The notes beneath the pieces were generated by a model that did not search any database, was not told where the DNA came from, and worked only from the letters and a program-made list of their open reading frames with translations. From Peronospora farinosa (taxonomy: Eukaryota; Oomycota; Peronosporomycetes; Peronosporales; Peronosporaceae), in assembly GCA_947646735.1 (NCBI GenBank), contig CANTFK010000983.1, forward strand, positions 558,001-622,000: a DNA stretch of 64,000 nucleotides. Direction: 5' to 3'. The translations under genes and the position numbers were made by a program. Every line of letters begins with the position of its first letter. Within the stretch, counting starts at the first letter, position 1. Positions 1 through 64,000 of this stretch are shown here, piece by piece.

Positions 1-134
1 AATGCTGGCGATGGGCGATGCGGCACGTTGCATCATAGTCCGCGGTTCATCAATTTTGCAACCGGATGAATTCTACTAGCATTCCCCAATTTTCTCGGTC
101 TCGAGAAGATTAAACAGTCTTCTTCCGTTCCAAG

Positions 135-601
135 TTGATTCGTGCTTTTCCCGATATCATCGGTCGACTGTATTTGCACGATGGTTTACTCGCCCTCCAT
201 GTACCTCGTCGCCTCCGCCGTGGCCGCCATAGTGCTGTAGTGCTGCAGATGCAGCAAGCTGCTGCAACCTCCTTGGATTCTGATCCAATTGCCATTCTAT
301 CCTCGACTGAGTCCACATACTCGATGGTTTTCGGTATGGCAGTCGATGACAGCATCTGCCGATTTGAATCGCATCCTGACCCGACGCTACCGGACCTGGC
401 CACCATCTCTCGGACTGTTGTGCTGCATCCAAACTTATTGTGCAATCAATCCACACCTCCCGATGCCGTCTATCTGAAGTTTGGCATCAATGTTGTGGTC
501 AGTGACCTCACCGACGACCTCAATGAATACACATACGTGGCCTCGGGGTCGGTGCAACGCCTTCTGAGACGGGTAAAGAAAATATCAAGAATGAGGACAC
601 C
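135..601 (+). pseudogene. 5' part of broken transglutaminase-elicitor-like gene
   Basis: This open stretch ends where TE-A is inserted. If TE-A and one copy of its 5-bp target duplication are removed, this frame continues without a stop into the transglutaminase-like frame at 8328. That supports an insertion into an exon of one gene. An ATG at 181 in another frame starts a typical secretion leader (MVYSPSMYLVASAVAAIVL) and then meets a stop, so a small indel near 240 probably separates the leader from the body. The body between about residues 40 and 155 matches nothing I recognise. The leader fits a secreted protein, as expected for this family. The link to the downstream part is inference from frame continuity. 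Confidence 0.55.
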
Positions 602-1240
602 TGTAGCGGAGCTGCACAGCTCTTCAGCCAGAGGAAGACTTTAGGATGAAAGCCTCTTAGTTCTAGAGAACTAAATAGAGTTAAGGCTAAAAGCCACTTA
701 GTTCTAAGGAACTAATTAAACGACTGAAAGTCACCCTTTTCTAAGGAACTAGGAAAGAGACTTTAGTCAGTCAAGCAGAAGCTTAAGGTTCAGAGAACCA
801 ACGCACAGAGTGCAAGAACAAGCTAGAAGCTTAGAGGTTCAGAGAACCAACGCACGAAGTGCACAAGAGAACAAGTCAGAAAGACTTGCGATCTTAAACT
901 CAAAAGGAGAACTGATTTTATTTATGCTTTAAGATTTTATGAATAGTCCTACTCTAAGTACACTACACTAGATTAATTACTATAATAGTAATTATTATAT
1001 GCAGACTTTGCTATTGAACGACGTATCGTCTAAACATCTGTGTATGATGTACTTAGTACAGCGTTAGTGATTTATCGAATCCCAATCGATAAGATACGGT
1101 ATTACCGAATACCGTATCTTAACGCTCATACTTAATACCTCTTTAAAGAGAAGTATAATAATGCATTATATGCAATACAAAGGGTAGTTTAACCGTAAAC
1201 TCTCGGAAAGACGCTACAACCGTCGCGTAACCCCGTTACA
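602..1240 (-). repeat. TE-A 3' LTR
   Basis: 639 bp, matching 7684-8322. It contains several short perfect inverted repeats, including a 13-bp stem around 1093-1121 (arms AAGATACGGTATT and its complement). On the minus strand it begins TGTAACGGGG, as in the other chromodomain elements here. Confidence 0.95.
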
Positions 1241-1250
1241 CCCTCCCCCA
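1241..1250 (-). other. TE-A polypurine tract
   Basis: On the minus strand this reads TGGGGGAGGG and directly abuts the 3' LTR, as expected for the plus-strand DNA primer of an LTR element. Confidence 0.8.
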
Positions 1251-1271
1251 CCAGACTGACGTTCCCATAGA

Positions 1272-2606
1272 ATGTCACTCGACATTTCTCCTCTTAGAGG
1301 TAGTGCTTTAGCGAACGGTATGTTCACGGCACATAGCATGACGCCTCCTGGCAGTGAGTCACAGACTCTTCGGGACCTCATTGAAGACAACCTTGACGAA
1401 GCGGTTGATTACGAAAGTGACACCGTCTTTGTGGGACCCGATGGGTCCCCTTTAGCCACCCTCACGGGTGAAGATGACACTCGTCATGCACCGAATCCAT
1501 TCCCTGAACGTGGTGCTGCAGATGCGCTAACAGCGTTACGTGACCCGCCTGACGTATCATCAACGGTAACGGTTACCAACCCACTCGACGAGCAGCAACA
1601 GCAGACCATCGACCAAGAGGAAGGCGCCAAGCGCCGGACGAAGAATATGGCTAGGCTTCAGGGCCAGGTTCAAGCCACCTACAGTGGAAGAACGCCTTAA
1701 GGAAGCATCTGGACATTCCCTTTCTGGCTGGGCCATTGGGCCTGAGGCCATTTCACCCGAGGATATCGCTACGCGATCGGCTCTTTGACAACGCTATCTG
1801 GAACCCCATATCACTACGCAAAGCCAATACTTGGCACGCCTCACTAGGCAAGTGCGCGTGTGCACCAATTCCTACCATAAAGGGTGTTCCCATCCTTCTA
1901 TTCGCGGGAGTAACCGAAGAGGAAGAAGATGCGGCTTTTAGCCTCTGGGCGCATTATGCGCGACGTTTAAGCACTGGCTCTACGGGCAAGTGCCGACGTG
2001 GCAGATGTTCGTCTCCAACGGAAAATGCGTTACGATTAAGCTAAGCTGAAGGCCCGAAGAAAGTTGAAGTCTCAACGAACGCAATATACGCCTGCTACCC
2101 ATCACTCCGATGTTTCGGCTACTCCTGTAGCCGCGAGTTCACGACAGGCCGAGGCCGTGAGCTCGCTCGACCTCACCACTGCGGGAGGGAAACACCATCG
2201 CCAACAGGTTAGCCCTGCGCACGACGTTCAAAAACGTCCACGGCGTACGGGCAATCCTGCCGAAGGGGAACCTCGAACTCCCATGAGTTCCACGACTCGG
2301 GATAACCCCGCCACTTTACCAGATACTGGTTTTGACCATGGCGGCGACGCTTCTGCAGTAGACGCTCCACATGGAACTGTAGGTTCCCCTGCGCATCGAG
2401 CAAAGCCGGAGGAGGCCGGTGTATCGGCACAAGCTCATGCCGAGCTTGTTCAAGAGGTGCGGTCCCTTCGTGAGGAGAGGCAGACGATGAACTCCCGGCT
2501 TAAGTCCCTGGAAGAGAGTCGAACCCGAATGCAGGGTCAGCTTGACCTGTTGGCGCAGATGCTTCGTCCCGCGACAGTGCCAGTGGGCTCGGCGCGAGCG
2601 CTTTAG
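1272..2606 (+). pseudogene. TE-A antisense ORF (aORF), degraded
   Basis: An open frame on the strand opposite to gag-pol, starting 32 bp inside the 3' LTR. Part 1 (1272-1700, 142 aa) is acidic, rich in Asp, Glu, Thr and Pro. The middle (about 1680-2045) looks coding mainly in the next frame but has stops. Part 2 (2064-2606, 180 aa) ends with a heptad-like coiled coil (AELVQEVRSLREERQ, then NSRLKSLEESRT) followed by a short tail. Part 2 lies antisense to the chromodomain segment. Two frame changes make it a likely pseudogene. I know no family for it. Its position matches the antisense frames in TE-B, TE-D and TE-F. It could be chance antisense reading; position and coiled coil argue against that. 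Confidence 0.5.
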
Positions 2607-2799
2607 TGTTTACTTGGGACGGATCCCGATACCTTTTGAGCATGCCAACATAGAACACAGGATGTGTACGCAATTTGCGCGGCAAGTTAAGCGTATACGC
2701 TGTGCCTTTCTTGGCAATGACCTTAAGGGGTCCGATAAAGCGTGGGCGCAACTTCGTCTTAAAGACAGCAGATACTACATTATGGTAGATTTTTAACAT
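2209..2799 (-). pseudogene. TE-A integrase C-terminus and chromodomain
   Basis: 2799-2500 encodes the region after integrase, with the GPLKVIAKKGTAYTLNLP and HPVFYVGMLKRYRDP motifs typical of Ty3/gypsy integrase tails. 2430-2209 encodes a chromodomain (VERLLQKRRRHGQNQYLVKW, then RGYPESWNSWE). A frame change separates the two. Chromodomains are thought to steer integration to marked chromatin. Confidence 0.85.
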
Positions 2800-3793
2800 T
2801 TATTAATACTTGGTCTCCGACCTCATAATCATTAATACAACCTCTGCCTTTCGCATCTGCATATTCCTTTTGTTTATCTTGACTATCAGCCATTGCATCT
2901 TGCACATGTCGTAAGACATTTAGCCGCGTTGCGAGAAACGCATTTACCTGTTTCTTAACAGTATTAGGGCTGACATCAGCAAGCCGATCGGCAACCTCTC
3001 CCCCACCAAGCCCTGAACCACTCGGTGGTAGCGTTAACGGAACGCGTGGGTGTGTGAGACCATTGACATAGAACGGAGTGTAGCCGGTAGAGGCGTGCAC
3101 GGAATTATTGAGTGCAAACTCAACTACAGGGAGCATAGCGCTCCATCGCTTAGGTGTTTCAGCACAAACGCTGCGTAGGATATCTTCAACAACGCGATTC
3201 ACGCGTTCGGTTTGACCATCGGTCTGCGGGTGATCCGCTGTGGACATGTCCAAACGGGTGCCCAGCACCTGGAAGACGGACTTCCAAAATTTACTCGTGA
3301 AACGAAGATCACGATCAGAAACAATTGCCACTGGCAAGCCATGTTGGCGAAACACACGATCGATAAACAGCTCCACTGTACCCACACCATCGATCGAATC
3401 TGGCACAGCCGCTAAGTGAGCCATCTTGCTCAAGCGGTCAACAAAGACCGCAATACCTGTATTGCCATGCGAATCTTTCGGTAGGCCAAATACAAAGTCC
3501 ATACTAATGGACTCCCAGCACCCAGTGGGAATAGGCAAACTAGCCAGCGGCGCTGCCGAATGGGGCGAGGGTTTCACCCGTTGACACGTTTCACACGTAC
3601 GCACATATGTGCTCACCCATTTATATAATTCGGGCCACCAATAACTTTGGCATACTGCCCCATAGGTCTTTTCACGACCCAAATGACCACCAATGGCGGT
3701 GTCATGTACCTCATAGAGGATACGATACTTCAGGTCCTCGTCATGAGGAACCACAATACGCGGAGGATCCGCCGCATCTGTACGATAGTACAA
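2780..3793 (-). CDS. TE-A integrase
   Basis: 337 aa. The N-terminal zinc-binding HHCC module runs from [18 protein letters not shown] to [11 protein letters not shown]. The catalytic core follows with Asp in SMDFVFGLP, Asp in SDRDLRF and Glu in DGQTERVNR, the D,D,E triad that inserts the DNA copy. It then runs into the GPF/Y-like tail in an overlapping frame. This is among the best preserved parts of TE-A. Confidence 0.9.
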   Translation of the reverse strand: MYYRTDAADPPRIVVPHDEDLKYRILYEVHDTAIGGHLGREKTYGAVCQSYWWPELYKWVSTYVRTCETCQRVKPSPHSAAPLASLPIPTGCWESISMDFVFGLPKDSHGNTGIAVFVDRLSKMAHLAAVPDSIDGVGTVELFIDRVFRQHGLPVAIVSDRDLRFTSKFWKSVFQVLGTRLDMSTADHPQTDGQTERVNRVVEDILRSVCAETPKRWSAMLPVVEFALNNSVHASTGYTPFYVNGLTHPRVPLTLPPSGSGLGGGEVADRLADVSPNTVKKQVNAFLATRLNVLRHVQDAMADSQDKQKEYADAKGRGCINDYEVGDQVLINVKNLP

Positions 3794-3913
3794 CAGCCCC
3801 TCATCGATAGAATATCGATGGAGGCTCGCTCGTAATCATGCCGACAATTTAATGTCCGAGTCTTTAAACTCATCACTGCCAAGAGCATGTAGCAACGCTA
3901 TACAGTGATCATC

Positions 3914-4709
3914 TTAAGCATACGCCGATCGAATGAGATCAATGATAGAAGACGACAAGGTCGTCACATGAGCAAGCTCATAGTCAGGTCTGCGTGACAA
4001 CGCATCAGCCAAAGCATTTTGCTTGTTCGGCTTATATTTCACTTCTAAGTTATATTCGGCAAAGAATGACAGCCATCTGGCCATCTCTGCGAGAGATGCG
4101 GCGACTGAGTCGCAGTGCGTAACGACGCATGATCGGTATAGATCACAAAAGCTTTGAGCCCAGCAGATGAACTCTGAATTTGACCAGGGCATACTTCATC
4201 GCCAGTAGCTCTTTGTCCTGAACTGGATAGTTCTTCTCTGCAGCTTTCAGCTGGCGAGATTCAAAAGCGATTACACGCTCACGGCCTTCATAATCTGTTT
4301 GTAACAGAGCACTACCAATGGCAAAATACGACGCGTCACAGACGACGCTAAACGGTCGATCAGGGTCTGGAAAAGCCAAAATAGGAGCATGTAGAAGGCT
4401 AGCCTTCACCTCTTGAAAAGCATCTTCGTGTTCGGCATGTCAACACCATTCCACATCCTTTTTAAGGAGATTGGATAACGGCCGAGCCATATCAACGTAA
4501 TTCTCGCTGTACTTGTGTAAGTAATTGGCAAGGCCAAGCCATTTAAGAAAGTCCTTCTGAGACTGTGAAACAGGCCAATCGACTATGGCTTTAACCTTGG
4601 CGGGATCCGTTCTTAAGCCCCGTTTCCCAATGAAGCTCCCTAGAAAGGGAATTTCTTCGGCCCCGAAGATGCGCTTAGATGCATCAGCATATAGCTTATT
4701 AGTGCGCAT
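3914..4709 (-). pseudogene. TE-A RT connection and RNase H, frameshifted
   Basis: Three overlapping minus-strand pieces (4709-4440, 4409-4143, 4192-3914) give the RT thumb/connection (IVDWPVSQSQKDFLKWLGLA), the RNase H core (FSVVCDASYFAIGSALLQ, KNYPVQDKELLAMKYAL) and its end ([31 protein letters not shown]). Removal of the RNA strand after reverse transcription is the usual role. Frame changes between pieces break the protein. Confidence 0.85.
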
Positions 4710-5794
4710 TCACTCGAGCACAGCTCGTAAATGAACAATATGGTTCTCAATATCTGACCGCCCATGTTCAGCTCGACTATGGACAAAAATGTCATCAACG
4801 TACGTCTATGCATAACTTCGATGGGTCGAAACAATTGCGTCAACAAACGGTTAAACGTAGCCGGAGCATTAGATAGCCCCTGGGGCATCACTAACCACTC
4901 CCAGAGCATACCGCTCGGAGTACTAACAGCAGTAAGCGGATTGTCACTAGCTCGCATGAGCAATTGGTAATAACCATCGACTAAGTCGAGCGCACTGTAC
5001 ATGGTACAACCGACCATATTGTTCTGAAGAACATCCTTTCTAGGTATTGGCGTCTGTGCAGGTATAGTGGCTGCATTGAGCTTATTGTAAGCATGAACGA
5101 TACGCCATTTACCATTCGGTTTCTTAACACAGAAAGTGGGTGTCGAGTGCGGAGATTTACTCTCGCGCACCATACCCGCCGCGTGCTTTGCACGAAAGAA
5201 CTCGTCAATGACGTCACACTGTTCTTTGGGTAAAGGCCACTGCCGTGTTACACAGTATTTGGTTCCGGGAACCAAGTCAATTTCATGACGTACACCCCTA
5301 TCAGGTGTTAGAACCGACGGTGGATCGTGACACACCACGTCCTGAAATTCCTCAACTAAAGGATAGTAGGGATCTGAAGGGTTTTTCAGAATAGATGCCC
5401 CACTACGTGCACTTAGTGCCGCTTTGGTATCTTCGAGGACTGTCTCATCGACAAGCGAGGATGAGTTCAGCTCGAGGTTAGGTCGAATGACCACCATATT
5501 GGATAGAGCACCTGCCTTCAAGGCCTGATGAAATTCATCCACAGACATTTCGTCTAGCTCTAAAAGAGCATTTAATGATGGGAGGGCCTCAAGGTCAACC
5601 TCACCATCTACATCACCTGTCACTCCGTTGACCAGGGTGTACAACTGGTCACTGACATTACTATGCGATAAAACAGACGCTTTGCGTCTCGCAGCCGCCA
5701 TCTGGCGACGCTGCCGTCCCATTGACGAGACCGTACTCTTCAAAGTACTTGGGATACCATCATCCCCAAGGTCAACAGACCCCATGACATTCAC
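4640..5794 (-). pseudogene. TE-A pol: protease-RT linker and reverse transcriptase
   Basis: 384 aa. The N-terminal third is a linker. RT motifs follow: [51 protein letters not shown] and [19 protein letters not shown]. The YVDD catalytic motif is present at the nucleotide level near 4790-4800 but in a shifted frame, so one base was gained or lost just upstream. A 43-bp segment at 5792-5834 recurs at 5879-5921. Confidence 0.85.
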
Positions 5795-5921
5795 TTGCTC
5801 TATACGAGAGCCGATGTCATTACCGACATCCAGTAAATCGCATTTACAGCCAATATTACTAACAAGGTCATCGACCTACACTTGCTCTATACGAGAGCCG
5901 ATGTCATTACCGACATCCAGT
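5792..5921. repeat. Direct duplication in TE-A, 87-bp period
   Basis: 43 identical bases start at 5792 and again at 5879. The 87-bp spacing is 29 codons, so it would preserve frame. Confidence 0.85.
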
Positions 5922-5986
5922 GTCTCAATATTACTATGAGTTTCACTCAACGGAGTACGTGCCGTTCCACTAAGTGTCACTGAGCT

Positions 5987-6535
5987 CTACTCGACACTAT
6001 TATTGTTGACATCGGATTTTATCAACTCAGACACTCCAATGTCCAGCACACTAACTGAATCAGTTAATGGCTCGCGCCAATAGCACTTTTGTTTCCTAGC
6101 AAAGGTGGGTTCATGACTCTCCAAAGCTTCGCTAGGAACATTGCGCGTTGCGCCTAAGGTTTTGGATCTCCAATCGATCCACGGCTCATGGCGTTCCAGC
6201 CAGGCCATACCGAGAATGAGATCATATCTCGAGTCCAAATCTAGGACAAGACAGCGTTCAACGCTATTGAAGTCTAAGAACTTCACACCTAAGTTCAACG
6301 GAACTTTAGGAACGGTGACACGTACACCGGTCGCGAGACGCACGGTTATACTGTCACCCTCTTGCGCTTCTAGCGCCTCAGCATACAGCTGACTCCCTTC
6401 AAGGTAACGACGTCGGAAATAATTACCTGACGCCCCTGAGTCAATTAAAATTGACCATGGTTTCTCCAAACCCTTAACGGTTGCCGACACAACCAACAAG
6501 CCTGGCTTGTAATCTTGTTCTATGTGAGCATCCAC
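5987..6535 (-). CDS. TE-A aspartic protease
   Basis: 182 aa. The active site is ILIDSGASGNYFRR (DSG) near residue 30, with the downstream flap/C-terminal motif DLILGMAWLERHEPWIDW. This is a Ty3/gypsy retropepsin that cuts the polyprotein. It is reached from gag by a -1 frame change at the hairpin at 6602-6629. Confidence 0.85.
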   Translation of the reverse strand: MDAHIEQDYKPGLLVVSATVKGLEKPWSILIDSGASGNYFRRRYLEGSQLYAEALEAQEGDSITVRLATGVRVTVPKVPLNLGVKFLDFNSVERCLVLDLDSRYDLILGMAWLERHEPWIDWRSKTLGATRNVPSEALESHEPTFARKQKCYWREPLTDSVSVLDIGVSELIKSDVNNNSVE

Positions 6536-6601
6536 AGAACCACCTGGGGCTAAGCCCTGTTTACCTTTACCTCCTAAAGATCCAACAGAACTTAGTTCTT
6601 T

Positions 6602-6643
6602 CCCAGTAGGGCGCCCCGCGCCTACTGGGAGGTGACGTTTTCC
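6602..6643 (-). promoter_or_regulatory. TE-A gag-pro frameshift hairpin (degenerate slip site)
   Basis: On the minus strand: GGAAAAC (6643-6637), a 7-nt spacer, then a 9-bp stem CCCAGTAGG/CCTACTGGG (6629-6621 with 6610-6602). The gag stop TAG sits in the stem. The heptamer does not fit X XXY YYZ, unlike TE-B, TE-D and TE-E, so slipping may be impaired. Confidence 0.55.
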
Positions 6644-7629
6644 CCTGCGGTGCTCGCCTTTTGGCTAGGAGCAGGGTTTCGGCTTTGCCGATTTGAACGT
6701 TGCTTTCGCAACGGACAGCTAGGGCGGAGATGCCTAGTGCTTTCGCACATATAACATCTACGGATGTTACCTTGCTGCTCAGCAGCTTGAAGCTCAGCTT
6801 CTTCAGCTTGACTGAGGTCCATGGGTTCCGCCCTGTTAGAGGTATTTGATTGATACCAGGGCAGACCATATCGAGCAGATTTAAAATTAAATTCAGCGTT
6901 AAACGCTATGCTTACTACCTCCTCGAACGTCGAAGGCTGGACACGGAAAACTTCCGTCCTGGCGACCCCAGTGCGAAGTCCTTCCATAAAAATGGTTACT
7001 CGGACTTCCTCTGCCAGTGGGTCCTGCTGCATAGCAGCAATGAGAGTTCTCAACTCATGGACATAGTCCGACAATTCTTTCTTACCCTGTCGGGTAGCTA
7101 AGAAACGTGAGCGCACACGATAAGCCTTATTAGGCGGTGCAAACACACAAACTAATTGTTTCTTAAGCAGTTCCCATGTGGGGAATGCGGCATTTACAGA
7201 GACATCGCTCGTTAGAGCCCACTCTCAAGCTCTTCCACCGAGATTCGAAATGGCCAAACCAACTCGTTGCTTATCTGATACAAGCATGGCGGCATCCATT
7301 GCCATTTCAACTTCTCGGATCCAGAGGAGAAGATTTTCTCCCTCCTTCCCCTCGAAGGTCTTTACATTTAAAACAAGTGGACAAGCCTTTGGCTCTGCAT
7401 CGGGCACAGGTACCGGGATGTACTGTGTAGGCGCAGCTGACGCTGCCTGGTCATGGACCTGCCCGAGGAGCGTTGCTTCATAACGCATAAAGGCCTCAAG
7501 ACGAGCATTTAGAACCTCGGGGCCTTGGGCCAAAAGGGCCTCGATTTGATCGGGCCCGACGAACGCCGATAGTTTATCTAAGGCGAGTCGTTGTGCCTCA
7601 GAGAGGTGATTTTGATTCTCCATCCTCAC
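6622..7629 (-). pseudogene. TE-A gag
   Basis: 7629-7225 encodes the N-terminal half, ending in a gag-domain segment ([17 protein letters not shown]). 7146-6622 encodes the second half (SRFLATRQGKKELSDYVHEL) and a CCHC zinc knuckle, CYMCESTRHLRPSC (CX2CX4HX4C). A frame change lies between 7225 and 7146. Gag forms the capsid and binds genomic RNA. The stop is within the conserved hairpin. Confidence 0.85.
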
Positions 7630-7669
7630 ACAGGGTCAGTCTTTAAAGACTCAGGTGTAGGATTGACTA

Positions 7670-7681
7670 CAAGTGCTACCA
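7670..7681 (-). other. TE-A primer binding site
   Basis: On the minus strand TGGTAGCACTTG starts 2 nt after the 5' LTR. It matches a tRNA whose 3' end is ...TGCTACCA. Initiator tRNA-Met is plausible but not proven here. TE-B, TE-C, TE-D and TE-E share the TGGTAGCACT core. Confidence 0.8.
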
Positions 7682-7683
7682 AG

Positions 7684-8322
7684 TGTAGCGGAGCTGCACA
7701 ACTCTTCAGCCAGAGGAAGACTTTAGGATGAAAGCCTCTTAGTTCTAGAGAACTAAATAGAGTTAAGGCTAAAAGCCACTTAGTTCTAAGGAACTAATTA
7801 AGCGACTGAAAGTCACCCTTTTCTAAGGAACTAGGAAAGAGACTTTAGTCAGTCAAGCAGAAGCTTAAGGTTCAGAGAACCAACGCACAGAGTGCAAGAA
7901 CAAGCTAGAAGCTTAGAGGTTCAGAGAACCAACGCACGAAGTGCACAAGAGAACAAGTCAGAAAGACTTGCGATCTTAAACTCAAAAGGAGAACTAATTT
8001 TATTTATGCTTTAAGATTTTATGAATAGTCCTACTCTAAGTACACTACACTAGATTAATTACTATAATAGTAATTATTATATGCAGACTTTGCTATTGAA
8101 CGACGTATCGTCTAAACATCTGTGTATGATGTACTTAGTACAGCGTTAGTGATTTATCGAATCCCAATCGATAATATACGGTATTACCGAATACCGTATC
8201 TTAACGCTCATACTTAATACCTCTTTAAAGAGAAGTATAATAATGCATTATATGCAATACAAAGGGGAGTTTAACCGTAAACTCTCGGAAAGACGCTACA
8301 ACCGTCGTGTAACCCCGTTACA
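7684..8322 (-). repeat. TE-A 5' LTR
   Basis: 639 bp, about 99% identical by eye to 602-1240. As the upstream LTR on the minus strand, it should carry the element promoter. No clear TATA position could be assigned. Confidence 0.95.
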
Positions 8323-8327
8323 ATACC

Positions 8328-9527
8328 AATAAAAATGTGCCACGGATTGGGCGGTACCCCACACTCCGGTCATGCGCTTAATGAGAAGACTCACACCGAA
8401 CGTCGTCTGAAGGAACTTGAGAGCAACCAGGTCGTCACACTGGAGAATTACTTGGGTCATTCAATGGAGACGACCCTGGCCAAGTTATTGACTGTAGGTT
8501 TAGTCTCGATAAAACCGTGGCCCGGCTCGCACTGGGCGACCTATAAGGACAGCATTAACGCTCAGTTGTACCAGGGTGAGCCCCCTACTTCAGCAAAGTA
8601 CGCCCTTGCGTTTGGCTTTGACGTGAAGGACTTCATGGACAAGATTTCCAAGGACGTGGGTATCGACGTACACAGGCCAGACAAAACAAAATGTGAGATT
8701 GATACGGACTGCAAATTTTTCAATGACGATAGAGTTTGCGCTATTCGTACCGGCCATCATTCCGGTTATTGGATCCCGACGTGGTGGGGCATATGCCACG
8801 CTTGGTCGTCTGCAGCGATTCTCGAGCAAGAACCGAAGTGCCCCGTGACGTACAATAACATAACATTTTCTCCGTTGGAATTAAAGGGACTGCTGTTATA
8901 TATATACAATGATCGGACGCTTTCTACTGTCTCCGCTGGTGTTCGTTTTAATGGTGATGACGATACCGATGTCAAGGACGAGTATGGCAGTTCCGAAAGT
9001 TTTGCTTTTCGAGACATGAACCCTGGTCTCGTCCACATCGTCCTTGCCAACATCGTGGGAAAGTTGGGCAAATCAGTCATAATGGACGTCACGGCTGGCA
9101 GTCGGGTGCACAACCAGCCCGTGCGCGGTTTTAGGTGCTCGAGCAGACTAATTTGTCTTTGAAGGAAGCAGCTCAAACTTTCTATGCCCGAGAGCAGTAC
9201 CCATGGAACGCAAATGTCAAGAGCATCGTATACATGAAGACTCGTCTAACGTGGGTCGCTGAGACATCTGATGAAGGTCCTCTGCTGTCCAAAGGTAAGG
9301 CTGACATATACACGGAGGGTTATGTCCTCATCTACCTGTTGGAGATGGATGGCGCTGGCAAGATCATTGGTGGTGAGTGGTTGTTCGATTCGAAAAACCC
9401 GCACCCAGATTTCATGTATATCCCCACCAGTAAGCTTCCCGCTGACTTGGTACGTCCCAAAGGGATGAGACACGCGGATGTGAGTATGCTTCTGGAGAAG
9501 TCAGTGGCATGCTCTGATACACAGTAG
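8328..9527 (+). pseudogene. Transglutaminase-elicitor-like protein, main part (Pep-13-like)
   Basis: Two overlapping frames (8335-9162 and 9135-9527) give a protein of the oomycete secreted transglutaminase family (GP42/M81 type, known from Phytophthora). Support: a conserved cysteine-containing catalytic region (YWIPTWWGICHAWSSAAI), the Pep-13-like core HNQPVRGFR, and the following QTFYAREQYPWNANVKSIVY and IYLLEMDGAGKIIGGEW segments. A one-base loss near 9134 shifts the frame immediately after the Pep-13-like core. In the classical peptide the residue before NQPVRGF is Trp; here it is His. The family cross-links proteins outside the cell and is recognised by plants. With TE-A in an upstream exon, this copy is almost certainly non-functional. 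Confidence 0.85.
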
Positions 9528-9966
9528 GCGGCAAGCTCTACGGCTACGGAGACCCCTGTTGTTTACTATCTATGCCTAGCACGACGATGCCGCCCGCGAC
9601 CACTGCCCCTGCTGCTACTTTGCAAAACTAGAATTGGGCAATGACCAGGGTGACAACGACGGGGACACAAGCAGCAGCAGTAGTAGAACACAGTGTTAGT
9701 CGTATGTGTAGACTTGACTGGTACGACCACGTGCAATCTGTTTCAGCTCAATACACTTCCATCCGCTCACGTTGTCGCTGATTTTCCGTCTGAATCGCAC
9801 CAGCACTAGTCCTGAGTCTTGATCTATTGGAGAGGTTCAATCGGAATGAAAAACGGCGAAGTAATAATCACACATTGCGGACGGCGTCTTGGATTGAAAC
9901 CGTGCTATCACATTTATCGAATACATGAAGCAACAATGTATTAAAGCATTGGGATTGGGGTCATGG
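9528..9966 (+). other. 3' flank of the transglutaminase-like gene
   Basis: No convincing complete gene. A Thr/Ala/Ser-rich stretch with short runs such as DTSSSSS (about 9670-9690) may be a frameshifted remnant of the C-terminal tail. The rest up to TE-B shows nothing I can name. Confidence 0.4.
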
Positions 9967-10414
9967 TGTAATGGGGCACCACTGATTACAGTATAGTCTA
10001 CTTTCACTGATTACAGTGAAAGCAGGTGCCTCAAAACCTCACGTAAACGTGAGCAGAGGAAGCTTATCAACTAAACAAACGCTTAGTTGAGAGTGAAAAG
10101 AAAATTGTGCTTAATATAGTTAACTATCTAACAAAATTAATCTGTTATAACCTATGTTAACTATATTAAACTACAACTATGTATGTTGACAACTTGCCCT
10201 CCACTCATTGCGCGCGTCCATCGGTCATTGTTCAGCGCGTTGGTTGATATGATGGCCCATATCAACCAATGAGAGGGCATCTCCAACTTGAAGGAGATCT
10301 AGGGACAATATCATAGGAAAAGATAATATTGTCAAATATTATTAGTTATAATAATATTTTTTATTGACACTTCATTTAAGTGTCAATATTATGTAACGGG
10401 CTCACCCCGTTACA
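9967..10414 (-). repeat. TE-B 3' LTR
   Basis: 448 bp, matching 17641-18103. The terminal 23 bp (10392-10414) are a self-complementary unit: TGTAACGGG, 5 bp, CCCGTTACA. Other stems include ATTGACACTT/AAGTGTCAAT near 10366-10390. Confidence 0.95.
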
Positions 10415-10425
10415 TCACCCCCCTC
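10415..10425 (-). other. TE-B polypurine tract
   Basis: On the minus strand this reads GAGGGGGGTGA next to the 3' LTR. TE-D has the closely similar GAAGGGGGTGA at the same place. Confidence 0.75.
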
Positions 10426-10511
10426 AACCAACAGTCACATTAGTGACTGTTTAGTGATTATGGGAAAGGAGCACTTGTTGAATTTTCTTTTATTCCAGCA
10501 ATTTTCTCGCT

Positions 10512-12220
10512 ATGACAAAGTCAATGCGCGTCGCTGCTAAGGCAGCTAAGAGCTCGGCTGCACGCCTGTGTGCAGCCGCTACTGAGGCTTCACAGCCTCA
10601 GCCAGCAGACATATTAGTGTCTGCTGGAAGTCAACATCAGCCTGCAACGCCTGTTGCAGGTTCACGTAGCGCTTCGCCACGTGAAGATGTTGACCCAGAG
10701 CTAGCCGTTGACTACTCTGGTACGCATCCGACTCAAAGCCACCTGTGTCACTCCCGGGCTCTCCCCGGGGTGATACCTCGTCGTCAAATGTTACGAAGAG
10801 GGATCGTGGTACATTGAGTGAATCAATGTACCGTGAAATGTTCGGGTCGTCTGATGAATCAGACGACTCGCCAAACGAGTCGAAGGATAGTGACTCGGGT
10901 AGGGACCGTAAGGGTGATGTCAGTGCTTCTACTGATATCAATGCTCGTAGTGTCGATACTTCTGTTGACACTAACGCTCGTGGTGTCGGTACTTCTATTG
11001 ACACCACGCAGGAGGCTTTAGACCGCAACGTATTGCGTCTTGCTCCTGATCGCAAGCCATGGATGCTACCTAAGCATCTGCTTGATCGTTGGTCTGGAAA
11101 GACCAACGAACGGTTCCCCATACCGTTGTTTGATGCGTCAAAGCTTCATGGCCTTGACGCCAGTGCGAAGAACTTTCGCACTGAGAACGATTATTACATC
11201 GATGTGTTTTTTGAACATCAATGGTATGGCCCACACAAGAAGCGTGAGGCTGACGCGTTCCTCCAATCTTGGAACGCGTTTATCACCAACGTTTTAAACG
11301 TTGGGAAAGAGGCTTGGTTTCAAAGACTTTATGCTAGCCGCAATAAGTTTGAGAAACGAAGTACGTCCGGTGCATGCTATCGTTTGCACCGGTTATCTAG
11401 AGAGGCAGGCCTGTTATGCCTCTCTTGGGGCGACCCATGCCCGGGGTGCCTGAGCACCTCGTCAAGAGCGCCTAAGGAGGAGTACCTCCTTACTGAGCCC
11501 TGGTGGAGGGCTCACATCTCTTCTGAGATGCGTGAAGGGATTGCTACTTTGTAATCCCTCTACGAGCGCGCTGGGCGCTCGTTTTCCGATGGTCCTTCAC
11601 CACCGGGTGTCCCTTGTCGTACTGTTCGACAAGGCCGGGAACGTCGGCCATCAGTTGGGACCGATGTTCCCAGCTATCCGCCGAAGGCGGATAGCCACGC
11701 CACCGGACGAGATAACTCGTCCGACGTCCCTTCACCTCGCGGTGCTTTAGTAAGCGTTCCACGAGGAAGCGCTTCCCACCATGGGAGTCCACCAGCGGAT
11801 GCGGTGGTGGAGGAAAAACCCTGTCCGATTCTTTCATCGGACTTGGCTGATGAGTTAGACGGGTTTGCCCGTGTAACTCGTGAGCTCCGTTGTGATGTTG
11901 ATCACGAACGGGATAAGCGTCGTCGCTTAGAGGACATTGTGCGACAGCTTGGGTTTGACCATGAGAAGTCTCGGGCAAACAATGCTGTCGCACTATTGGA
12001 GAATGAACGGCGGCTTCATTCTCTAAGTAACGAGCTGGCGACAGCTCGTCAGGAGATCGTCCAATATCATGGGAAGATCTCATCTCTACACGACCAGATA
12101 TCGAATCTGGTTCGTGAAAACAAGAATCTGAAGGGGATTCTTGAGAGTAATGGCTATCTTTGTCGTTCGAAGAATCCGCGTACTGAACGTACGGACGAAG
12201 ACGTCCCACGTAAAACGTAG
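10512..12220 (+). pseudogene. TE-B antisense ORF (aORF)
   Basis: An opposite-strand gene starting 98 bp from the 3' LTR. The first frame (10512-about 10735) is Ala/Ser/Gln-rich. After a one-base shift the frame 10745-11554 (269 aa) holds an acidic Ser-rich part (FGSSDESDDSPNESKDSD) and a domain with SWNAFI (residues 175-180), CPGC (232-235) and WRAHI (254-258). One TAA (11552-11554) interrupts the same frame, which is otherwise open to 12220. The last 138 aa are a long coiled coil (ELDGFARVTRELRCDVDHER, SLHDQISNLVRENKNLKGIL). The 3' 677 bp are antisense to the chromodomain frame. Family unknown. The same position and part of the domain recur in TE-D. Two lesions suggest this copy is inactive. 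Confidence 0.6.
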
Positions 12221-12719
12221 GATGCGTACGCATCCTGCGTGGCAACTCGATCGTGTATGCGTTTCCTAGGCGGCACAATACACGAAACGGGCCGATGTAC
12301 TTGGGCAACAATTTATTGCTGCCTACGTTAGTCACTACATGTTTAGGTAGGTTTACTGTTGACAGTAAAACTAAATTACCTTCAATAAATGTTTGAGCAT
12401 TTGCCCTTCCATTATTGTCTGCGTTTCGCTTTTGCTTATCCACCGCTTCTGCGATGGAGGCTTGCACGAAACGGACTACCGCTTCACGAGTCAGCAGGAA
12501 ATCCTCAGTTGACTCGTTGCTTTTGGCTGCAGTGCATTGTGAGTGCACTGCAGAGATATCGGTTACTAATTCAGCGAGAACAATACTGTTCTCACTTGTG
12601 ATACCTCGAACGATGCTGATATCTTCAGCATCGTTATCAGTAAGAGCGTCATCGCTCTTACTTTCTTCCTCTTCACCGAAGTCGAATGGTACGACTTCGG
12701 TTACTTTCGCGTCGACCAT
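11544..12719 (-). CDS. TE-B integrase tail and chromodomain
   Basis: 391 aa. The GPF/Y-type tail is IGPFRVLCRLGNAYTIELP, then HPTFYVGRLRPY. A Ser/His-rich spacer leads to the chromodomain KRFLVERLLKHREVKGRRTS, YLVRWRGYPPSADSWEHRSQ near residues 310-360. About half of this frame is read on the other strand by the aORF. Confidence 0.85.
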   Translation of the reverse strand: MVDAKVTEVVPFDFGEEEESKSDDALTDNDAEDISIVRGITSENSIVLAELVTDISAVHSQCTAAKSNESTEDFLLTREAVVRFVQASIAEAVDKQKRNADNNGRANAQTFIEGNLVLLSTVNLPKHVVTNVGSNKLLPKYIGPFRVLCRLGNAYTIELPRRMRTHPTFYVGRLRPYVQYADSSNDKDSHYSQESPSDSCFHEPDSISGRVEMRSSHDIGRSPDELSPARYLENEAAVHSPIVRQHCLPETSHGQTQAVAQCPLSDDAYPVRDQHHNGAHELHGQTRLTHQPSPMKESDRVFPPPPHPLVDSHGGKRFLVERLLKHREVKGRRTSYLVRWRGYPPSADSWEHRSQLMADVPGLVEQYDKGHPVVKDHRKTSAQRARRGITK

Positions 12720-12802
12720 AACGTCGTCGCGTGATGAGCAAGAGCCAGATTGGTTCTCGCTCGAGCGAGTCCCTCCCCCCCTTAAATTAGAGTCACCCTC
12801 TA

Positions 12803-13889
12803 CTAAGGTGGGACACGTGGATGGCGAAGGCCATTCACGTAGAACGGTGTATGCGTCGTGGAGGCATGCACGGAGTTGTTGATGGCGAATTCGACCATCG
12901 ACAAGAACTCACTCCAACTCGTAAACGAGTGGAAGTACCCTCGAAGAATCTCTTCGAGGACTCGATTGGCGCGTTCAGTCTGACCATCAGTTTCTGGATG
13001 GTCAGAAGTAGACATTGTGAGCCGTGTTCCAAGTGTTTGGAACACGGAACGCCAAAACTCAGCCGTGAACCGGGGGTCCCTCGGACACAAGTTTACGGGG
13101 TAAACCGTGCAATCGAAAGATTGTATCGATAAACACTCGAGCACAGCCCTCTGCTGTGATCGACTCAGGTAAAGCAACAAGATGTACCATTTTGCTGAAC
13201 CTGTCGACAAACACGAGAATACCATTATTCCCGTGAGCGTCTTTGGGAAACCCATAGACGAAGTCCATTGATACGGACTCCCAGCACTCTGCCGGAACAG
13301 GTAGAGGCTGCAATGGTGCACGGAGTGAAGGACTAGGCTTCACTCTTTGACACACCTCGCAAGCACGCACGTACTTGCGCACAAACTTGTACTGGCGTGG
13401 CCAGTAAAAGGCGCGACTGACCGTGAGGTAAGTCTTCTCACGGCCGCGATGCCCACTTATTGGTGCATCGTGACATTCAAACATGATCCGTAACCTGAGA
13501 TCATGTTGTGGCGGTACAACGACACGAGGCGTGTCGTTGTTGATGGCTGTGTAGTACAGTAAGCCGTTCCGCTGGGTGTATCGATCGAGAGAAGATCGAT
13601 ACATGGCAGGCAAGCGCTTCTTAGCTTGGTTGGATGGGTCCTTGAGGTACTCCATCAGGCGTACAAGATCATTATCTTGTGCGCATGCCCTTCTAATGTC
13701 GTCGAGTAAGCTCGACGACAAGACGCTGGTACTCAGCGTGGCGACAGTGGTGTTTACATCACTGTCGGATTGCACAGTCGGCTCTATGTCAGGCCGACGT
13801 GAAAGAGCATCGTCGACGACGTTAAGTCGTCCCGGCTTATACTCCACGGAGAAGCTGTACTCTGCGAAGAACGACAACCATCTCGCCAT
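12803..13889 (-). pseudogene. TE-B integrase, frameshifted
   Basis: 13889-13059 gives the end of RNase H, the zinc module ([31 protein letters not shown]) and the first core Asp (SMDFVYGFPKD). The core continues in another frame (13321-12803) with PRDPRFTAEFWRSVFQ, DGQTERANRVLEEILRGY and STTHTPFYVNGLRHPRVPP. A frame change near 13075 falls just after the second catalytic Asp region. Confidence 0.85.
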
Positions 13890-13912
13890 TCGTTGCGAGA
13901 GGTGTGGACTAT

Positions 13913-15056
13913 TTACAGCCGTGCGTAGTGACGCATGGTCTGTATATACAATGAACGGTCTATCTCCAAAGAGATGACGCGAAACTTAGCCAGTGCATAC
14001 TTCATGGAAAGGAGTTCCTTGTCGTGCACCCGGTAATTGCGCTCGGCCGGTTGCAGCTGACGCGATTGATAACAGACGACACGCTCTGCGCCGTCTGTAT
14101 CATATTGCATCAGTGCGCAGTAGATTGCAAAGTCGCTGGCGTCACAGAACACATGAAATGATCTGTAATGATCTGCAATCGCCAATACTGGCGATTGCAT
14201 CAAGCTTTGCTTGATACGTTCAAAGGAACGCTGACAGTCGGCGTTCCAGTTCCACTTTACATTTTTCTTGAGTAAACAAGAAAGATGTACTTTCATATCA
14301 GCGTAGTTGCGCGAGGACTTGTGCAAGCACGCCGATAGCCCAAGGGACTTCCTTAGTCCCTTGACATCGACTGGCACTGGCCAGTCGGTGATTACCTTGA
14401 TCTTCTCTGGATCAGGGCGTACGCCGTTCTTTCCGACGATGCAACCCAAGAAGTGGTATTTCGCTAGCTGCGAATATACACTTCTTGAGGTTGGCGTACA
14501 ACTTATGCTCGCGCATAAGTGTAAGAACCTTACGGACGTGGATTCTATGGACTTCCACGTCTGTTTTCCCGTCCATAGCTCGACTATGGACGAACACATT
14601 ATCGAAGTAACTCGGTGCGAATTCGCGCACCGGTCTCAATAGATGTGAAACACATCTATTGAATGTGGCTGGTGCATTACTGAACCCTTGCGGCATCACT
14701 AACCATTCCCAGAGCATACCACTGGGAGTGCTCACTGCTGTGTACGGGATGTCCCGTTCACGCATTAGGATCTGATGGAAACCATCCATCAGATCCATGA
14801 ACGAAAAGATGGTACTCTTAGACATACCATCTATGATTACGTCCTTTCTCGGTATCGGCGTTTGTGCCGGTATCGTTGCAGCATTCAACTTATTGAACGC
14901 GTGCACTATCCGCCACCCTCCTGTGGCCTTGCGCACACAGAAGGTCAGAGAGCTGTGAGGTGAAGTTGACTCCCTCACATGGCCCGCTGCTAGGCGATCG
15001 GCAAAGAACTTGTCGATCGCCTCGACCTGTTTCCGAGGCAGTGGCCACTGCTTCAT
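13913..15056 (-). pseudogene. TE-B reverse transcriptase and RNase H
   Basis: RT frame 15056-14412 contains [54 protein letters not shown] and the catalytic box SYFDNVFVHSR. The second Asp of the usual Y-x-D-D is Asn here (GAT to AAT). That residue binds the catalytic metal, so activity should be lost. RNase H follows in 14599-13913 ([37 protein letters not shown]). One frame change joins the parts. Confidence 0.9.
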
Positions 15057-15062
15057 GACACA

Positions 15063-16390
15063 CTATTTTGTGCCAGGAACAAGGTAGATCTCGTGTCGAG
15101 TACCTTTATCCTTAGGCAACTCGCACGGAACGGATTCAGGGAATACATCCTTGAATTCGACCAAATCCTTGTACAAAGGATTTGACTTCAGCGACTCCCA
15201 GGATTGCGATGTATATCGTTCAATCCGAGTCTTCTCATCAAGGACACTCTCGTCCATTGATGAGCTGCTGAGAACCCGTTCGTTCTCGGCAAAAACTGTT
15301 GCTGACCGAATGTCAGTCATGTACTCGTCCTCTGCGACGAGCACACAGATCTGCTTGACTTTGCCACTACGCAGATCACGCAAGAACCTTTTAGGTTCTA
15401 GCGTAGGCAACTGAGTTATCTCCGAAGTTAACTTCGGAGGCGCGATCAGATCAAGCGTATAAGCGCCTACGCTTGATCCGTCATTAACCAAGACGTTCAA
15501 CGTCTCGGTTTCCTCCTGGGGACTTATTCCCTCAGGGCACTGGGGACTTATTCCCTCAGTGATTATTTCCTGGGGACTTATTCCCGCAGGCTCGATGGAA
15601 CCTGTTCCATCGACTTTCTCTAGCTGTGGTGGCGCAACCACAGCGAGATCCTCTACGATCAACTCTCCAGTTGATCTAGGATTACCGTGTTGCCGCTTCT
15701 GGGCAACCGGTTTACTCTTCGGTGAATGCTGCCCTCTAGGCGAGCATTCATGTCCCGGTCCACTCGACTTATTCGAGTGGTGGAACTTCGGCGCTGCCTG
15801 TGCTTGTGCACAGCCGCCGGCAGCTTGCTCCACAGCGTGACTGTCTGTCACGCTGAGTTCTTGTGCAGTCGTACTAACGACCGAACCACAAGTGAGGCCA
15901 TCACACTCACTCGTAGTACATTCACACGCTTGTGAACGCTCCAAGACATTCATCAGATGGCCATCTGATGAACAAGCGGCAGGCACTTCACGATTCGATG
16001 CTGCCAACTGACCCATGGCTCGTACCTTCTGAGCCATGGTAATCCTAGGATGACATCAAATTTGTCATCCAGATCAAGTACGATGAAATGATCATCGTAC
16101 TTTTTGCCTTCAAGCGTGTAGTGAATTCCCACTACACGTTTCTTTACTGTTACGGATGCGCCAGTTGCAAGGCGCACCGTCATCCTCGTTGGAGGGGTCT
16201 CGCGCTCAACATATTTGAGCCTACGATCATCTAGCGATTGGCGTCGAACAAAGTTGTTCGAAGCCCCACAATCAACTAGGGCGCGAAGTGACATGTTCTT
16301 TGTCACTTCGATCTTCAATGTGATGAGGGATACCTCATCACTGGGAGCGGCAACACACAGTGACTGTGTGTTGGGAGCAACCTTCGTCAA
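15063..16390 (-). CDS. TE-B protease and protease-RT linker
   Basis: 16390-15953 carries the protease, with LRALVDCGASNNFVRRQ as active site (DCG instead of the usual DSG/DTG) and DVILGLPWLRRYEPWVSW. 16037-15063 is a 324-aa linker with repeated GISPQ units (around 15520-15600), ending in RT's first motif HEIYLVPGTK. The two frames overlap. The protease frame is -1 relative to gag and runs open back to the slippery site at 16462. Confidence 0.8.
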
Positions 16391-16421
16391 GAGTCCCGCG
16401 AACTCTCTTGACGTTGCTGGA

Positions 16422-16462
16422 TCAGTAGGGCGCTCCGCCCCTACTGACCCCGACCGTTTTTT
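16422..16462 (-). promoter_or_regulatory. TE-B gag-pro -1 frameshift site
   Basis: On the minus strand: heptamer A AAA AAC (16462-16456) in the gag frame, an 8-nt spacer, then a 9-bp perfect stem TCAGTAGGG/CCCTACTGA with an 8-nt loop (16447-16422). The gag stop TAG is inside the stem. Protease is in the -1 frame. This fits the classical slippery-site plus hairpin design. Confidence 0.75.
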
Positions 16463-17626
16463 GATGGTCCACCACGTTGTTGCGATTTCGCAGCAACGTG
16501 GGACCCACGTCTCTGGCCCTTCTTGGCAGACGATCGATCGTCACTCCCAGTGTTACGAGACACTGGGCCTGGGGCACTACACTCATAAGCGTAGTGGCCC
16601 AACTTCTGACAGCGATTGCATTTTTGCAATCGCTTGTACCCTGGAGAGCGAGGTCGCTCGCTCTCTACATAGGAGAGGTCCATTGGTTCTGGACCACCGC
16701 CTTCCTGTCGTCTCGGTGGACGATAGGATCCCGAGTGGACGTGAGCCTGTTGTAGGTTAAAGTCCTCCTGGTCCGCTGCAGAGATCGCTTGATCCAGCGA
16801 TTCTATTTTCAAGCGGAACAGGTGGGTCTTAACAGGACCATCTGTCAGACCCTTGATAAACACAGTAACCTGCGTGTGTTCATCGATTGGGTTCAGTACG
16901 ATACAGCTAACGAGGTATCGTACGTGTTGGGCGTAAGCGTGTATATCACGCTTACCCTGTTTCAAATCCAGGAGCTCAGCCCGAGCCCTGAATTCGGCGC
17001 GAGGCGGTTCAAACGTGTGTTCGAGCCGCGCCTTGAAGACGTCATACGTTGGGAAAACGTATGGGTTGTGCAGTTTGAGCCCTAAGGCCCAAGCTTTGGC
17101 ACGTCCTGCCAAGTTCTACATGGTGAACTTGACCTTCATCGCATCGTCATCGATGCGACGAGCCTCAATGGCATCGTCGAGCTTGACGAACCATCTTAAC
17201 AAAGAGTCGCTTTCGACTGCCTTGTACTTGGAGACATCAATCTTCAAAGACTCGGGTCGACGTGTATACGTCGACCCGGCAGCAACAGCACTAGCCTGCT
17301 TTTGTCTCAACAAGTCAGCTTTGTTGAGCGCCTTGTTCTCTCAACAGTTCAACCTGTTGAGAACCTTGCTCCTCTAGAAAGGTGAGTTTCTTTACAACTT
17401 CGTCAAGTTCATGTTGTATGAACTTGGCGATGGTTGCATGTTGGTCGTCTCTGCTGAGAGAGAGCAACATGGCACCAACGGCAGGGTTGCCGATGGTTTC
17501 AGCCATACGCTGAACCGCATTCCATTCGAGGTCACTCAAATGGCGGAAATGATCACGCGTTGCGTGATGACGTTCATCACCCGCTGGTTCCATAGCGGAT
17601 GGTGCGGTGATCGCTGAACGGACCAT
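16441..17626 (-). pseudogene. TE-B gag
   Basis: Three pieces: 17626-17315, 17313-17116 and 17112-16441 (223 aa). The last starts in the gag-domain core (MAGRAKAWALGLKLHNPYVF) and carries KCNRCQKLGHYAYEC, a CCHC zinc knuckle (CX2CX4HX4C). The last two pieces share a frame, separated by a single stop (17113-17115); the first needs a frame change. It ends GRGQ-stop in the frameshift hairpin. Confidence 0.85.
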
Positions 17627-17627
17627 G

Positions 17628-17638
17628 AAGTGCTACCA
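17628..17638 (-). other. TE-B primer binding site
   Basis: On the minus strand TGGTAGCACTT begins 2 nt after the 5' LTR, the same core as in TE-A, C, D and E. Confidence 0.8.
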
Positions 17639-17640
17639 GG

Positions 17641-18103
17641 TGTAAAAAAATGGGGCACCCTCCGACTATACTGATTACAGTATAGTCTACTTTCACTGAT
17701 TACAGTGAAAGCAGGTGCCTCAAAACCTCACGTACACGTGAGCAGAGGAAGCTTATCAACTACACAAACGCTTAGTTGAGAGTGAAAAGAAAATTGTGCT
17801 TAATATAGTTAACTATCTAACAAAATTAATCTGTTATAACCTATGTTAACTATATTAAACTACAACTATGTATGTTGACAACTTGCCCTCCACTCATTGC
17901 GCGCGTTCATCGGTCATTGGTCAGCGCGTTGGTTGATATGATGGCCCATATCAACCAATGAGAGGGCATCTCCAACTTGAAGGAGATCTAGGGACAATAT
18001 TATAGGAAAAGATAATATTGTCAAATATTATTAGTTATAATAATATTTTTTATTGACACTTCATTTAAGTGTCAATATTATGTAACGGGCTCACCCCGTT
18101 ACA
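17641..18103 (-). repeat. TE-B 5' LTR
   Basis: 463 bp. It carries about 15 bp near its left end that the other copy lacks. The same terminal self-complementary 23-bp unit lies at 18081-18103. Confidence 0.95.
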
Positions 18104-18422
18104 CGTGGCATCGTGTGTCGAATGTGATTAACATGTGTAGAAAAAATAAGCTGAAGAAGACGAGAGAGAGACCAAATTGTCTATTTACTGGTTAGTGCAA
18201 TATCTCTGGTAGGTAGTTAACCACACTAGCAACGCTGGAGGGTCCAGGCATTGCCTACGGCTGGCAGTACGTCTATGAACGCCGGACTGCCCTCTCGGTT
18301 CTAATATAAATATGTCGTAACATGCAGATAGTTGGGCGCCACGGACGGCTGTGTCCGGCCTGCAATGGAGACGTTTGATGAGCGCCCTCAGTTGGAGCTG
18401 AAACGTTCCTCAGATCAAAGCT
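18104..18422. other. Flank between TE-B and the LINE 3' end
   Basis: No gene seen. 18165-18225 (from gagagaccaaattgtctatt) resembles the outer edge of the inverted repeat at 43376-43440, so both probably contain a remnant of the same, unidentified repeat. The 3' end of the LINE may lie here; no poly-A tail was seen. Confidence 0.4.
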
Positions 18423-19632
18423 TCACTGGCTTGCATCGGGATATTCGCATTGTGAAAAACACTGTCCACGCGAAGTTGCCAGAGCATTGTAATGATGATG
18501 GTCACTGCGACTTCCCAAATCGTCCTCCAGGCTGTGGCGAATGTATCTGTCTTCCGGGTACCGGGCTAACAGCTCTGCTGTGACTTGCGGCGAGATGCGT
18601 GGTACGCTACAGTTTGCGCAGTGCTCGAGCCAATTCAGTAGGTGGGTAGGATGTTGAGGTGTACTCTCCCAATGACTGATAAGCCGGGCCCAGATTGCCC
18701 GAGCACGGGAATATCCCAAAAAGAGATGCTTCTGGGTCTCCTTTTGGCCTACACATTCCAGGTACGTGCATGATCCGTCCGGGCCCGGTTTTGGTACCAA
18801 AAGTTTAGCTGCCCGGTAGCGTGGCGGTATCGTGTCCATAGCTGAAATTCCGTTACCGCATGGTCGTGATCCCATATCTGAGCCGTCGTGACATCCAGAG
18901 CGGTGCGTTGCAACCGCGTAGTCTGGCTCTTGGTGGCTAGACGATCCATGACCTGCTTCGGTGGTGCTGCGAGACAGCGCTTTGTCGCCTGAAAAACTTG
19001 CTGTGTCAGGAAAGTGAATAGTCGATGATTGGGAATCATAGGCGGTGCGAACCATTGATAGTGATGAATGTGTAAGTTGAAAAAAGACAACCCCATGTCA
19101 GCTGAGCTTGCACTCCGCAAGTTGGGTGAGTTCCTGCGATTTCTCCTTGACCAGCGGCGGATCGCCGTCGAATACCCAAGATATGCCATTGTGGCATTGA
19201 GTAAGCTCCCAACTCTGAGGGTGATTAGATTCAACTGAGAGAGAAAAAGCTCCGAACCTTGCCTGGTCCGACCAGCCCCACGAGATGGCTTGCGTGAATG
19301 GTGGCTGTTGCCATAGCCGCAATGGAATTGGGCACCCTATCGAATTTTGCACGTCACGGCGACAAAAGCAAGACTATGATCGCTCATTCTCGAAGTTTCG
19401 CATGCGAATGGCGGGAGGGTGCGTGGACATTCCGTGCCAATGCTTCTGAAGACGTTTTCTTGGAGTCCAGTCCGCTGGATGTGGAGTTGTTTGAGGGAGA
19501 CATCACGAATTCTGTTTACTTGGATCGGGGACAGCTCTAGCGCCTGCGGTGTGAGAATCCAAGGATTTTAACTCCCCTGAAAAGTCTGCCAGAAATCTTT
19601 AATCTTCTGGGGCCAAAACTCAACTCCCTGAG
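18423..19632 (-). mobile_element. LINE segment D (3' end of ORF2)
   Basis: Minus-strand continuation of the LINE. It has Trp-rich post-RT sequence, then CTYLECVGQKETQKHLFLGY with downstream IWARLISHW, the pattern of the zinc-binding motif often found C-terminal to LINE RTs (last Cys replaced). A few stops are present. It joins segment C in frame once TE-C and one target duplication are removed. Confidence 0.75.
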
Positions 19633-19928
19633 TGTGAAGACTTTTGATTCACTAGGTATATTTGAAGCTGAAAATTATGTAGGTCCTTAGTTCACTACTC
19701 TGTGCTACATCTAAGCCTACTCATCTTATTCCTTCTAGAAGCTTCGTAGTGACGTCATCTAATGACGCCAGGCTGTGACGTCATCTAATAACGCCAGGCT
19801 GTGACGTCATCTAATAACGCCAGACTGTGGCCCTATCTAATGATGCCAGACTGTGACGTCATGGACTATCCACTATGTGTAACCCTAACACACGCTCTGT
19901 CGCACCGCACGAACCTTGCGACCTGACA
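19633..19928 (-). repeat. TE-C 3' LTR with four 26-bp CRE-like units
   Basis: Contains four tandem 26-bp units starting near 19751, plus a partial fifth; four of the five starts carry the palindrome TGACGTCA, the core site of CREB/bZIP factors. Confidence 0.9.
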
Positions 19929-20109
19929 TCTCCCTGGACTTGACTTCGCGTTGGCGGTATCGAAAGTCCTGTACTAGTCGCTGCCAATGCGAAACTTGGC
20001 GGATAGCTTTCTCGCGCTCCCAAGTACAATCACACTCCGGGAGGCCGTTCCATTTTACTAGCCATTCTATTTGACGGCTGCGCTGACGACGAATTAGCAA
20101 CCTTTTCAC
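19885..20109 (-). pseudogene. TE-C chromodomain
   Basis: 74 aa: MKRLLIRRQRSRQIEWLVKW, NGLPECDCTWEREKAI. This is a short chromodomain, and its frame ends inside the 3' LTR. Confidence 0.75.
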
Positions 20110-20372
20110 GATGTGAAGTTCTTTCCCGGTATCTGCCTCTAGGAAAACCGGTGATGCTTTTGGAATTGGTCGTCCCGCGAACTTATCAGCATTCGGCTTG
20201 TATAGAAACCAGTCGGTCGACCTTAAATAGTTTGACGTTAAACACTGAGTGCAGTTTATTCATATTTCGAGGTAGCTTCAACTTCGCTACGTTCGGGCTG
20301 ATTATCTTGATTGTCTCAAATGGTCCGAGTTTTTTGGCCGCTAGCCTTGCTTTTCCAAACTCAATGTGAACG

Positions 20373-21005
20373 TTAACTGCCTTGAGTGGTAGATTCTTGG
20401 TATCCAGTAGTAATTAAGTTACCGTCATTATAAGGTAAGGCTTGTTTTTTAGAGTCGTGGTACTTCTTCTGCCTTTCCTGGGCTTGATCAAGGATTTTGC
20501 GTGCCTTACGCACTACGTCTTGACGATCTTTGGCAAACTTTGAAGCAAACTCTGAGATTGGTAGTGAATCCAGACCATCGTATGTTTTGTATTCGTATGA
20601 AAACAAATTGGAAACCTTTCTTTCAGTATCAAACTTATACGGGGTGAGCTTAGTGGACGCATTCACCGAGGTGGCGTGCGCGTAATCTACAGTACCTAGT
20701 AGCTTGACCCAAATTTCTCCACTGTAGGCTACCAAGCAGCGTAAAGCATTTTTCTAACACCATGTTTTGGCATTCTGTTTGTTTATCTGTTTGCGCCCTA
20801 TAAGTGGTCATTATGCTAAGTTTGACAGTCATTATATTCATTTAATTTTTTAGAAGTTTGCCGTGAGCTTAGGATCCCGATCGCTAATGATTACCTTTGG
20901 CAGTCCATGATGTCGATCTACGGCGTCGAAAAACAACTTTGACGGTGTCTTTCGAATCGGCAGTCGTATACGTTGGTTGATAAATAGGTACCCTTGACAA
21001 CTTGT
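20373..21005 (-). pseudogene. TE-C integrase remnant
   Basis: Core remnants are VVDKLSR-like near 21000, MTTYRAQTDKQTECQNMVLE (20818-20760 region) and the tail KTYDGLDSLPISEFASKFAK in 20735-20373. Several frame changes. The zinc module is missing. Confidence 0.75.
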
Positions 21006-21801
21006 CTACGACGATGCAAATAACATCATACCCTTCCAACACGGGTCATTTAGTAATGAAGTCCAATACCACGCAGAACCCATAACATCCGTTGTTACGA
21101 TGAAAGGGTGGGAAAAGTCCGGCAACTTAAGAGTCGAGAATTGCTGAAGTTCTACTTTTAAAGCGCTAAAAGATTCTGCTAATTCCCCCCATGTCCGTTG
21201 CGCGTCTTGCTTGCTTAAATCTAGAAGAGAACGCGATGTCTTTGCAAAATTGCAGATGAATCGCCGGTAATATACCGCTAGTCCCAAAAAACTCAGCAAC
21301 TCTTTGCGACATGAAGTCTCTTAGAATGTCGGGATAGTATTGGTTCTCTTTGGTTCGACACGCACACCATCTTTGAAAATCATATGCCCTAAGAGTGAAA
21401 TTTTCTAGTGTTAAAAAGCGTATTTGGAAAGACGAGCGTACAGCTTCTCCTTGCGCAACACGTCGCATACCGCGCGAACGTGAATGACATGGGCTTTCAT
21501 TGTACGGGAGAATATAAAGATGTCGTCGAGATACAAGAAAACAAATTGTCTAAGCTTATCAAACAAAGTTCGCATAAGACGTGACCAGACTCCCGGCATA
21601 CCCGATAAACCCATCGGTGCGACATACCATTGATATATTTCTTTGTGGATTCTGAAAGCCGTGTAGGGCCGACTCGACGGTAAACACTCCCATTTGATGG
21701 TACCCTTGTGCGAGATCGAGAAGCGTAAAATACGTGCATCCAACCATGCGGTCAAATAAATCTTCGATCAATGGCAGAGGAGTTTTTGCCACGACGGACA
21801 T
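21006..21801 (-). pseudogene. TE-C reverse transcriptase and partial RNase H
   Basis: Overlapping minus frames give TPLPLIEDLFDRMVGCTYFT, LDLAQGYHQM, IYQWYVAPMGLSGMPGVWSR, the catalytic FLYLDDIFIFS box (YLDD kept) and the start of RNase H (HPFIVTTDVMGSAW). Frameshifts break it repeatedly. Confidence 0.85.
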
Positions 21802-22193
21802 GCTATTAACATAGCGGTAGTCAATTACCCGTCGGATGGGGATCTTCGAATTGCCGCTTCGGAGCCATTCAGCGCGTTTGTGGAACTATCCGTTTGCATG
21901 ATCTGTCTTCGGAATCCCAAAGATATTTGATACCCAAGGAGAGTTTGATACTTCTATCCATCCTTCTCGTATATTATTTTTCAACGAATTGCTGAAGTGC
22001 GTCCTGATCAACCTTCGATAGGCGGAAGGGAGCACGGGAGCTCAGAATCGCGTCAGGCTTCATTTGCAGCTCGAAGATAAGTGATCGCGTTGGAGGCATC
22101 TTGTTCGGGAGTGTTTTGGAAAGACGTCTTTATACTCGTCCAGAAGTGGGATTAACTCCTGCGGTATTTCTGCTTGGTCGACGTTGGTTACCT

Positions 22194-22760
22194 TCAAGTG
22201 GTATATCTTATCATAGGCTCCCCATCATATTTTCTCTTGAATGAAAAAAGACCATCCACGTCTTCTATCGTCGTGTGGGCTTCTACTTGGATCTGGTGCG
22301 TCCGCCAATCGATTTGTGGGTTGTACTTGGTGAACCATGGCTGACCAAATATTAAGTCGTGCGTATCCGGTAGGTCCCATTCCGTGAACTGCATCCGTGG
22401 AAACTCCACAACTTATATAGGAATGGTGTCTTCCACTCTCTTATTGGAATAAATCGATGTCCACGCTCCATCAAAAAGACTCGCTTGTACATTCTGCTCG
22501 CTTAGCACTTTCGATGCCAGACCGGCTTTGATTTGATTTGTTGATGCATTAGAGTCGATCAAAATCTTGACGGAGTTGCCTCCAATGACACCATCACGCA
22601 CTAGAAGTCGACTCTGCGCTGGCATGTCCAATTGAACGCTGCTTGATACAAAGTTTATAGGTTCTGCCTCAGTCTTCCGTCTGACCTCCACGGCATTAAT
22701 CGTGACACGATCGTAAACAATGGATTCTTGGTCGTCCCCTTCGTCCTCACGGCTGTCCAC
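22194..22760 (-). pseudogene. TE-C aspartic protease remnant
   Basis: Active-site region VKILIDSNASTNQIKAGLAS (DSN in place of DSG) and the C-terminal motif DLIFGQPWFTKYNPQIDWRT in the next piece. The loss of Gly at the active site fits a dead copy. Confidence 0.7.
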
Positions 22761-22906
22761 ATTGTTGAAATGCTGACGATCTACTGCTACCGATAGCTAC
22801 GGCTTGAACGATTGTTTCCTCAATCATTTCTTGGTTGGCGATGATTACACTGTGCTGAGAGGTAATTCGAACAACGGCACTTTAAGCACAAATATCGGCG
22901 GTGACA

Positions 22907-24238
22907 TTACTCCCTAGACGGGATCTTCACGTTGCAATTGCTCATGGGCTCAGGACCATTGTTCGATCGATATCGACGACTGTTTTCGTACGACCTGTAC
23001 CTTATTTTATCGTGCGATATTCCTTGGAAATGTCGCTGAGGATGAGAGCGATCAAAGTTCAATGCAAAAGTAATTGCTTCGGAAAGTGTTGTACAGCGAC
23101 AATACTGAACCTCTTCCCGCGTACGACCTGTAAGTCCACGTAGGAAGTACAAGATTTGGTCCAACTCGCTCAATGACTTAATTGAGGCGTAAACAGCGCC
23201 TTCACTTTACTTCTATCGTTCTGATATCGGTACCACAGCAAATTGAACAACAACCGACTTACGAGCTAAAAGATATAATGCAGAGACGTAAGAAGATCAG
23301 TCGTACAAGTGATGGAGACGGCGTGTCTATTTTTTCTCGGGTCTACTTGCTTTTCAATCTCTTCAAAATTGGAGAATTATGCAATCGCTCTCTCCATATT
23401 GTTCATATCTTCGCACAGACGTTCTTGCAAATCAGCAGGAATGAATTCTCTTTCGACTATGCTTAAGAAGTCGTCCACGTTTGTGACATACTGTTCTTGC
23501 ATCATATAACACTGAGCGCCTCCTTGCTTTAGTGTCCCATCTAAGACAGCGAGTATTCTTTATGAAATTTTCTGACTCTTCTAGTCACTATTCTTGCACA
23601 GAAGTACTACTCCACCTGATCCTTGTAGATTCGGAATGATTCATCAATCTATCCCCATACGTTGGAAGCTTCACACCCTCTAAATTGATTTCCGATAGCT
23701 GTTTTGACCTTTGGAATTGCTCGAGTAACAGAGCTTGTTATTCCATAGTCGCAACCATAGTGTGCAACAGCTGTGCATGTTAATCGGAGGTCATCGAGGT
23801 GGACATTATTGAACTAATGCAATGAATAACCTATATTAACGATTAGTTATCTGTAAGTGGTTAATTGTAGGTCTTTTTAGGCTCTTGTGTGCTTCTCTTG
23901 ACAACCTTCGGTCCGGATTTTAGATACTTTGTTGACTTGGCGGTCGGTTGTTGGCGGGCGATTACGATTTTATACCCCGGCGGCCCAGAATTAGGATAAC
24001 GGACGGTGCTTTTGTGCTTAGCGATCTCGCGTAAGATGCGCAGGCTTACAGTGCTCTCGAAGCTGAGCAAGTCACTGGCGTGCTCGAGTATGTGTTTGCG
24101 CGAGTCGGCGCGCTGAACCGTGTCCAGGTGTTTCTCGAAGCGGCAAAGAATGCGGCTGATGCGGCGAATCGATTCTAGCAGATTCTCACGGCACTTGTCA
24201 GCTGCGTCTGGCTTCTTCACTGACAGCTGGTCCAGCAA
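22907..24238 (-). pseudogene. TE-C gag region
   Basis: 23173-22907 resembles the end of the gag domain (LDQILYFLRGLTGRTREEVQ, TTLSEAITFALNFDRSH). 24238-23861 (125 aa) is a basic, Lys/Arg-rich frame (SIRRISRILCRFEKHLDTVQ) at the 5' side that I do not recognise; it may be the gag N-terminus or an extra ORF. Between them only broken frames are seen. Confidence 0.5.
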
Positions 24239-24649
24239 GTCGTTGATGTCGAGTTTCGTGGGTTACTCGCGCGGGTGACGGGTCATGAACCGAAGTTTTG
24301 ACCTCCCGTTAACCAAACTGACTTTTTACCGGAACGAGACGATTTACAGCCAACAAAGACTTCAATCTCGATAAAGGTGGCAATAGTAATGGTCCGGTAG
24401 TATTTACAGCCAATGAAAAGGAGTTCCTGCCCTCAAAAAGATTGGGGGTTTACGTATGGGCTCTCCTAATTATTGCTCTTGAGCGACGACGGCGTAGCTC
24501 AAAGGATGGCGAGCATGGTAGGGACGACGGTGCTGAAGGGACGGCGGTGCTGAAGACGGTGGTGCTAAAGACGGCGGTGACGGAGGGACGGCGGTGACGG
24601 AGGGGACGGCGGGGACGGGAAAGGGTGAGGACCAACAAGTGCTACCAGA
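24239..24649 (-). other. TE-C leader and primer binding site
   Basis: Untranslated leader with a low-complexity ggcggtgac-type stretch (24505-24615). TGGTAGCACTTG (minus strand, about 24647-24636) lies 2 nt from the 5' LTR and is the primer binding site. Confidence 0.65.
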
Positions 24650-24893
24650 TGTGAAGACTTTTGATTCACTAGGTATATTTGAAGCTGAAAATTATGTAGG
24701 TCCTTAGTTTGCTGCTCTGTGCTACCTCTAAGTCTACTCATCGTATTTCTTCTAGAAGCTTCGTAGTGACGTCATCTAATGACGCCAGGCTGTGACGTCA
24801 TCTAATAACGCCAGGCTGTGGCGTCATGGCCTATTCACTATGTGAAATCCTAACACACGCTCTGTCGCAGCGCACGAATCTTGCGACCTGACA
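24650..24893 (-). repeat. TE-C 5' LTR with two 26-bp CRE-like units
   Basis: Two tandem 26-bp units with TGACGTCA (near 24768-24820) plus a partial one. It is 52 bp shorter than the other LTR, exactly two units. Confidence 0.9.
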
Positions 24894-25011
24894 CTGATGC
24901 CGACAGGGAAGGGGCCGGAGAGGTGCAATATCCAGTCATTGTCTTCCCACCAACTGGTCGATCTCGATGACCGAAGATTCGGTAGATGGTCCCGTACTCG
25001 TGCAAGGATCA
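24894..25011 (-). mobile_element. LINE segment C
   Basis: A 118-bp island of LINE between TE-C and TE-D. On the minus strand it continues the frame of segment B (with one stop) and leads into segment D, showing both LTR elements inserted into one LINE copy. Confidence 0.75.
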
Positions 25012-25352
25012 TGTAATGGGCTACATTACACATATAGCATTAACACAAATAAACAATTACATATGTAGGCAGGTGCTGGGCCCGAATAGCGGGCACAGCG
25101 TGGTAATTTATTATTGGTTTATTATTGGGCCTAAAGTCCCCAATATGGACCAATGATAAATCAACCTGAAATTGTGTGGTTCCCGAAAGGCGGGAACACT
25201 GTCGTATTCATTACGACTAAAATCTTCGTAATTAGTACGAATTAAAACCAAAATAAAAATCGAGTTAAATTTACTTAATACCTAATACTCGGGCTTGAGT
25301 CTTCCTCAAGCGCACGTGTAAGCTAGTGACGGTACGTTCTAGCCCCGTTACA
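25012..25352 (+). repeat. TE-D 5' LTR
   Basis: 341 bp, TGTAATGGGC to GCCCCGTTACA. About six differences by eye from the 3' copy. Confidence 0.95.
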
Positions 25353-25354
25353 CC

Positions 25355-25367
25355 TGGTAGCACTTTG
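25355..25367 (+). other. TE-D primer binding site
   Basis: TGGTAGCACTTTG, 2 nt after the 5' LTR. Confidence 0.8.
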
Positions 25368-25378
25368 TAGTCCTTCCT

Positions 25379-26427
25379 ATGCCCGAGTTTGGGATGAGCG
25401 AATCGTCGTACTTTGACGCTCCAGATTTATTTCTGGAGCACGCGACCTTCCCCCATCTTACTGGTGTTGAGTGGGATGCCCTTAATCGCCTCGCGGCGAT
25501 ATCGGGAGAGGCATTCGTCGCGTCGCTGATGAGATCAGCGACCCCTGACGCGCAACGTCTCGCCATACATGAGTTTATGGCACGCGAGCTCGCCGAATCC
25601 AACCGGCGAGGCTTAACTCCCTCGCGCCCTTCACGTAATGAGGCCGTGAAGATGGAAACCTCCTCCTACTCTGGAGAAGGTAAGGACCGGTTATCGCTGA
25701 ACCGGTGGTTCCGAGAAGTTGATATCGCCATCGCCTCGAGACTTCTTGAGGCTCCACAGGCGAAGGTCAACTTTCTTCTTTCCCGCCTCACCGGGAAGGC
25801 CAAGGAGTGGGCCCTTGGTAAACTCGTTGTGGACGAGCACGCATTTCCCACCTTGGATACCATCCAGGACGATCTCCGTCTTGCCTTCGAGCCACCACAA
25901 GAGGAGAAACTGGTGCATCAAGATTCCTGTCGATGCGACAGGGTAAAATGGCGATGCGCGACTACGTACAGATGGCTAGGCATCTGGCGTCGTGTATAAT
26001 CACGCACCCCATGGACATGTACACACAGGTGAACGTCTTTGTGGATGGTATGCGTGAGGGGCAGACCCGCTTATCGCTGGAGCGCGCCGAGCCTGCCACA
26101 TTGGAGGAGGCATTCGCCATCGCACTCCGTGAAGACTTTAGGGTCACAAAGGCCTATGCCAAACCCTCGGTCGTCAGCGTTCCCCAGCCTTCGGGCCCAG
26201 AACCTATGGAGATCGACGTTATTGAGTCGTCGGGTGACCGGCGACGTGTCTTTCATCATAAAGGTGACGCTCGCACCGGGCGTCCAATGGTTTGCTTTCG
26301 TTGTCGCAAGCCAGGACATCGCGCGGAAGAGTGCCGTGCGCCAGCCCCATTATCGGTGCAAGTAGTGGACGCCCATCATGAGGGTGCTGTACCGGCCGCA
26401 CGTCCAAAAAACGGTCGGGACCAGTAG
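25379..26427 (+). pseudogene. TE-D gag
   Basis: 25379-25999 holds the N-terminal part and the gag-domain core ([37 protein letters not shown]). After a frame change near 25900-25930, 25933-26427 continues ([20 protein letters not shown]) to the zinc knuckle CFRCRKPGHRAEEC (CX2CX4HX4C). It ends KNGRDQ-stop, the stop lying in the frameshift hairpin. Apart from that one indel the gene would be complete. Confidence 0.9.
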
Positions 26428-26447
26428 GTGCAGGGCGCCCTACTGGT
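26406..26447 (+). promoter_or_regulatory. TE-D gag-pro -1 frameshift site
   Basis: Heptamer A AAA AAC at 26406-26412 in the gag frame (codons AAA AAC), a 7-nt spacer (26413-26419), then a perfect 9-bp stem ACCAGTAGG/CCTACTGGT (26420-26428, 26439-26447) with a 10-nt loop. The gag stop TAG (26425-26427) is in the 5' arm. The -1 frame is open from the heptamer through the protease. This is a textbook retroviral-type signal. Confidence 0.85.
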
Positions 26448-26471
26448 TGGAACGGAGGTCCGGGTCCCCCG

Positions 26472-28595
26472 GTGGCAGCCCAACCTTCCAGTCCTCCTGC
26501 GCTACGCGCACGGTTAAATGCCACCACTACGAGTGGTGGTTCACGTCTGATTATTGTCAGTTTACATGTCGCCGGCGTCCGGCGACCTCTGCGAGCACTC
26601 CTGGACTCAGGAGCAACAAACAATTTCTTTCGTGAATCTTGTTTGTCGATGCTGCCTCCCAGCATTCAGGTCCGTGAGGGACCTGGCCAAGTCGTCGTCA
26701 AGTTGGCTGACGGGAAACCACACCGCGTATCGCGGCGCGAAGTGTCGTTGCCGTATACGTTTGATGGCTTTCGCAGTAATGATGATTTCTTGGTGATCGC
26801 GATGAATTATGCATTCGATTGCATACTGGGCATGCCATGGTTGGCACGTTATAAGCCCCAGATCGACTGGTTAGCCAGATCAGTGAGACGTCGACGCAAG
26901 TTCGATGTCAGTGAAGTGTTTACCCATCTCTTGGTATCTCCAAGTGACTGGCCAAACGTCACAGTCGTGGATCGCGATTCCACGACGTTGGCGGTGCACA
27001 GAGCGAGCGATGGCCCTCTCTGCACTGCTTGTGCTGTTCTTCGGGACACAAGTGACAGTGACTCCTCGCTACAGAGCGAAGAGGACGACGAGGACGACGC
27101 GGTCGAACAGGGGTTCCCGCGCGTCATTAATGCGGTTGAACAGGGGTTCCCGCACGTGAATGCAGTGGTTGAACCGGGGTTCCCATCTGCACCTATTGTG
27201 GTCGAGCAGGGGATCCCACAAGGGCATTGTGGCGACGAGCAAGAGCTCGCCAGCGAGTGTGACGTGGACGGACAGGAGTCCTCACGCGAGAGCATGATGG
27301 TCGAACCGGGGTTCCCATCATCACCCTCGAACCGAGGTTCCCACATGGGCATATTGTGGTCGAGCAGGGGCTCCCCACACGAGTACAACGTGGACGGACA
27401 GGAGTCCCCACGCAAGAGCATGATGGTCGAACCGGGGTTCCCATCATCACCCACTGTGGTCGAACCGAGGTTCCCACATGGGCATACTGTGGTTGAGCAG
27501 GGGCTCCCACGCGGGTTTACGGCGGCCGAGCAGGAGCTCCCGCATCAAGTGTCGACGGTCGAGTTTGGGGTACTCCCGTCCAGTGTTTCCGGCATCTTGG
27601 ATGACGACATCCAGTGCCTAGAGGGGGGTGATGGTTTATCACCTGACTGCGGTTCGCCAGCTTCGAGTAGTGACTCGAAGCACGATGGGGACAACAGCAC
27701 CGAGAATTTAGCGTTAGAATGTGTCCACGCTATCGTGTACGTGGAAGGGAGTCCACAAAGGCGCCAATATATCGAGGTCGAGAGTCCTCCTCGTAATGCG
27801 TCTTCCATTACAAGTCTTCCAGGGCTTTCCTGGAAGCATTTCCTACGTGACCTTAAGGGAGGCACTGTGGAACAAGTGTGTCTAATCACCAACGAGGTGG
27901 TTACCGTGGCAAACGAGGAGCATATGGCGCGTCCTCAAAGCGCTGAGCCGAAGTCTGCGCGTGAAGAAAGGTTTGCATCACAGTCATGGGAGGCCCTGCG
28001 AGAGTCTGGTAACCCCGTCTACGACATTGCTCGTGAGTATGCAGACGTGTTCCCGGACAAGATCCCGGCTGAACTTCCTGCGGACCGCGGTGTTCGGCAC
28101 GAGATTGATCTCGTGCCAGGGTCGAAGTATTGTGTGACACGGCAGTGGCCGTTGCCTCGAGATCAAGTCGAAGCTATTGACGCATTCTTTGAAGGCCGCC
28201 GCAAAGCGGGTCATGTGCGGGAGAGTATCTCACCACATTCGAGTCCAACCTTCTGCGTGAAGAAGGCTACGGGAGGCTGGCGGATAGTGCATGCGTTCAA
28301 TAAGTTGAATGATGCCACTATTCCTGCGCAAACGCCAATTCCCAGGAAGGACATGGTGCTGAATTCCATGTCAGGTAGTGTCATCTTCAGTGCCATCGAC
28401 TTGACCGATGGCTTTTACCAGATTTTAATGCGCCCGAGCGATATCCCACTCACCGCGGTGAGCACCCCGAGTGGCATGTTATGGGAGTGGCTGGTAATGC
28501 CACAAGGGTTGAAGAGCGCTCCGGCCACTTTCAATCGCATGGTGTCTCAAGTGTTGAGACCTCTTCGGAACTTTGCCCCAAGTTATTTTTTTTGA
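26472..28595 (+). CDS. TE-D protease, repeat linker and RT (N-terminal part)
   Basis: 707 aa, -1 relative to gag. The protease has [14 protein letters not shown] (DSG) and [19 protein letters not shown] linker at about 27090-27560 carries many VVEPGFP/[11 protein letters not shown] repeats and acidic runs. RT motifs are [54 protein letters not shown] and [19 protein letters not shown]. The frame stops at a run of eight T (28586-28593) inside the catalytic Y-x-D-D codons. Confidence 0.9.
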
Positions 28596-30522
28596 CGATA
28601 TCTTCGTCCATAGTCGCGCCGAGGGCAACCTCAACGATGTCCAAGTTCACCTTCAACACCTGAAGCAAGTGTTTCAAGTTATGCGGGACAACAAGTTGTA
28701 CGCGAATCTCAAGAAGTGTGTCTTTTGTGCACCGGAGATTCCGGTGTTAGGTTGCTATGTGAGTAAATCGGGAGTTCGAGCTGATCCAGAGAAGGTGTCG
28801 TCCATCTGTTCTTGGCCCACGCCCAAGAACCCTACGGAGTTGCGCCAGTGGCTCGGCTTGGCTAATTATTTGCACAAGTATACAAAGGATTATGCTGGTT
28901 CTATCCAGCCTTTGTCGTCACTCTTGAAGAAAGACGCCACGTGGTTGTGGCGTCCCGAGCACCAAGCAGCCTTCGAAGCAGTAAAGAAGAGCCTAGCGTC
29001 AGCGCCAGTCCTGGTCCTACCAGACGATTCCAAGCCGTTCCACGTGGTTTGCGACGCCAGTGATTTTGCAATCGGTTGTGCCCTCATGCAATTTGATGAT
29101 GAGGGCCGTGAACGAGTCGTGAGTTATCAGTCGCGACAGATGAAGCCAGCTGAGAAGAACTATCCGGTTCACGACAAGGAGTTATTAGCGATGCGCTATG
29201 CACTCATCAAGTTTCGCGTGCATCTCCTTGGTGAAAGTACGTTTGCTTTGTACACCGATCATGCATCGCTGCGCACAGCGATGAAGAGCCCACACCTGTC
29301 CCAACGGATGGCACGATGGCTCTCATTCTTCTCTGAGTACAACTTCGTCGTGCATTACAAGCCAGGCAAGACCAATATTCTCGCTGACGCCTTGTCACGA
29401 CGTCCCGACTACGATCCTCGGACTGCTCTGAGTCGCCAGGCTACTGATGACGAGGACGATGATGACCGATGTGCAATGTGTGTATCGCTGAACTTAACTC
29501 GGGTTACACCCGAGCCGTGTTTATTTGATGAGATCGTCGCAGCGTACAAGGGTGACTCAGATTATGCAGACATTATCGAGTATCTGCGTGCTCCCAGCGA
29601 TGCTGCACTGGGAGCATTATCCCGTACCAAGCGCGACCATATTCATCGATACAGTTTAGATGGCGATTTGCTTCTGTATAGCATCGACCAATTCGATTCT
29701 CCTCGCACGGTGATTGCCAATGACATGGATTTGCGTGCAAGAATCATTCACGAGTATCACGATGCTTCTGCTGGCGGCCATTTAGGCCGCGAAAAGACTT
29801 TCGCGGCTGTGTCTCGAGACTTCTTCTGGCCCCACATGTATAAGTGGGTACGCAACTGGATCCGAACGTGCGAAATATGCCAGCGTGTGAAGCCATCTCC
29901 ATCGTCACAGGCTCCCTTGCGATCGTTGCCAATTGCAGCAGAGGCCTGGAGATCAGTTTTGATGGACTTTATCTTCGGGCTTGCGCCCGATAGCCAAGCT
30001 CGAACGGGCATCTTGGTCTTTGTTGACAGATTCAGCAAGATGACACATCTCGTGCCTGTTCACGCTAAGGTCACCGCGGCAGAGACCGCGGCGCACTTCA
30101 TCGACGCGGTGTTCCGTCATCATGGCCTTCCAGAAAACATTGTTTCGGACCGTGATCCGCGATTTACGTCCGCATTTTGGACATCACTTTTCGAGCTCCT
30201 CGGGACAAAACTGCTGATGTCGACGGCATCCCATCCGGAAACGGATGGGCAGACCGAGCGCGTGAACCGAGTCCTCGAAGATGTTCTTCGGAGTTATGCT
30301 ACGTCATTTACAAGTTGGAGTGCATTTTTACCACTCGCTGAGTTCGCACTCAACAACGCCGTACACGCGTCAACAGGGTTGACGCCATTTTTTGTAAATT
30401 CGGCTCGTCACCCTCGTGTTCCTACTGTCCTGGCCGTGGGGCGACCCACAACACCTAGTGGCTCCACTCTGGGGGGGATAAAGGTGATAAACAAGGATCG
30501 AGTGCAGCTCACGGTATTTTGA
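28573..30522 (+). CDS. TE-D RT end, RNase H and integrase
   Basis: 649 aa. It begins at the RT catalytic box ([12 protein letters not shown]) and continues with the thumb ([20 protein letters not shown]), RNase H ([45 protein letters not shown]), the integrase zinc module ([31 protein letters not shown]) and the D,D,E core ([35 protein letters not shown]). It ends early at a G run (30471-30477), where one G seems to be missing. Confidence 0.92.
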
Positions 30523-31868
30523 GCGCGAATGCAGTAACACGATCCAAGGCAAAGACGGCCATTTTGACGCCATCAGACGTGGCGTCCCCATTAGCTCGAT
30601 GGACTGCGCAGACATTGATTGACCCGTCTTCGGGTAAACGTTCCCCTACTGCCAACTACGCGCCGATTGAGTCGGCGCGACCAATTGATGACATGGCCGT
30701 GTCGGAATTTATACTCCAACGTCAAGCCATCACCAGGTTTGTACTCGACGCACTACAAACTGCTGTAGACCAACAGAAGGAGAACGCTGACAAACATGGA
30801 AGAAAGAACATGAGCAAGTTTGAAAAAGGTGACCGTGTATTATTATCGACGGAAGGTTTAAGGGATTCTGCGGTCACTAATCTGAGCGCGAGTAAACTCG
30901 CGCCACGCTTCATCGGTCCATTCAAGGTTCTGAAGGCAATTGGCGACGCTTATACACTCGACGTCCCCTCTTCACTGCGACTCCACCCGACATTCTATGT
31001 CGGGCGGCTGAAGGAATATCGTCCGGCTACGCTTCACGGTTTGGCTCCGACGCCGGCTTCAGGGGTTCGTAAGTCGAACGGCCTTCCCGTCGCGCTCGAC
31101 GCGCCGATGACATGGGGCGGGGTCTCGATCCCTTCTGAACCTGACCAAGCATCTGGCGCTCCAGAATCCTTATCCGCTCGAGCAGTTCACGGTTCGACTG
31201 CCGGGTCTCACTCGAAGTCTTCTCCGCCTGGGCAGCACGTTCACTGGCAGCCTCAGCCTCCAGCCGAGCATCGGCAGCTATATTCACGGCCTGATCAACA
31301 TCGTCCTGAGCAACCAGGACGCCAGCTCTACCACCGCGAGGACCCTCCTCCGCTTGTTGATGCGGAGGGAAAGGTGCGATGGATTGTAGACCGCATTGTG
31401 GGTCACGAGGACCCTCCACAACCAGCACTGCAGTCGGCTCATGAGAAGCGTGCGGTTCCATCCGTGCGTAGGTACCGAGTACGTTGGCTTGGATTCCCTC
31501 CCGAGCAGGATACATGGGAACCACGTTCCTCGCTCCTTCGTGACGTTCCAGATGTGGTTCTGTCGTATGAAGCCACGAAGTCGGACTATTCCAAGGCGGG
31601 CGAGCACGCGAACGCTCTCGTGACAAACGAGAGCGGTAAGGAGATTCACGTTGTCGGAAACGGGAACGATGACCAGAACGAGAACGATGTCGCGAACGAG
31701 AACGACGCCGTGAACGAGAACGTCGCGGTGAATACATATCACGATTGCGAGGCGAGAATCGCGAAGCAGGACGGACAAGCGAACGTGTCGCTGCCCTGCG
31801 CTGATGATCCCGCGGAGATTGACTCCGCTGTCGCGAGTGGTGCTGCCAGCGAGGCGCACCACGAATAA
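30519..31868 (+). CDS. TE-D integrase tail and chromodomain
   Basis: 449 aa. IGPFKVLKAIGDAYTLDVP and HPTFYVGRLKEYRP form the GPF/Y tail. A Pro/His/Gln-rich spacer leads to the chromodomain (VRWIVDRIVGHEDP, RRYRVRWLGFPPEQDTWEP). The C-terminus has NEND-type repeats that are the antisense image of the Arg-Ser repeats of the aORF. The last 842 bp overlap the aORF. Confidence 0.88.
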   Translation: MSANAVTRSKAKTAILTPSDVASPLARWTAQTLIDPSSGKRSPTANYAPIESARPIDDMAVSEFILQRQAITRFVLDALQTAVDQQKENADKHGRKNMSKFEKGDRVLLSTEGLRDSAVTNLSASKLAPRFIGPFKVLKAIGDAYTLDVPSSLRLHPTFYVGRLKEYRPATLHGLAPTPASGVRKSNGLPVALDAPMTWGGVSIPSEPDQASGAPESLSARAVHGSTAGSHSKSSPPGQHVHWQPQPPAEHRQLYSRPDQHRPEQPGRQLYHREDPPPLVDAEGKVRWIVDRIVGHEDPPQPALQSAHEKRAVPSVRRYRVRWLGFPPEQDTWEPRSSLLRDVPDVVLSYEATKSDYSKAGEHANALVTNESGKEIHVVGNGNDDQNENDVANENDAVNENVAVNTYHDCEARIAKQDGQANVSLPCADDPAEIDSAVASGAASEAHHE

Positions 31869-32406
31869 CTGCGCTTCTCCGTTCGCTCAGACTTCGCTCA
31901 TACTTTGCAATCCAACTTCGTTCGCGATCGCTGAGTGGACACTCATCGATGTGTCGTCGCCATTCGTCATGAGTTGGGCGTGGAGTCGAGTCACAAGATT
32001 GGCATCCTTCATTGACATGGACGAAGCAGAGACGGTCCTCATTCCAAGCTTCCTCACACACTCTTTCGCGTAGCGCGCCGATGGAGTGATCGGCGCGAAG
32101 TTCCTCTCGATTGGCGAGCCATAACTGGAAGCTGCTACCATCCTCGAGCATCCGATTCCAACGTTGGATGAAGGCGCACCAAGAACGTTGTAGAGCTTCA
32201 TGCTCGATTCCATCAAGACCTTTCCCGCGCAGTTTTCGAAATCGGCGGAAGTATTCCCGCATCATGTCCAGTGAGTCCGGAGCGTGAGCTCCGGACAAGT
32301 CGTACAGCGACCAAGGTATGAGCTGCCGCGCCATGATGCTGGTTGATGCATTCCCGCTGATGTATCTTGGGCGTCCTGCTGGATTGGGTTCTGGGTCTTC
32401 GGACAT
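31027..32406 (-). CDS. TE-D antisense ORF (aORF), intact, 459 aa
   Basis: An uninterrupted opposite-strand frame between the chromodomain and the 3' LTR. Residues about 25-160 form a Trp- and Cys-containing domain with SWCAFI (75-80), CQSC (135-138) and WRRHI (149-153), shared in order with the TE-B aORF. Residues about 176-268 are an Arg-Ser-rich region (RSRSRRRSRSRHRSRSGHRS), like SR splicing proteins. Near the C-terminus is a coiled coil (ARLEAEAASERAAQAEKTSS, NRELLERIRILERQMLGQ). Family unknown. Nuclear location and RNA or protein binding are plausible but inferred. The ATG lies 79 bp from the LTR. It remains intact while gag and pol of the same copy have lesions. It could be partly an antisense by-product of the chromodomain frame, but the first 538 bp do not overlap pol. 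Confidence 0.65.
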   Translation of the reverse strand: MSEDPEPNPAGRPRYISGNASTSIMARQLIPWSLYDLSGAHAPDSLDMMREYFRRFRKLRGKGLDGIEHEALQRSWCAFIQRWNRMLEDGSSFQLWLANREELRADHSIGALRERVCEEAWNEDRLCFVHVNEGCQSCDSTPRPTHDEWRRHIDECPLSDRERSWIAKYERSLSERRSAVIRGAPRWQHHSRQRSQSPRDHQRRAATRSLVRPASRFSPRNRDMYSPRRSRSRRRSRSRHRSRSGHRSRFRQRESPYRSRLSRERSRARPPWNSPTSWLHTTEPHLERHEGARNVVPMYPAREGIQANVLGTYARMEPHASHEPTAVLVVEGPRDPQCGLQSIAPFPPHQQAEEGPRGGRAGVLVAQDDVDQAVNIAADARLEAEAASERAAQAEKTSSETRQSNRELLERIRILERQMLGQVQKGSRPRPMSSARRARREGRSTYEPLKPASEPNREA

Positions 32407-32484
32407 TGCTTATTCGTTTGTGGGCGAAGGGTTTTCGACAGTTGAGACTCACGGTTGGTGAGTGCTGTCATGAGAAGGGGGTGA

Positions 32485-32828
32485 TGTAATGGGCTACATT
32501 ACACATATAGCATTAACACAAATAAACAATTACATATGTAGGCAGGTGCTGGGCCCGAATAGCGGGCACAGCGTGGTAATTTATTATTGGTTTATTATTG
32601 GGGACTAAAAGTCCCCATTATGAACCAATGATAAATCAACCTGAAATTGTGTGGTTCCCGAAAGGCGGGAACACTGTCGTATTTATTACGACTAAAATCT
32701 TCGTAATTAGTACGAATTAAAACCAAAATAAAAATCAGAGTTAAATTTACTTAATACCTAATACTCGGGCTTGAGTCTTCCTCAAGCGCACGTGTAAGCT
32801 AGTGACGGTACGTTCTAGCCCCGTTACA
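32485..32828 (+). repeat. TE-D 3' LTR
   Basis: 344 bp. The polypurine tract GAAGGGGGTGA (32474-32484) abuts it. The antisense ORF begins 79 bp upstream of it, so antisense transcripts could start in this LTR. Confidence 0.95.
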
Positions 32829-35543
32829 GATCACCTCCGTTGCGCGACATCTGGCAGCCAAGTTCACAAATTAGATCCATATACCGCTCGAAAAACGGCG
32901 ATACGATGTATTTTACGCTCGGTCGATGCGGGCTGACGCTCGTGTTACGTGCATCATGCGTAATCCAAGACACCCAAGCTGTGAGATACACATCCTCCGA
33001 CCAGGCAGGTGCCAGTAGCGCGTGTTTTACCCGCTGTGTATTAATGGCGACGTGGACGGAAACTAGGCCAATTTCATCTGCATTTCGGGGAGTGTAAAGT
33101 TGGCCTGGAGCGACTTGGTGTCTCCCGGGCTCAATCTTGTTGGACGATTTCCAGCGAAATTGTTTGTAGAGATGGTCCAGTTGTTTTAGCGCTTAGTCGG
33201 GGTCCTCGAAGACCGCTGCTGTGAACAAAATCCCGGGGAGAACTATCGCGTTGAGTATAAGGACACGGTGCTCGAGGGTAGTTGATGCTCGCGTTGCAGT
33301 GAGGAGGCGGTGCTGTGCATTTTTGATGCGGAGAGCCCAACTAATAATACGCAACGTTCCTGTCTCCACTTGATATCCGAGATACTTCGTAGTTGTTGAC
33401 GGAGAAACCACGGCAATTCCTTGGTACGTGAGTTGATAAATAGCCGTATTTATATAGATGATTTGGTTTTTAGTTGGTTGCACTTGCAACCCCGAAGCCG
33501 TACAAACTTAATAATAATTTCCATTGCCAGTCTTAGTAAACTTGCTTTTTGAAGAAGTAATGTGGAGTCGTCAACTAAACCCGAAAAGATGTGAATCTGT
33601 GTGTGTGTTCCCTAAAGTGTAAGCTTCTGAAGTTGGGGAAACGTTTGTGTTGCAACTGCCAATACCTCTACTACCACTAGAAAAAGAAGGGGAGCGAGAG
33701 GACAGCCCTGCCGAATACCCGACCGAACTCCCCGAATTGAAGAAAGCTCTCCATTGACTGAGAACCGTGCTGTCGTATTGGTATGGAGCCGTTGAATTAG
33801 CGCAATAACTTTCTCGTCAAATCCAACTAGTCGAAGCGCTTCCACCATAAATTCTTGGTCAACTGTGTCATAGGCCTTCCGAAAATCCAATAAGGCAATG
33901 GCGCGGCTGGCGTCGGCGTTGAATGTGCTCTCCTCACGTGTGCTTTGGAGATGAGCGAGCATCATTGATACCGTCTTCTGCATTTGTCGTCCGTGAACAA
34001 AACCTTGTCGAGAAGAACAAATGACATGCGGCAGACACGACTGCATACGCGTTGCCAAGACCTTCGCAATAACCTTGTACCCCGTTTGCAAAAGGGAATT
34101 TGCCGATAGTCCATGGCGTTGTCGGAATCCCCTTTCTTACGTAGTGGGATGATAAGCGCTTCCACGAATGATTTGGGTCGGTGTGACTCTTAAAATGATT
34201 TCGTTAGCTGTCCCCACCAGCGTCGATACAAACAGAAATTATGATCCTTATACAGATCATTTTCTAAGCCGCTGGTACCTGGAGCTTTATGCCGACTGAG
34301 TGCTCGTATTGCATGGACCACCTCGGCTTCCGTTATAATTGCCATAAGGGCGCTTTTTAGCGGTGGTCACAGTGCGGTCGGATGCGAGAGTGAAAAAATG
34401 ATGAAGAGCCGTACGCATGTTCTCTATCTGAGACGGTACGGTGACTCTTTCCCAGCACATGATCCCATTCAGAACCAAATTTGTCGACGATACTGCAACT
34501 GACTGGGAAAGGATTACCGTGGAGTATCGTGATGGCGGTAACGCATTGATTGCGTTCCCAATTTGAAACCCGTTTGAATTTATTGCGAAGTTTGTCGGTT
34601 GTTCGTTGAAGCAAGAAGCCGACCCGACTGATATGAGCCTCCTGTTGATTCTCTTGTTGGACTTGGTGCCAGGTCTGGCTTGTTAATAGTGGGATTCGTG
34701 GTCGCCGTCTAAGCTTATGAATGTACCGTGATCGCCGTTGCTTTAGCCTGCGAGCAATAGTTTTAATTCTCCGCCGGACGCGACAGACCCCGTGATTCCA
34801 GGTCAGGATCGTGGTTAACTCATTTATGCCACTACCTGTGAGGTGATTGATGAGTTCTGCGACGGTGCCATCCTGGTTCGCACAACGTATGGAGTACACG
34901 ACTTTGCTTGGATGGCGGTGCCGATTTCGATCCCCATAAGATAAATGCAAGGTGACCTTGATGCCGATGGTGGAAGAATGGATTCCAACCATTGTACTCG
35001 GTTTCCCCATGTGTGGGATACGTAAAAACGGTCAATCCTCCTGGCGGCAGACCCTGCTTAATACGTGAAGTGGGTTGATAGCTCCCACTCCAGGTCGTCG
35101 TCCGGATGAGGGAATAAATCTAGCGCGTCGACTAGTTGGCTCATGTCAGCGAGAGTATTCAAAGCATGGCTTTTAGCGCAACTAGCAGTGCGTAGCCCCA
35201 GTCGATCGATCGAGGAATGCTGAACGCAGTTCAAATCCCCGGCTAGGATACCTGAAGCAGGTGACTGCTGCAACCCTTCTAGCCCCTCGAAAAGCAACTT
35301 TCGTTCTGCACGTTCGTTAAGGTGCGTAAATGTTAACGAGGAGAAAGTTGTTCTGGACGTATAACGCAATCTGCCTAGGAGTGGTTAGGAGGTCCGGCCA
35401 TGGCTGTGCCGACCGGGCCATCTCCGACGGTTAGAAGAATATCTACTCTACCCGCTTGGCGCGTCCCCAGACTCAGTAAGAAAGAGGTGACGGCGGATCT
35501 TCTGTGGATAGTCCCCAAATTCTTCTCCAGTCACGATCGAAGT
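32829..35543 (-). mobile_element. LINE segment B: endonuclease and reverse transcriptase
   Basis: Minus strand. The APE-type endonuclease is seen as a VNIYAP-like motif (about 35335-35320), GILAGDLNCVQHSSIDRLGL (35369-35058 frame) and ARRIDRFYVSHTWG (about 35025). A linker follows (35010-34357). RT (34091-33612) has SSRQGFVHGRQM, ALLDFRKAYDTVDQEF and GIRQGCPLAPLLF; the catalytic box reads LVDDSTL near 33560. Post-RT sequence continues to 32829 with one stop. Frameshifts mark it as inactive. Confidence 0.9.
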
Positions 35544-36132
35544 TGTAGACGGGCACTTCGTAAAGAAACTGCTACGTAATACGCAGGCACACCTTCAAGC
35601 AGCGCGAGGAAGCGGTTATACCTTCTTACCTCCGCGTGCGGTGGTGGTGGTGTTGGCCGGCCGCTTAAAGCGCCGAACCAAACTGTTGCCGGCCGCATAG
35701 AGCGGTCCGCGCAACGAATAACAAAGAGGTAACTCACTTACATCACGCAGAAGCTCAAGAAGCTTCTCGTGCGCAGTGGGCGGTAACTAGTAAATTCAAG
35801 ACTAACTTATATTTAATGGATTTTAACTAAGTAATTTTTTTTACTACTGACTGGCTAATTATGCAAAGATTGAATGCGTCTCATTAGAAGCGTATCCTTA
35901 CGAGAGTATTTAAGCTCGCTAATGACGTCTGTTTGAAGCGTCACCATGACGCCTAGTCCCAACTGGCGTCATCCCGTTGGATGTAAATCCACCCATGGAT
36001 ATCACATTCACGAGGGTGGGTCATATTGATATGCCGCACCCAAGTGGCAGGCCTAAGGTACCTCGTACCCATTTAGGACTGCCCGTTAAGTATTCGATAC
36101 TTAACGAACCGTGTAGCTTTTAGCCCGTTACA
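35544..36132 (-). repeat. Solo LTR of the TE-E family
   Basis: 589 bp. On the minus strand it starts TGTAACGGGC and ends GCCCGTCTACA. Its body matches 44806-45286 over most of its length. It sits inside the LINE between the 5' part and the endonuclease. Flanks GAAGT and CTAAA do not match, so no target duplication is visible. Confidence 0.8.
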
Positions 36133-39100
36133 CTAAAAAGATTGGATTTGATGTACTAATTCTTGCGGTTCTGCCGCAGCCGCAGCCACCCAGATAGCCG
36201 TTTCGCTTTCCACCAAAGGCACTGAACGCTAGCCGCTGTTGGCCACCGGAAGCTGCCTCAATTCCATTCCACCTCACAATACCGCGTGGATTCGCCCATG
36301 GAAACGTTTCAAATTGAGATATCGAACAAGAGCGTACTATTCCGGCTTTCCTTTTTTCAGCAGAGCTCTGGTGTGGATGTTTTTAAAGGCCTTCCCGTCC
36401 TAAACACGTTCGTCAGGAGCAGGTAAATGGGAGCGCTTACGCAATTGACTTTCAGCGGCGCGAATTCGGGAGGCGGTGTATCGTAGGCGCCCTGTGTAAG
36501 GTATATGTCGGAATTGTTGATATCAATGGTATCCAGGGCGCTGTCCGTATATCTTTCTGTTAGCGCGAGCTGCTTTGGGTTTTCACGAAATCAGTAGAGG
36601 TCCCCAGTTGTGGTAATGAGATCCATTGGGTCATTTTCATCCTGCTGAATCGTTACCCCGTCCTTAATAGCGTCGCGAGTTACTACTAATTCCTTAATGG
36701 TTTTAATCGGGGAACGGTAGCCTAGGAATGCCGACACCACAACCAAAGAAAAATTGGAGGAGCTGATGATCCGCCCGGATAGCATCGAGGCAGTCTAAAA
36801 TCTCCAACGTTCTCTCGGTGTACGATGCGATACTTTTAGCTTTGATGAATGTCAACCCTGATCCAAAATGCTTTCAAATCCAGGATTTGGCGCGCGTATC
36901 CGCAAACTCGAGCACGTAAATTTTGCGACGTGAGAACATTGCTGCAAGTCCGATGATGTCATTCCCACCCCACGTATTCTCTGCGGTGACCGCGTCTCGT
37001 TCCAAAGGACTGGATGCGTGGTCCTCAAGAAGCCATTTGAGTTGACTAAGTGGATCTCTCCCCGTCATGGTAGGCCAAGCACTGTTAACATTTTGTAAAA
37101 TCTGCACCCGAATGTCATGCATTATGCGGTACTTTAAATTTGAAAGCTCGAACTCCTTAACCCCTAGCTTAAGGGTTGCCGTCAGCTGTCTAGGCTTCAA
37201 AGTTGGTGTGGCGAGGTCTGCCCCTGTTGCTCCTTGCACTACTGCCATGGCCAGACAATTACCGGAAGCCGGTGTCACTCCCTCCCGCAGTACCAGGCTT
37301 TCAATTGCTGCTGCAAAAGTCTGAGGCACTGCTGTTAGCATGAGACCAAGTGAACCCATCTCTGGAGGTACTGGACTGCACCAACTTCGATTTTTTTCCG
37401 AGAATTTCTCTGACGACCAATCAGCAGATGTTTGTGTACTTGAGGATGACCCCTCGCCATACCTTCCATACGAAGTTTCTATTCAGATGGAGATAGGATC
37501 GGTTGCGCCTGAGTGACATTGGTTCCGGATACTCTATCAGAAACGCTCTTACTACTCGGCACGGCGGGTGTTTGGTCCGTCCGGGGAGTTGATTGTGGGA
37601 TTTCGCCAATTTTCCACTGAAATTTTCCGATTTGGTGCCCTTTCCACTGCTTGTCTGGATTTCTCTGCACGCCCCCCCTTAGGAACTCTTTCCCTTTTGA
37701 GTTCTGTGAGTATTGCACTGCTGTGGTTCCTTGGGTTCTAGTTGAAGCTTCTCGTCTGGAGTTAAAGTTCCCTCTTCTCAATCCACCGGCTTTGGGTTTC
37801 GCTGCGGACCTCGATTGGAGTCAGACAGCCCGTAGTGTGTTGAAGAAGCAGTCGGCTGAGTTCCCAGCGTCCTTTGGGCCTCCTAAGCAGGTTAGTGGTC
37901 GTCAATACGGGCGCGAACGGTTTCCCCAAGTTCTTTTAGACTCGCGAAGGGCCGTGCGGTGTCGCCCAGATCGTCTATGTTCTGCTCGGCAGCTACGATG
38001 GCCCGAAGTTGGGCGTCAATGAAACTACAACGCAAGTGGGTGACAAATGTTACCACATTGTAGACATTGTAATCGTCGCCGAACTTTCGGGTGAGAGACG
38101 ATTTGAATGGCGCAAAGCCATATGATTCTTACTACCCCTTGTAGAAAATCGGGCAGCCCGCCAGCTGGAAAGAAGTTTCCACATCGTCAACGTTCTGGAA
38201 GCCGACGTGCACGTATCCATATATTCCACTTCAAGCGGGGTTTGGATTTTACTTCGGAGGTAAGCCATAAGCTTTCCGATGTCGTAGAATCGGGTCAGAT
38301 TCTGGATACAGACCGTATACTCATCCTACCGCCGCAATTTGATCACCATTCAGACCTTGCTGTCGATCCCAAACTGTTCCGTGGTGTGGCCCATGTGGGT
38401 TAGCTATTGGATAACTTCCGCGCTGATACGAAATAGCCACACTCTGATGCTTTCGTGCCGTTTTCTTGTAAAGAAAACGAAATGAATCGACTTTGTCACT
38501 TTGTCAAATAATCTTCTTAGTATGTCTTATCAGCGCATTAAGTGCTGACAAGTTGACCCGTACCAACTCAGCCGGTTTCAGCATCGAATTTATGTTGCTG
38601 TGAGTACTTTGCCTACAGAATCGTATATGATGATGACGTTGTAACGTCATAATTAGCTCTCCCTCCGCCTGTGCTTCGATCGTGTTAAACAGCCGGATGC
38701 GCTCGGTACTATCCAGTATACTCTGTACGAAGGACGGTAGTTGACGGCACGCGATGGATCCTTCCGCCAAGCCCTCGATAATTTCCACTCCTCTGCGGTT
38801 CCATTCCAGAACTAATGACCAAAATCCCTTTTGTAAGACGATTCACATACTCTTGTTAGCTTCACTATCTCGTCAGGATGGTACTTGGCCGGATTGAACA
38901 TATACGGCGGTTATGTTTGACGCGATGGAGCAGAAGAGCACCCGGTAGCTGCCGGCGTGCCTTGTTTCACTTTGGTTTAACCACTGACTTTCAAATTGGA
39001 GCTTTTTTCCACTTGAGCGGTCTGACGTGTGTGCGAACTTTCTTCAGAAATGCCCATTTCATTACGTACAGGTCCTAAATCACTGGTTAAAGCGTTCGAT

Positions 39101-39802
39101 TTCATGCTTCATCCCCTTGTGCTCCGAGGATGCAGGCTTGTACAAATACATTGAGTAGTGCTACGCGCTCTACCCTGGTCAAGCGAGGATAACGTTGCTG
39201 CTCGACGGGTAATTTAGCCTTGTTGACCGCGAATTGGTCCGATGCTCTTGTGTACATCACTTGGATGAAGTAAAGCCAGATATTGAGCGGACTCTCGTCG
39301 GGGTGAGCCTTCATCTCATCTACTAAGGCTGCATGAAAAATACTTCCCTCGTCACCAATAGGAGCTTTGAAGCGATCCGCAGTTCTCTCATTAATCTCCG
39401 AGAAAGTGTGGACCCCCGAATCCGGTCGGTCGCCCTGTAAAAACTTTCCGCGCTCTATTCGGTACCCGCGGTGGTGCCCATCTGGGATGCGCCTGTTGTC
39501 CAGCCAGATCTGGCGGAGACATTTTTGGAGGAGTGACTGGAAAGAGTTCGGTCCCCGTCCATGTCCAATGTACCATCAAAATGGTGCAAGTGTGACGCTA
39601 TCCAGTCGTTATACCTGGCCTGTTGCGGAGATCCATAAGATATCTGAGGTTTAAGTGGCACTGGAGGCGGTACTTGCCGTCCTGGATCGTCACCATTGTC
39701 TTCCGTACCGTTGCCAGGAGGAGGGTCGGCCGTGGGATGAGACTTACAGGGTGTTGCTGAACAAAGCCTGTTATGACTGTCTATCTCGTTTATACTCGCC
39801 AT
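36133..39802 (-). mobile_element. LINE segment A: 5' region with OTU-like and CCHC motifs
   Basis: Minus-strand frames in order: 39802-39455 (Pro-rich start, MASINEIDSHNRLCSA), 39314-39102, 38788-38504, a broken stretch around 38270-37850 with a zinc-knuckle-like CLQCGNICHPLALC, 37781-37479, and 37359-36874. The last has SGNCLAMAVVQG and WGGNDIIGLAAMFSRRKIYV, the pattern of OTU-type cysteine proteases (Cys in GNC, then WGG). The whole is heavily frameshifted. Membership in the same LINE as segment B is inferred from strand, order and spacing. Confidence 0.6.
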
Positions 39803-40541
39803 TTTTGCTGCGCAGATTGGAGAGTGATAAGTTGAAGAAGAAGCGAGGGTATATGATACATGTACAATCTCCAGTTGCAGATATAATTTGATTTTTATTA
39901 TAACGTTCTTGCACTGATCAAGCTGTCACTTTCCTTGCGTCGATCAGAATGCTGTCGATTTTTTTATGATAACTTGCTACTGTTGCCGCGATGCTGCTTG
40001 ATACCTCACTTGCTCTGCACAAAGTTGCCGACGTTGTAGTCCGGTCAATGACGAAAGAAAAGAAACGAGGCAGATTGCAGCATTGCAACAGTACTGTGGA
40101 ATCTTTGTTGAGATTGCACGGTATTGCAATGCTGCAATCTGCCTCTTTCCTCTTGCTTGCCTCGTAATGGCTGTGAGACGAGTTGCAGCTGGCCGGCCAC
40201 CACGACTAACTATACTGCGGTGGCTGCTGTTACTGCATACGCCTGCTGGACATATATAATTGAAGCCAGTTTTAATGTTTGCGCAAAGTCCTTAGTGTAC
40301 CCATAGACGCTGTGAGACTTAATACATTCTTCTACAAAAAATGACTGAAAAGAGCAGTAAACCTTATTTATGGGTAAAACAAATGACCCATAAAAAACTC
40401 TTCTACTGCTGTACCCCTTCACAGCAAATTTTGTGCTGAAATCTCGTCAAATAACAAATAGTCATTAAACACCATGACCAACAATAGCTCGTCGTCATCA
40501 ATTCGACTCAAACCTTTCGGTCCGTTCTCTTTATTCTTCCT
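39803..40541. other. Intergenic stretch with a perfect hairpin
   Basis: No gene seen. It holds the 22-bp inverted repeat at 40067-40145 and AT-rich sequence. It probably includes the promoter of the gene at 40542; no clear initiator could be fixed. Confidence 0.4.
40067..40145. repeat. 22-bp perfect inverted repeat, 35-bp loop
   Basis: Arms 40067-40088 and 40124-40145 are exact complements. The size resembles a small-RNA hairpin or a tiny foldback element. Confidence 0.85.
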
Positions 40542-42540
40542 TTGAAATCACTTTGTGTCAACTCTTATTCTCGTCTGTCATCACGCTCTTTATCAGGTCA
40601 ACTAGAATCATTGTCTGCATCCGTCCCATGGGCGATTTTTCCCCGCAAGAAACTGGACGTGACATATCGAGACATTGGAGCGGGGTTAGCCGCTTGTCTG
40701 CAGCTGAGGGAGCGTCAGCGCTCGGAATACGAGCAGAAGATTACAAAGTTGTGGAACTCTAGTGGTCAAACCATTGTCACGCTCTCGATCCGGTATTATA
40801 TGAACGGACTAAATGCAAATATGACGGACAATGACTTGATGTTTATATTTGTACTAATTCAGAATTGCTTAGAACGGCATTTGATCTGCTTTTGCAGACA
40901 CTTAAGCTTCCAGTCGGTAGTGAAGTACTATGCAGTGCTATCACTATTCCCGACATGATGTACGTGCTGCGATATCATGCTCTAGTACCTGTGCCTGTGG
41001 ATGTGGACCCAAAGACTTTGGCAGTAAATGTGAAATTGCTCAAGGAGGCGGTAACAGATGTGAGTAAAGATTGGATGAGGAGTTATAAGTAAGATAATGA
41101 GGCTCACTTGCTGATTGAGTGTGAGCGTAGAAAACGAAAATGATCGTGATTGCTCATATTTTTGGCTCCCGTTGTCCGTTGGATGAAGAACTTGAAGTCG
41201 CGCGCAATCACAATCTGTTGGTTGTGGAAGATTGTGCACAGGCGTTCATGGGAATGCAGTACACCGGTGAGAATCGAGCTGACGTGTCTATGTTCAGTTT
41301 TGGCACGATTAAGACGGCAACGTCATTTGGAGGTGCCGTCATCCATGTGAAGAATCCTGTTGTGCTGGAAGAGATGCGTCGTCGTGAAAGAAGGTAAATT
41401 GAAATTAAATGTGTGTGTGTCATACAAGTAGACAGTATTGAGTGGTTGCTTGTTTAATTGTCTTGCTGTGCAGATATCCATGCCACACAAATGTGTCTTT
41501 CTTCAAGAAATTGATGAAATACGGTGTGCTACATGGCATTTCAACCCCTGCTTTATACGGACTATTCATCCATGCTTGCCGCGCAGTTGGAGGTGTGTTT
41601 TACATTTGCATCACAATCAAATTCGTTTTACTGATTCAGTACGATTAACCGCTGCTGCTGGTGCATCAATATAGCGGATCACGATAAAGTCATCACGTCG
41701 GCAATTCGAGGCTTCAGTGGCGGAGAATTGGTATCTCTTATCCAGTACCGACCATCGATGGCTTTGCTCGGGCTAATGCATCATCGTTTGACCTGCATTG
41801 ACGAACAGTACATTCGCCTGAGAAAGTAGGAACGCTTTGTAATTGTTCGAGACCATGCGATGATACTGACGCCATTTGGTTTTGTCGTGAAAATCTTAGA
41901 TCGAAAAGCGAGCAATTGGCTACCGCTATTAAGGATCTTCCGAACGTCTTCGTACGGTTGCTCTTATCGAATGCAATTTGATGTTCCTGAAAACTGCTGC
42001 TTCGGGCTGAGTTTAAAGTGATATCTATGTGTCCGTTGCAGATTCCGGGTCACCATGCTGAGAAGCACTACTATTGGTTGCTCCCTGTTTGTGTTCCGTC
42101 CCCGAAAGAAGTTGTCTGCTACATGAACAAGCATGTACGTTGGGACGTTTCGATGAATTGGGTTTCAATTATTGTCAACTGACCACGTTGGTGTACTTGA
42201 AAGGGTTTTGACGTCACTTCCGGTGCTACGCAGCTGGCTTACGTGCCAAGGTACAATCGTGGGCTCCATTCAGTTCACCTTGTACCTCTGAACTATTGCT
42301 AACTTTTTCATCTTGTCGTAGCTCTCTTGGACGTGACCACGATCCTGTACACGCTAAGAATATTATGGCGAGGTCAGTTGCGCACATTGTATGGATCAGA
42401 GTTGTAGCAGAAAATTGACAGATACTTCTATAGTTTGGTGTACCTGCCAGTCACGCCTGAAACTCCGGAATGGGCAATCGAGAGGATGACGTGCTGTCTT
42501 CGTGACGCTCTTCGATCGTCGAGCAGACTCTAGCGTTGCA
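40542..42540 (+). pseudogene. DegT/DnrJ/EryC1/StrS-type aminotransferase-like gene with introns
   Basis: Exons joined by GT-AG introns keep one frame: exon 1 40542-40792, exon 2 40873-41059, exon 3 41131-41393, exon 4 41474-41592, exon 5 from 41675. The introns are 80, 71, 80 and 82 bp, each with GT...AG ends and correct phase. The protein shows AITIPDMMYVLRYHALVPVP, IVIAHIFGSRCPLDEELEVA, HNLLVVEDCAQAFMG and SFGTIKTATSFGGA, the PLP-dependent fold I DegT/StrS pattern, with the PLP lysine likely in TIKTAT. Exon 5 meets TAG at 41827. Further family motifs appear in other frames to about 42490 (GHHAEKHYYWLLPV, YLPVTPETPEWAIERM), so the 3' half is frameshifted. Such enzymes usually aminate sugar nucleotides; the substrate is unknown. 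This is the only host-type gene with visible introns here. Confidence 0.75.
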
Positions 42541-42731
42541 AACCCGTTTTTCGTAGTCACCTAGTTTCGGCAAATGATATGACATTCTACTGAACTGGAT
42601 TGTCGCTTACCGAGTTACTTTCTCATCGCTTCGAGTTGATGCTTGCGTGGCTCGACGACGACCAAATTTGGGTTATGGTTGTATTGAAGGGATTCAAGAA
42701 TACATATTTGCGACGTAGATGTCAACGAATC

Positions 42732-43112
42732 TTAGCCAAAGCAACAATATTGCTGAGAGGAAGTGATCTCTTTTTTACTCGTGGTTTCAGCGCTGCCAAA
42801 GTCGACCCGCTCTGAAAAGTGCAGTAATCGCCGAAGAACAGTCGCTGCTTCGTTTCTGTTGCTGTTGCCGTCTATTTCTGCGCCGCCAGCCAAAATGTCA
42901 TTCAAGACCTGGCCAAGACAGGTATACGCCTGAACCTTTAGAGTATATAAGGCTTTCATGACTGTCGGCATCCCAATCGGTTTTTGCCAGAAAAAAGGAA
43001 AACTCTCTGGGTATTCAGTCCGATCAGCCTTGAACGAGCTTATAGTAGCCTCCAAAAATATTGACATCCCTGTAATTTGTGTCGCCAAGCTTTCGTAGTT
43101 AAGCATTGACAC
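42732..43112 (-). CDS. Hypothetical 126-aa frame
   Basis: An uninterrupted minus-strand frame with a mixed helix-prone composition (YESLATQITGMSIFLEATIS, EAATVLRRLLHFSERVDFG). No signal peptide, membrane segment or known motif seen. It is AT-rich and flanked by repeats. It could be a remnant of an unknown gene or a chance frame. Confidence 0.25.
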   Translation of the reverse strand: MSMLNYESLATQITGMSIFLEATISSFKADRTEYPESFPFFWQKPIGMPTVMKALYTLKVQAYTCLGQVLNDILAGGAEIDGNSNRNEAATVLRRLLHFSERVDFGSAETTSKKEITSSQQYCCFG

Positions 43113-43200
43113 GTGTTTGCACGATACGTTTTTATGATAATAGTTTTCAGGTGTGAAGTGCCCTAGACCAAATCTCCTGAAGAAAATTAAGTCATGCTAC

Positions 43201-43340
43201 TTGATACTGTAGAGTACGCGCACGCTATCTCGGTAAACGCGTCTACTAAGCTTACTTTATGTGAGATTGATACTGAAAGAGAGATATCCAATCTAAGTTC
43301 TCATAAATACAAAACATACGATGGTCTATGTAACAGGGTA
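43201..43340 (+). pseudogene. Short Ty3/gypsy integrase scrap
   Basis: The plus-strand translation TVEYAHAISVNASTKLT, then KYKTYDGL, matches the TE-C integrase tail (minus, 20735-20550) almost residue for residue. It is an isolated fragment without LTRs. Confidence 0.6.
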
Positions 43341-43375
43341 TCTAGTTACACGTAAACATCAAGTATTATATTGAA

Positions 43376-44788
43376 TGAGAGAGGGCTCAGATTGTCTATT
43401 TACAGGGAGTTAAAACTATGTGCAAGATCTCTGGTTAAGTGGTTGCCTCGGTCTTCTACCATGACGCGATTGTCCCCCTCCTCGCTTTCCCATTCTGCTG
43501 GCTCGATACATCGGACGTCACGGGGGGGGGGGCACTCTTCTCCAGACACGTAAGTCGTTCCGTTGACCAAGTCCGGGGTTAGTTTCTATCTGTGCACAGT
43601 CTTGACCGATGGCTGGGCTGCTCGCGCACTCGGAGCATCTGTTTTCAGGGGACAGTGGATGCTTTGAAGGGAGTCTTGTACCACCATAGAGTCCCAACGG
43701 CTGGCCTCTTCCGCGAGGTCGACTTGCTCTGCTTTTCCCATCAACCCCGGGTTACAATCGTTTTCAGACTTGCCTAGACGTACCACTGGACGAAAAGTGT
43801 CTGGCCTGCTGCTTACTATACATAACAAAACGAACCGGTACTGGATCTCAACGGGGTCGTCACGGCTCTCGAAGCAGTTCTCTTCGTGAAACCGGCAATC
43901 GCGCTCAGCGAACGGGTCGACTGCTTGGGCTAGATCGTGAAGGGTAGAAACTAACGTGGTGCTAGATACCTCAACGCTTTGTCGACGGCATAATACCCAG
44001 GGATATTCTGCGGACCGCTACCCTTGCGGGTCACACGCTACGCTGCCTCCCAGAGCGCGCGCAGCGAGGAGAAGGCCTCCCCCCTTTTGCCTTGGCCCCT
44101 CTTTGGGGAGGGGGGGGTTCCTATCCAAGGAAAAGGGGACCAGTACACTGGCTCTCGAAGGTCTCCGTCTCTGTCCGTTGTTGCCCGAAGGCGCAAATTG
44201 GGAAGTCAGGGTGGATCACGTTTGTGTATCGCAACCAAGTGACAGGCCAAAAGTAATCATGTAAAATTTTAGACCTTACATTAAATATCATACCTCACTT
44301 CCCAATTTGCGCCTTCGGGCAACAACGGACAGAGACGGAGACCTTCGAGAGCCAGTGTACTGGTCCCCTTTTCCTTGGATGGGAACCCCCCCTCCCCAAA
44401 GAGGGGCCAAGGCAAAAGGGGGGAGGCCTTCTCCTCGCTGCGCGCGCTCTGGGAGGCAGCGTAGCGTGTGACCCGCAAGGGTAGCGGTCCGCAGAATATC
44501 CCTGGGTATTATGCCGTCGACAAAGCGTTGAGGTATCTAGCACCACGTTAGTTTCTACCCTTCACGATCTAGCCCAAGCAGTCGACCCGTTCGCTGAGCG
44601 CGATTGCCGGTTTCACGAAGAGAACTGCTTCGAGAGCCGTGACGACCCCGTTGAGATCCAGTACCGGTTCGTTTTGTTATGTATAGTAAGCAGCAGGCCC
44701 AACACTTTTCGTCCAGTGGTGCGTCTAGGCGATCTTGCACATAGTTTTAACTCCCTGTAAATAGGCATTCCGAGCCCTCTCTCTCTCA
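43376..44788. repeat. Large inverted repeat
   Basis: Inner arms 43772-44206 and 44297-44730 (about 435 bp) are near-perfect complements around a 90-bp centre. Outer arms 43376-43430 and 44731-44788 pair as well. The left arm holds an extra 342 bp (43430-43771) with no partner, so the right arm has a deletion or the left an insertion. Mirror-image open frames (43956-44264 plus, 44546-44295 minus) simply reflect the symmetry. The repeat family is not identified. Confidence 0.85.
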
Positions 44789-44805
44789 CAAACGTGATCC
44801 ACCCT

Positions 44806-45286
44806 TGTAAATGTGATATCCATTGATGGATTCACATGGGAAGGGATGACGCTAGTTGAAGCTAGGCATCGCGACGTCCCAAGAGGAAGTTATCCGCAAG
44901 CTTAAATCTACATTTAAGCTCATGCATCTAAATACGCTTCTAAAGAGTCGCGTATCCGATCTATATACATATATAGCCAATCAGTAGTTAAGTTTTATAT
45001 TTAATTCTAATTCTTTAAATATAACTCAGTCTTGAATTTACTACACACTGTCTACTGCGCACAAGAAGCTGAGTAAGCTTCTGCGTGACGTAAGTAGGAC
45101 ACTTGTTAGTTGTTCGCTGCTCTTTCGCTTGAGCGAGAGGCAATTGGTAGTACGACTGCTTCAGCAGTCGACCAACCACACAACCACCCTCGCACGCGAA
45201 GGTAAAACGATCTAACCGCTTCCTCGCTTGTGCTGAAGGTGTGCGCTAAGAAGTACGAGGCAACTTTGTAGAAGTGCCCGTGTACA
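44806..45286 (+). repeat. TE-E 5' LTR, truncated at its left end
   Basis: Matches the solo LTR 35544-36132 (reverse strand) but lacks its first ~150 bp; the left edge abuts the inverted repeat. It ends CCCGTGTACA at 45286. TGGTAGCACTAG at 45289 is the primer binding site, 2 nt from the LTR. Confidence 0.8.
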
Positions 45287-45334
45287 CTTGGTAGCACTAG
45301 TAGTCCTTCCCACGACCCGTCTCTCTGAGCGTAC

Positions 45335-46420
45335 GTGTGGATACGGATGTTCCTCAATATGGACTGGAGCGAATCCCCTCACCTCTTCCAACATCATTGG
45401 GAGTTGGCAGAGCATATGGCGCAGGGACTTGGTGAACAAGCCCTGGTCAAGCTCTTGCATTGTCCTCCTGAGCAATATGTCGCTCAGTTTGAGCAATTTG
45501 AGGCGTTTGGGCTCGGACAGCGTAGAAACGCGTCCGAGGTAAACAGCCAAGCCACCGCTGAGTCCATCACTAAGACTCAGGATGAGCTTTTGCGTGAGCA
45601 GGCACGTAATGAGGCGCTCAACAGGACTGTTGAGACGCTCTCTGCCCGGCCTGCTCAACCGAGGCCCATTCGGATGGGCCCTCCGAAGTTCGATGGAAGT
45701 AGCCCTCACACGATTGTTCACTGGATATTAGCAGTGGAGCAATGTGGAGTGGCGCAGCTCATCGAAGACGACACCAGAATGGTGTCGTATGCTATGTCCA
45801 GCTTGCGTGGCAAAGCGTCAGAGTGGGCATATTTTTCTGCGCTGATAGCAAATGCTGATGCATTTCCATCATGGGCGATCTTTAAAACAAAGATTCGCGC
45901 CATTTATCATCCGCCTAACAACGAAGTGTTACTTCAGGTGCGCTTCTTTGGAGCACGACAGGCGAAACGCTCTCTGCAAGAATTTGTGCAGGAGATGCGT
46001 TCGTTGTCGGCGTCCATTAATGTGGGTTCGATACCGGAACACATTAAGGTGTCTACGTTCATAAATGGACTTTGGCACGGCCCATCACTTCAGGCCCTAT
46101 TAGAAAGGTGCCAGCGACTATGTAAGAGGCAATTGACATTGCCTTGGTTGAGGAGCAATCCGCAAACAGCGCCTCGACAACACCTTATTATAAGCCGTCA
46201 GCCGAGAGGTCGGATGCCACTCCAATGGAGTTAGGCAATGCAATGCTACAAGTGCGGCAAGTGCGGCCATATGATGGCTCGCTGCTATGCCAAACTTGCT
46301 GTTGGGGCCAAGGCATCCAGCAAAACGTCCTCAACCCGAAGGGGGGGTCGAAGAACCTGCAAGTCGCACGGGTTCAGATTCGACACCCGATAAGTCGGGA
46401 AATACGGGAGCGCAGTAGGG
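45335..46420 (+). pseudogene. TE-E gag
   Basis: 45335-46234 (299 aa) holds the gag domain (PKFDGSSPHTIVHWILAVEQ, VSYAMSSLRGKASEWAYFSA). Frame changes near 46125 and 46242 break the end. The zinc knuckle CYKCGKCGHMMARC (46244-46285) is present in the original frame. The gag stop TAG is at 46416-46418 in the hairpin. Confidence 0.85.
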
Positions 46421-46436
46421 GCGGGATGCCCTACTG
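46397..46436 (+). promoter_or_regulatory. TE-E gag-pro -1 frameshift site
   Basis: Heptamer G GGA AAT (46397-46403), 9-nt spacer, stem CAGTAGGG/CCCTACTG (46413-46420, 46429-46436) with an 8-nt loop; gag stop in the stem; protease in the -1 frame. The heptamer differs in sequence from TE-B/TE-D but obeys X XXY YYZ. Confidence 0.7.
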
Positions 46437-46468
46437 TCGCGAACTCTGAAGCTACCCCTAAGTTCAGA

Positions 46469-47137
46469 GTGATCGAACAAATGGGTAGCATAGTCCCTGA
46501 GGTACCAAAAGTTCGGACTTCAACCATTTTGGTCTGTAGTGCTCGGGTACGAGGCTATGACCAAGTGATGTCCCTTCTCGTGGATTCGGGTGCATTACAA
46601 AACTTTGTGAAACTCGCGGCTCTGGATAAGAGTCCGGCAAGTTATGAGTCGCTTTGCCAGGATGTAAAGAGAGAAGAGGCGATCGTTCATTTAGCGAACG
46701 GCGCGCTCGTAATATCGGAGGGAGTTCAAGTTGAACTCGCCTTCAGCTTCAGTGACTTCTCTTGTAAAGAGAAGTTCACAGTGCTAGGTATGGAGAATCC
46801 GTATGACCTCATCCTTGGCATGCCTTGGTTGGATAAACACCAACCATGGATCGACTGGCGTACACGCACAGTCGCTAACTCTACGCAGGACACCGGAAAG
46901 AATGTGCTTTTGCGAGAGATTGACGGTGTGTCCAACACAGTCGAGGTTGCGATGACGGTATGTCAATCGGCACCAGGTACTACCCAGCTCGTGGAGCCTG
47001 GAGTAGTTGAAAGTGTCCTGACAGGAAGGCAGGTTATACAAATTCCTACCCATCTCGAGGAGACTGGTGTAGTGAATGGGACGATGACAGGTAGCCATAC
47101 GTCCAAAGTGGTCCTTCACAGAGCCGAGAGCTTGTAG
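46469..47137 (+). CDS. TE-E aspartic protease
   Basis: 222 aa. Active site LLVDSGALQNFVKLAAL (DSG), then DLILGMPWLDKHQPWIDWRT. The frame is open upstream to the slippery heptamer. A C-terminal linker follows. Confidence 0.85.
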   Translation: MIEQMGSIVPEVPKVRTSTILVCSARVRGYDQVMSLLVDSGALQNFVKLAALDKSPASYESLCQDVKREEAIVHLANGALVISEGVQVELAFSFSDFSCKEKFTVLGMENPYDLILGMPWLDKHQPWIDWRTRTVANSTQDTGKNVLLREIDGVSNTVEVAMTVCQSAPGTTQLVEPGVVESVLTGRQVIQIPTHLEETGVVNGTMTGSHTSKVVLHRAESL

Positions 47138-47221
47138 CAGTTTGATGGTGGGCTGACAGAAAGTCAAGCGCCACAAGAACCGGCGCAGAGACATAAGCCT
47201 AGTGCGGTTGGAAGGAGTGCG

Positions 47222-48478
47222 TTGGCTAATACAGCAACGACACCTTCTTCCAGGTCAAAAGTCGTGGCGACTCGAAGAACGAGCACCAGACGTATTAAGA
47301 CGATCAAAGGCACGTACATACGAGTGATCCTTGGATCAGTCTCGTTCCAAGAGGACGGACCTACGAACGAGTTGTTCGAGGTCGTCGAAGACAAGATGCC
47401 GGAGGCATCCTCAGTTGAGGTGCTCCAACTTGTCTTTGCATCTGCCGAGGAGATAGTAAATCTCTCGGAGATGACGTGGGATCTGTTCCTGTCTGAACAA
47501 GGAAGGAAAGATCCACGAGATAGTCGCACTAGTTCCAAAAGAGAACGTGGTGAACTGTTGCTCGTCGTCCACAATGGACGAGAGCGTCTTGGAGACCGAC
47601 AGAAGAAACGGTTCGCTGCTCAAGGCTGGGATGCCTTAAAGGGCAGCCCGTTTTATGATGTTCTGGCTCGGCACTTCTGCTGGAAACACATCACGGTGTG
47701 GAAACACCGTGATGTGTTTCCAGCAGAAGTGCCGAGCCGCCTACCGGCCGATAGGGGCATCAGGCACGAGATTGACCTGGATCCTGGCACCAAGTATTGT
47801 GTAAACAGGCAATGGCCATTGCCGAAGAAACAAGTCGATTACACCGATGAGCTCTTCGACAAGCGAGCCAAGGCGGGACATGTACGCGAGAGCAAGTCGC
47901 CTCACTGCAGCCCGACCTTCTGTGTGCGTAAAGCAGCAGGTGGATGTCGCGTGGTTCATGCTTATAATAAGCTGAACACGGCCACCATTCCTGCTCAAAC
48001 GTCGATCCCGCAGAAAGATGTTTTGTTGAACTCCATGGTAAAGTCAACTATCTTTTCCTCGTTGGATCTAAAGGATGGCTACTATCAAGTTCTCATGAGA
48101 GATACTGATGTAGCCAAAACGGCAGTAAGCACCCCAAGCGGTATGCTGCGGGAGTGGCTTGTGATGCCACAAGGGTTGAAAAATGCTCCGGCAACATTCA
48201 ACCGAGTGGTGGCTCACGTAATGCGTCAGCACCGTGCCTACGCGTCCCATTACTTTGACTATGTATTCGTGCATAGTAGGGCGGAGAACGGTCCGAGCGC
48301 AATAGAGTCTCACAAGAGTCGGTTAGACGATGTGCTGCAGACTGTGGGTGACGCCCAATTATACGTAAACTTGAAAAAGTGCGTAATAGGGGTCCCCGAG
48401 ATACCTGTGCTGGGCTGCATCGTAGGTACACATGGTGTACGAGCAGACCCAGAAAAGGTTAAGGCTATCAAGGAATGA
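47222..48478 (+). CDS. TE-E reverse transcriptase
   Basis: 418 aa. Linker, then [72 protein letters not shown] and the catalytic box HYFDYVFVHSRAE. The second Asp of Y-x-D-D is Tyr here (GAT to TAT), predicted to kill polymerisation. The frame ends at TGA (48476-48478), probably a former Trp codon. A perfect 35-bp hairpin lies in the frame at 47665-47738. Confidence 0.88.
   Translation: MANTATTPSSRSKVVATRRTSTRRIKTIKGTYIRVILGSVSFQEDGPTNELFEVVEDKMPEASSVEVLQLVFASAEEIVNLSEMTWDLFLSEQGRKDPRDSRTSSKRERGELLLVVHNGRERLGDRQKKRFAAQGWDALKGSPFYDVLARHFCWKHITVWKHRDVFPAEVPSRLPADRGIRHEIDLDPGTKYCVNRQWPLPKKQVDYTDELFDKRAKAGHVRESKSPHCSPTFCVRKAAGGCRVVHAYNKLNTATIPAQTSIPQKDVLLNSMVKSTIFSSLDLKDGYYQVLMRDTDVAKTAVSTPSGMLREWLVMPQGLKNAPATFNRVVAHVMRQHRAYASHYFDYVFVHSRAENGPSAIESHKSRLDDVLQTVGDAQLYVNLKKCVIGVPEIPVLGCIVGTHGVRADPEKVKAIKE
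47665..47738. repeat. 35-bp perfect palindrome in TE-E RT
   Basis: Arms 47665-47699 and 47704-47738 are exact complements around the 4-nt loop GGAA. It inserts extra residues (FCWKHITVWK) before RDVFPAEVP and keeps the frame. Confidence 0.9.
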
Positions 48479-48921
48479 CCAGTTCCACGACACGTGAAGG
48501 ATCTGCGCCAATTCCTTGGGATCGCTAATTACTTGCATAAGTACAGCAAGAATTATGCGGAGCGGAATAAGCCATTGTCTGACCTTTTGAAAAAGGATAC
48601 AGAATGAACTTGGTATAAGGAGCAAGTAGATGCGTTCACATAAGTGAATCAATCTCTTGTAGAGGCACCGGTCTTGGCATTGCCAGACGCGGATAAGCTT
48701 TTTAGCGTCGTCTGCGATGCAAGCAATTTTTCAATCGGCAGCGCGCTCATGCAGAAGGATGACAACGGCGTTGACCGTGTCATATCGTATCAGTCTCGGC
48801 TTTTGAAAGCCGCCGAGCTGAATTACCCTGTTCATGACAAGGAGCTACTTTCAATTAAGCATGCCCTTGTAAAGTTTCGTGTGCACCTCTTGGGCACCGA
48901 ACCTTTTGTGGTTTATACGGA
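48479..48921 (+). pseudogene. TE-E RT connection and RNase H, cut by TE-F
   Basis: HVKDLRQFLGIANYLHKYSK, then FSVVCDASNFSIGSALMQKD and [20 protein letters not shown], ending PFVVYTD at the TE-F junction. Two more stops interrupt the frame (48605 and near 48640). Confidence 0.85.
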
Positions 48922-50357
48922 TGTGGAGAAGTGCTAGAGAAATGGGGGGCCCTTCGTAGTTATTATAACAACTGGCGGGAAAGATCTCGGTCACTCTCTT
49001 GAATGAGTGACAGGGAGTGACCAGGGTCCCGAACTGGTCCAAGGTCCCGAGTTCGGAGAAGATACTAGGATGCCCTACACTACAGACCAAAGGACCAGTG
49101 CTGCTAGGACAGCTTAAGTTGACCCCAGGTAACAGGTGGGTCCCAGACAACAGGTGGACCCAGGTGACCGGTGGACCCCAGGCAACAGGTTGACCCAGAC
49201 AACAGGTGGACCCAGGTGACAGGTGGACCCCAGGTAGCATGTGGACTCCAGGCAACATGCGGACCCCAGGTAACAGGGGCCCAGGGGTACCAGGATACTA
49301 GGGCCCAGGGGCCTAGGGGTGCCAGGGTACGGGGCCTAGGGGTACCAGGGTGCCGGGGCCCAGGGGCCTAAGGGTACCAGGATACTAGGGCCCAGGGACC
49401 TAAGGGTACCAGGGTACCGGGGCCTAGGGGTACCAGGGTGCCGGGGCCCAGGGGCCTAAGGGTACCAGGGTACTAAGGCCCAAGGGCCTAAGGGTACCAG
49501 GGTACCAGGGTACCGGGGCCCAGGGGTACCGGAATACCGGGGTACCGGGGCCCTGGGGTACAGGGGCCCAGGGGTACCGGGGCCTAGGGGTACCAGGGTG
49601 CCGGGGCCCAGGGTACCGAGGCCCAGGGGTACCAGGGCCCAATGTCCGAGGGTGCAGAACCGGTACAAAGAATATCGAAGATTACAGAAAGTACAGGGTA
49701 CCAAGGAGCCAGTCCTTCCTCCAAGAGTCGGCACGTGACACTTTCCAGATCAAAGGGTTAGGGTTAGGCAAGAAAAGCATACAGAGAATAAGATAAATAA
49801 ACACACTCGAATTTGCATTACACGTGGCAGCTTTAAGCGCCCCTCCTAAGCTTCTCCGTCGCTACACCTCTTCCGGGCGGGATACCCTTTGGCCCCCCGA
49901 CGTCCAGCAGGTGTTAGACGGCTCAAGCAACGCAAGTTGAACCTCAGGATAGTTGGCCTGAGGTGTCAAGTAAGTGTCAACACTCTACGACCCGCTACAG
50001 GAAGCGGTTTCCCTACGGGGAAGAACACAAAGGGGTCCAAGGACCAAAAACAGTCAGCCACCAAAGGGGTACATAGTACCAGGTGCATCGCTCTCGACTA
50101 AGTCGATTGAGCCCAAGAAACCCGGTCCCAAGTGAAGTATATCCACTCGGGGACCACCAAGTCCAAGTCTTATACAAAGACCAAGTTTAAGTCTTCTACG
50201 TCAACCGAGGAGCAAGACCAGCCAAGCCGACGGGTACACAAGGTGAGACCCAAGGCCAATACGACACGGTATCGGGGTACCCCCTCCGTAAGTCGGCAGT
50301 CCGGCGCTGTGTGTGTTTGTGGATCTCCTACGTTGTTTGAGAATCCACTCCACCACA
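48922..50357 (+). repeat. TE-F 5' LTR with GC-rich internal repeats
   Basis: 1,436 bp. 49260-49640 is a mosaic of short ggtaccagg / ggggcccagg units. It is 143 bp longer than the 3' LTR because more of these units are present. Confidence 0.93.
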
Positions 50358-52834
50358 ATGGTGCGCGTGCCCGTATCTTCGGGAGACGCGGGATTTCACC
50401 GTGAGTCCCACGAAGAAGAAAAGACATCGGTCAAGATAGACCAAGGGACAACCAAGACACTGGAAACCGGATCGCCAGTGATCAAGAAGGAAGAAGGATC
50501 GGAGGACCTGCAGAGCCCGGGGAGGAGCTCTGCTATTGAGGTCAAGGTGGAATATGAAGAAAAACCACCAAATCCTCCCCCTTATGTCTTCGTTGAAAAA
50601 AACAATATGGGCCATAATCAATATTATGGTCCAGGGGTCCCAAGTTTGACAGCGAAAGCTAAAAAACAAGGGACCCCGAAACAAGTCTCCCAACCTACCA
50701 CTCAAGAGCCAAAGGTGCCCAAGAACAAGCAGCAAAAGAAGCAGAAGCATACCAAGTTGAAGGCACCGAGAGGCGGAGACACGACGGACGAGTCGGGAGA
50801 GAGCCAAGGCGCGGCCAGTAAGGACTGGACAGAAGAAGATTTGGAAGAAGCCTATCATCGGAATAAATTGAAGAAGTTTCTTCGAAAGGACCCGGTGATG
50901 AAGGCGCTCAAGGTCAAGCTTCTGGACCAGGTCCACGGTCCGATAACGGCTCTTCCCACCACGACCACAGACCTGGAGGTCCTCAAGGCCGTAATGAATC
51001 TACTACATGAAGCTGGGATGGCTGCTGGGAACTTTACTGCTGAGACCCTCTTCGATTTCGGGTTCGAGACCTTGAAGAAGACCTTAGTGACCCTGCATGG
51101 TCACCTCAAGACGTTAGTGGGGGAGTTCCCCCCAAAGGAAGTACCCCGTCAAGATGGAGGAGTAGTGGATCCTGGTGTGGGCTCTCCTGCTGGGTCACTC
51201 GGTGAATCGTCACCAAGGTCTCAATATGAATCGGCCACCTCATCTATGATGTCGGCCCTTATGGATACGGTGGACCGAATGCAACTGGGTCCAGCTGGTG
51301 CAGCGTTGTTGGAAGCACGAATTCGTGAAGCTGGTCATATGGACACAGCAACCCCATGGGTCCAGCGCCAAGCACAGGAGGAGACGGAAGCCCGGTGCAA
51401 AGTGGAGCCAAGGTTGATGGGGACAAAAACAGACCAGGAAACAAAGGCTGAGTCAGTTTCCCCTAGCGCGCTCCAGTCGTACTTTGATAAGGCGATGACC
51501 AAGTTCCTTGAAGAGCAAGGCTCCACAAAAGTTGCAGTGGACAGGGGACACACCACGAGGGGTCAAGGGCCAGTTCACCCCAGGTCCTCCCAGCAGATTG
51601 AGCGCCTAGGACCACTAGGCAATATCCCTGATGTGGACATGGAATCTGTGGGGTCAACCCATGATGAATACGACCCAGATGACTTGGCGTTCCCGATGAC
51701 CTCAGCGCGAGCGACTGTGGCCACGGATACGGCAGGAGGACCCCCTACTGTTGTTCCACACATTAGGGTATCGGCCTCGTCGGATCTGAAGGAATTTAGC
51801 GGAAGGGACCACGATGAAGATCGTGCCAGAAGCTGGAGCACTAAGGTAAAGACGGCTTTCCTCCGAGACCAGGCACCAGACAGCGAGAAGTGCCTCATCT
51901 TTGGGCCCCTGCTCACAGGTCCAGCTCAGAATTGGTATCGACAGCTGGGTCGAACAGTGCGCGTTGATTGGAAACTGCTGCTGCGAGAGTTCCAAGCACA
52001 ATTTTGCGGCTTGGGGGTGTCGGTGGCCCGACAATATTATCACGCTAGAAAGAGGACCGACGAGTCACCCTTGGAATATCTGTACCGTTTGAACGTGGCA
52101 GGACTCAGGGCCAAGCTAGATATTAAGGGTGGACCCCCCAGTGTAAAGCGTGAACACGTGGACCATTACGTGGAAACCTTGGATGATCGAGAATTAGCGG
52201 ACCAGCTTACATTGCTCAGACTTTCTGATGCAGACGACCTGGAGGAAGTCCTGCTGGCTCGTCAGAGAGCGAAGACGCGTCAAGGAAGGGTCTTGTTCGG
52301 TTCCAGCAAGTTTCGCCAGAAGGCCCCAACCACTCCAGACCACACCAAGAGTCAGCTGAGGAGACCCGTCCAAGTCATCCGAGCCACTTCTGAAAGTGAA
52401 AATGACCAAGGGTCCAGCTCCAGTGGGTCTGAGGGAGAAGGTGACCTCAGAAGAATTTATGCGGCGGCGAGTAAACCTTACACTGGTAGGGCGAGGAACG
52501 CAGATGACCCCCGGGACCATCAGGACCCAGAGCCAGACCGAGGTAGACGCATGGCAGAGGGAACTGGACAAAAGGTGGTTCCAGGGTCACCCGTACCCAT
52601 TGTGGATCTAGGAAGCATGTGGATCTGGACTGTTGGAAGCGACTCGTTTGCGAGTGTTGTGGAAAGAAGGGTCACCCAGCTGACCACTGCCTGTTTGTGT
52701 GTCGCGGTTGTGGCAAGGTTCATGACGTCGGCAAGTGCCCGATGGAAGAGTTCTACAATCTGATTCGCCAGTGGTACAACCCGAACAAACACGCGGGGCA
52801 GCTACCCGAGGCGGCGGAGAAGATGTTAAATTAG
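50358..52834 (+). pseudogene. TE-F gag
   Basis: The first ATG after the LTR (50358) is part of the likely primer binding site TGGTGCGCGTG at 50359. The frame runs to 52763, but the natural frame shifts near 52570-52618 into 52619-52834. Contents: a basic/charged N-terminal half, a gag domain (LKEFSGRDHDEDRARSWSTK, GPLLTGPAQNWYRQLGRTVR, ARQYYHARKRTDESPLEYLY; about 51780-52260), and two zinc knuckles (CECCGKKGHPADHC and CRGCGKVHDVGKC). The second knuckle has CX2CX3HX4C spacing. Gag ends at TAG 52832-52834 in the frameshift signal. Confidence 0.85.
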
Positions 52835-52877
52835 AACGCTCGCCAGGTTTGAATCTGGTACGAGCCGAGCGTTCTAA
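52825..52877 (+). promoter_or_regulatory. TE-F gag-pro -1 frameshift signal
   Basis: Heptamer G TTA AAT (52825-52831) in the gag frame is followed at once by the gag stop TAG. A perfect 12-bp stem has arms 52831-52842 and 52866-52877, with an inner CCAG/CTGG helix in the loop. Protease is in the -1 frame. The stem begins within the heptamer, so its base would have to melt to leave a spacer. Confidence 0.65.
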
Positions 52878-53477
52878 TTGTTGCATTTATGCATTTGTGG
52901 AGAAACACCCCGTGGAGAAGGTCAATAAGTTGGATGAATTGATTGGAAATACATCGGGCTTTTGCATTAATTCTGTTGCTGCTGTGGCCAATGCATGTAT
53001 ACCTCACGTTTATTCCCGAGGGGAGACTATGATGACATTGGATTTATTGCCGGGAGAGTCAAGAGGATACTGGAAACACCATGCCCCAGGAAAGTGGTTT
53101 AAGCAAGCCAAGGCCTCTGGGAAAGTTAACAATATTCGTGCGAATCTACTGTTTGATTCTGGTGCCGAGATATCTATTTTGGATATCGCCTTTGCTCGTA
53201 AGGCAGGCTGCCAGATTAACACAAGCGAGAAACAAGAGTGTGTGGGCATTGGAGAAGCAGTTTAAACCACGGAAGGGCGAACGAAGATCAAGATAACGTT
53301 GAATGGTGTATTAGTATACTTCTTCAATGTGTGGGTCGGGTCCATGGCCGGCCAGGATGTGCTACTAGGAATGGACTTTATGGTGCCAGCTGGAATTCGT
53401 TTGGACATGGCGGACGGAACTATTTGCTTGCCAGACGAAGTTCGAATCCAGCTGACAGGTCGCAAGACCTTGTATAG
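52829..53477 (+). pseudogene. TE-F protease
   Basis: Frame 52735-53265 contains ANLLFDSGAEISILDIAF (DSG). After a single TAA (53263-53265) the same frame continues with WVGSMAGQDVLLGMDFMVPA, the protease C-terminal motif. Only that stop interrupts the enzyme. Confidence 0.8.
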
Positions 53478-54789
53478 TGGCCATATATCTGAGGTAAATT
53501 TGGGCCAGTACGTGAATTTACCGGCGACAAAATATGTCGAGGTTCCGCTGAAGAAGGTTACGTCGGACCAGTGGAAATTATGGATGACCCGGGGAGACAG
53601 ATGGGTGACTACGATGATCCAAGGACATGGACATCGTCAATTCTTGAGGGCCACCAATGTGAGTGACAAGGACCTGATCCTACACGAGGATACTAAGCTG
53701 GGCATTTGGCTGACTAAGGACCGGGTTCCCCGGGCCCAAGGATTCGTGTCAGTTGGTTCTAGAAGGTACGCTGAATGGAAAAATCTAGCCTACCAAGCAA
53801 CCACCGACGAGGAGGATGCAGAAACCACTCATGAAGAAGTATACCAAGGTCCGATGGTCGAGAAACCTCAGTACGTGACTCCACATAAAATGTTGCTACG
53901 GACGGGGACACAAGTGCCAGTGGTTAACGCGGTGCACGAGTCTGTTATGAGGGACCCTGAGTCATTGCCATTAGATCAGGAATCTGGAGGGGAGGCCGAC
54001 GATAGAGGTCAACCATCTAGAGCTAGCGTGGGCAACGAAGTATCATCGAAGGATAGGACCGATATGGAGAGGGTCCACCCAGAGGAGGGTCCACCGGTCC
54101 ACCCAGAGGAGGGTCCACCGGCCCACCCAGAGGAGGGTCCACCGGCCCACCCAGCAGGGGGTCCACCGGCCCACCCAGCAGAGGGTCCACCGGTCATCAA
54201 GGCTGAAGTAGATACTCCCGATGACCAAGTCTGTGTTCACGAGAGTGGAGATTTATGTGCCGAAGATATCGAAAAAAATTGGTCTGTTATCCCTGAGGTC
54301 ATCCCATCTACAAACGAAGTTATGTTGGAAGACATCCAGATCCCAGACCCCGGTGATACCCCAAAGGTGGACCGCCTCCGCCAGATTATATGGAGAAAAC
54401 GACATTTGCTGATGGGAAAAGGTAATGCATTACCCCCGGCGGCTCGAAGAGCAGTGTGCGACATTGATGTTGGGAACGCACGGCCAATCGCCCAACGGGT
54501 ACGGAAGGTGGCCCCTCAATTTAGGGAGAAGCTGGCAGACCTGATAAAAGGCCTCTTGTCATCCAAGATAATCCAGCATTCCACCTCCCCATGGGCCAGT
54601 CCAATTGCAATTATTGTCAAGAAGAATGGGGTGGATATAAGGCTGTGCATTGACTACCGGATGGTGAATGATTTAACGCGGCTTATGGTGTATCCTATGC
54701 CTCTCGTGAATGAGTTGCTGGAAGACCTAGATAAGGCCCTGTGGTACTGCTCACTGGATATGGCTAGCGGTTTTGGGTGGTCAGTATGA
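53299..54789 (+). CDS. TE-F pol: protease end, linker, RT start
   Basis: 496 aa. The linker carries tandem HPEEGPP/HPAGGPP units (54069-54195). RT begins with QFREKLADLIKGLLSSKIIQ, SPWASPIAIIVKKNGVDIRL and CIDYRMVNDLTRLMVYPMPL. The frame breaks at a T run near 54765-54768 just after CSLDMASGF. Confidence 0.85.
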   Translation: MNGVLVYFFNVWVGSMAGQDVLLGMDFMVPAGIRLDMADGTICLPDEVRIQLTGRKTLYSGHISEVNLGQYVNLPATKYVEVPLKKVTSDQWKLWMTRGDRWVTTMIQGHGHRQFLRATNVSDKDLILHEDTKLGIWLTKDRVPRAQGFVSVGSRRYAEWKNLAYQATTDEEDAETTHEEVYQGPMVEKPQYVTPHKMLLRTGTQVPVVNAVHESVMRDPESLPLDQESGGEADDRGQPSRASVGNEVSSKDRTDMERVHPEEGPPVHPEEGPPAHPEEGPPAHPAGGPPAHPAEGPPVIKAEVDTPDDQVCVHESGDLCAEDIEKNWSVIPEVIPSTNEVMLEDIQIPDPGDTPKVDRLRQIIWRKRHLLMGKGNALPPAARRAVCDIDVGNARPIAQRVRKVAPQFREKLADLIKGLLSSKIIQHSTSPWASPIAIIVKKNGVDIRLCIDYRMVNDLTRLMVYPMPLVNELLEDLDKALWYCSLDMASGFGWSV

Positions 54790-55811
54790 CCGAACGAGCC
54801 CGTTTAATCTCGGCGTTTGTAACCCCGCTCGGACTTTTTGAGTGGAGACGAATGCCGTTTGGACTGAAGAATGCGCCGCAGATCTATCAGCGGCTGTTGG
54901 ATAATGCTTTATATGGGTTTCTTACGATTTCCTCCGAGCCGGGCTCTGACAAACCAGAGGACCTGTTCGAGGTGGGCCATTCAGAGGTAGACCTCAAGAA
55001 GTCTATATTAGGACGTAGGTCCTATATCGACGACATTTTGGTGACCTCGGAGTCATGGGATGACTTATGCGTGAAAGTGGAACGACTTTTGGAGGTGTGT
55101 GACAAGTGGAACTTATCGATCAGCGCGGTTAAGAGCTGATGGGGCTGTCAAAAGGTAGATTACCTTGGCCACCAAGTATCAGCGGAAGGGCTGGAGGCCC
55201 ACCCTAAGGACCTTCAGTCCTTGGTGGACTTACCGTTGCCCACTACCCTGAAAGCTATGCAGTCGTTTCTCGGGAGTCTTAACTATTACAGTCGGTTCCT
55301 GGAGGACTACGCCATTTATGCATCCATCCTGTACGAATTAAGGGAAGTGGATTACCACGTATTACGAAACCGGATAAGCAGGACTGGGAACATACAGGGA
55401 GATGACCAGGAGGAGGACCGATGGGCCCGGGTGCAGTTAGCATTTGCTATGTTAAAGAATAAGATCGCCACTGCCCCAATCCTCCGCCATTTTGATCCAG
55501 ACCGGGAACCCGTCATTATTGTCTATGCTAGCGAGTGGGCCATCTCGGCATCCCTGGTGCAGGAATATGAAGGGGTGTATATGCCGGTAACTTTCACGAG
55601 TCGGACTTTGAAGCCAAATGAGATCAACTATGGGCTGGTGGACAAGGAAGTGCTGGCGCTATTGCGAATACTACACATCACTGGTCACCCGACCTATCAA
55701 GGTCTTGACCCGACACTCAACGCTGGCGTGGATAGTCCGGTCACCGGGTCTACAAGGTCGCCTGGGAAACTGGGCTGCACTCCTGACTCAATGGACGTTA
55801 GAAGTGGTTAA
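54777..55811 (+). pseudogene. TE-F RT end and first RNase H
   Basis: RISAFVTPLGLFEWRRMPFG-type palm (54800-54880), catalytic box SYIDDILV (55018-55041, intact), one TGA at 55137 (likely former Trp), thumb and connection (TLKAMQSFLGSLNYYSRFLE), and RNase H (REPVIIVYASEWAISASLVQ, YGLVDKEVLALL). A frame change near 55680 leads to the next ORF. Confidence 0.85.
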
Positions 55812-58158
55812 TTGCAAGAAGGGCGAAGATGAAATACTGGGAACATTAGCGGCAAGCATTACGCCTCGCGAAAATGTGGACTCTATTCTATCTTCAATCG
55901 CCCCCAAGGAGCATCCGCGCCAAGCTATCACGGTGGTTCCTCCTATAGTCGAACCTGAGGAAGTCTTGTACGTGGTCAGTTTCGATGGGTCTGCACGAGT
56001 TAAGCGTGGGGGAGGAGCCTGCAGTGCTATTGTGTGGCAACTCCCGGAATGGACGGTAGTCGCCGCTGCTTCCCGGTATTTAACTGAAGCGACAGTAAAT
56101 GAGGCAGAGTATGAAGGCCTATTGTTGGGCTTCCTTCTACTGGAGAACCTGGAGCGTAGACGTCTAGTAGTGTGTGGAGATTCTAACCTGGTCGTGCGAC
56201 AGATGCGAGGAGAAATCGAGTGTAAGGCGCAGGGCCTGACAGTACGACGGGCGAAGGCCCTGGAAAAACTCAGGTCCTGGCCCGTTCACGAGTTTCTACA
56301 CATGAAGCGCAAATGGAACCAAAGTGCAGACCGTCTCGCTAACGCGGCCCTGCAACAGCAACGAGGGGTCGAAATAATACCTGAGGAAGAGTGGAAAGAC
56401 CTCGAAGAGATTAATCGTCTGCCTGAACTCTTGGTACCCAAGAATCCCAGCCCAGCAATGCGAATTACGGCTGTCACGAGGTCTCGGGTCCGGTCCAGGA
56501 TGCCGACAGAGGTTGTGCAAGAAGAGGTGGTGCAACGGATACGAATTGAGCGAATTTCGGCTGCCCAAGACGAAGAAATGTGGATACGCGACTTGAAGCT
56601 CTATTTAAGGGGTGAATGGAGCGGTTTACCCGCAGAAGTGGCGTTGGCATGCGGCAAGATCGAGACGAATTACGCTTTGGATGAGGACGGACTTCTATTG
56701 TATTGCCCGGGTCTGGGGACAGCTGAAGAGGATCGCGATGGGTGGATACGGCTAGTGATACCCGAAAGCCTACAACAAGATTTTCTGCACCATTACCACA
56801 AGAGTCTTGAAGGGGGACACCAAGGAATCGGCCGCACATACCAGCGCATACGAAGGCATTTCCATTGGAGAGGGTTGTTTCGAAGTGTACAGCGCTTCGT
56901 TGGTACTTGTGTCGACTGTGAGACCGGAAAAGGTGGACCCACCTTACGAGGGAAGACCCCAGGAAATGATCGGGCAACCTACCCATTTCAGGTCATCGCG
57001 ATGGATCATATTCCATCGTTGCCCAAGTCGTTTAAGGGAAACACGGAGCTGTTGATATGGGTGGACCTGTTTACTGGTTATGTAATTGCTAAGGCCAGCT
57101 CGTCGAGGTCGGCACAAACCGTGGCAGAAGGGTACGAAGAATGTGTATTTCGAAGGTTTGGGGCCAGTGAGGCGATCCGACACGACAGGGAACCAAGTTT
57201 CATGTCGGATTTCTTTCGCGCTTTCAACCGCATGATTGGGCAAAAGCAGCGGGCCACAATGGCCTACCGGCCGCAGGCCAATGGAACTGCGGAAAGGATG
57301 GTACAGACGATCACCCGAGCTATCAAGATGTATGTGTCGGAGGTGGACCAAAGAGATTGGGATGCATATGCGGAACGGCTCACATTTGCGCTGAACACGG
57401 CGCAGGACCGGGTCCGAAAGGAGACTCCATTCTACCTGGTGCATGGTTGGGACGCACGAAGCACGTTGGAGGCCACAATACCGCTGGGTAGTACCAGGCG
57501 GCGTGACGGTGACCCCCGCCGGTGGCGATATGGCGTACAGCGGCAGTATCGCCGGGCAAGGGAACAAGTCAACGAGTTATTGCGATCGGCAATGGAAAGT
57601 CGAGCCGAGATCCACAATGAAGATGTGGCGGATAGCATGATTGAGACAGAATCTCAGGTGTGGTTGTATTTAGACCGGGTCAAGGAAGGCTATGCCCGAA
57701 AATTGGCCCACCTATGGCATGGTCCATTCCGAGTACGAAAGATGGTGGGGGACCATGCAGCTCGCCTGGATATCAGTGGGACCGATTACCTCATTTACCC
57801 GTTGGTGCACCTTTCGAAGTTGAAGCTAGTTCGGCAATATCCCGACAGACCGAATACGGTGTTGGTGGTGGACGAAACCGATCGAGTGGATTTTGACGAA
57901 GCCCTGCTACCAGAGGATAGCTGGGATGCGGAGTTGGAAGACAATGAGTATGAAGTGAAGATGATTCTTGACAAGCGCATGGGAAGAAAAACTCGGTATG
58001 GTCGTATTCAATGTGAATACCTGGTGCAGTGGAAAGGATACTCCGATCCGTCGTGGGTAGACGAGGTGGACCTCAATTGCGGTGGACTACCTGAGGACTA
58101 CGAACGCAGGCAAGTCACTCGGAATCGTTTTGAGGTGATGCAGAGCCATGAGGAGTAG
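55618..58158 (+). CDS. TE-F second RNase H, integrase and chromodomain
   Basis: 846 aa. After the end of the first RNase H comes a complete second one: VVSFDGSARVKRGGGACSAI (Asp), NEAEYEGLLLGF (Glu), VVCGDSNLVVRQMRGE (Asp) and WNQSADRLANAAL, the order and spacing of type I cellular/archaeal RNase H. Integrase has a zinc module (HYHKSLEGGHQGIGRTYQRI ... CVDC) and a D,D,E core (IAMDHIPSLPKS, IRHDREPSFMSDF, ANGTAERMVQTITRA). The C-terminus is a chromodomain (YEVKMILDKRMGRKTRYG, EYLVQWKGYSDPSWVDE). This is the longest intact pol piece in the window. Confidence 0.92.
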   Translation: MRSTMGWWTRKCWRYCEYYTSLVTRPIKVLTRHSTLAWIVRSPGLQGRLGNWAALLTQWTLEVVNCKKGEDEILGTLAASITPRENVDSILSSIAPKEHPRQAITVVPPIVEPEEVLYVVSFDGSARVKRGGGACSAIVWQLPEWTVVAAASRYLTEATVNEAEYEGLLLGFLLLENLERRRLVVCGDSNLVVRQMRGEIECKAQGLTVRRAKALEKLRSWPVHEFLHMKRKWNQSADRLANAALQQQRGVEIIPEEEWKDLEEINRLPELLVPKNPSPAMRITAVTRSRVRSRMPTEVVQEEVVQRIRIERISAAQDEEMWIRDLKLYLRGEWSGLPAEVALACGKIETNYALDEDGLLLYCPGLGTAEEDRDGWIRLVIPESLQQDFLHHYHKSLEGGHQGIGRTYQRIRRHFHWRGLFRSVQRFVGTCVDCETGKGGPTLRGKTPGNDRATYPFQVIAMDHIPSLPKSFKGNTELLIWVDLFTGYVIAKASSSRSAQTVAEGYEECVFRRFGASEAIRHDREPSFMSDFFRAFNRMIGQKQRATMAYRPQANGTAERMVQTITRAIKMYVSEVDQRDWDAYAERLTFALNTAQDRVRKETPFYLVHGWDARSTLEATIPLGSTRRRDGDPRRWRYGVQRQYRRAREQVNELLRSAMESRAEIHNEDVADSMIETESQVWLYLDRVKEGYARKLAHLWHGPFRVRKMVGDHAARLDISGTDYLIYPLVHLSKLKLVRQYPDRPNTVLVVDETDRVDFDEALLPEDSWDAELEDNEYEVKMILDKRMGRKTRYGRIQCEYLVQWKGYSDPSWVDEVDLNCGGLPEDYERRQVTRNRFEVMQSHEE

Positions 58159-58421
58159 AGGGGAGAGTTTGTCTTGGGAAGGCCAAGATGATGCAAGAAG
58201 GAGGTGGTATGTGTTGCATGCACAGAGATTGGTCAAGTCATGTATTCGAGAAGTGCAGCAGAACAAGAAGAGTGAAGTATTGCTAACCTGTAGAGGACAC
58301 CGAGGGACTACCTACCTAAGATATGGCACCAAAGAGGAAAATTGAGAATGTGCTAGGGATTTCGAGGTGAAATGGCATTATCTCGGCTTATTAAGGATGC
58401 ACTTAAAGCTAGTGATAACCC
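58159..58421 (+). other. Spacer between TE-F pol and aORF ends
   Basis: The two converging genes end 263 bp apart. No further frame or clear terminator was seen. Confidence 0.4.
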
Positions 58422-60760
58422 TCAGGCGGTGTCGGGTGGAGAAAACTTGCCATGGAGACGGGGAACCCCGAAAGCGGGATGCTCGTGGATGTTCTTGTGG
58501 TAAAAGATGCGCCACGGTTCGACATCATCCACCACCTGCAACGCCGCCATAAGCCCCGGTTGAGAGCTCTCCTGGTTGACCCTTGGGGTCCAGTAAGACA
58601 GCTGACGCGTGGGGGTAACGGGCTGGAAGAAGGGGTCCAGCAGGATGTCCAAGTCACAGTGACCTGCTACCATCCCCTGCAGGACCTTCTTCAGCACTCC
58701 CATCCAAGCCTGTGTCGCCTTGGCCCGTCGTTTTTTCCGGGCGTTGTAAATGCGGGAGATGTACGCACTGCCAGAACGAAGAGCTATGGAGAAATGAAGA
58801 CGGTGCCGGTCCTCCCACAAACTCTGGCGCGATGCGTCTACGTAGGCATCGTGGAGCTCCACCAGTCCAACAAACCAGCCGTTTACGGGGAACGAGAGAG
58901 GATACTCGGACTTCGTCTGCTGCTCCCATGGGCGCGAGTTCATCAACAGCCGGAGCTGAGACTCCGTTACGAGACTATTAGTCTCGCCCAGGCGGTCCTT
59001 GGATCTCTTGTCTAAAGGGGGGCCCGGACCCATCCACGAAGCTGGAAGGGTTATGCGGGACCACAGGTCTTTCACGCTCAATTGCGAGATCGCAAGGGGG
59101 CCTACCATAGAGACGGGCCATGGGGCAACGTCTTCGGTCTTGAACAAACTTGGCTGGGCATATCCCGGAATGGATGGGCCCCAGGCGTTGGAACCAGCGG
59201 GACCTTTGGATGCTGGCACCCCTTGATCATCAGAGTCGAGACTCTCAGTATCGGACTCAGAAGGACCGAAAAGCTGGATGAACAGGTCGGAAGGAGGCGT
59301 GGGCGTCTTTTCCGAGCTGGAAGAAGCAGCAGGTGACGTCTGTACTTCGGGAGGAGGATTGGCCATTGGTTTCCCAGTGGACCCCACCGGTTTAGGAAGA
59401 GGCTTGGACGTTGGTTTCCTAGTGGACCCCGCTGATTTCGTTGGTTTCCCAGCAGACCCCGCCGGTTTTGGAAAAGACTTGGACGTTGGTTTCCCAGTGG
59501 ACCCCGCCGGTTTCGTTGGTTTCCCAGTGGACCCCGCCGGTTTTGGAAGAGGCTTGGACGTTGGTTTCCCGGTGGACCCTGCCGGTTTCGTTGGTTTCCC
59601 AGTGGACCCCGCCGGTTTCGTTGGTTTCCCAGTGGACCCCTCCGGTTTCGTTGGTTTCCCAGTGGACCCCGCCGGTTTAGGAAGAGACTTGGACGTTGGT
59701 TTCCCAGTGGACCCCGCCGGTTTGGGAAGAGGCTTGACTTTTGGTCTCCCAGTGGATCCCACCGGTTTGGACTCCGTTGATGTTGGGAGAGGACCGGACT
59801 TGGATGTCCCAGTAGATCCCACGGACGTCGAAGAAGGGCCGGATGTCGTTTTACGAGATAAGTCCACCACCTCTGGAGCGGGTTTCCCCACGGAAGTCAC
59901 CGGGCTACCACGACGACGAGAGGCACGTGATCGAGCCATCGCCGCTAGCAGAGACTCATCGCTGCTACTGGACTCGTCTTCAGGGGAACTTGGGGCACGG
60001 GTGGTCCGACGCTTCTTCGATGAGGAAGGGGCTGGAACTTCGGCAGCAGGAGACCGAGATCTTTTAGCTCTGGAAGGTCCTGGGACCTTAGTCATAGGCG
60101 AGGCAGATCTATCCGCGGCGCTCCGAGCTACGGCCAGCTGTTTCTGGAGTTGGTCCCGTTGGCAGGCGACTTGCTTCACGAGAGATTTAGAGCGGGCCAG
60201 CTCATCTCGAAGTAGTGACACCGAAGATCGGCCGTGGTGGTATCCAACTTGGCCTCCAGCTCTTCTATCTGAAGTGTGAAGCTCGTCACCGTGGCCTCAT
60301 ACTGGCCCCTCCAGTACCGAATCTTGGACCGAGACGCTTCAACTTCAAGCCGATAATCCTTCCGGGTGGCGAGCGCATCTCGGTATTCCGCAATGGTTAG
60401 CTGGTCGGTTTCATGATCGCGGACGAGCTTCCGAATTCGAGCCTCGATCCGGGGAAGATCAACTTTTCCAAGTCGAACGACCTCGTCCACGCGACTCTGC
60501 AAGTCTTGGGCCCGGCGATGCTCAGCCTGATAGGCCTGCTGGAGGGCCCTATTATTGTCAGCAAGGGTCTCCATAACTTGGGCTCGTTCCATCGCCAGCT
60601 GGATCGCTTCTCACGCCCGGGTAACACTCGCATAATCGGGGGGCTCTCCGACAAGGTCTACAGTCGGAATGACCAAGGCAGGGTCAGGTCCAGGCAGTGG
60701 AGGGGTAGACAAACGGCCAGGTGCTGGGGGTTCGTCGGAGAAAGAACTGGAAGAGGCCAC
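58422..60760 (-). pseudogene. TE-F antisense ORF (aORF), about 780 codons
   Basis: An opposite-strand frame starting about 138 bp from the 3' LTR. The frame from about 60760 (GTG; the ATG may be mutated) has one TGA (60613-60611) and continues as 60592-60176, a long coiled coil (DNNRALQQAYQAEHRRAQDL, FTLQIEELEAKLDTTTADLR). It shifts near 60200 into 60221-58422 (599 aa): more coiled coil, a Ser/Arg/Pro stretch, a 10-residue repeat array (KPAGSTGKPT type, 59370-59760), then a conserved-looking 230-aa C-terminal domain (PLAISQLSVKDLWSRITLP, YPLSFPVNGWFVGLVELHDA). It does not overlap pol, so it is not an antisense shadow. Family unknown. Confidence 0.6.
59370..59760. repeat. 30-bp tandem repeat in the TE-F aORF
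   Basis: Units of about 30 bp (plus: ggtttcccagtggaccccgc...) and longer variants, encoding 10-residue blocks on the minus strand without breaking frame. Confidence 0.9.
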
Positions 60761-60897
60761 TGGTAAATAAAGAGTGGGTGAGTTGGTGAATACGAAAGAT
60801 CGTCAAGCACTTGGACACCTACTTATATGTTAAGGAGACGGGACAAGGATGCACGGGGTCTTGCCGCAGTTCGGAAGACCAGCGCGCAGGGGACAGC
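60761..60897 (-). promoter_or_regulatory. Possible TE-F antisense promoter region
   Basis: Between the aORF and the 3' LTR. On the minus strand ACATATAAGT (about 60830-60821) is TATA-like and lies about 60 bp upstream of the aORF start. Inferred only. Confidence 0.3.
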
Positions 60898-62190
60898 TGT
60901 GGAGAAGTGCCAGAGAAATGGGGGGCCCTTCGTAGTTATTATAATAACTGGCGGGAAAGATCTCGGTCACTCTCTTGAATGAGTGACAGGGAGTGACCAG
61001 GGTCCCGAACTGGTCCAAGGTCCCGAGTTCGGAGAAGATACTAGGATGCCCTACACTACAGACCAAAGGACCAGTGCTGCTAGGACAGCTTAAGTTGACC
61101 CCAGGTAACAGGTGGGTCCCAGACAACAGGTGGACCCAGGTGACCGGTGGACCCCAGGCAACAGGTTGACCCAGACAACAGGTGGACCCAGGTGACAGGT
61201 GGACCCAGGTGACAGGTGGACCCAAGGTAGCATGTGGACTCCAGGCAACATGCGGACCCCAGGTAACAGGGGCCCAGGGGTACCAGGATACTAAGGCCCA
61301 GGGGCCTAGGGGTGCCAGGGTACGGGGCCTAGGGGTACCAGGGTGCCGGGGCCCAGGGGCCTAAGGGTACCAGGATACTAGGGCCCAGGGACCTAAGGGT
61401 ACTAGGGTACCGGGGCCTAGGGGTACCAGGGTGCCGGGGCCCAGGGTACCGAGGCCCAGGGGTACCAGGGCCCAATGTCCGAGGGTGCAGAACCGGTACA
61501 CAGAATATCGAAGATTACAGAAAGTACAGGGTACCAAGGAGCCAGTCCTTCCTCCAAGAGTCGGCACGTGACACTTTCCAGATCAAAGGGTTAGGGTTAG
61601 GCAAGAAAAGCATACAGAGAATAAGATAAATAAACACACTCGAATTTGCATTACACGTGGCAGCTTTAAGCGCCCCTCCTAAGCTTCTCCGTCGCTACAC
61701 CTCTTCCGGGCGGGATACCCTTTGGCCCCCCGACGTCCAGCAGGTGTTAGACGGCTCAAGCAACGCAAGTTGAACCTCAGGATAGCTGGCCTGAGGTTTC
61801 AAGTAAGTGTCAACACTCTACGACCCGCTACAGGAAGCGGTTTCCCTACGGGGAAGAACACAAAGGGGTCCAAGGACCAAGAACAGTCAGCCACCAAAGG
61901 GGTACATAGTACCAGGTGCATCGCTCTCGACTAAGTCGATTGAGCCCAAGAAACCCGGTCCCAAGTGAAGTATATCCACTCGGGGACCACCAAGTCCAAG
62001 TCTTATACAAAGACCAAGTTTAAGTCTTCTACGTCAACCGAGGAGCAAGACCAGCCAAGCCGACGCGTACACAAGGTGAGACCCAAGGCCAATACGACAC
62101 GGTATCGGGGTACCCCCTCCGTAAGTCGGCAGTCCGGCGCTGTGTGTGTTTGTGGATCTCTTACGTTGTTTGAGAATCCGCTCCACCACA
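60898..62190 (+). repeat. TE-F 3' LTR
   Basis: 1,293 bp, highly similar to the 5' LTR outside the repeat mosaic (61265-61480 here). Confidence 0.93.
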
Positions 62191-62373
62191 CGGATCACGC
62201 GATCACTGCGGACCGCTGTAAATTCAACGCATCTCTCGCCGAGAATGGGACCGAGATCCGGCTAACATTCTTCTCTGAATTTAATTCCAAGGACTGTTGA
62301 ATATAAGCCGGGCAAGTCGAATGTCTTGGCTGACGCGTTATCGTGCAGACCAGACTTCGAGGCAAGACACCAG
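62191..62373 (+). pseudogene. TE-E RNase H end
   Basis: Starts CGGATCACGCG and restores the YTDHA motif of RNase H across TE-F; ends with VEYKPGKSNVLADALSCRPD. Small indels are present. Confidence 0.8.
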
Positions 62374-63769
62374 TGTGGTGGAGTTTGTTCTTAAAATTGA
62401 CCCCAAACCACCCACTGTGCCGGACTGCCGACTGTCGGGGAGAGGGGGGTACCCCGATGCCGCGAATGGACCTTCTCTCACCTTGTGTACCCGTCGGCTG
62501 GCGGGTTGCACTCTTCGGAAGACTTGGTGAAGATGTAGACGTCTGCCTTGAGGGAGGTAGACCTGGGGGGCCTCGAGTGGATATGCTTCACTCGGTGGGC
62601 CGGTAGGTGGTCACTCGATCGACCTTGTCGAGAGTGGACTTAGAACCAAATTCTTCAGGGGCGCTTGTCGTCCCTGGCCTTTTCCTTCTGTTTCAGGGGT
62701 ATCAACCACCTGACCTTTACGTTGCTCCCGGACCTTGAGGTGAGGGAGACCGCTTCCGATAGCGGGTCTTGGGGGGGGTGTTGCTACTCGAACGAGCTCA
62801 CAGGCCAAATATATCCTGGAGCTCAATTCGCACTTGAGCTTCGCTACACAACTGTCTTTGACGGGGGGCCAAAATATATCCCTTCCCGGAACAGTGAGTA
62901 GCTTAGAGCAAGTTCTTCTTGGGTGACGGAGTCGTGCCACGTGAGGTTCAGCTTGCACTTGAGTCTAACCACACGTCTGTCTTCAACGGGGGGGGGCCAA
63001 ATATATCCCCTCCCCGGAACAGGCGTGTGGCCAGACTCGAGTTCCTTTACAGCGCGACGAAGACTTGCCAAGTAGATCGCAAATTGAGTAGTATTTAATA
63101 TAGTCCTATCCTTTTAAATCCTTTACTCTATCCTTGCCTGAAGCTCTGATTCCTTGCGTCGACTGGTCTGATCCTTGTATTAACTGGTCAGGAGTGGATG
63201 AACGACGAGGGACCCAGGTCTACCGACGAGGGACCGGGCTCTACCGACGAGGGACCGGGTCTACCGACGAGGGACCGGGTCTACCGATGAGGGATCGAGT
63301 TCGACCGATGAGGGACCCAGGTCTACCCATGAGGGACCTGGTCGAACATTGAGGGACCGGGTCTACCGACGAGGAGCCGAGGTCGAACGATGAGGGACCC
63401 AGGTCTACCGATGAGGGACCTGGTCGACCAATGAGGGACCAAGTCTACCGATGAGGGACCAGGCCTTCCAAAGGGGCCATGGTCGACTCCCTTCGGTACC
63501 AGTTAAACAGTAACCTGGCAATGACCTCTCCTTTGTTTGTCTTTCGCATTCTCAGCCAACGGTCGCTTCACTCCGAGGTCCCCTTTCTCTCCGGTCTCTT
63601 CTCTCCGGTACGTGGTCCCTTGTCCCTTCCAACCAACTGGTCCCTGGGTTCTTCACAATTTAGGAAAGCACTTCACCACACCAGGAAAGTGTGTCTCGTG
63701 CGAAAGCACATGTTGAGCCGTCAACATTGGCAGCCATGAAGGCCTCACATGTGACGAGCTCAATGGCCA
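62374..63769 (-). repeat. Solo LTR related to TE-F, reverse orientation
   Basis: 1,396 bp. On the plus strand it begins TGTGGTGGAG, the reverse complement of the TE-F LTR 3' end, and shares diverged blocks with it. Flanks CCAG (62370-62373 and 63770-63773) form a 4-bp duplication, as for TE-F. It contains a 21-bp-type tandem array of gagggaccgggtctaccgac units (63205-63470). It lies inside TE-E. Confidence 0.75.
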
Positions 63770-63773
63770 CCAG

Positions 63774-64000
63774 TATAAAGGAGTGCTACAGTCAGGACGA
63801 ACATTGTCGCCTGCTTTAGGATCGTTTTGGTGGGCGAAAGGTTACCCTTTCGTCGCACCTCAAGGCGAAACTAAATCGCTTTAATTACAGTGATGGCCTA
63901 TTATGGCATCAGCTGTCACCCTGTGATCCCTTGAGAATCGATGTTCCTCATGACTCAGATCTCATACTGATGATATTTCACGAATGCCATGATGCGCCAT
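63774..64000 (+). pseudogene. TE-E RNase H-integrase junction and integrase start
   Basis: The frame resumes after the solo LTR and includes LRIDVPHDSDLILMIFHECH, the start of the zinc module, cut by the window edge. Indels are present. Confidence 0.7.

What the first reader, a model, noticed from the sequence alone, without database searches (positions are those of the whole stretch)
1272..60760. Four Ty3/gypsy elements each carry an opposite-strand gene beside the 3' LTR
Every element here with a complete 3' end and no deletion has a long antisense frame between integrase/chromodomain and the 3' LTR: TE-A 1272-2606, TE-B 10512-12220, TE-D 31027-32406, TE-F 60760-58422. All start 32-140 bp from the LTR and contain coiled coils. 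In TE-D it is intact over 459 codons although gag and pol have lesions; in TE-F it does not overlap pol at all. The layout resembles the antisense HBZ gene of HTLV-1 and antisense ORFs reported in some plant retrotransposons. A regulatory or nuclear-trafficking role is inference. I do not know a description for oomycete elements.
Basis: partly seen in the sequence, partly recalled or inferred. Interest (0 to 1): 0.92.

Follow-up and report, generated by a model that had tools for sequence, protein, structure and literature searches.

The report
Antisense genes in oomycete retrotransposons
Four families of jumping genetic elements in a downy-mildew-like water mould each carry an extra protein gene written backwards at their far end; the gene looks real and has relatives in related species, yet in one family versions with the gene broken have also multiplied.

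Summary
The layout is real. In TE-A, B, D and F a long frame opposite to pol starts 31-132 bp inside the 3' LTR. In the window TE-D is intact, TE-F is intact over 557 codons, TE-A and TE-B are broken; open copies of all four exist elsewhere in the genome. The frames look protein-coding: outside the pol overlap, dN/dS is 0.25 (0.18-0.34) in A and 0.34 (0.18-0.62) in F; B and D are weaker, with intervals reaching 1. Relatives, mostly 40-60% identical, occur in Peronospora and Hyaloperonospora, for D also Phytophthora (F not searched). No known protein family was recognised; each protein has a coiled coil. Against an essential role: 14 of 29 young TE-D elements show no N-terminal half, and the one read has a 146-bp frame-breaking deletion. 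This is the 'aORF-3R' layout known from plant and Botrytis elements; none of nine searches on the theme listed a description in oomycetes. Most likely it makes a trans-acting, perhaps nuclear, accessory protein. Antisense RNA is untested.

The parts
602..1240 (-). TE-A 3' LTR (element on - strand; partner 7684-8322, 99% identical)
1272..2606 (+). TE-A antisense frame (aORF-A), broken here (7 stops); open copies of about 443 residues elsewhere in the genome
2188..5785 (-). TE-A pol remnants (RT, integrase, tail) overlapping the end of aORF-A
7684..8322 (-). TE-A 5' LTR
9981..10414 (-). TE-B 3' LTR (partner 17670-18103, 99% identical)
10512..12220 (+). TE-B antisense frame (aORF-B), broken here; open piece 10826-11554 holds the conserved helical W/Cys region; open frames of 571-657 residues in six of the eight held B loci
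11547..15557 (-). TE-B pol remnants; SH3-like plus chromodomain tail 11544-12719 lies opposite aORF-B
17670..18103 (-). TE-B 5' LTR
25006..25352 (+). TE-D 5' LTR (partner 32479-32828, 97% identical)
26649..31868 (+). TE-D pol in three open pieces (RT; RNase H-integrase; SH3-like plus chromodomain, ending at 31868)
31027..32406 (-). TE-D antisense frame (aORF-D), intact, 459 aa; 32406-31869 does not overlap pol, 31868-31027 (842 nt) does
32479..32828 (+). TE-D 3' LTR
48917..50000 (+). TE-F 5' LTR (boundaries approximate)
53344..58158 (+). TE-F pol, Chronos-like (RVT_3 RNase H, integrase, chromodomain), ending at 58158
58422..60760 (-). TE-F antisense frame (aORF-F): 58422-60095 open from ATG, 557 aa; broken above 60296; open frames of 752-798 residues in four of the eight held F loci; does not overlap pol
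60893..61833 (+). TE-F 3' LTR (boundaries approximate)

Best explanation
Each family carries, between pol (or over its end) and the 3' LTR and on the opposite strand, a genuine accessory protein gene (an 'aORF-3R'). Shown here: position, strand and open copies in all four families; purifying selection on the part outside the pol overlap in A and F, with a weaker signal in B and D; relatives of A, B and D in other Peronosporaceae; no recognised Pfam family; a coiled coil in each. Inferred: the gene is transcribed backwards from a promoter in or next to the 3' LTR; the protein oligomerises through its coiled coil; basic patches in A, B and F and the Arg/Ser-rich middle of D take it to nucleic acid or the nucleus; and it acts in trans, tuning transcription, RNA handling or entry of the pre-integration complex, because TE-D copies with a broken or undetected gene have multiplied beside copies that keep it. 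Probabilities: real protein-coding gene 0.93; trans-acting accessory or regulatory role rather than a cis-essential particle component 0.6; specifically nuclear 0.45.
For: Open copies: by my count of the table, 23 of 56 near-full-length (at least 440 of 459 residues, one stretch) TE-D matches have no internal stop; open frames of about 443 (A), 571-657 (B) and 752-798 (F) residues in held loci. Layout: 72 of 72 held loci (70 distinct, the window's own four included) have the frame opposite the pol tail; they were fetched by the frame. Selection outside the overlap: NG86 dN/dS A 0.25 (0.18-0.34; 20 copies), F 0.34 (0.18-0.62; 4), B 0.46 (0.20-1.46; 5), D 0.63 (0.37-1.14; 22); in A the overlap part is the reverse, pol 0.29 against aORF 1.08. 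Variants in single-change codons: nonsynonymous ones depleted in all four, p = 3e-7, 0.016, 0.0014, 3e-4 for A, B, D, F. Relatives: 67 proteins for A, 52 for B, 9 for D; identity to the first sequence is higher outside than inside the pol overlap: A 0.53/0.44, B 0.50/0.44, D 0.54/0.46. All 25 invariant columns of B and all 7 of A lie outside the overlap, though several rows lack the C-terminal part.
Against: No transcript or protein was seen; nothing here measures expression. With multi-change codons included, B (omega 0.82, p 0.09) and D (0.86, p 0.11) lose significance. Copies share ancestry, so all these p-values are optimistic. In A the wobble-sharing frame -1 also scores 0.32, though it holds about 7 stops per copy; in D other frames score as low as the antisense frame (0.55 and 0.61 against 0.63). 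The coiled coils of A, B and D lie in the pol-overlap part, where selection on the antisense frame is not shown; the two invariant columns of D lie there too. TE-D: 14 of 29 young elements show no N-terminal half, and the longest open pol frames of that set (1,835 aa three times, 1,804, 1,712) are in such copies, against 1,465 in the 15 aORF-bearing ones; one element outside the set has both, an 1,841-aa pol frame and an open aORF. Promoter motifs: the combined INR+FPR motif beats Markov shuffles in one of six upstream stretches (F, 15 of 16, p 0.04 uncorrected).
Confidence: 0.6

Rival explanations
1. Overprinting artefact: the antisense frame is open only because codon usage or constraint in pol keeps stops out of the opposite strand.
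For: In A, B and D part of the frame lies over pol (428, 677 and 842 nt), and there pol is the more constrained frame. D's open non-overlap stretch alone is not beyond chance (0.18).
Against: Large parts lie outside pol (A 301, B 385, D 179 residues; F all) and are open, and in A and F constrained; in A and B the most conserved residues across species lie there.
Confidence: 0.04
2. The useful product is antisense RNA, not protein: transcription from the 3' LTR makes dsRNA or interferes with the sense transcript.
For: Small RNAs in both orientations map along Gypsy elements of P. infestans (PMC3522703, passages); antisense LTR promoters without coding capacity are known (PMC7264820, passages).
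Against: RNA-only function predicts no codon-phase bias; A and F show it, and relatives of A, B and D keep the protein sequence at mostly 40-60% identity between species.
Confidence: 0.08
3. A structural or particle-associated accessory (Gag-helper or Env-like) made from an antisense mRNA.
Against: TE-D derivatives with the frame broken have multiplied, so a component needed in cis is unlikely; no viral model match at E below 1.
Confidence: 0.2
4. A captured host gene that now serves the host, or passenger sequence.
For: aORFs by transduction are known in plants (PMC7264820, passages). Some relatives are annotated as ordinary hypothetical genes in Peronospora and Phytophthora.
Against: Copies are numerous and beside pol in all 72 held loci, and no host family was recognised.
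Confidence: 0.05

Closest known systems
aORF-3R genes of plant Ty3/gypsy elements (maize Grande gene23, rice RIRE2, Silene Retand, PvRetro13)
   Same: Position between pol and 3' LTR, antisense, in many copies of a family, conserved between species, unknown function; Grande's product is nuclear (PMC7264820: passages and section 5; PMC11963269: abstract and passages).
   Different: Host is an oomycete; no TRP28 domain found (0 of 52 alignment members, nor the window's F frame); A, B and D overlap the pol tail by 428-842 nt; elements carry chromodomains, whereas Retand is non-chromovirus.
brtn of fungal Boty (Botrytis cinerea, Sclerotinia)
   Same: Additional antisense gene in a Ty3/gypsy element of a filamentous plant pathogen (known here only from a citation and passages in PMC7264820 and PMC8365987).
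   Different: Sequence relation not tested; the original paper was not seen.
HBZ of HTLV-1
   Same: Antisense gene by the 3' LTR of a retroelement; nuclear product (PMC11963269 passages; start of the abstract of PMC10186651 in a search listing). That HBZ is a bZIP, coiled-coil type protein is recalled.
   Different: No bZIP family match in the Pfam scans; no splicing, promoter or transcription evidence; different virus family.
Chronos elements of Peronosporales and Pythiales (PMC5348765)
   Same: TE-F has an added RNase H (RVT_3), integrase and chromodomain in that order.
   Different: The paper's text never uses 'antisense' and the one section read describes no gene after the chromodomain; RT phylogeny not tested here.

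Membership tests
aORF-3R (antisense additional ORF between pol and 3' LTR) | Located between pol (or over its end) and the 3' LTR | tested here: met
   window; held loci beside the pol tail:
aORF-3R (antisense additional ORF between pol and 3' LTR) | Antisense to gag-pol | tested here: met
   72 of 72 held loci (70 distinct)
aORF-3R (antisense additional ORF between pol and 3' LTR) | Present in most copies of a family | tested here: inconclusive
   TE-D: N-terminal half in 15 of 29 young elements; held loci were chosen by the frame, so other families are not measured
aORF-3R (antisense additional ORF between pol and 3' LTR) | Coding constraint on the frame | tested here: met
   A and F clear, B and D weak
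aORF-3R (antisense additional ORF between pol and 3' LTR) | Antisense transcription | not testable with these tools
   no RNA data; motif scan near negative
Retand-type aORF with TRP28 (PF04195) | TRP28 domain | tested here: not met
   absent at E <= 0.1 in 22, 20 and 10 alignment members and at E <= 1 in the window's F frame
HBZ-like genes | bZIP domain | tested here: not met
   no bZIP family listed
HBZ-like genes | Antisense promoter in the 3' LTR | tested here: inconclusive
   consensus motifs only
Chronos (TE-F) | Extra RNase H plus integrase plus chromodomain | tested here: met
   RVT_3, Integrase_H2C2 and Chromo above cut-off; rve and RT_RNaseH below
Chronos (TE-F) | RT phylogeny | not tested
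   -
Common origin of aORF-A, B, D, F | Detectable sequence homology between families | tested here: inconclusive
   hhalign probability at most 3.3%; profile searches E 1.2 at best between B and D, but their local alignment exceeds all of 300 column permutations, narrowly, with aligned SWxAFI and C-x6/7-C-x2-C (18 of 20 B and 7 of 10 D rows); D model too poor to compare folds

The most novel reading that the evidence does not exclude
Chromodomain-bearing Ty3/gypsy elements of oomycetes carry an old, vertically kept antisense gene whose product restrains or tunes the element in trans; in TE-D, lineages that broke it escaped and now include the copies with the longest open pol frames. A, B and D descend from one such gene, overlapped with pol in the same phase, where each protein's wobble base faces the other's second codon base.
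Probability: 0.15. Interest if true: 0.8.

Novelty: new variant of a known kind. Interest (0 to 1): 0.6.

Why it matters
It extends antisense accessory genes of LTR retrotransposons, known in plants and a fungus, to oomycetes and to their chromodomain-bearing elements, with selection and cross-species evidence rather than an open frame alone. It also gives natural with/without sets (TE-D copies with and without the intact gene) to ask what such genes do, a question the plant review leaves open. The 128 protein clusters found include some annotated as ordinary hypothetical genes, and one as an effector candidate, in downy mildews and Phytophthora; these may really be element genes.

Tried and rejected
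Homology between the four antisense proteins: blastp best E 0.024, B-F; hhalign probability at most 3.3%; B-D only suggestive, not claimed. Promoter motifs INR/FPR/DPEP (definitions from PMC3599244, passages): INR+FPR beat shuffles only in F, weakly; single motifs were listed but not tested against shuffles. Known domains: no family passed a curated cut-off where one was shown (for alignments only the first member's cut-offs are printed); most weak matches are coiled-coil families; PDB sequence searches gave nothing below E 0.03. UniProt's name 'Core-binding domain' on P0039 was not confirmed: no NCBIfam match for P0039, no such family in the Pfam scan that included it, and no recombinase among the PDB second-look rows for the B region. 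Structures: B region block means mostly 81-94 over residues 81-200 with a dip to 56, no convincing fold match; D model mean pLDDT 44, not searched. Selection on the overlap part of A and D cannot be read from doubly silent changes, because none exist in that phase; among pol-nonsynonymous variants the aORF-changing ones are not clearly depleted (p 0.04 to 0.17). I first took the TE-D elements without a full match to carry a different antisense gene; L073 showed a deletion instead. Loss in the other 13 rests on spacing and on absence from the 150 scored matches; one of them (spacing 2113) has a gap of near-normal length and is unexplained.
Full report
Setting. The window lies in a 46.85-Mb assembly of 274 contigs without a name. 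Protein relatives point to Peronospora near P. effusa: the best hit to aORF-A is a P. effusa protein, 95% identical over 96% of the query. That is inference.

Observation. LTR pairs and frames confirm four elements with a long frame opposite to pol that starts 31-132 bp inside the 3' LTR. Only TE-D is intact over its whole length in the window; TE-F is intact over 557 codons; TE-A and TE-B are broken. Searches of the same genome, which score only the best candidates, show open copies of all four families: for TE-D 109 matches, of which by my count of the printed table 23 of 56 near-full-length single-stretch matches have no stop; for A, B and F open frames of about 443, 571-657 and 752-798 residues in held loci. 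In one search a second group of TE-F relatives shares 56-59% identity over roughly the last 260 residues, several with frames of 662-754 residues. Of 72 loci held at that point (70 distinct, since two A loci were fetched twice; the window's own four copies included), 28 A, 8 B, 28 D and 8 F, all 72 have the frame opposite the pol tail. They were chosen by the frame, most A and many D ones for being open, so this is not a survey of all elements.

Is it a gene? I split each frame into the part over pol and the part outside it. NG86 dN/dS outside pol (bootstrap interval over codons) is A 0.25 (0.18-0.34; 20 copies), F 0.34 (0.18-0.62; 4), B 0.46 (0.20-1.46; 5), D 0.63 (0.37-1.14; 22). For A the control frames give 1.26-2.09, except the frame that shares wobble positions (0.32), which holds about seven stops per copy. 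For D the other frames give 0.55-1.12, so the antisense frame does not stand out there. Over pol the pattern reverses in A: aORF 1.08, pol 0.29. Counting each variant once and using codons with a single change, nonsynonymous variants are depleted in all four families, more so among variants shared by two or more copies: omega 0.51/0.29 (A), 0.57/0.48 (B), 0.61/0.50 (D), 0.52/0.28 (F) (hits covering under 60% of the frame were dropped: three for A, one for D, one for F). With multi-change codons included, A (0.66, p 3e-5) and F (0.55, p 6e-4) remain and B (0.82, p 0.09) and D (0.86, p 0.11) do not. In the widest comparisons the ratio rises to 0.7-1.05 in D and 0.4-0.6 in A, among old, decayed copies. 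So coding constraint is shown for A and F and is weak within this genome for B and D. Copies share ancestry, so the p-values are optimistic.

Between species the evidence is stronger for B and D. Against 5.8 billion proteins, with 8,000 candidates scored each time, A has 67 relatives, B 52 and D 9. The named ones are all oomycetes: Peronospora effusa, P. matthiolae, P. destructor, Hyaloperonospora arabidopsidis and H. brassicae between them, and for D also Phytophthora capsici, P. nicotianae and P. megakarya. Identity is higher outside the pol overlap than inside it (A 0.53 against 0.44, B 0.50 against 0.44, D 0.54 against 0.46). All invariant columns of A (7) and B (25) lie outside it, while D's two invariant columns lie inside it; many rows are fragments. 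The linkage of these relatives to LTRs in other species could not be examined.

What the proteins look like. A: acidic start, conserved middle, basic patches, C-terminal coiled coil (390-431). B: acidic/Ser-rich start, helical domain with SWNAFI and C-x6-C-x2-C, C-terminal coiled coil (540-581) and a basic tail. D: region with SWCAFI and C-x7-C-x2-C, a long Arg/Ser-rich stretch, C-terminal coiled coil (378-419). F: N-terminal coiled coil (166-207), basic patches, GSTGKPT-type repeats and a conserved C-terminal part. In A, B and D the coiled coil lies over pol, where selection on the antisense frame is not shown. No Pfam family passed a cut-off that was shown, PDB sequence searches gave only weak, mostly coiled-coil matches, and the B region, modelled with block pLDDT mostly 81-94 over residues 81-200, has no convincing fold match. 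The families are not shown to be homologous: hhalign fails. B and D share motif order and spacing, and their local alignment beats all of 300 column permutations, but narrowly (33.67 against a maximum of 33.63). A, B and D share the same overlap phase, in which, computed for A and D, no change is silent in both proteins. A, B and D pol are related (47-78% in RT or integrase pieces), while F is distant (27-30%) and Chronos-like.

Evidence against a needed role. Among 40 TE-D LTRs scored, 29 are 3' LTRs of elements with pol upstream (a thirtieth row pairs a second LTR with the same pol). Fifteen carry the antisense N-terminal half in the gap and fourteen do not (from; tails). Seven of the fourteen share a pol-to-LTR spacing of 1992-1993 against about 2120. 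One of these was read (L073): a 146-bp deletion within the N-terminal region, bounded by a short repeat (GCATCC), throws the frame out after WNRM. The longest open pol frames of the set (1,835 aa three times, 1,804, 1,712) are in copies without the half; the longest with it is 1,465. An element outside the set has an 1,841-aa pol frame and an open aORF. TE-D's gene therefore seems not to be needed in cis for spread; it may be supplied in trans, be dispensable, or even restrain the element.

Mechanism. The best-supported reading is an accessory protein gene read from an antisense promoter in or near the 3' LTR, making an oligomeric, probably nucleic-acid-associated protein that acts in trans. 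Transcription, location and activity are inferred. The promoter scan with oomycete core motifs (PMC3599244, passages) found no combined motif above shuffles for A, B and D and one nominal hit for F. In P. infestans, small RNAs of both strands map along Gypsy elements (PMC3522703, passages), so antisense RNA of such elements is plausible; an RNA-only role does not explain the codon bias in A and F.

Known or new. Antisense aORFs between pol and the 3' LTR are established in plants (PMC7264820: passages and section 5; PMC11963269: abstract and passages) and reported in Boty of Botrytis (via PMC7264820 section 5 and passages of PMC8365987; the original not seen). For oomycetes, PMC5348765 (section 5 and passages) describes Chronos with no antisense gene; PMC11540230 on P. 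effusa does not use the word 'antisense', nor do the passages seen of the brown-alga survey PMC12477816 describe such a gene. Searches listed no description in oomycetes in this open-access library (listings are capped, and only the papers named were opened; one search was about promoters). Subscription papers and Repbase entries were not covered. I therefore file it as a new variant of a known kind.

Noticed in passing
L073 (491 bases); window 31869-32480 for comparison: A TE-D derivative has a 146-bp deletion bounded by a GCATCC repeat that breaks the antisense gene; six further elements have the same pol-to-LTR spacing (1992-1993).
   Followed up: partly
G000 TE-D elements: A second TE-D derivative class: the match to the pol tail stops 33 residues early and the gap to the LTR is about 330 bp shorter (four of the 40 LTR rows).
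   Followed up: no
window 59334-59768: 30/45-bp periodic repeats inside the TE-F antisense frame encode GSTGKPT-type units; tandem arrays are also reported in about half of plant Retand pol-3'LTR regions (PMC11963269 abstract).
   Followed up: no
window 19624-24893: TE-C: old element with LTRs 77% alike (53 gap positions) and pol remnants on the - strand; no antisense-gene remnant found at E 1e-4.
   Followed up: partly
window 8335-9162: A 275-residue + strand ORF between TE-A and TE-B; no match to the pol or antisense proteins used here.
   Followed up: no
P0061: A Hyaloperonospora protein named 'RxLR effector candidate' is a relative of the TE-B antisense protein; the name may be a misannotation of an element gene.
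   Followed up: no
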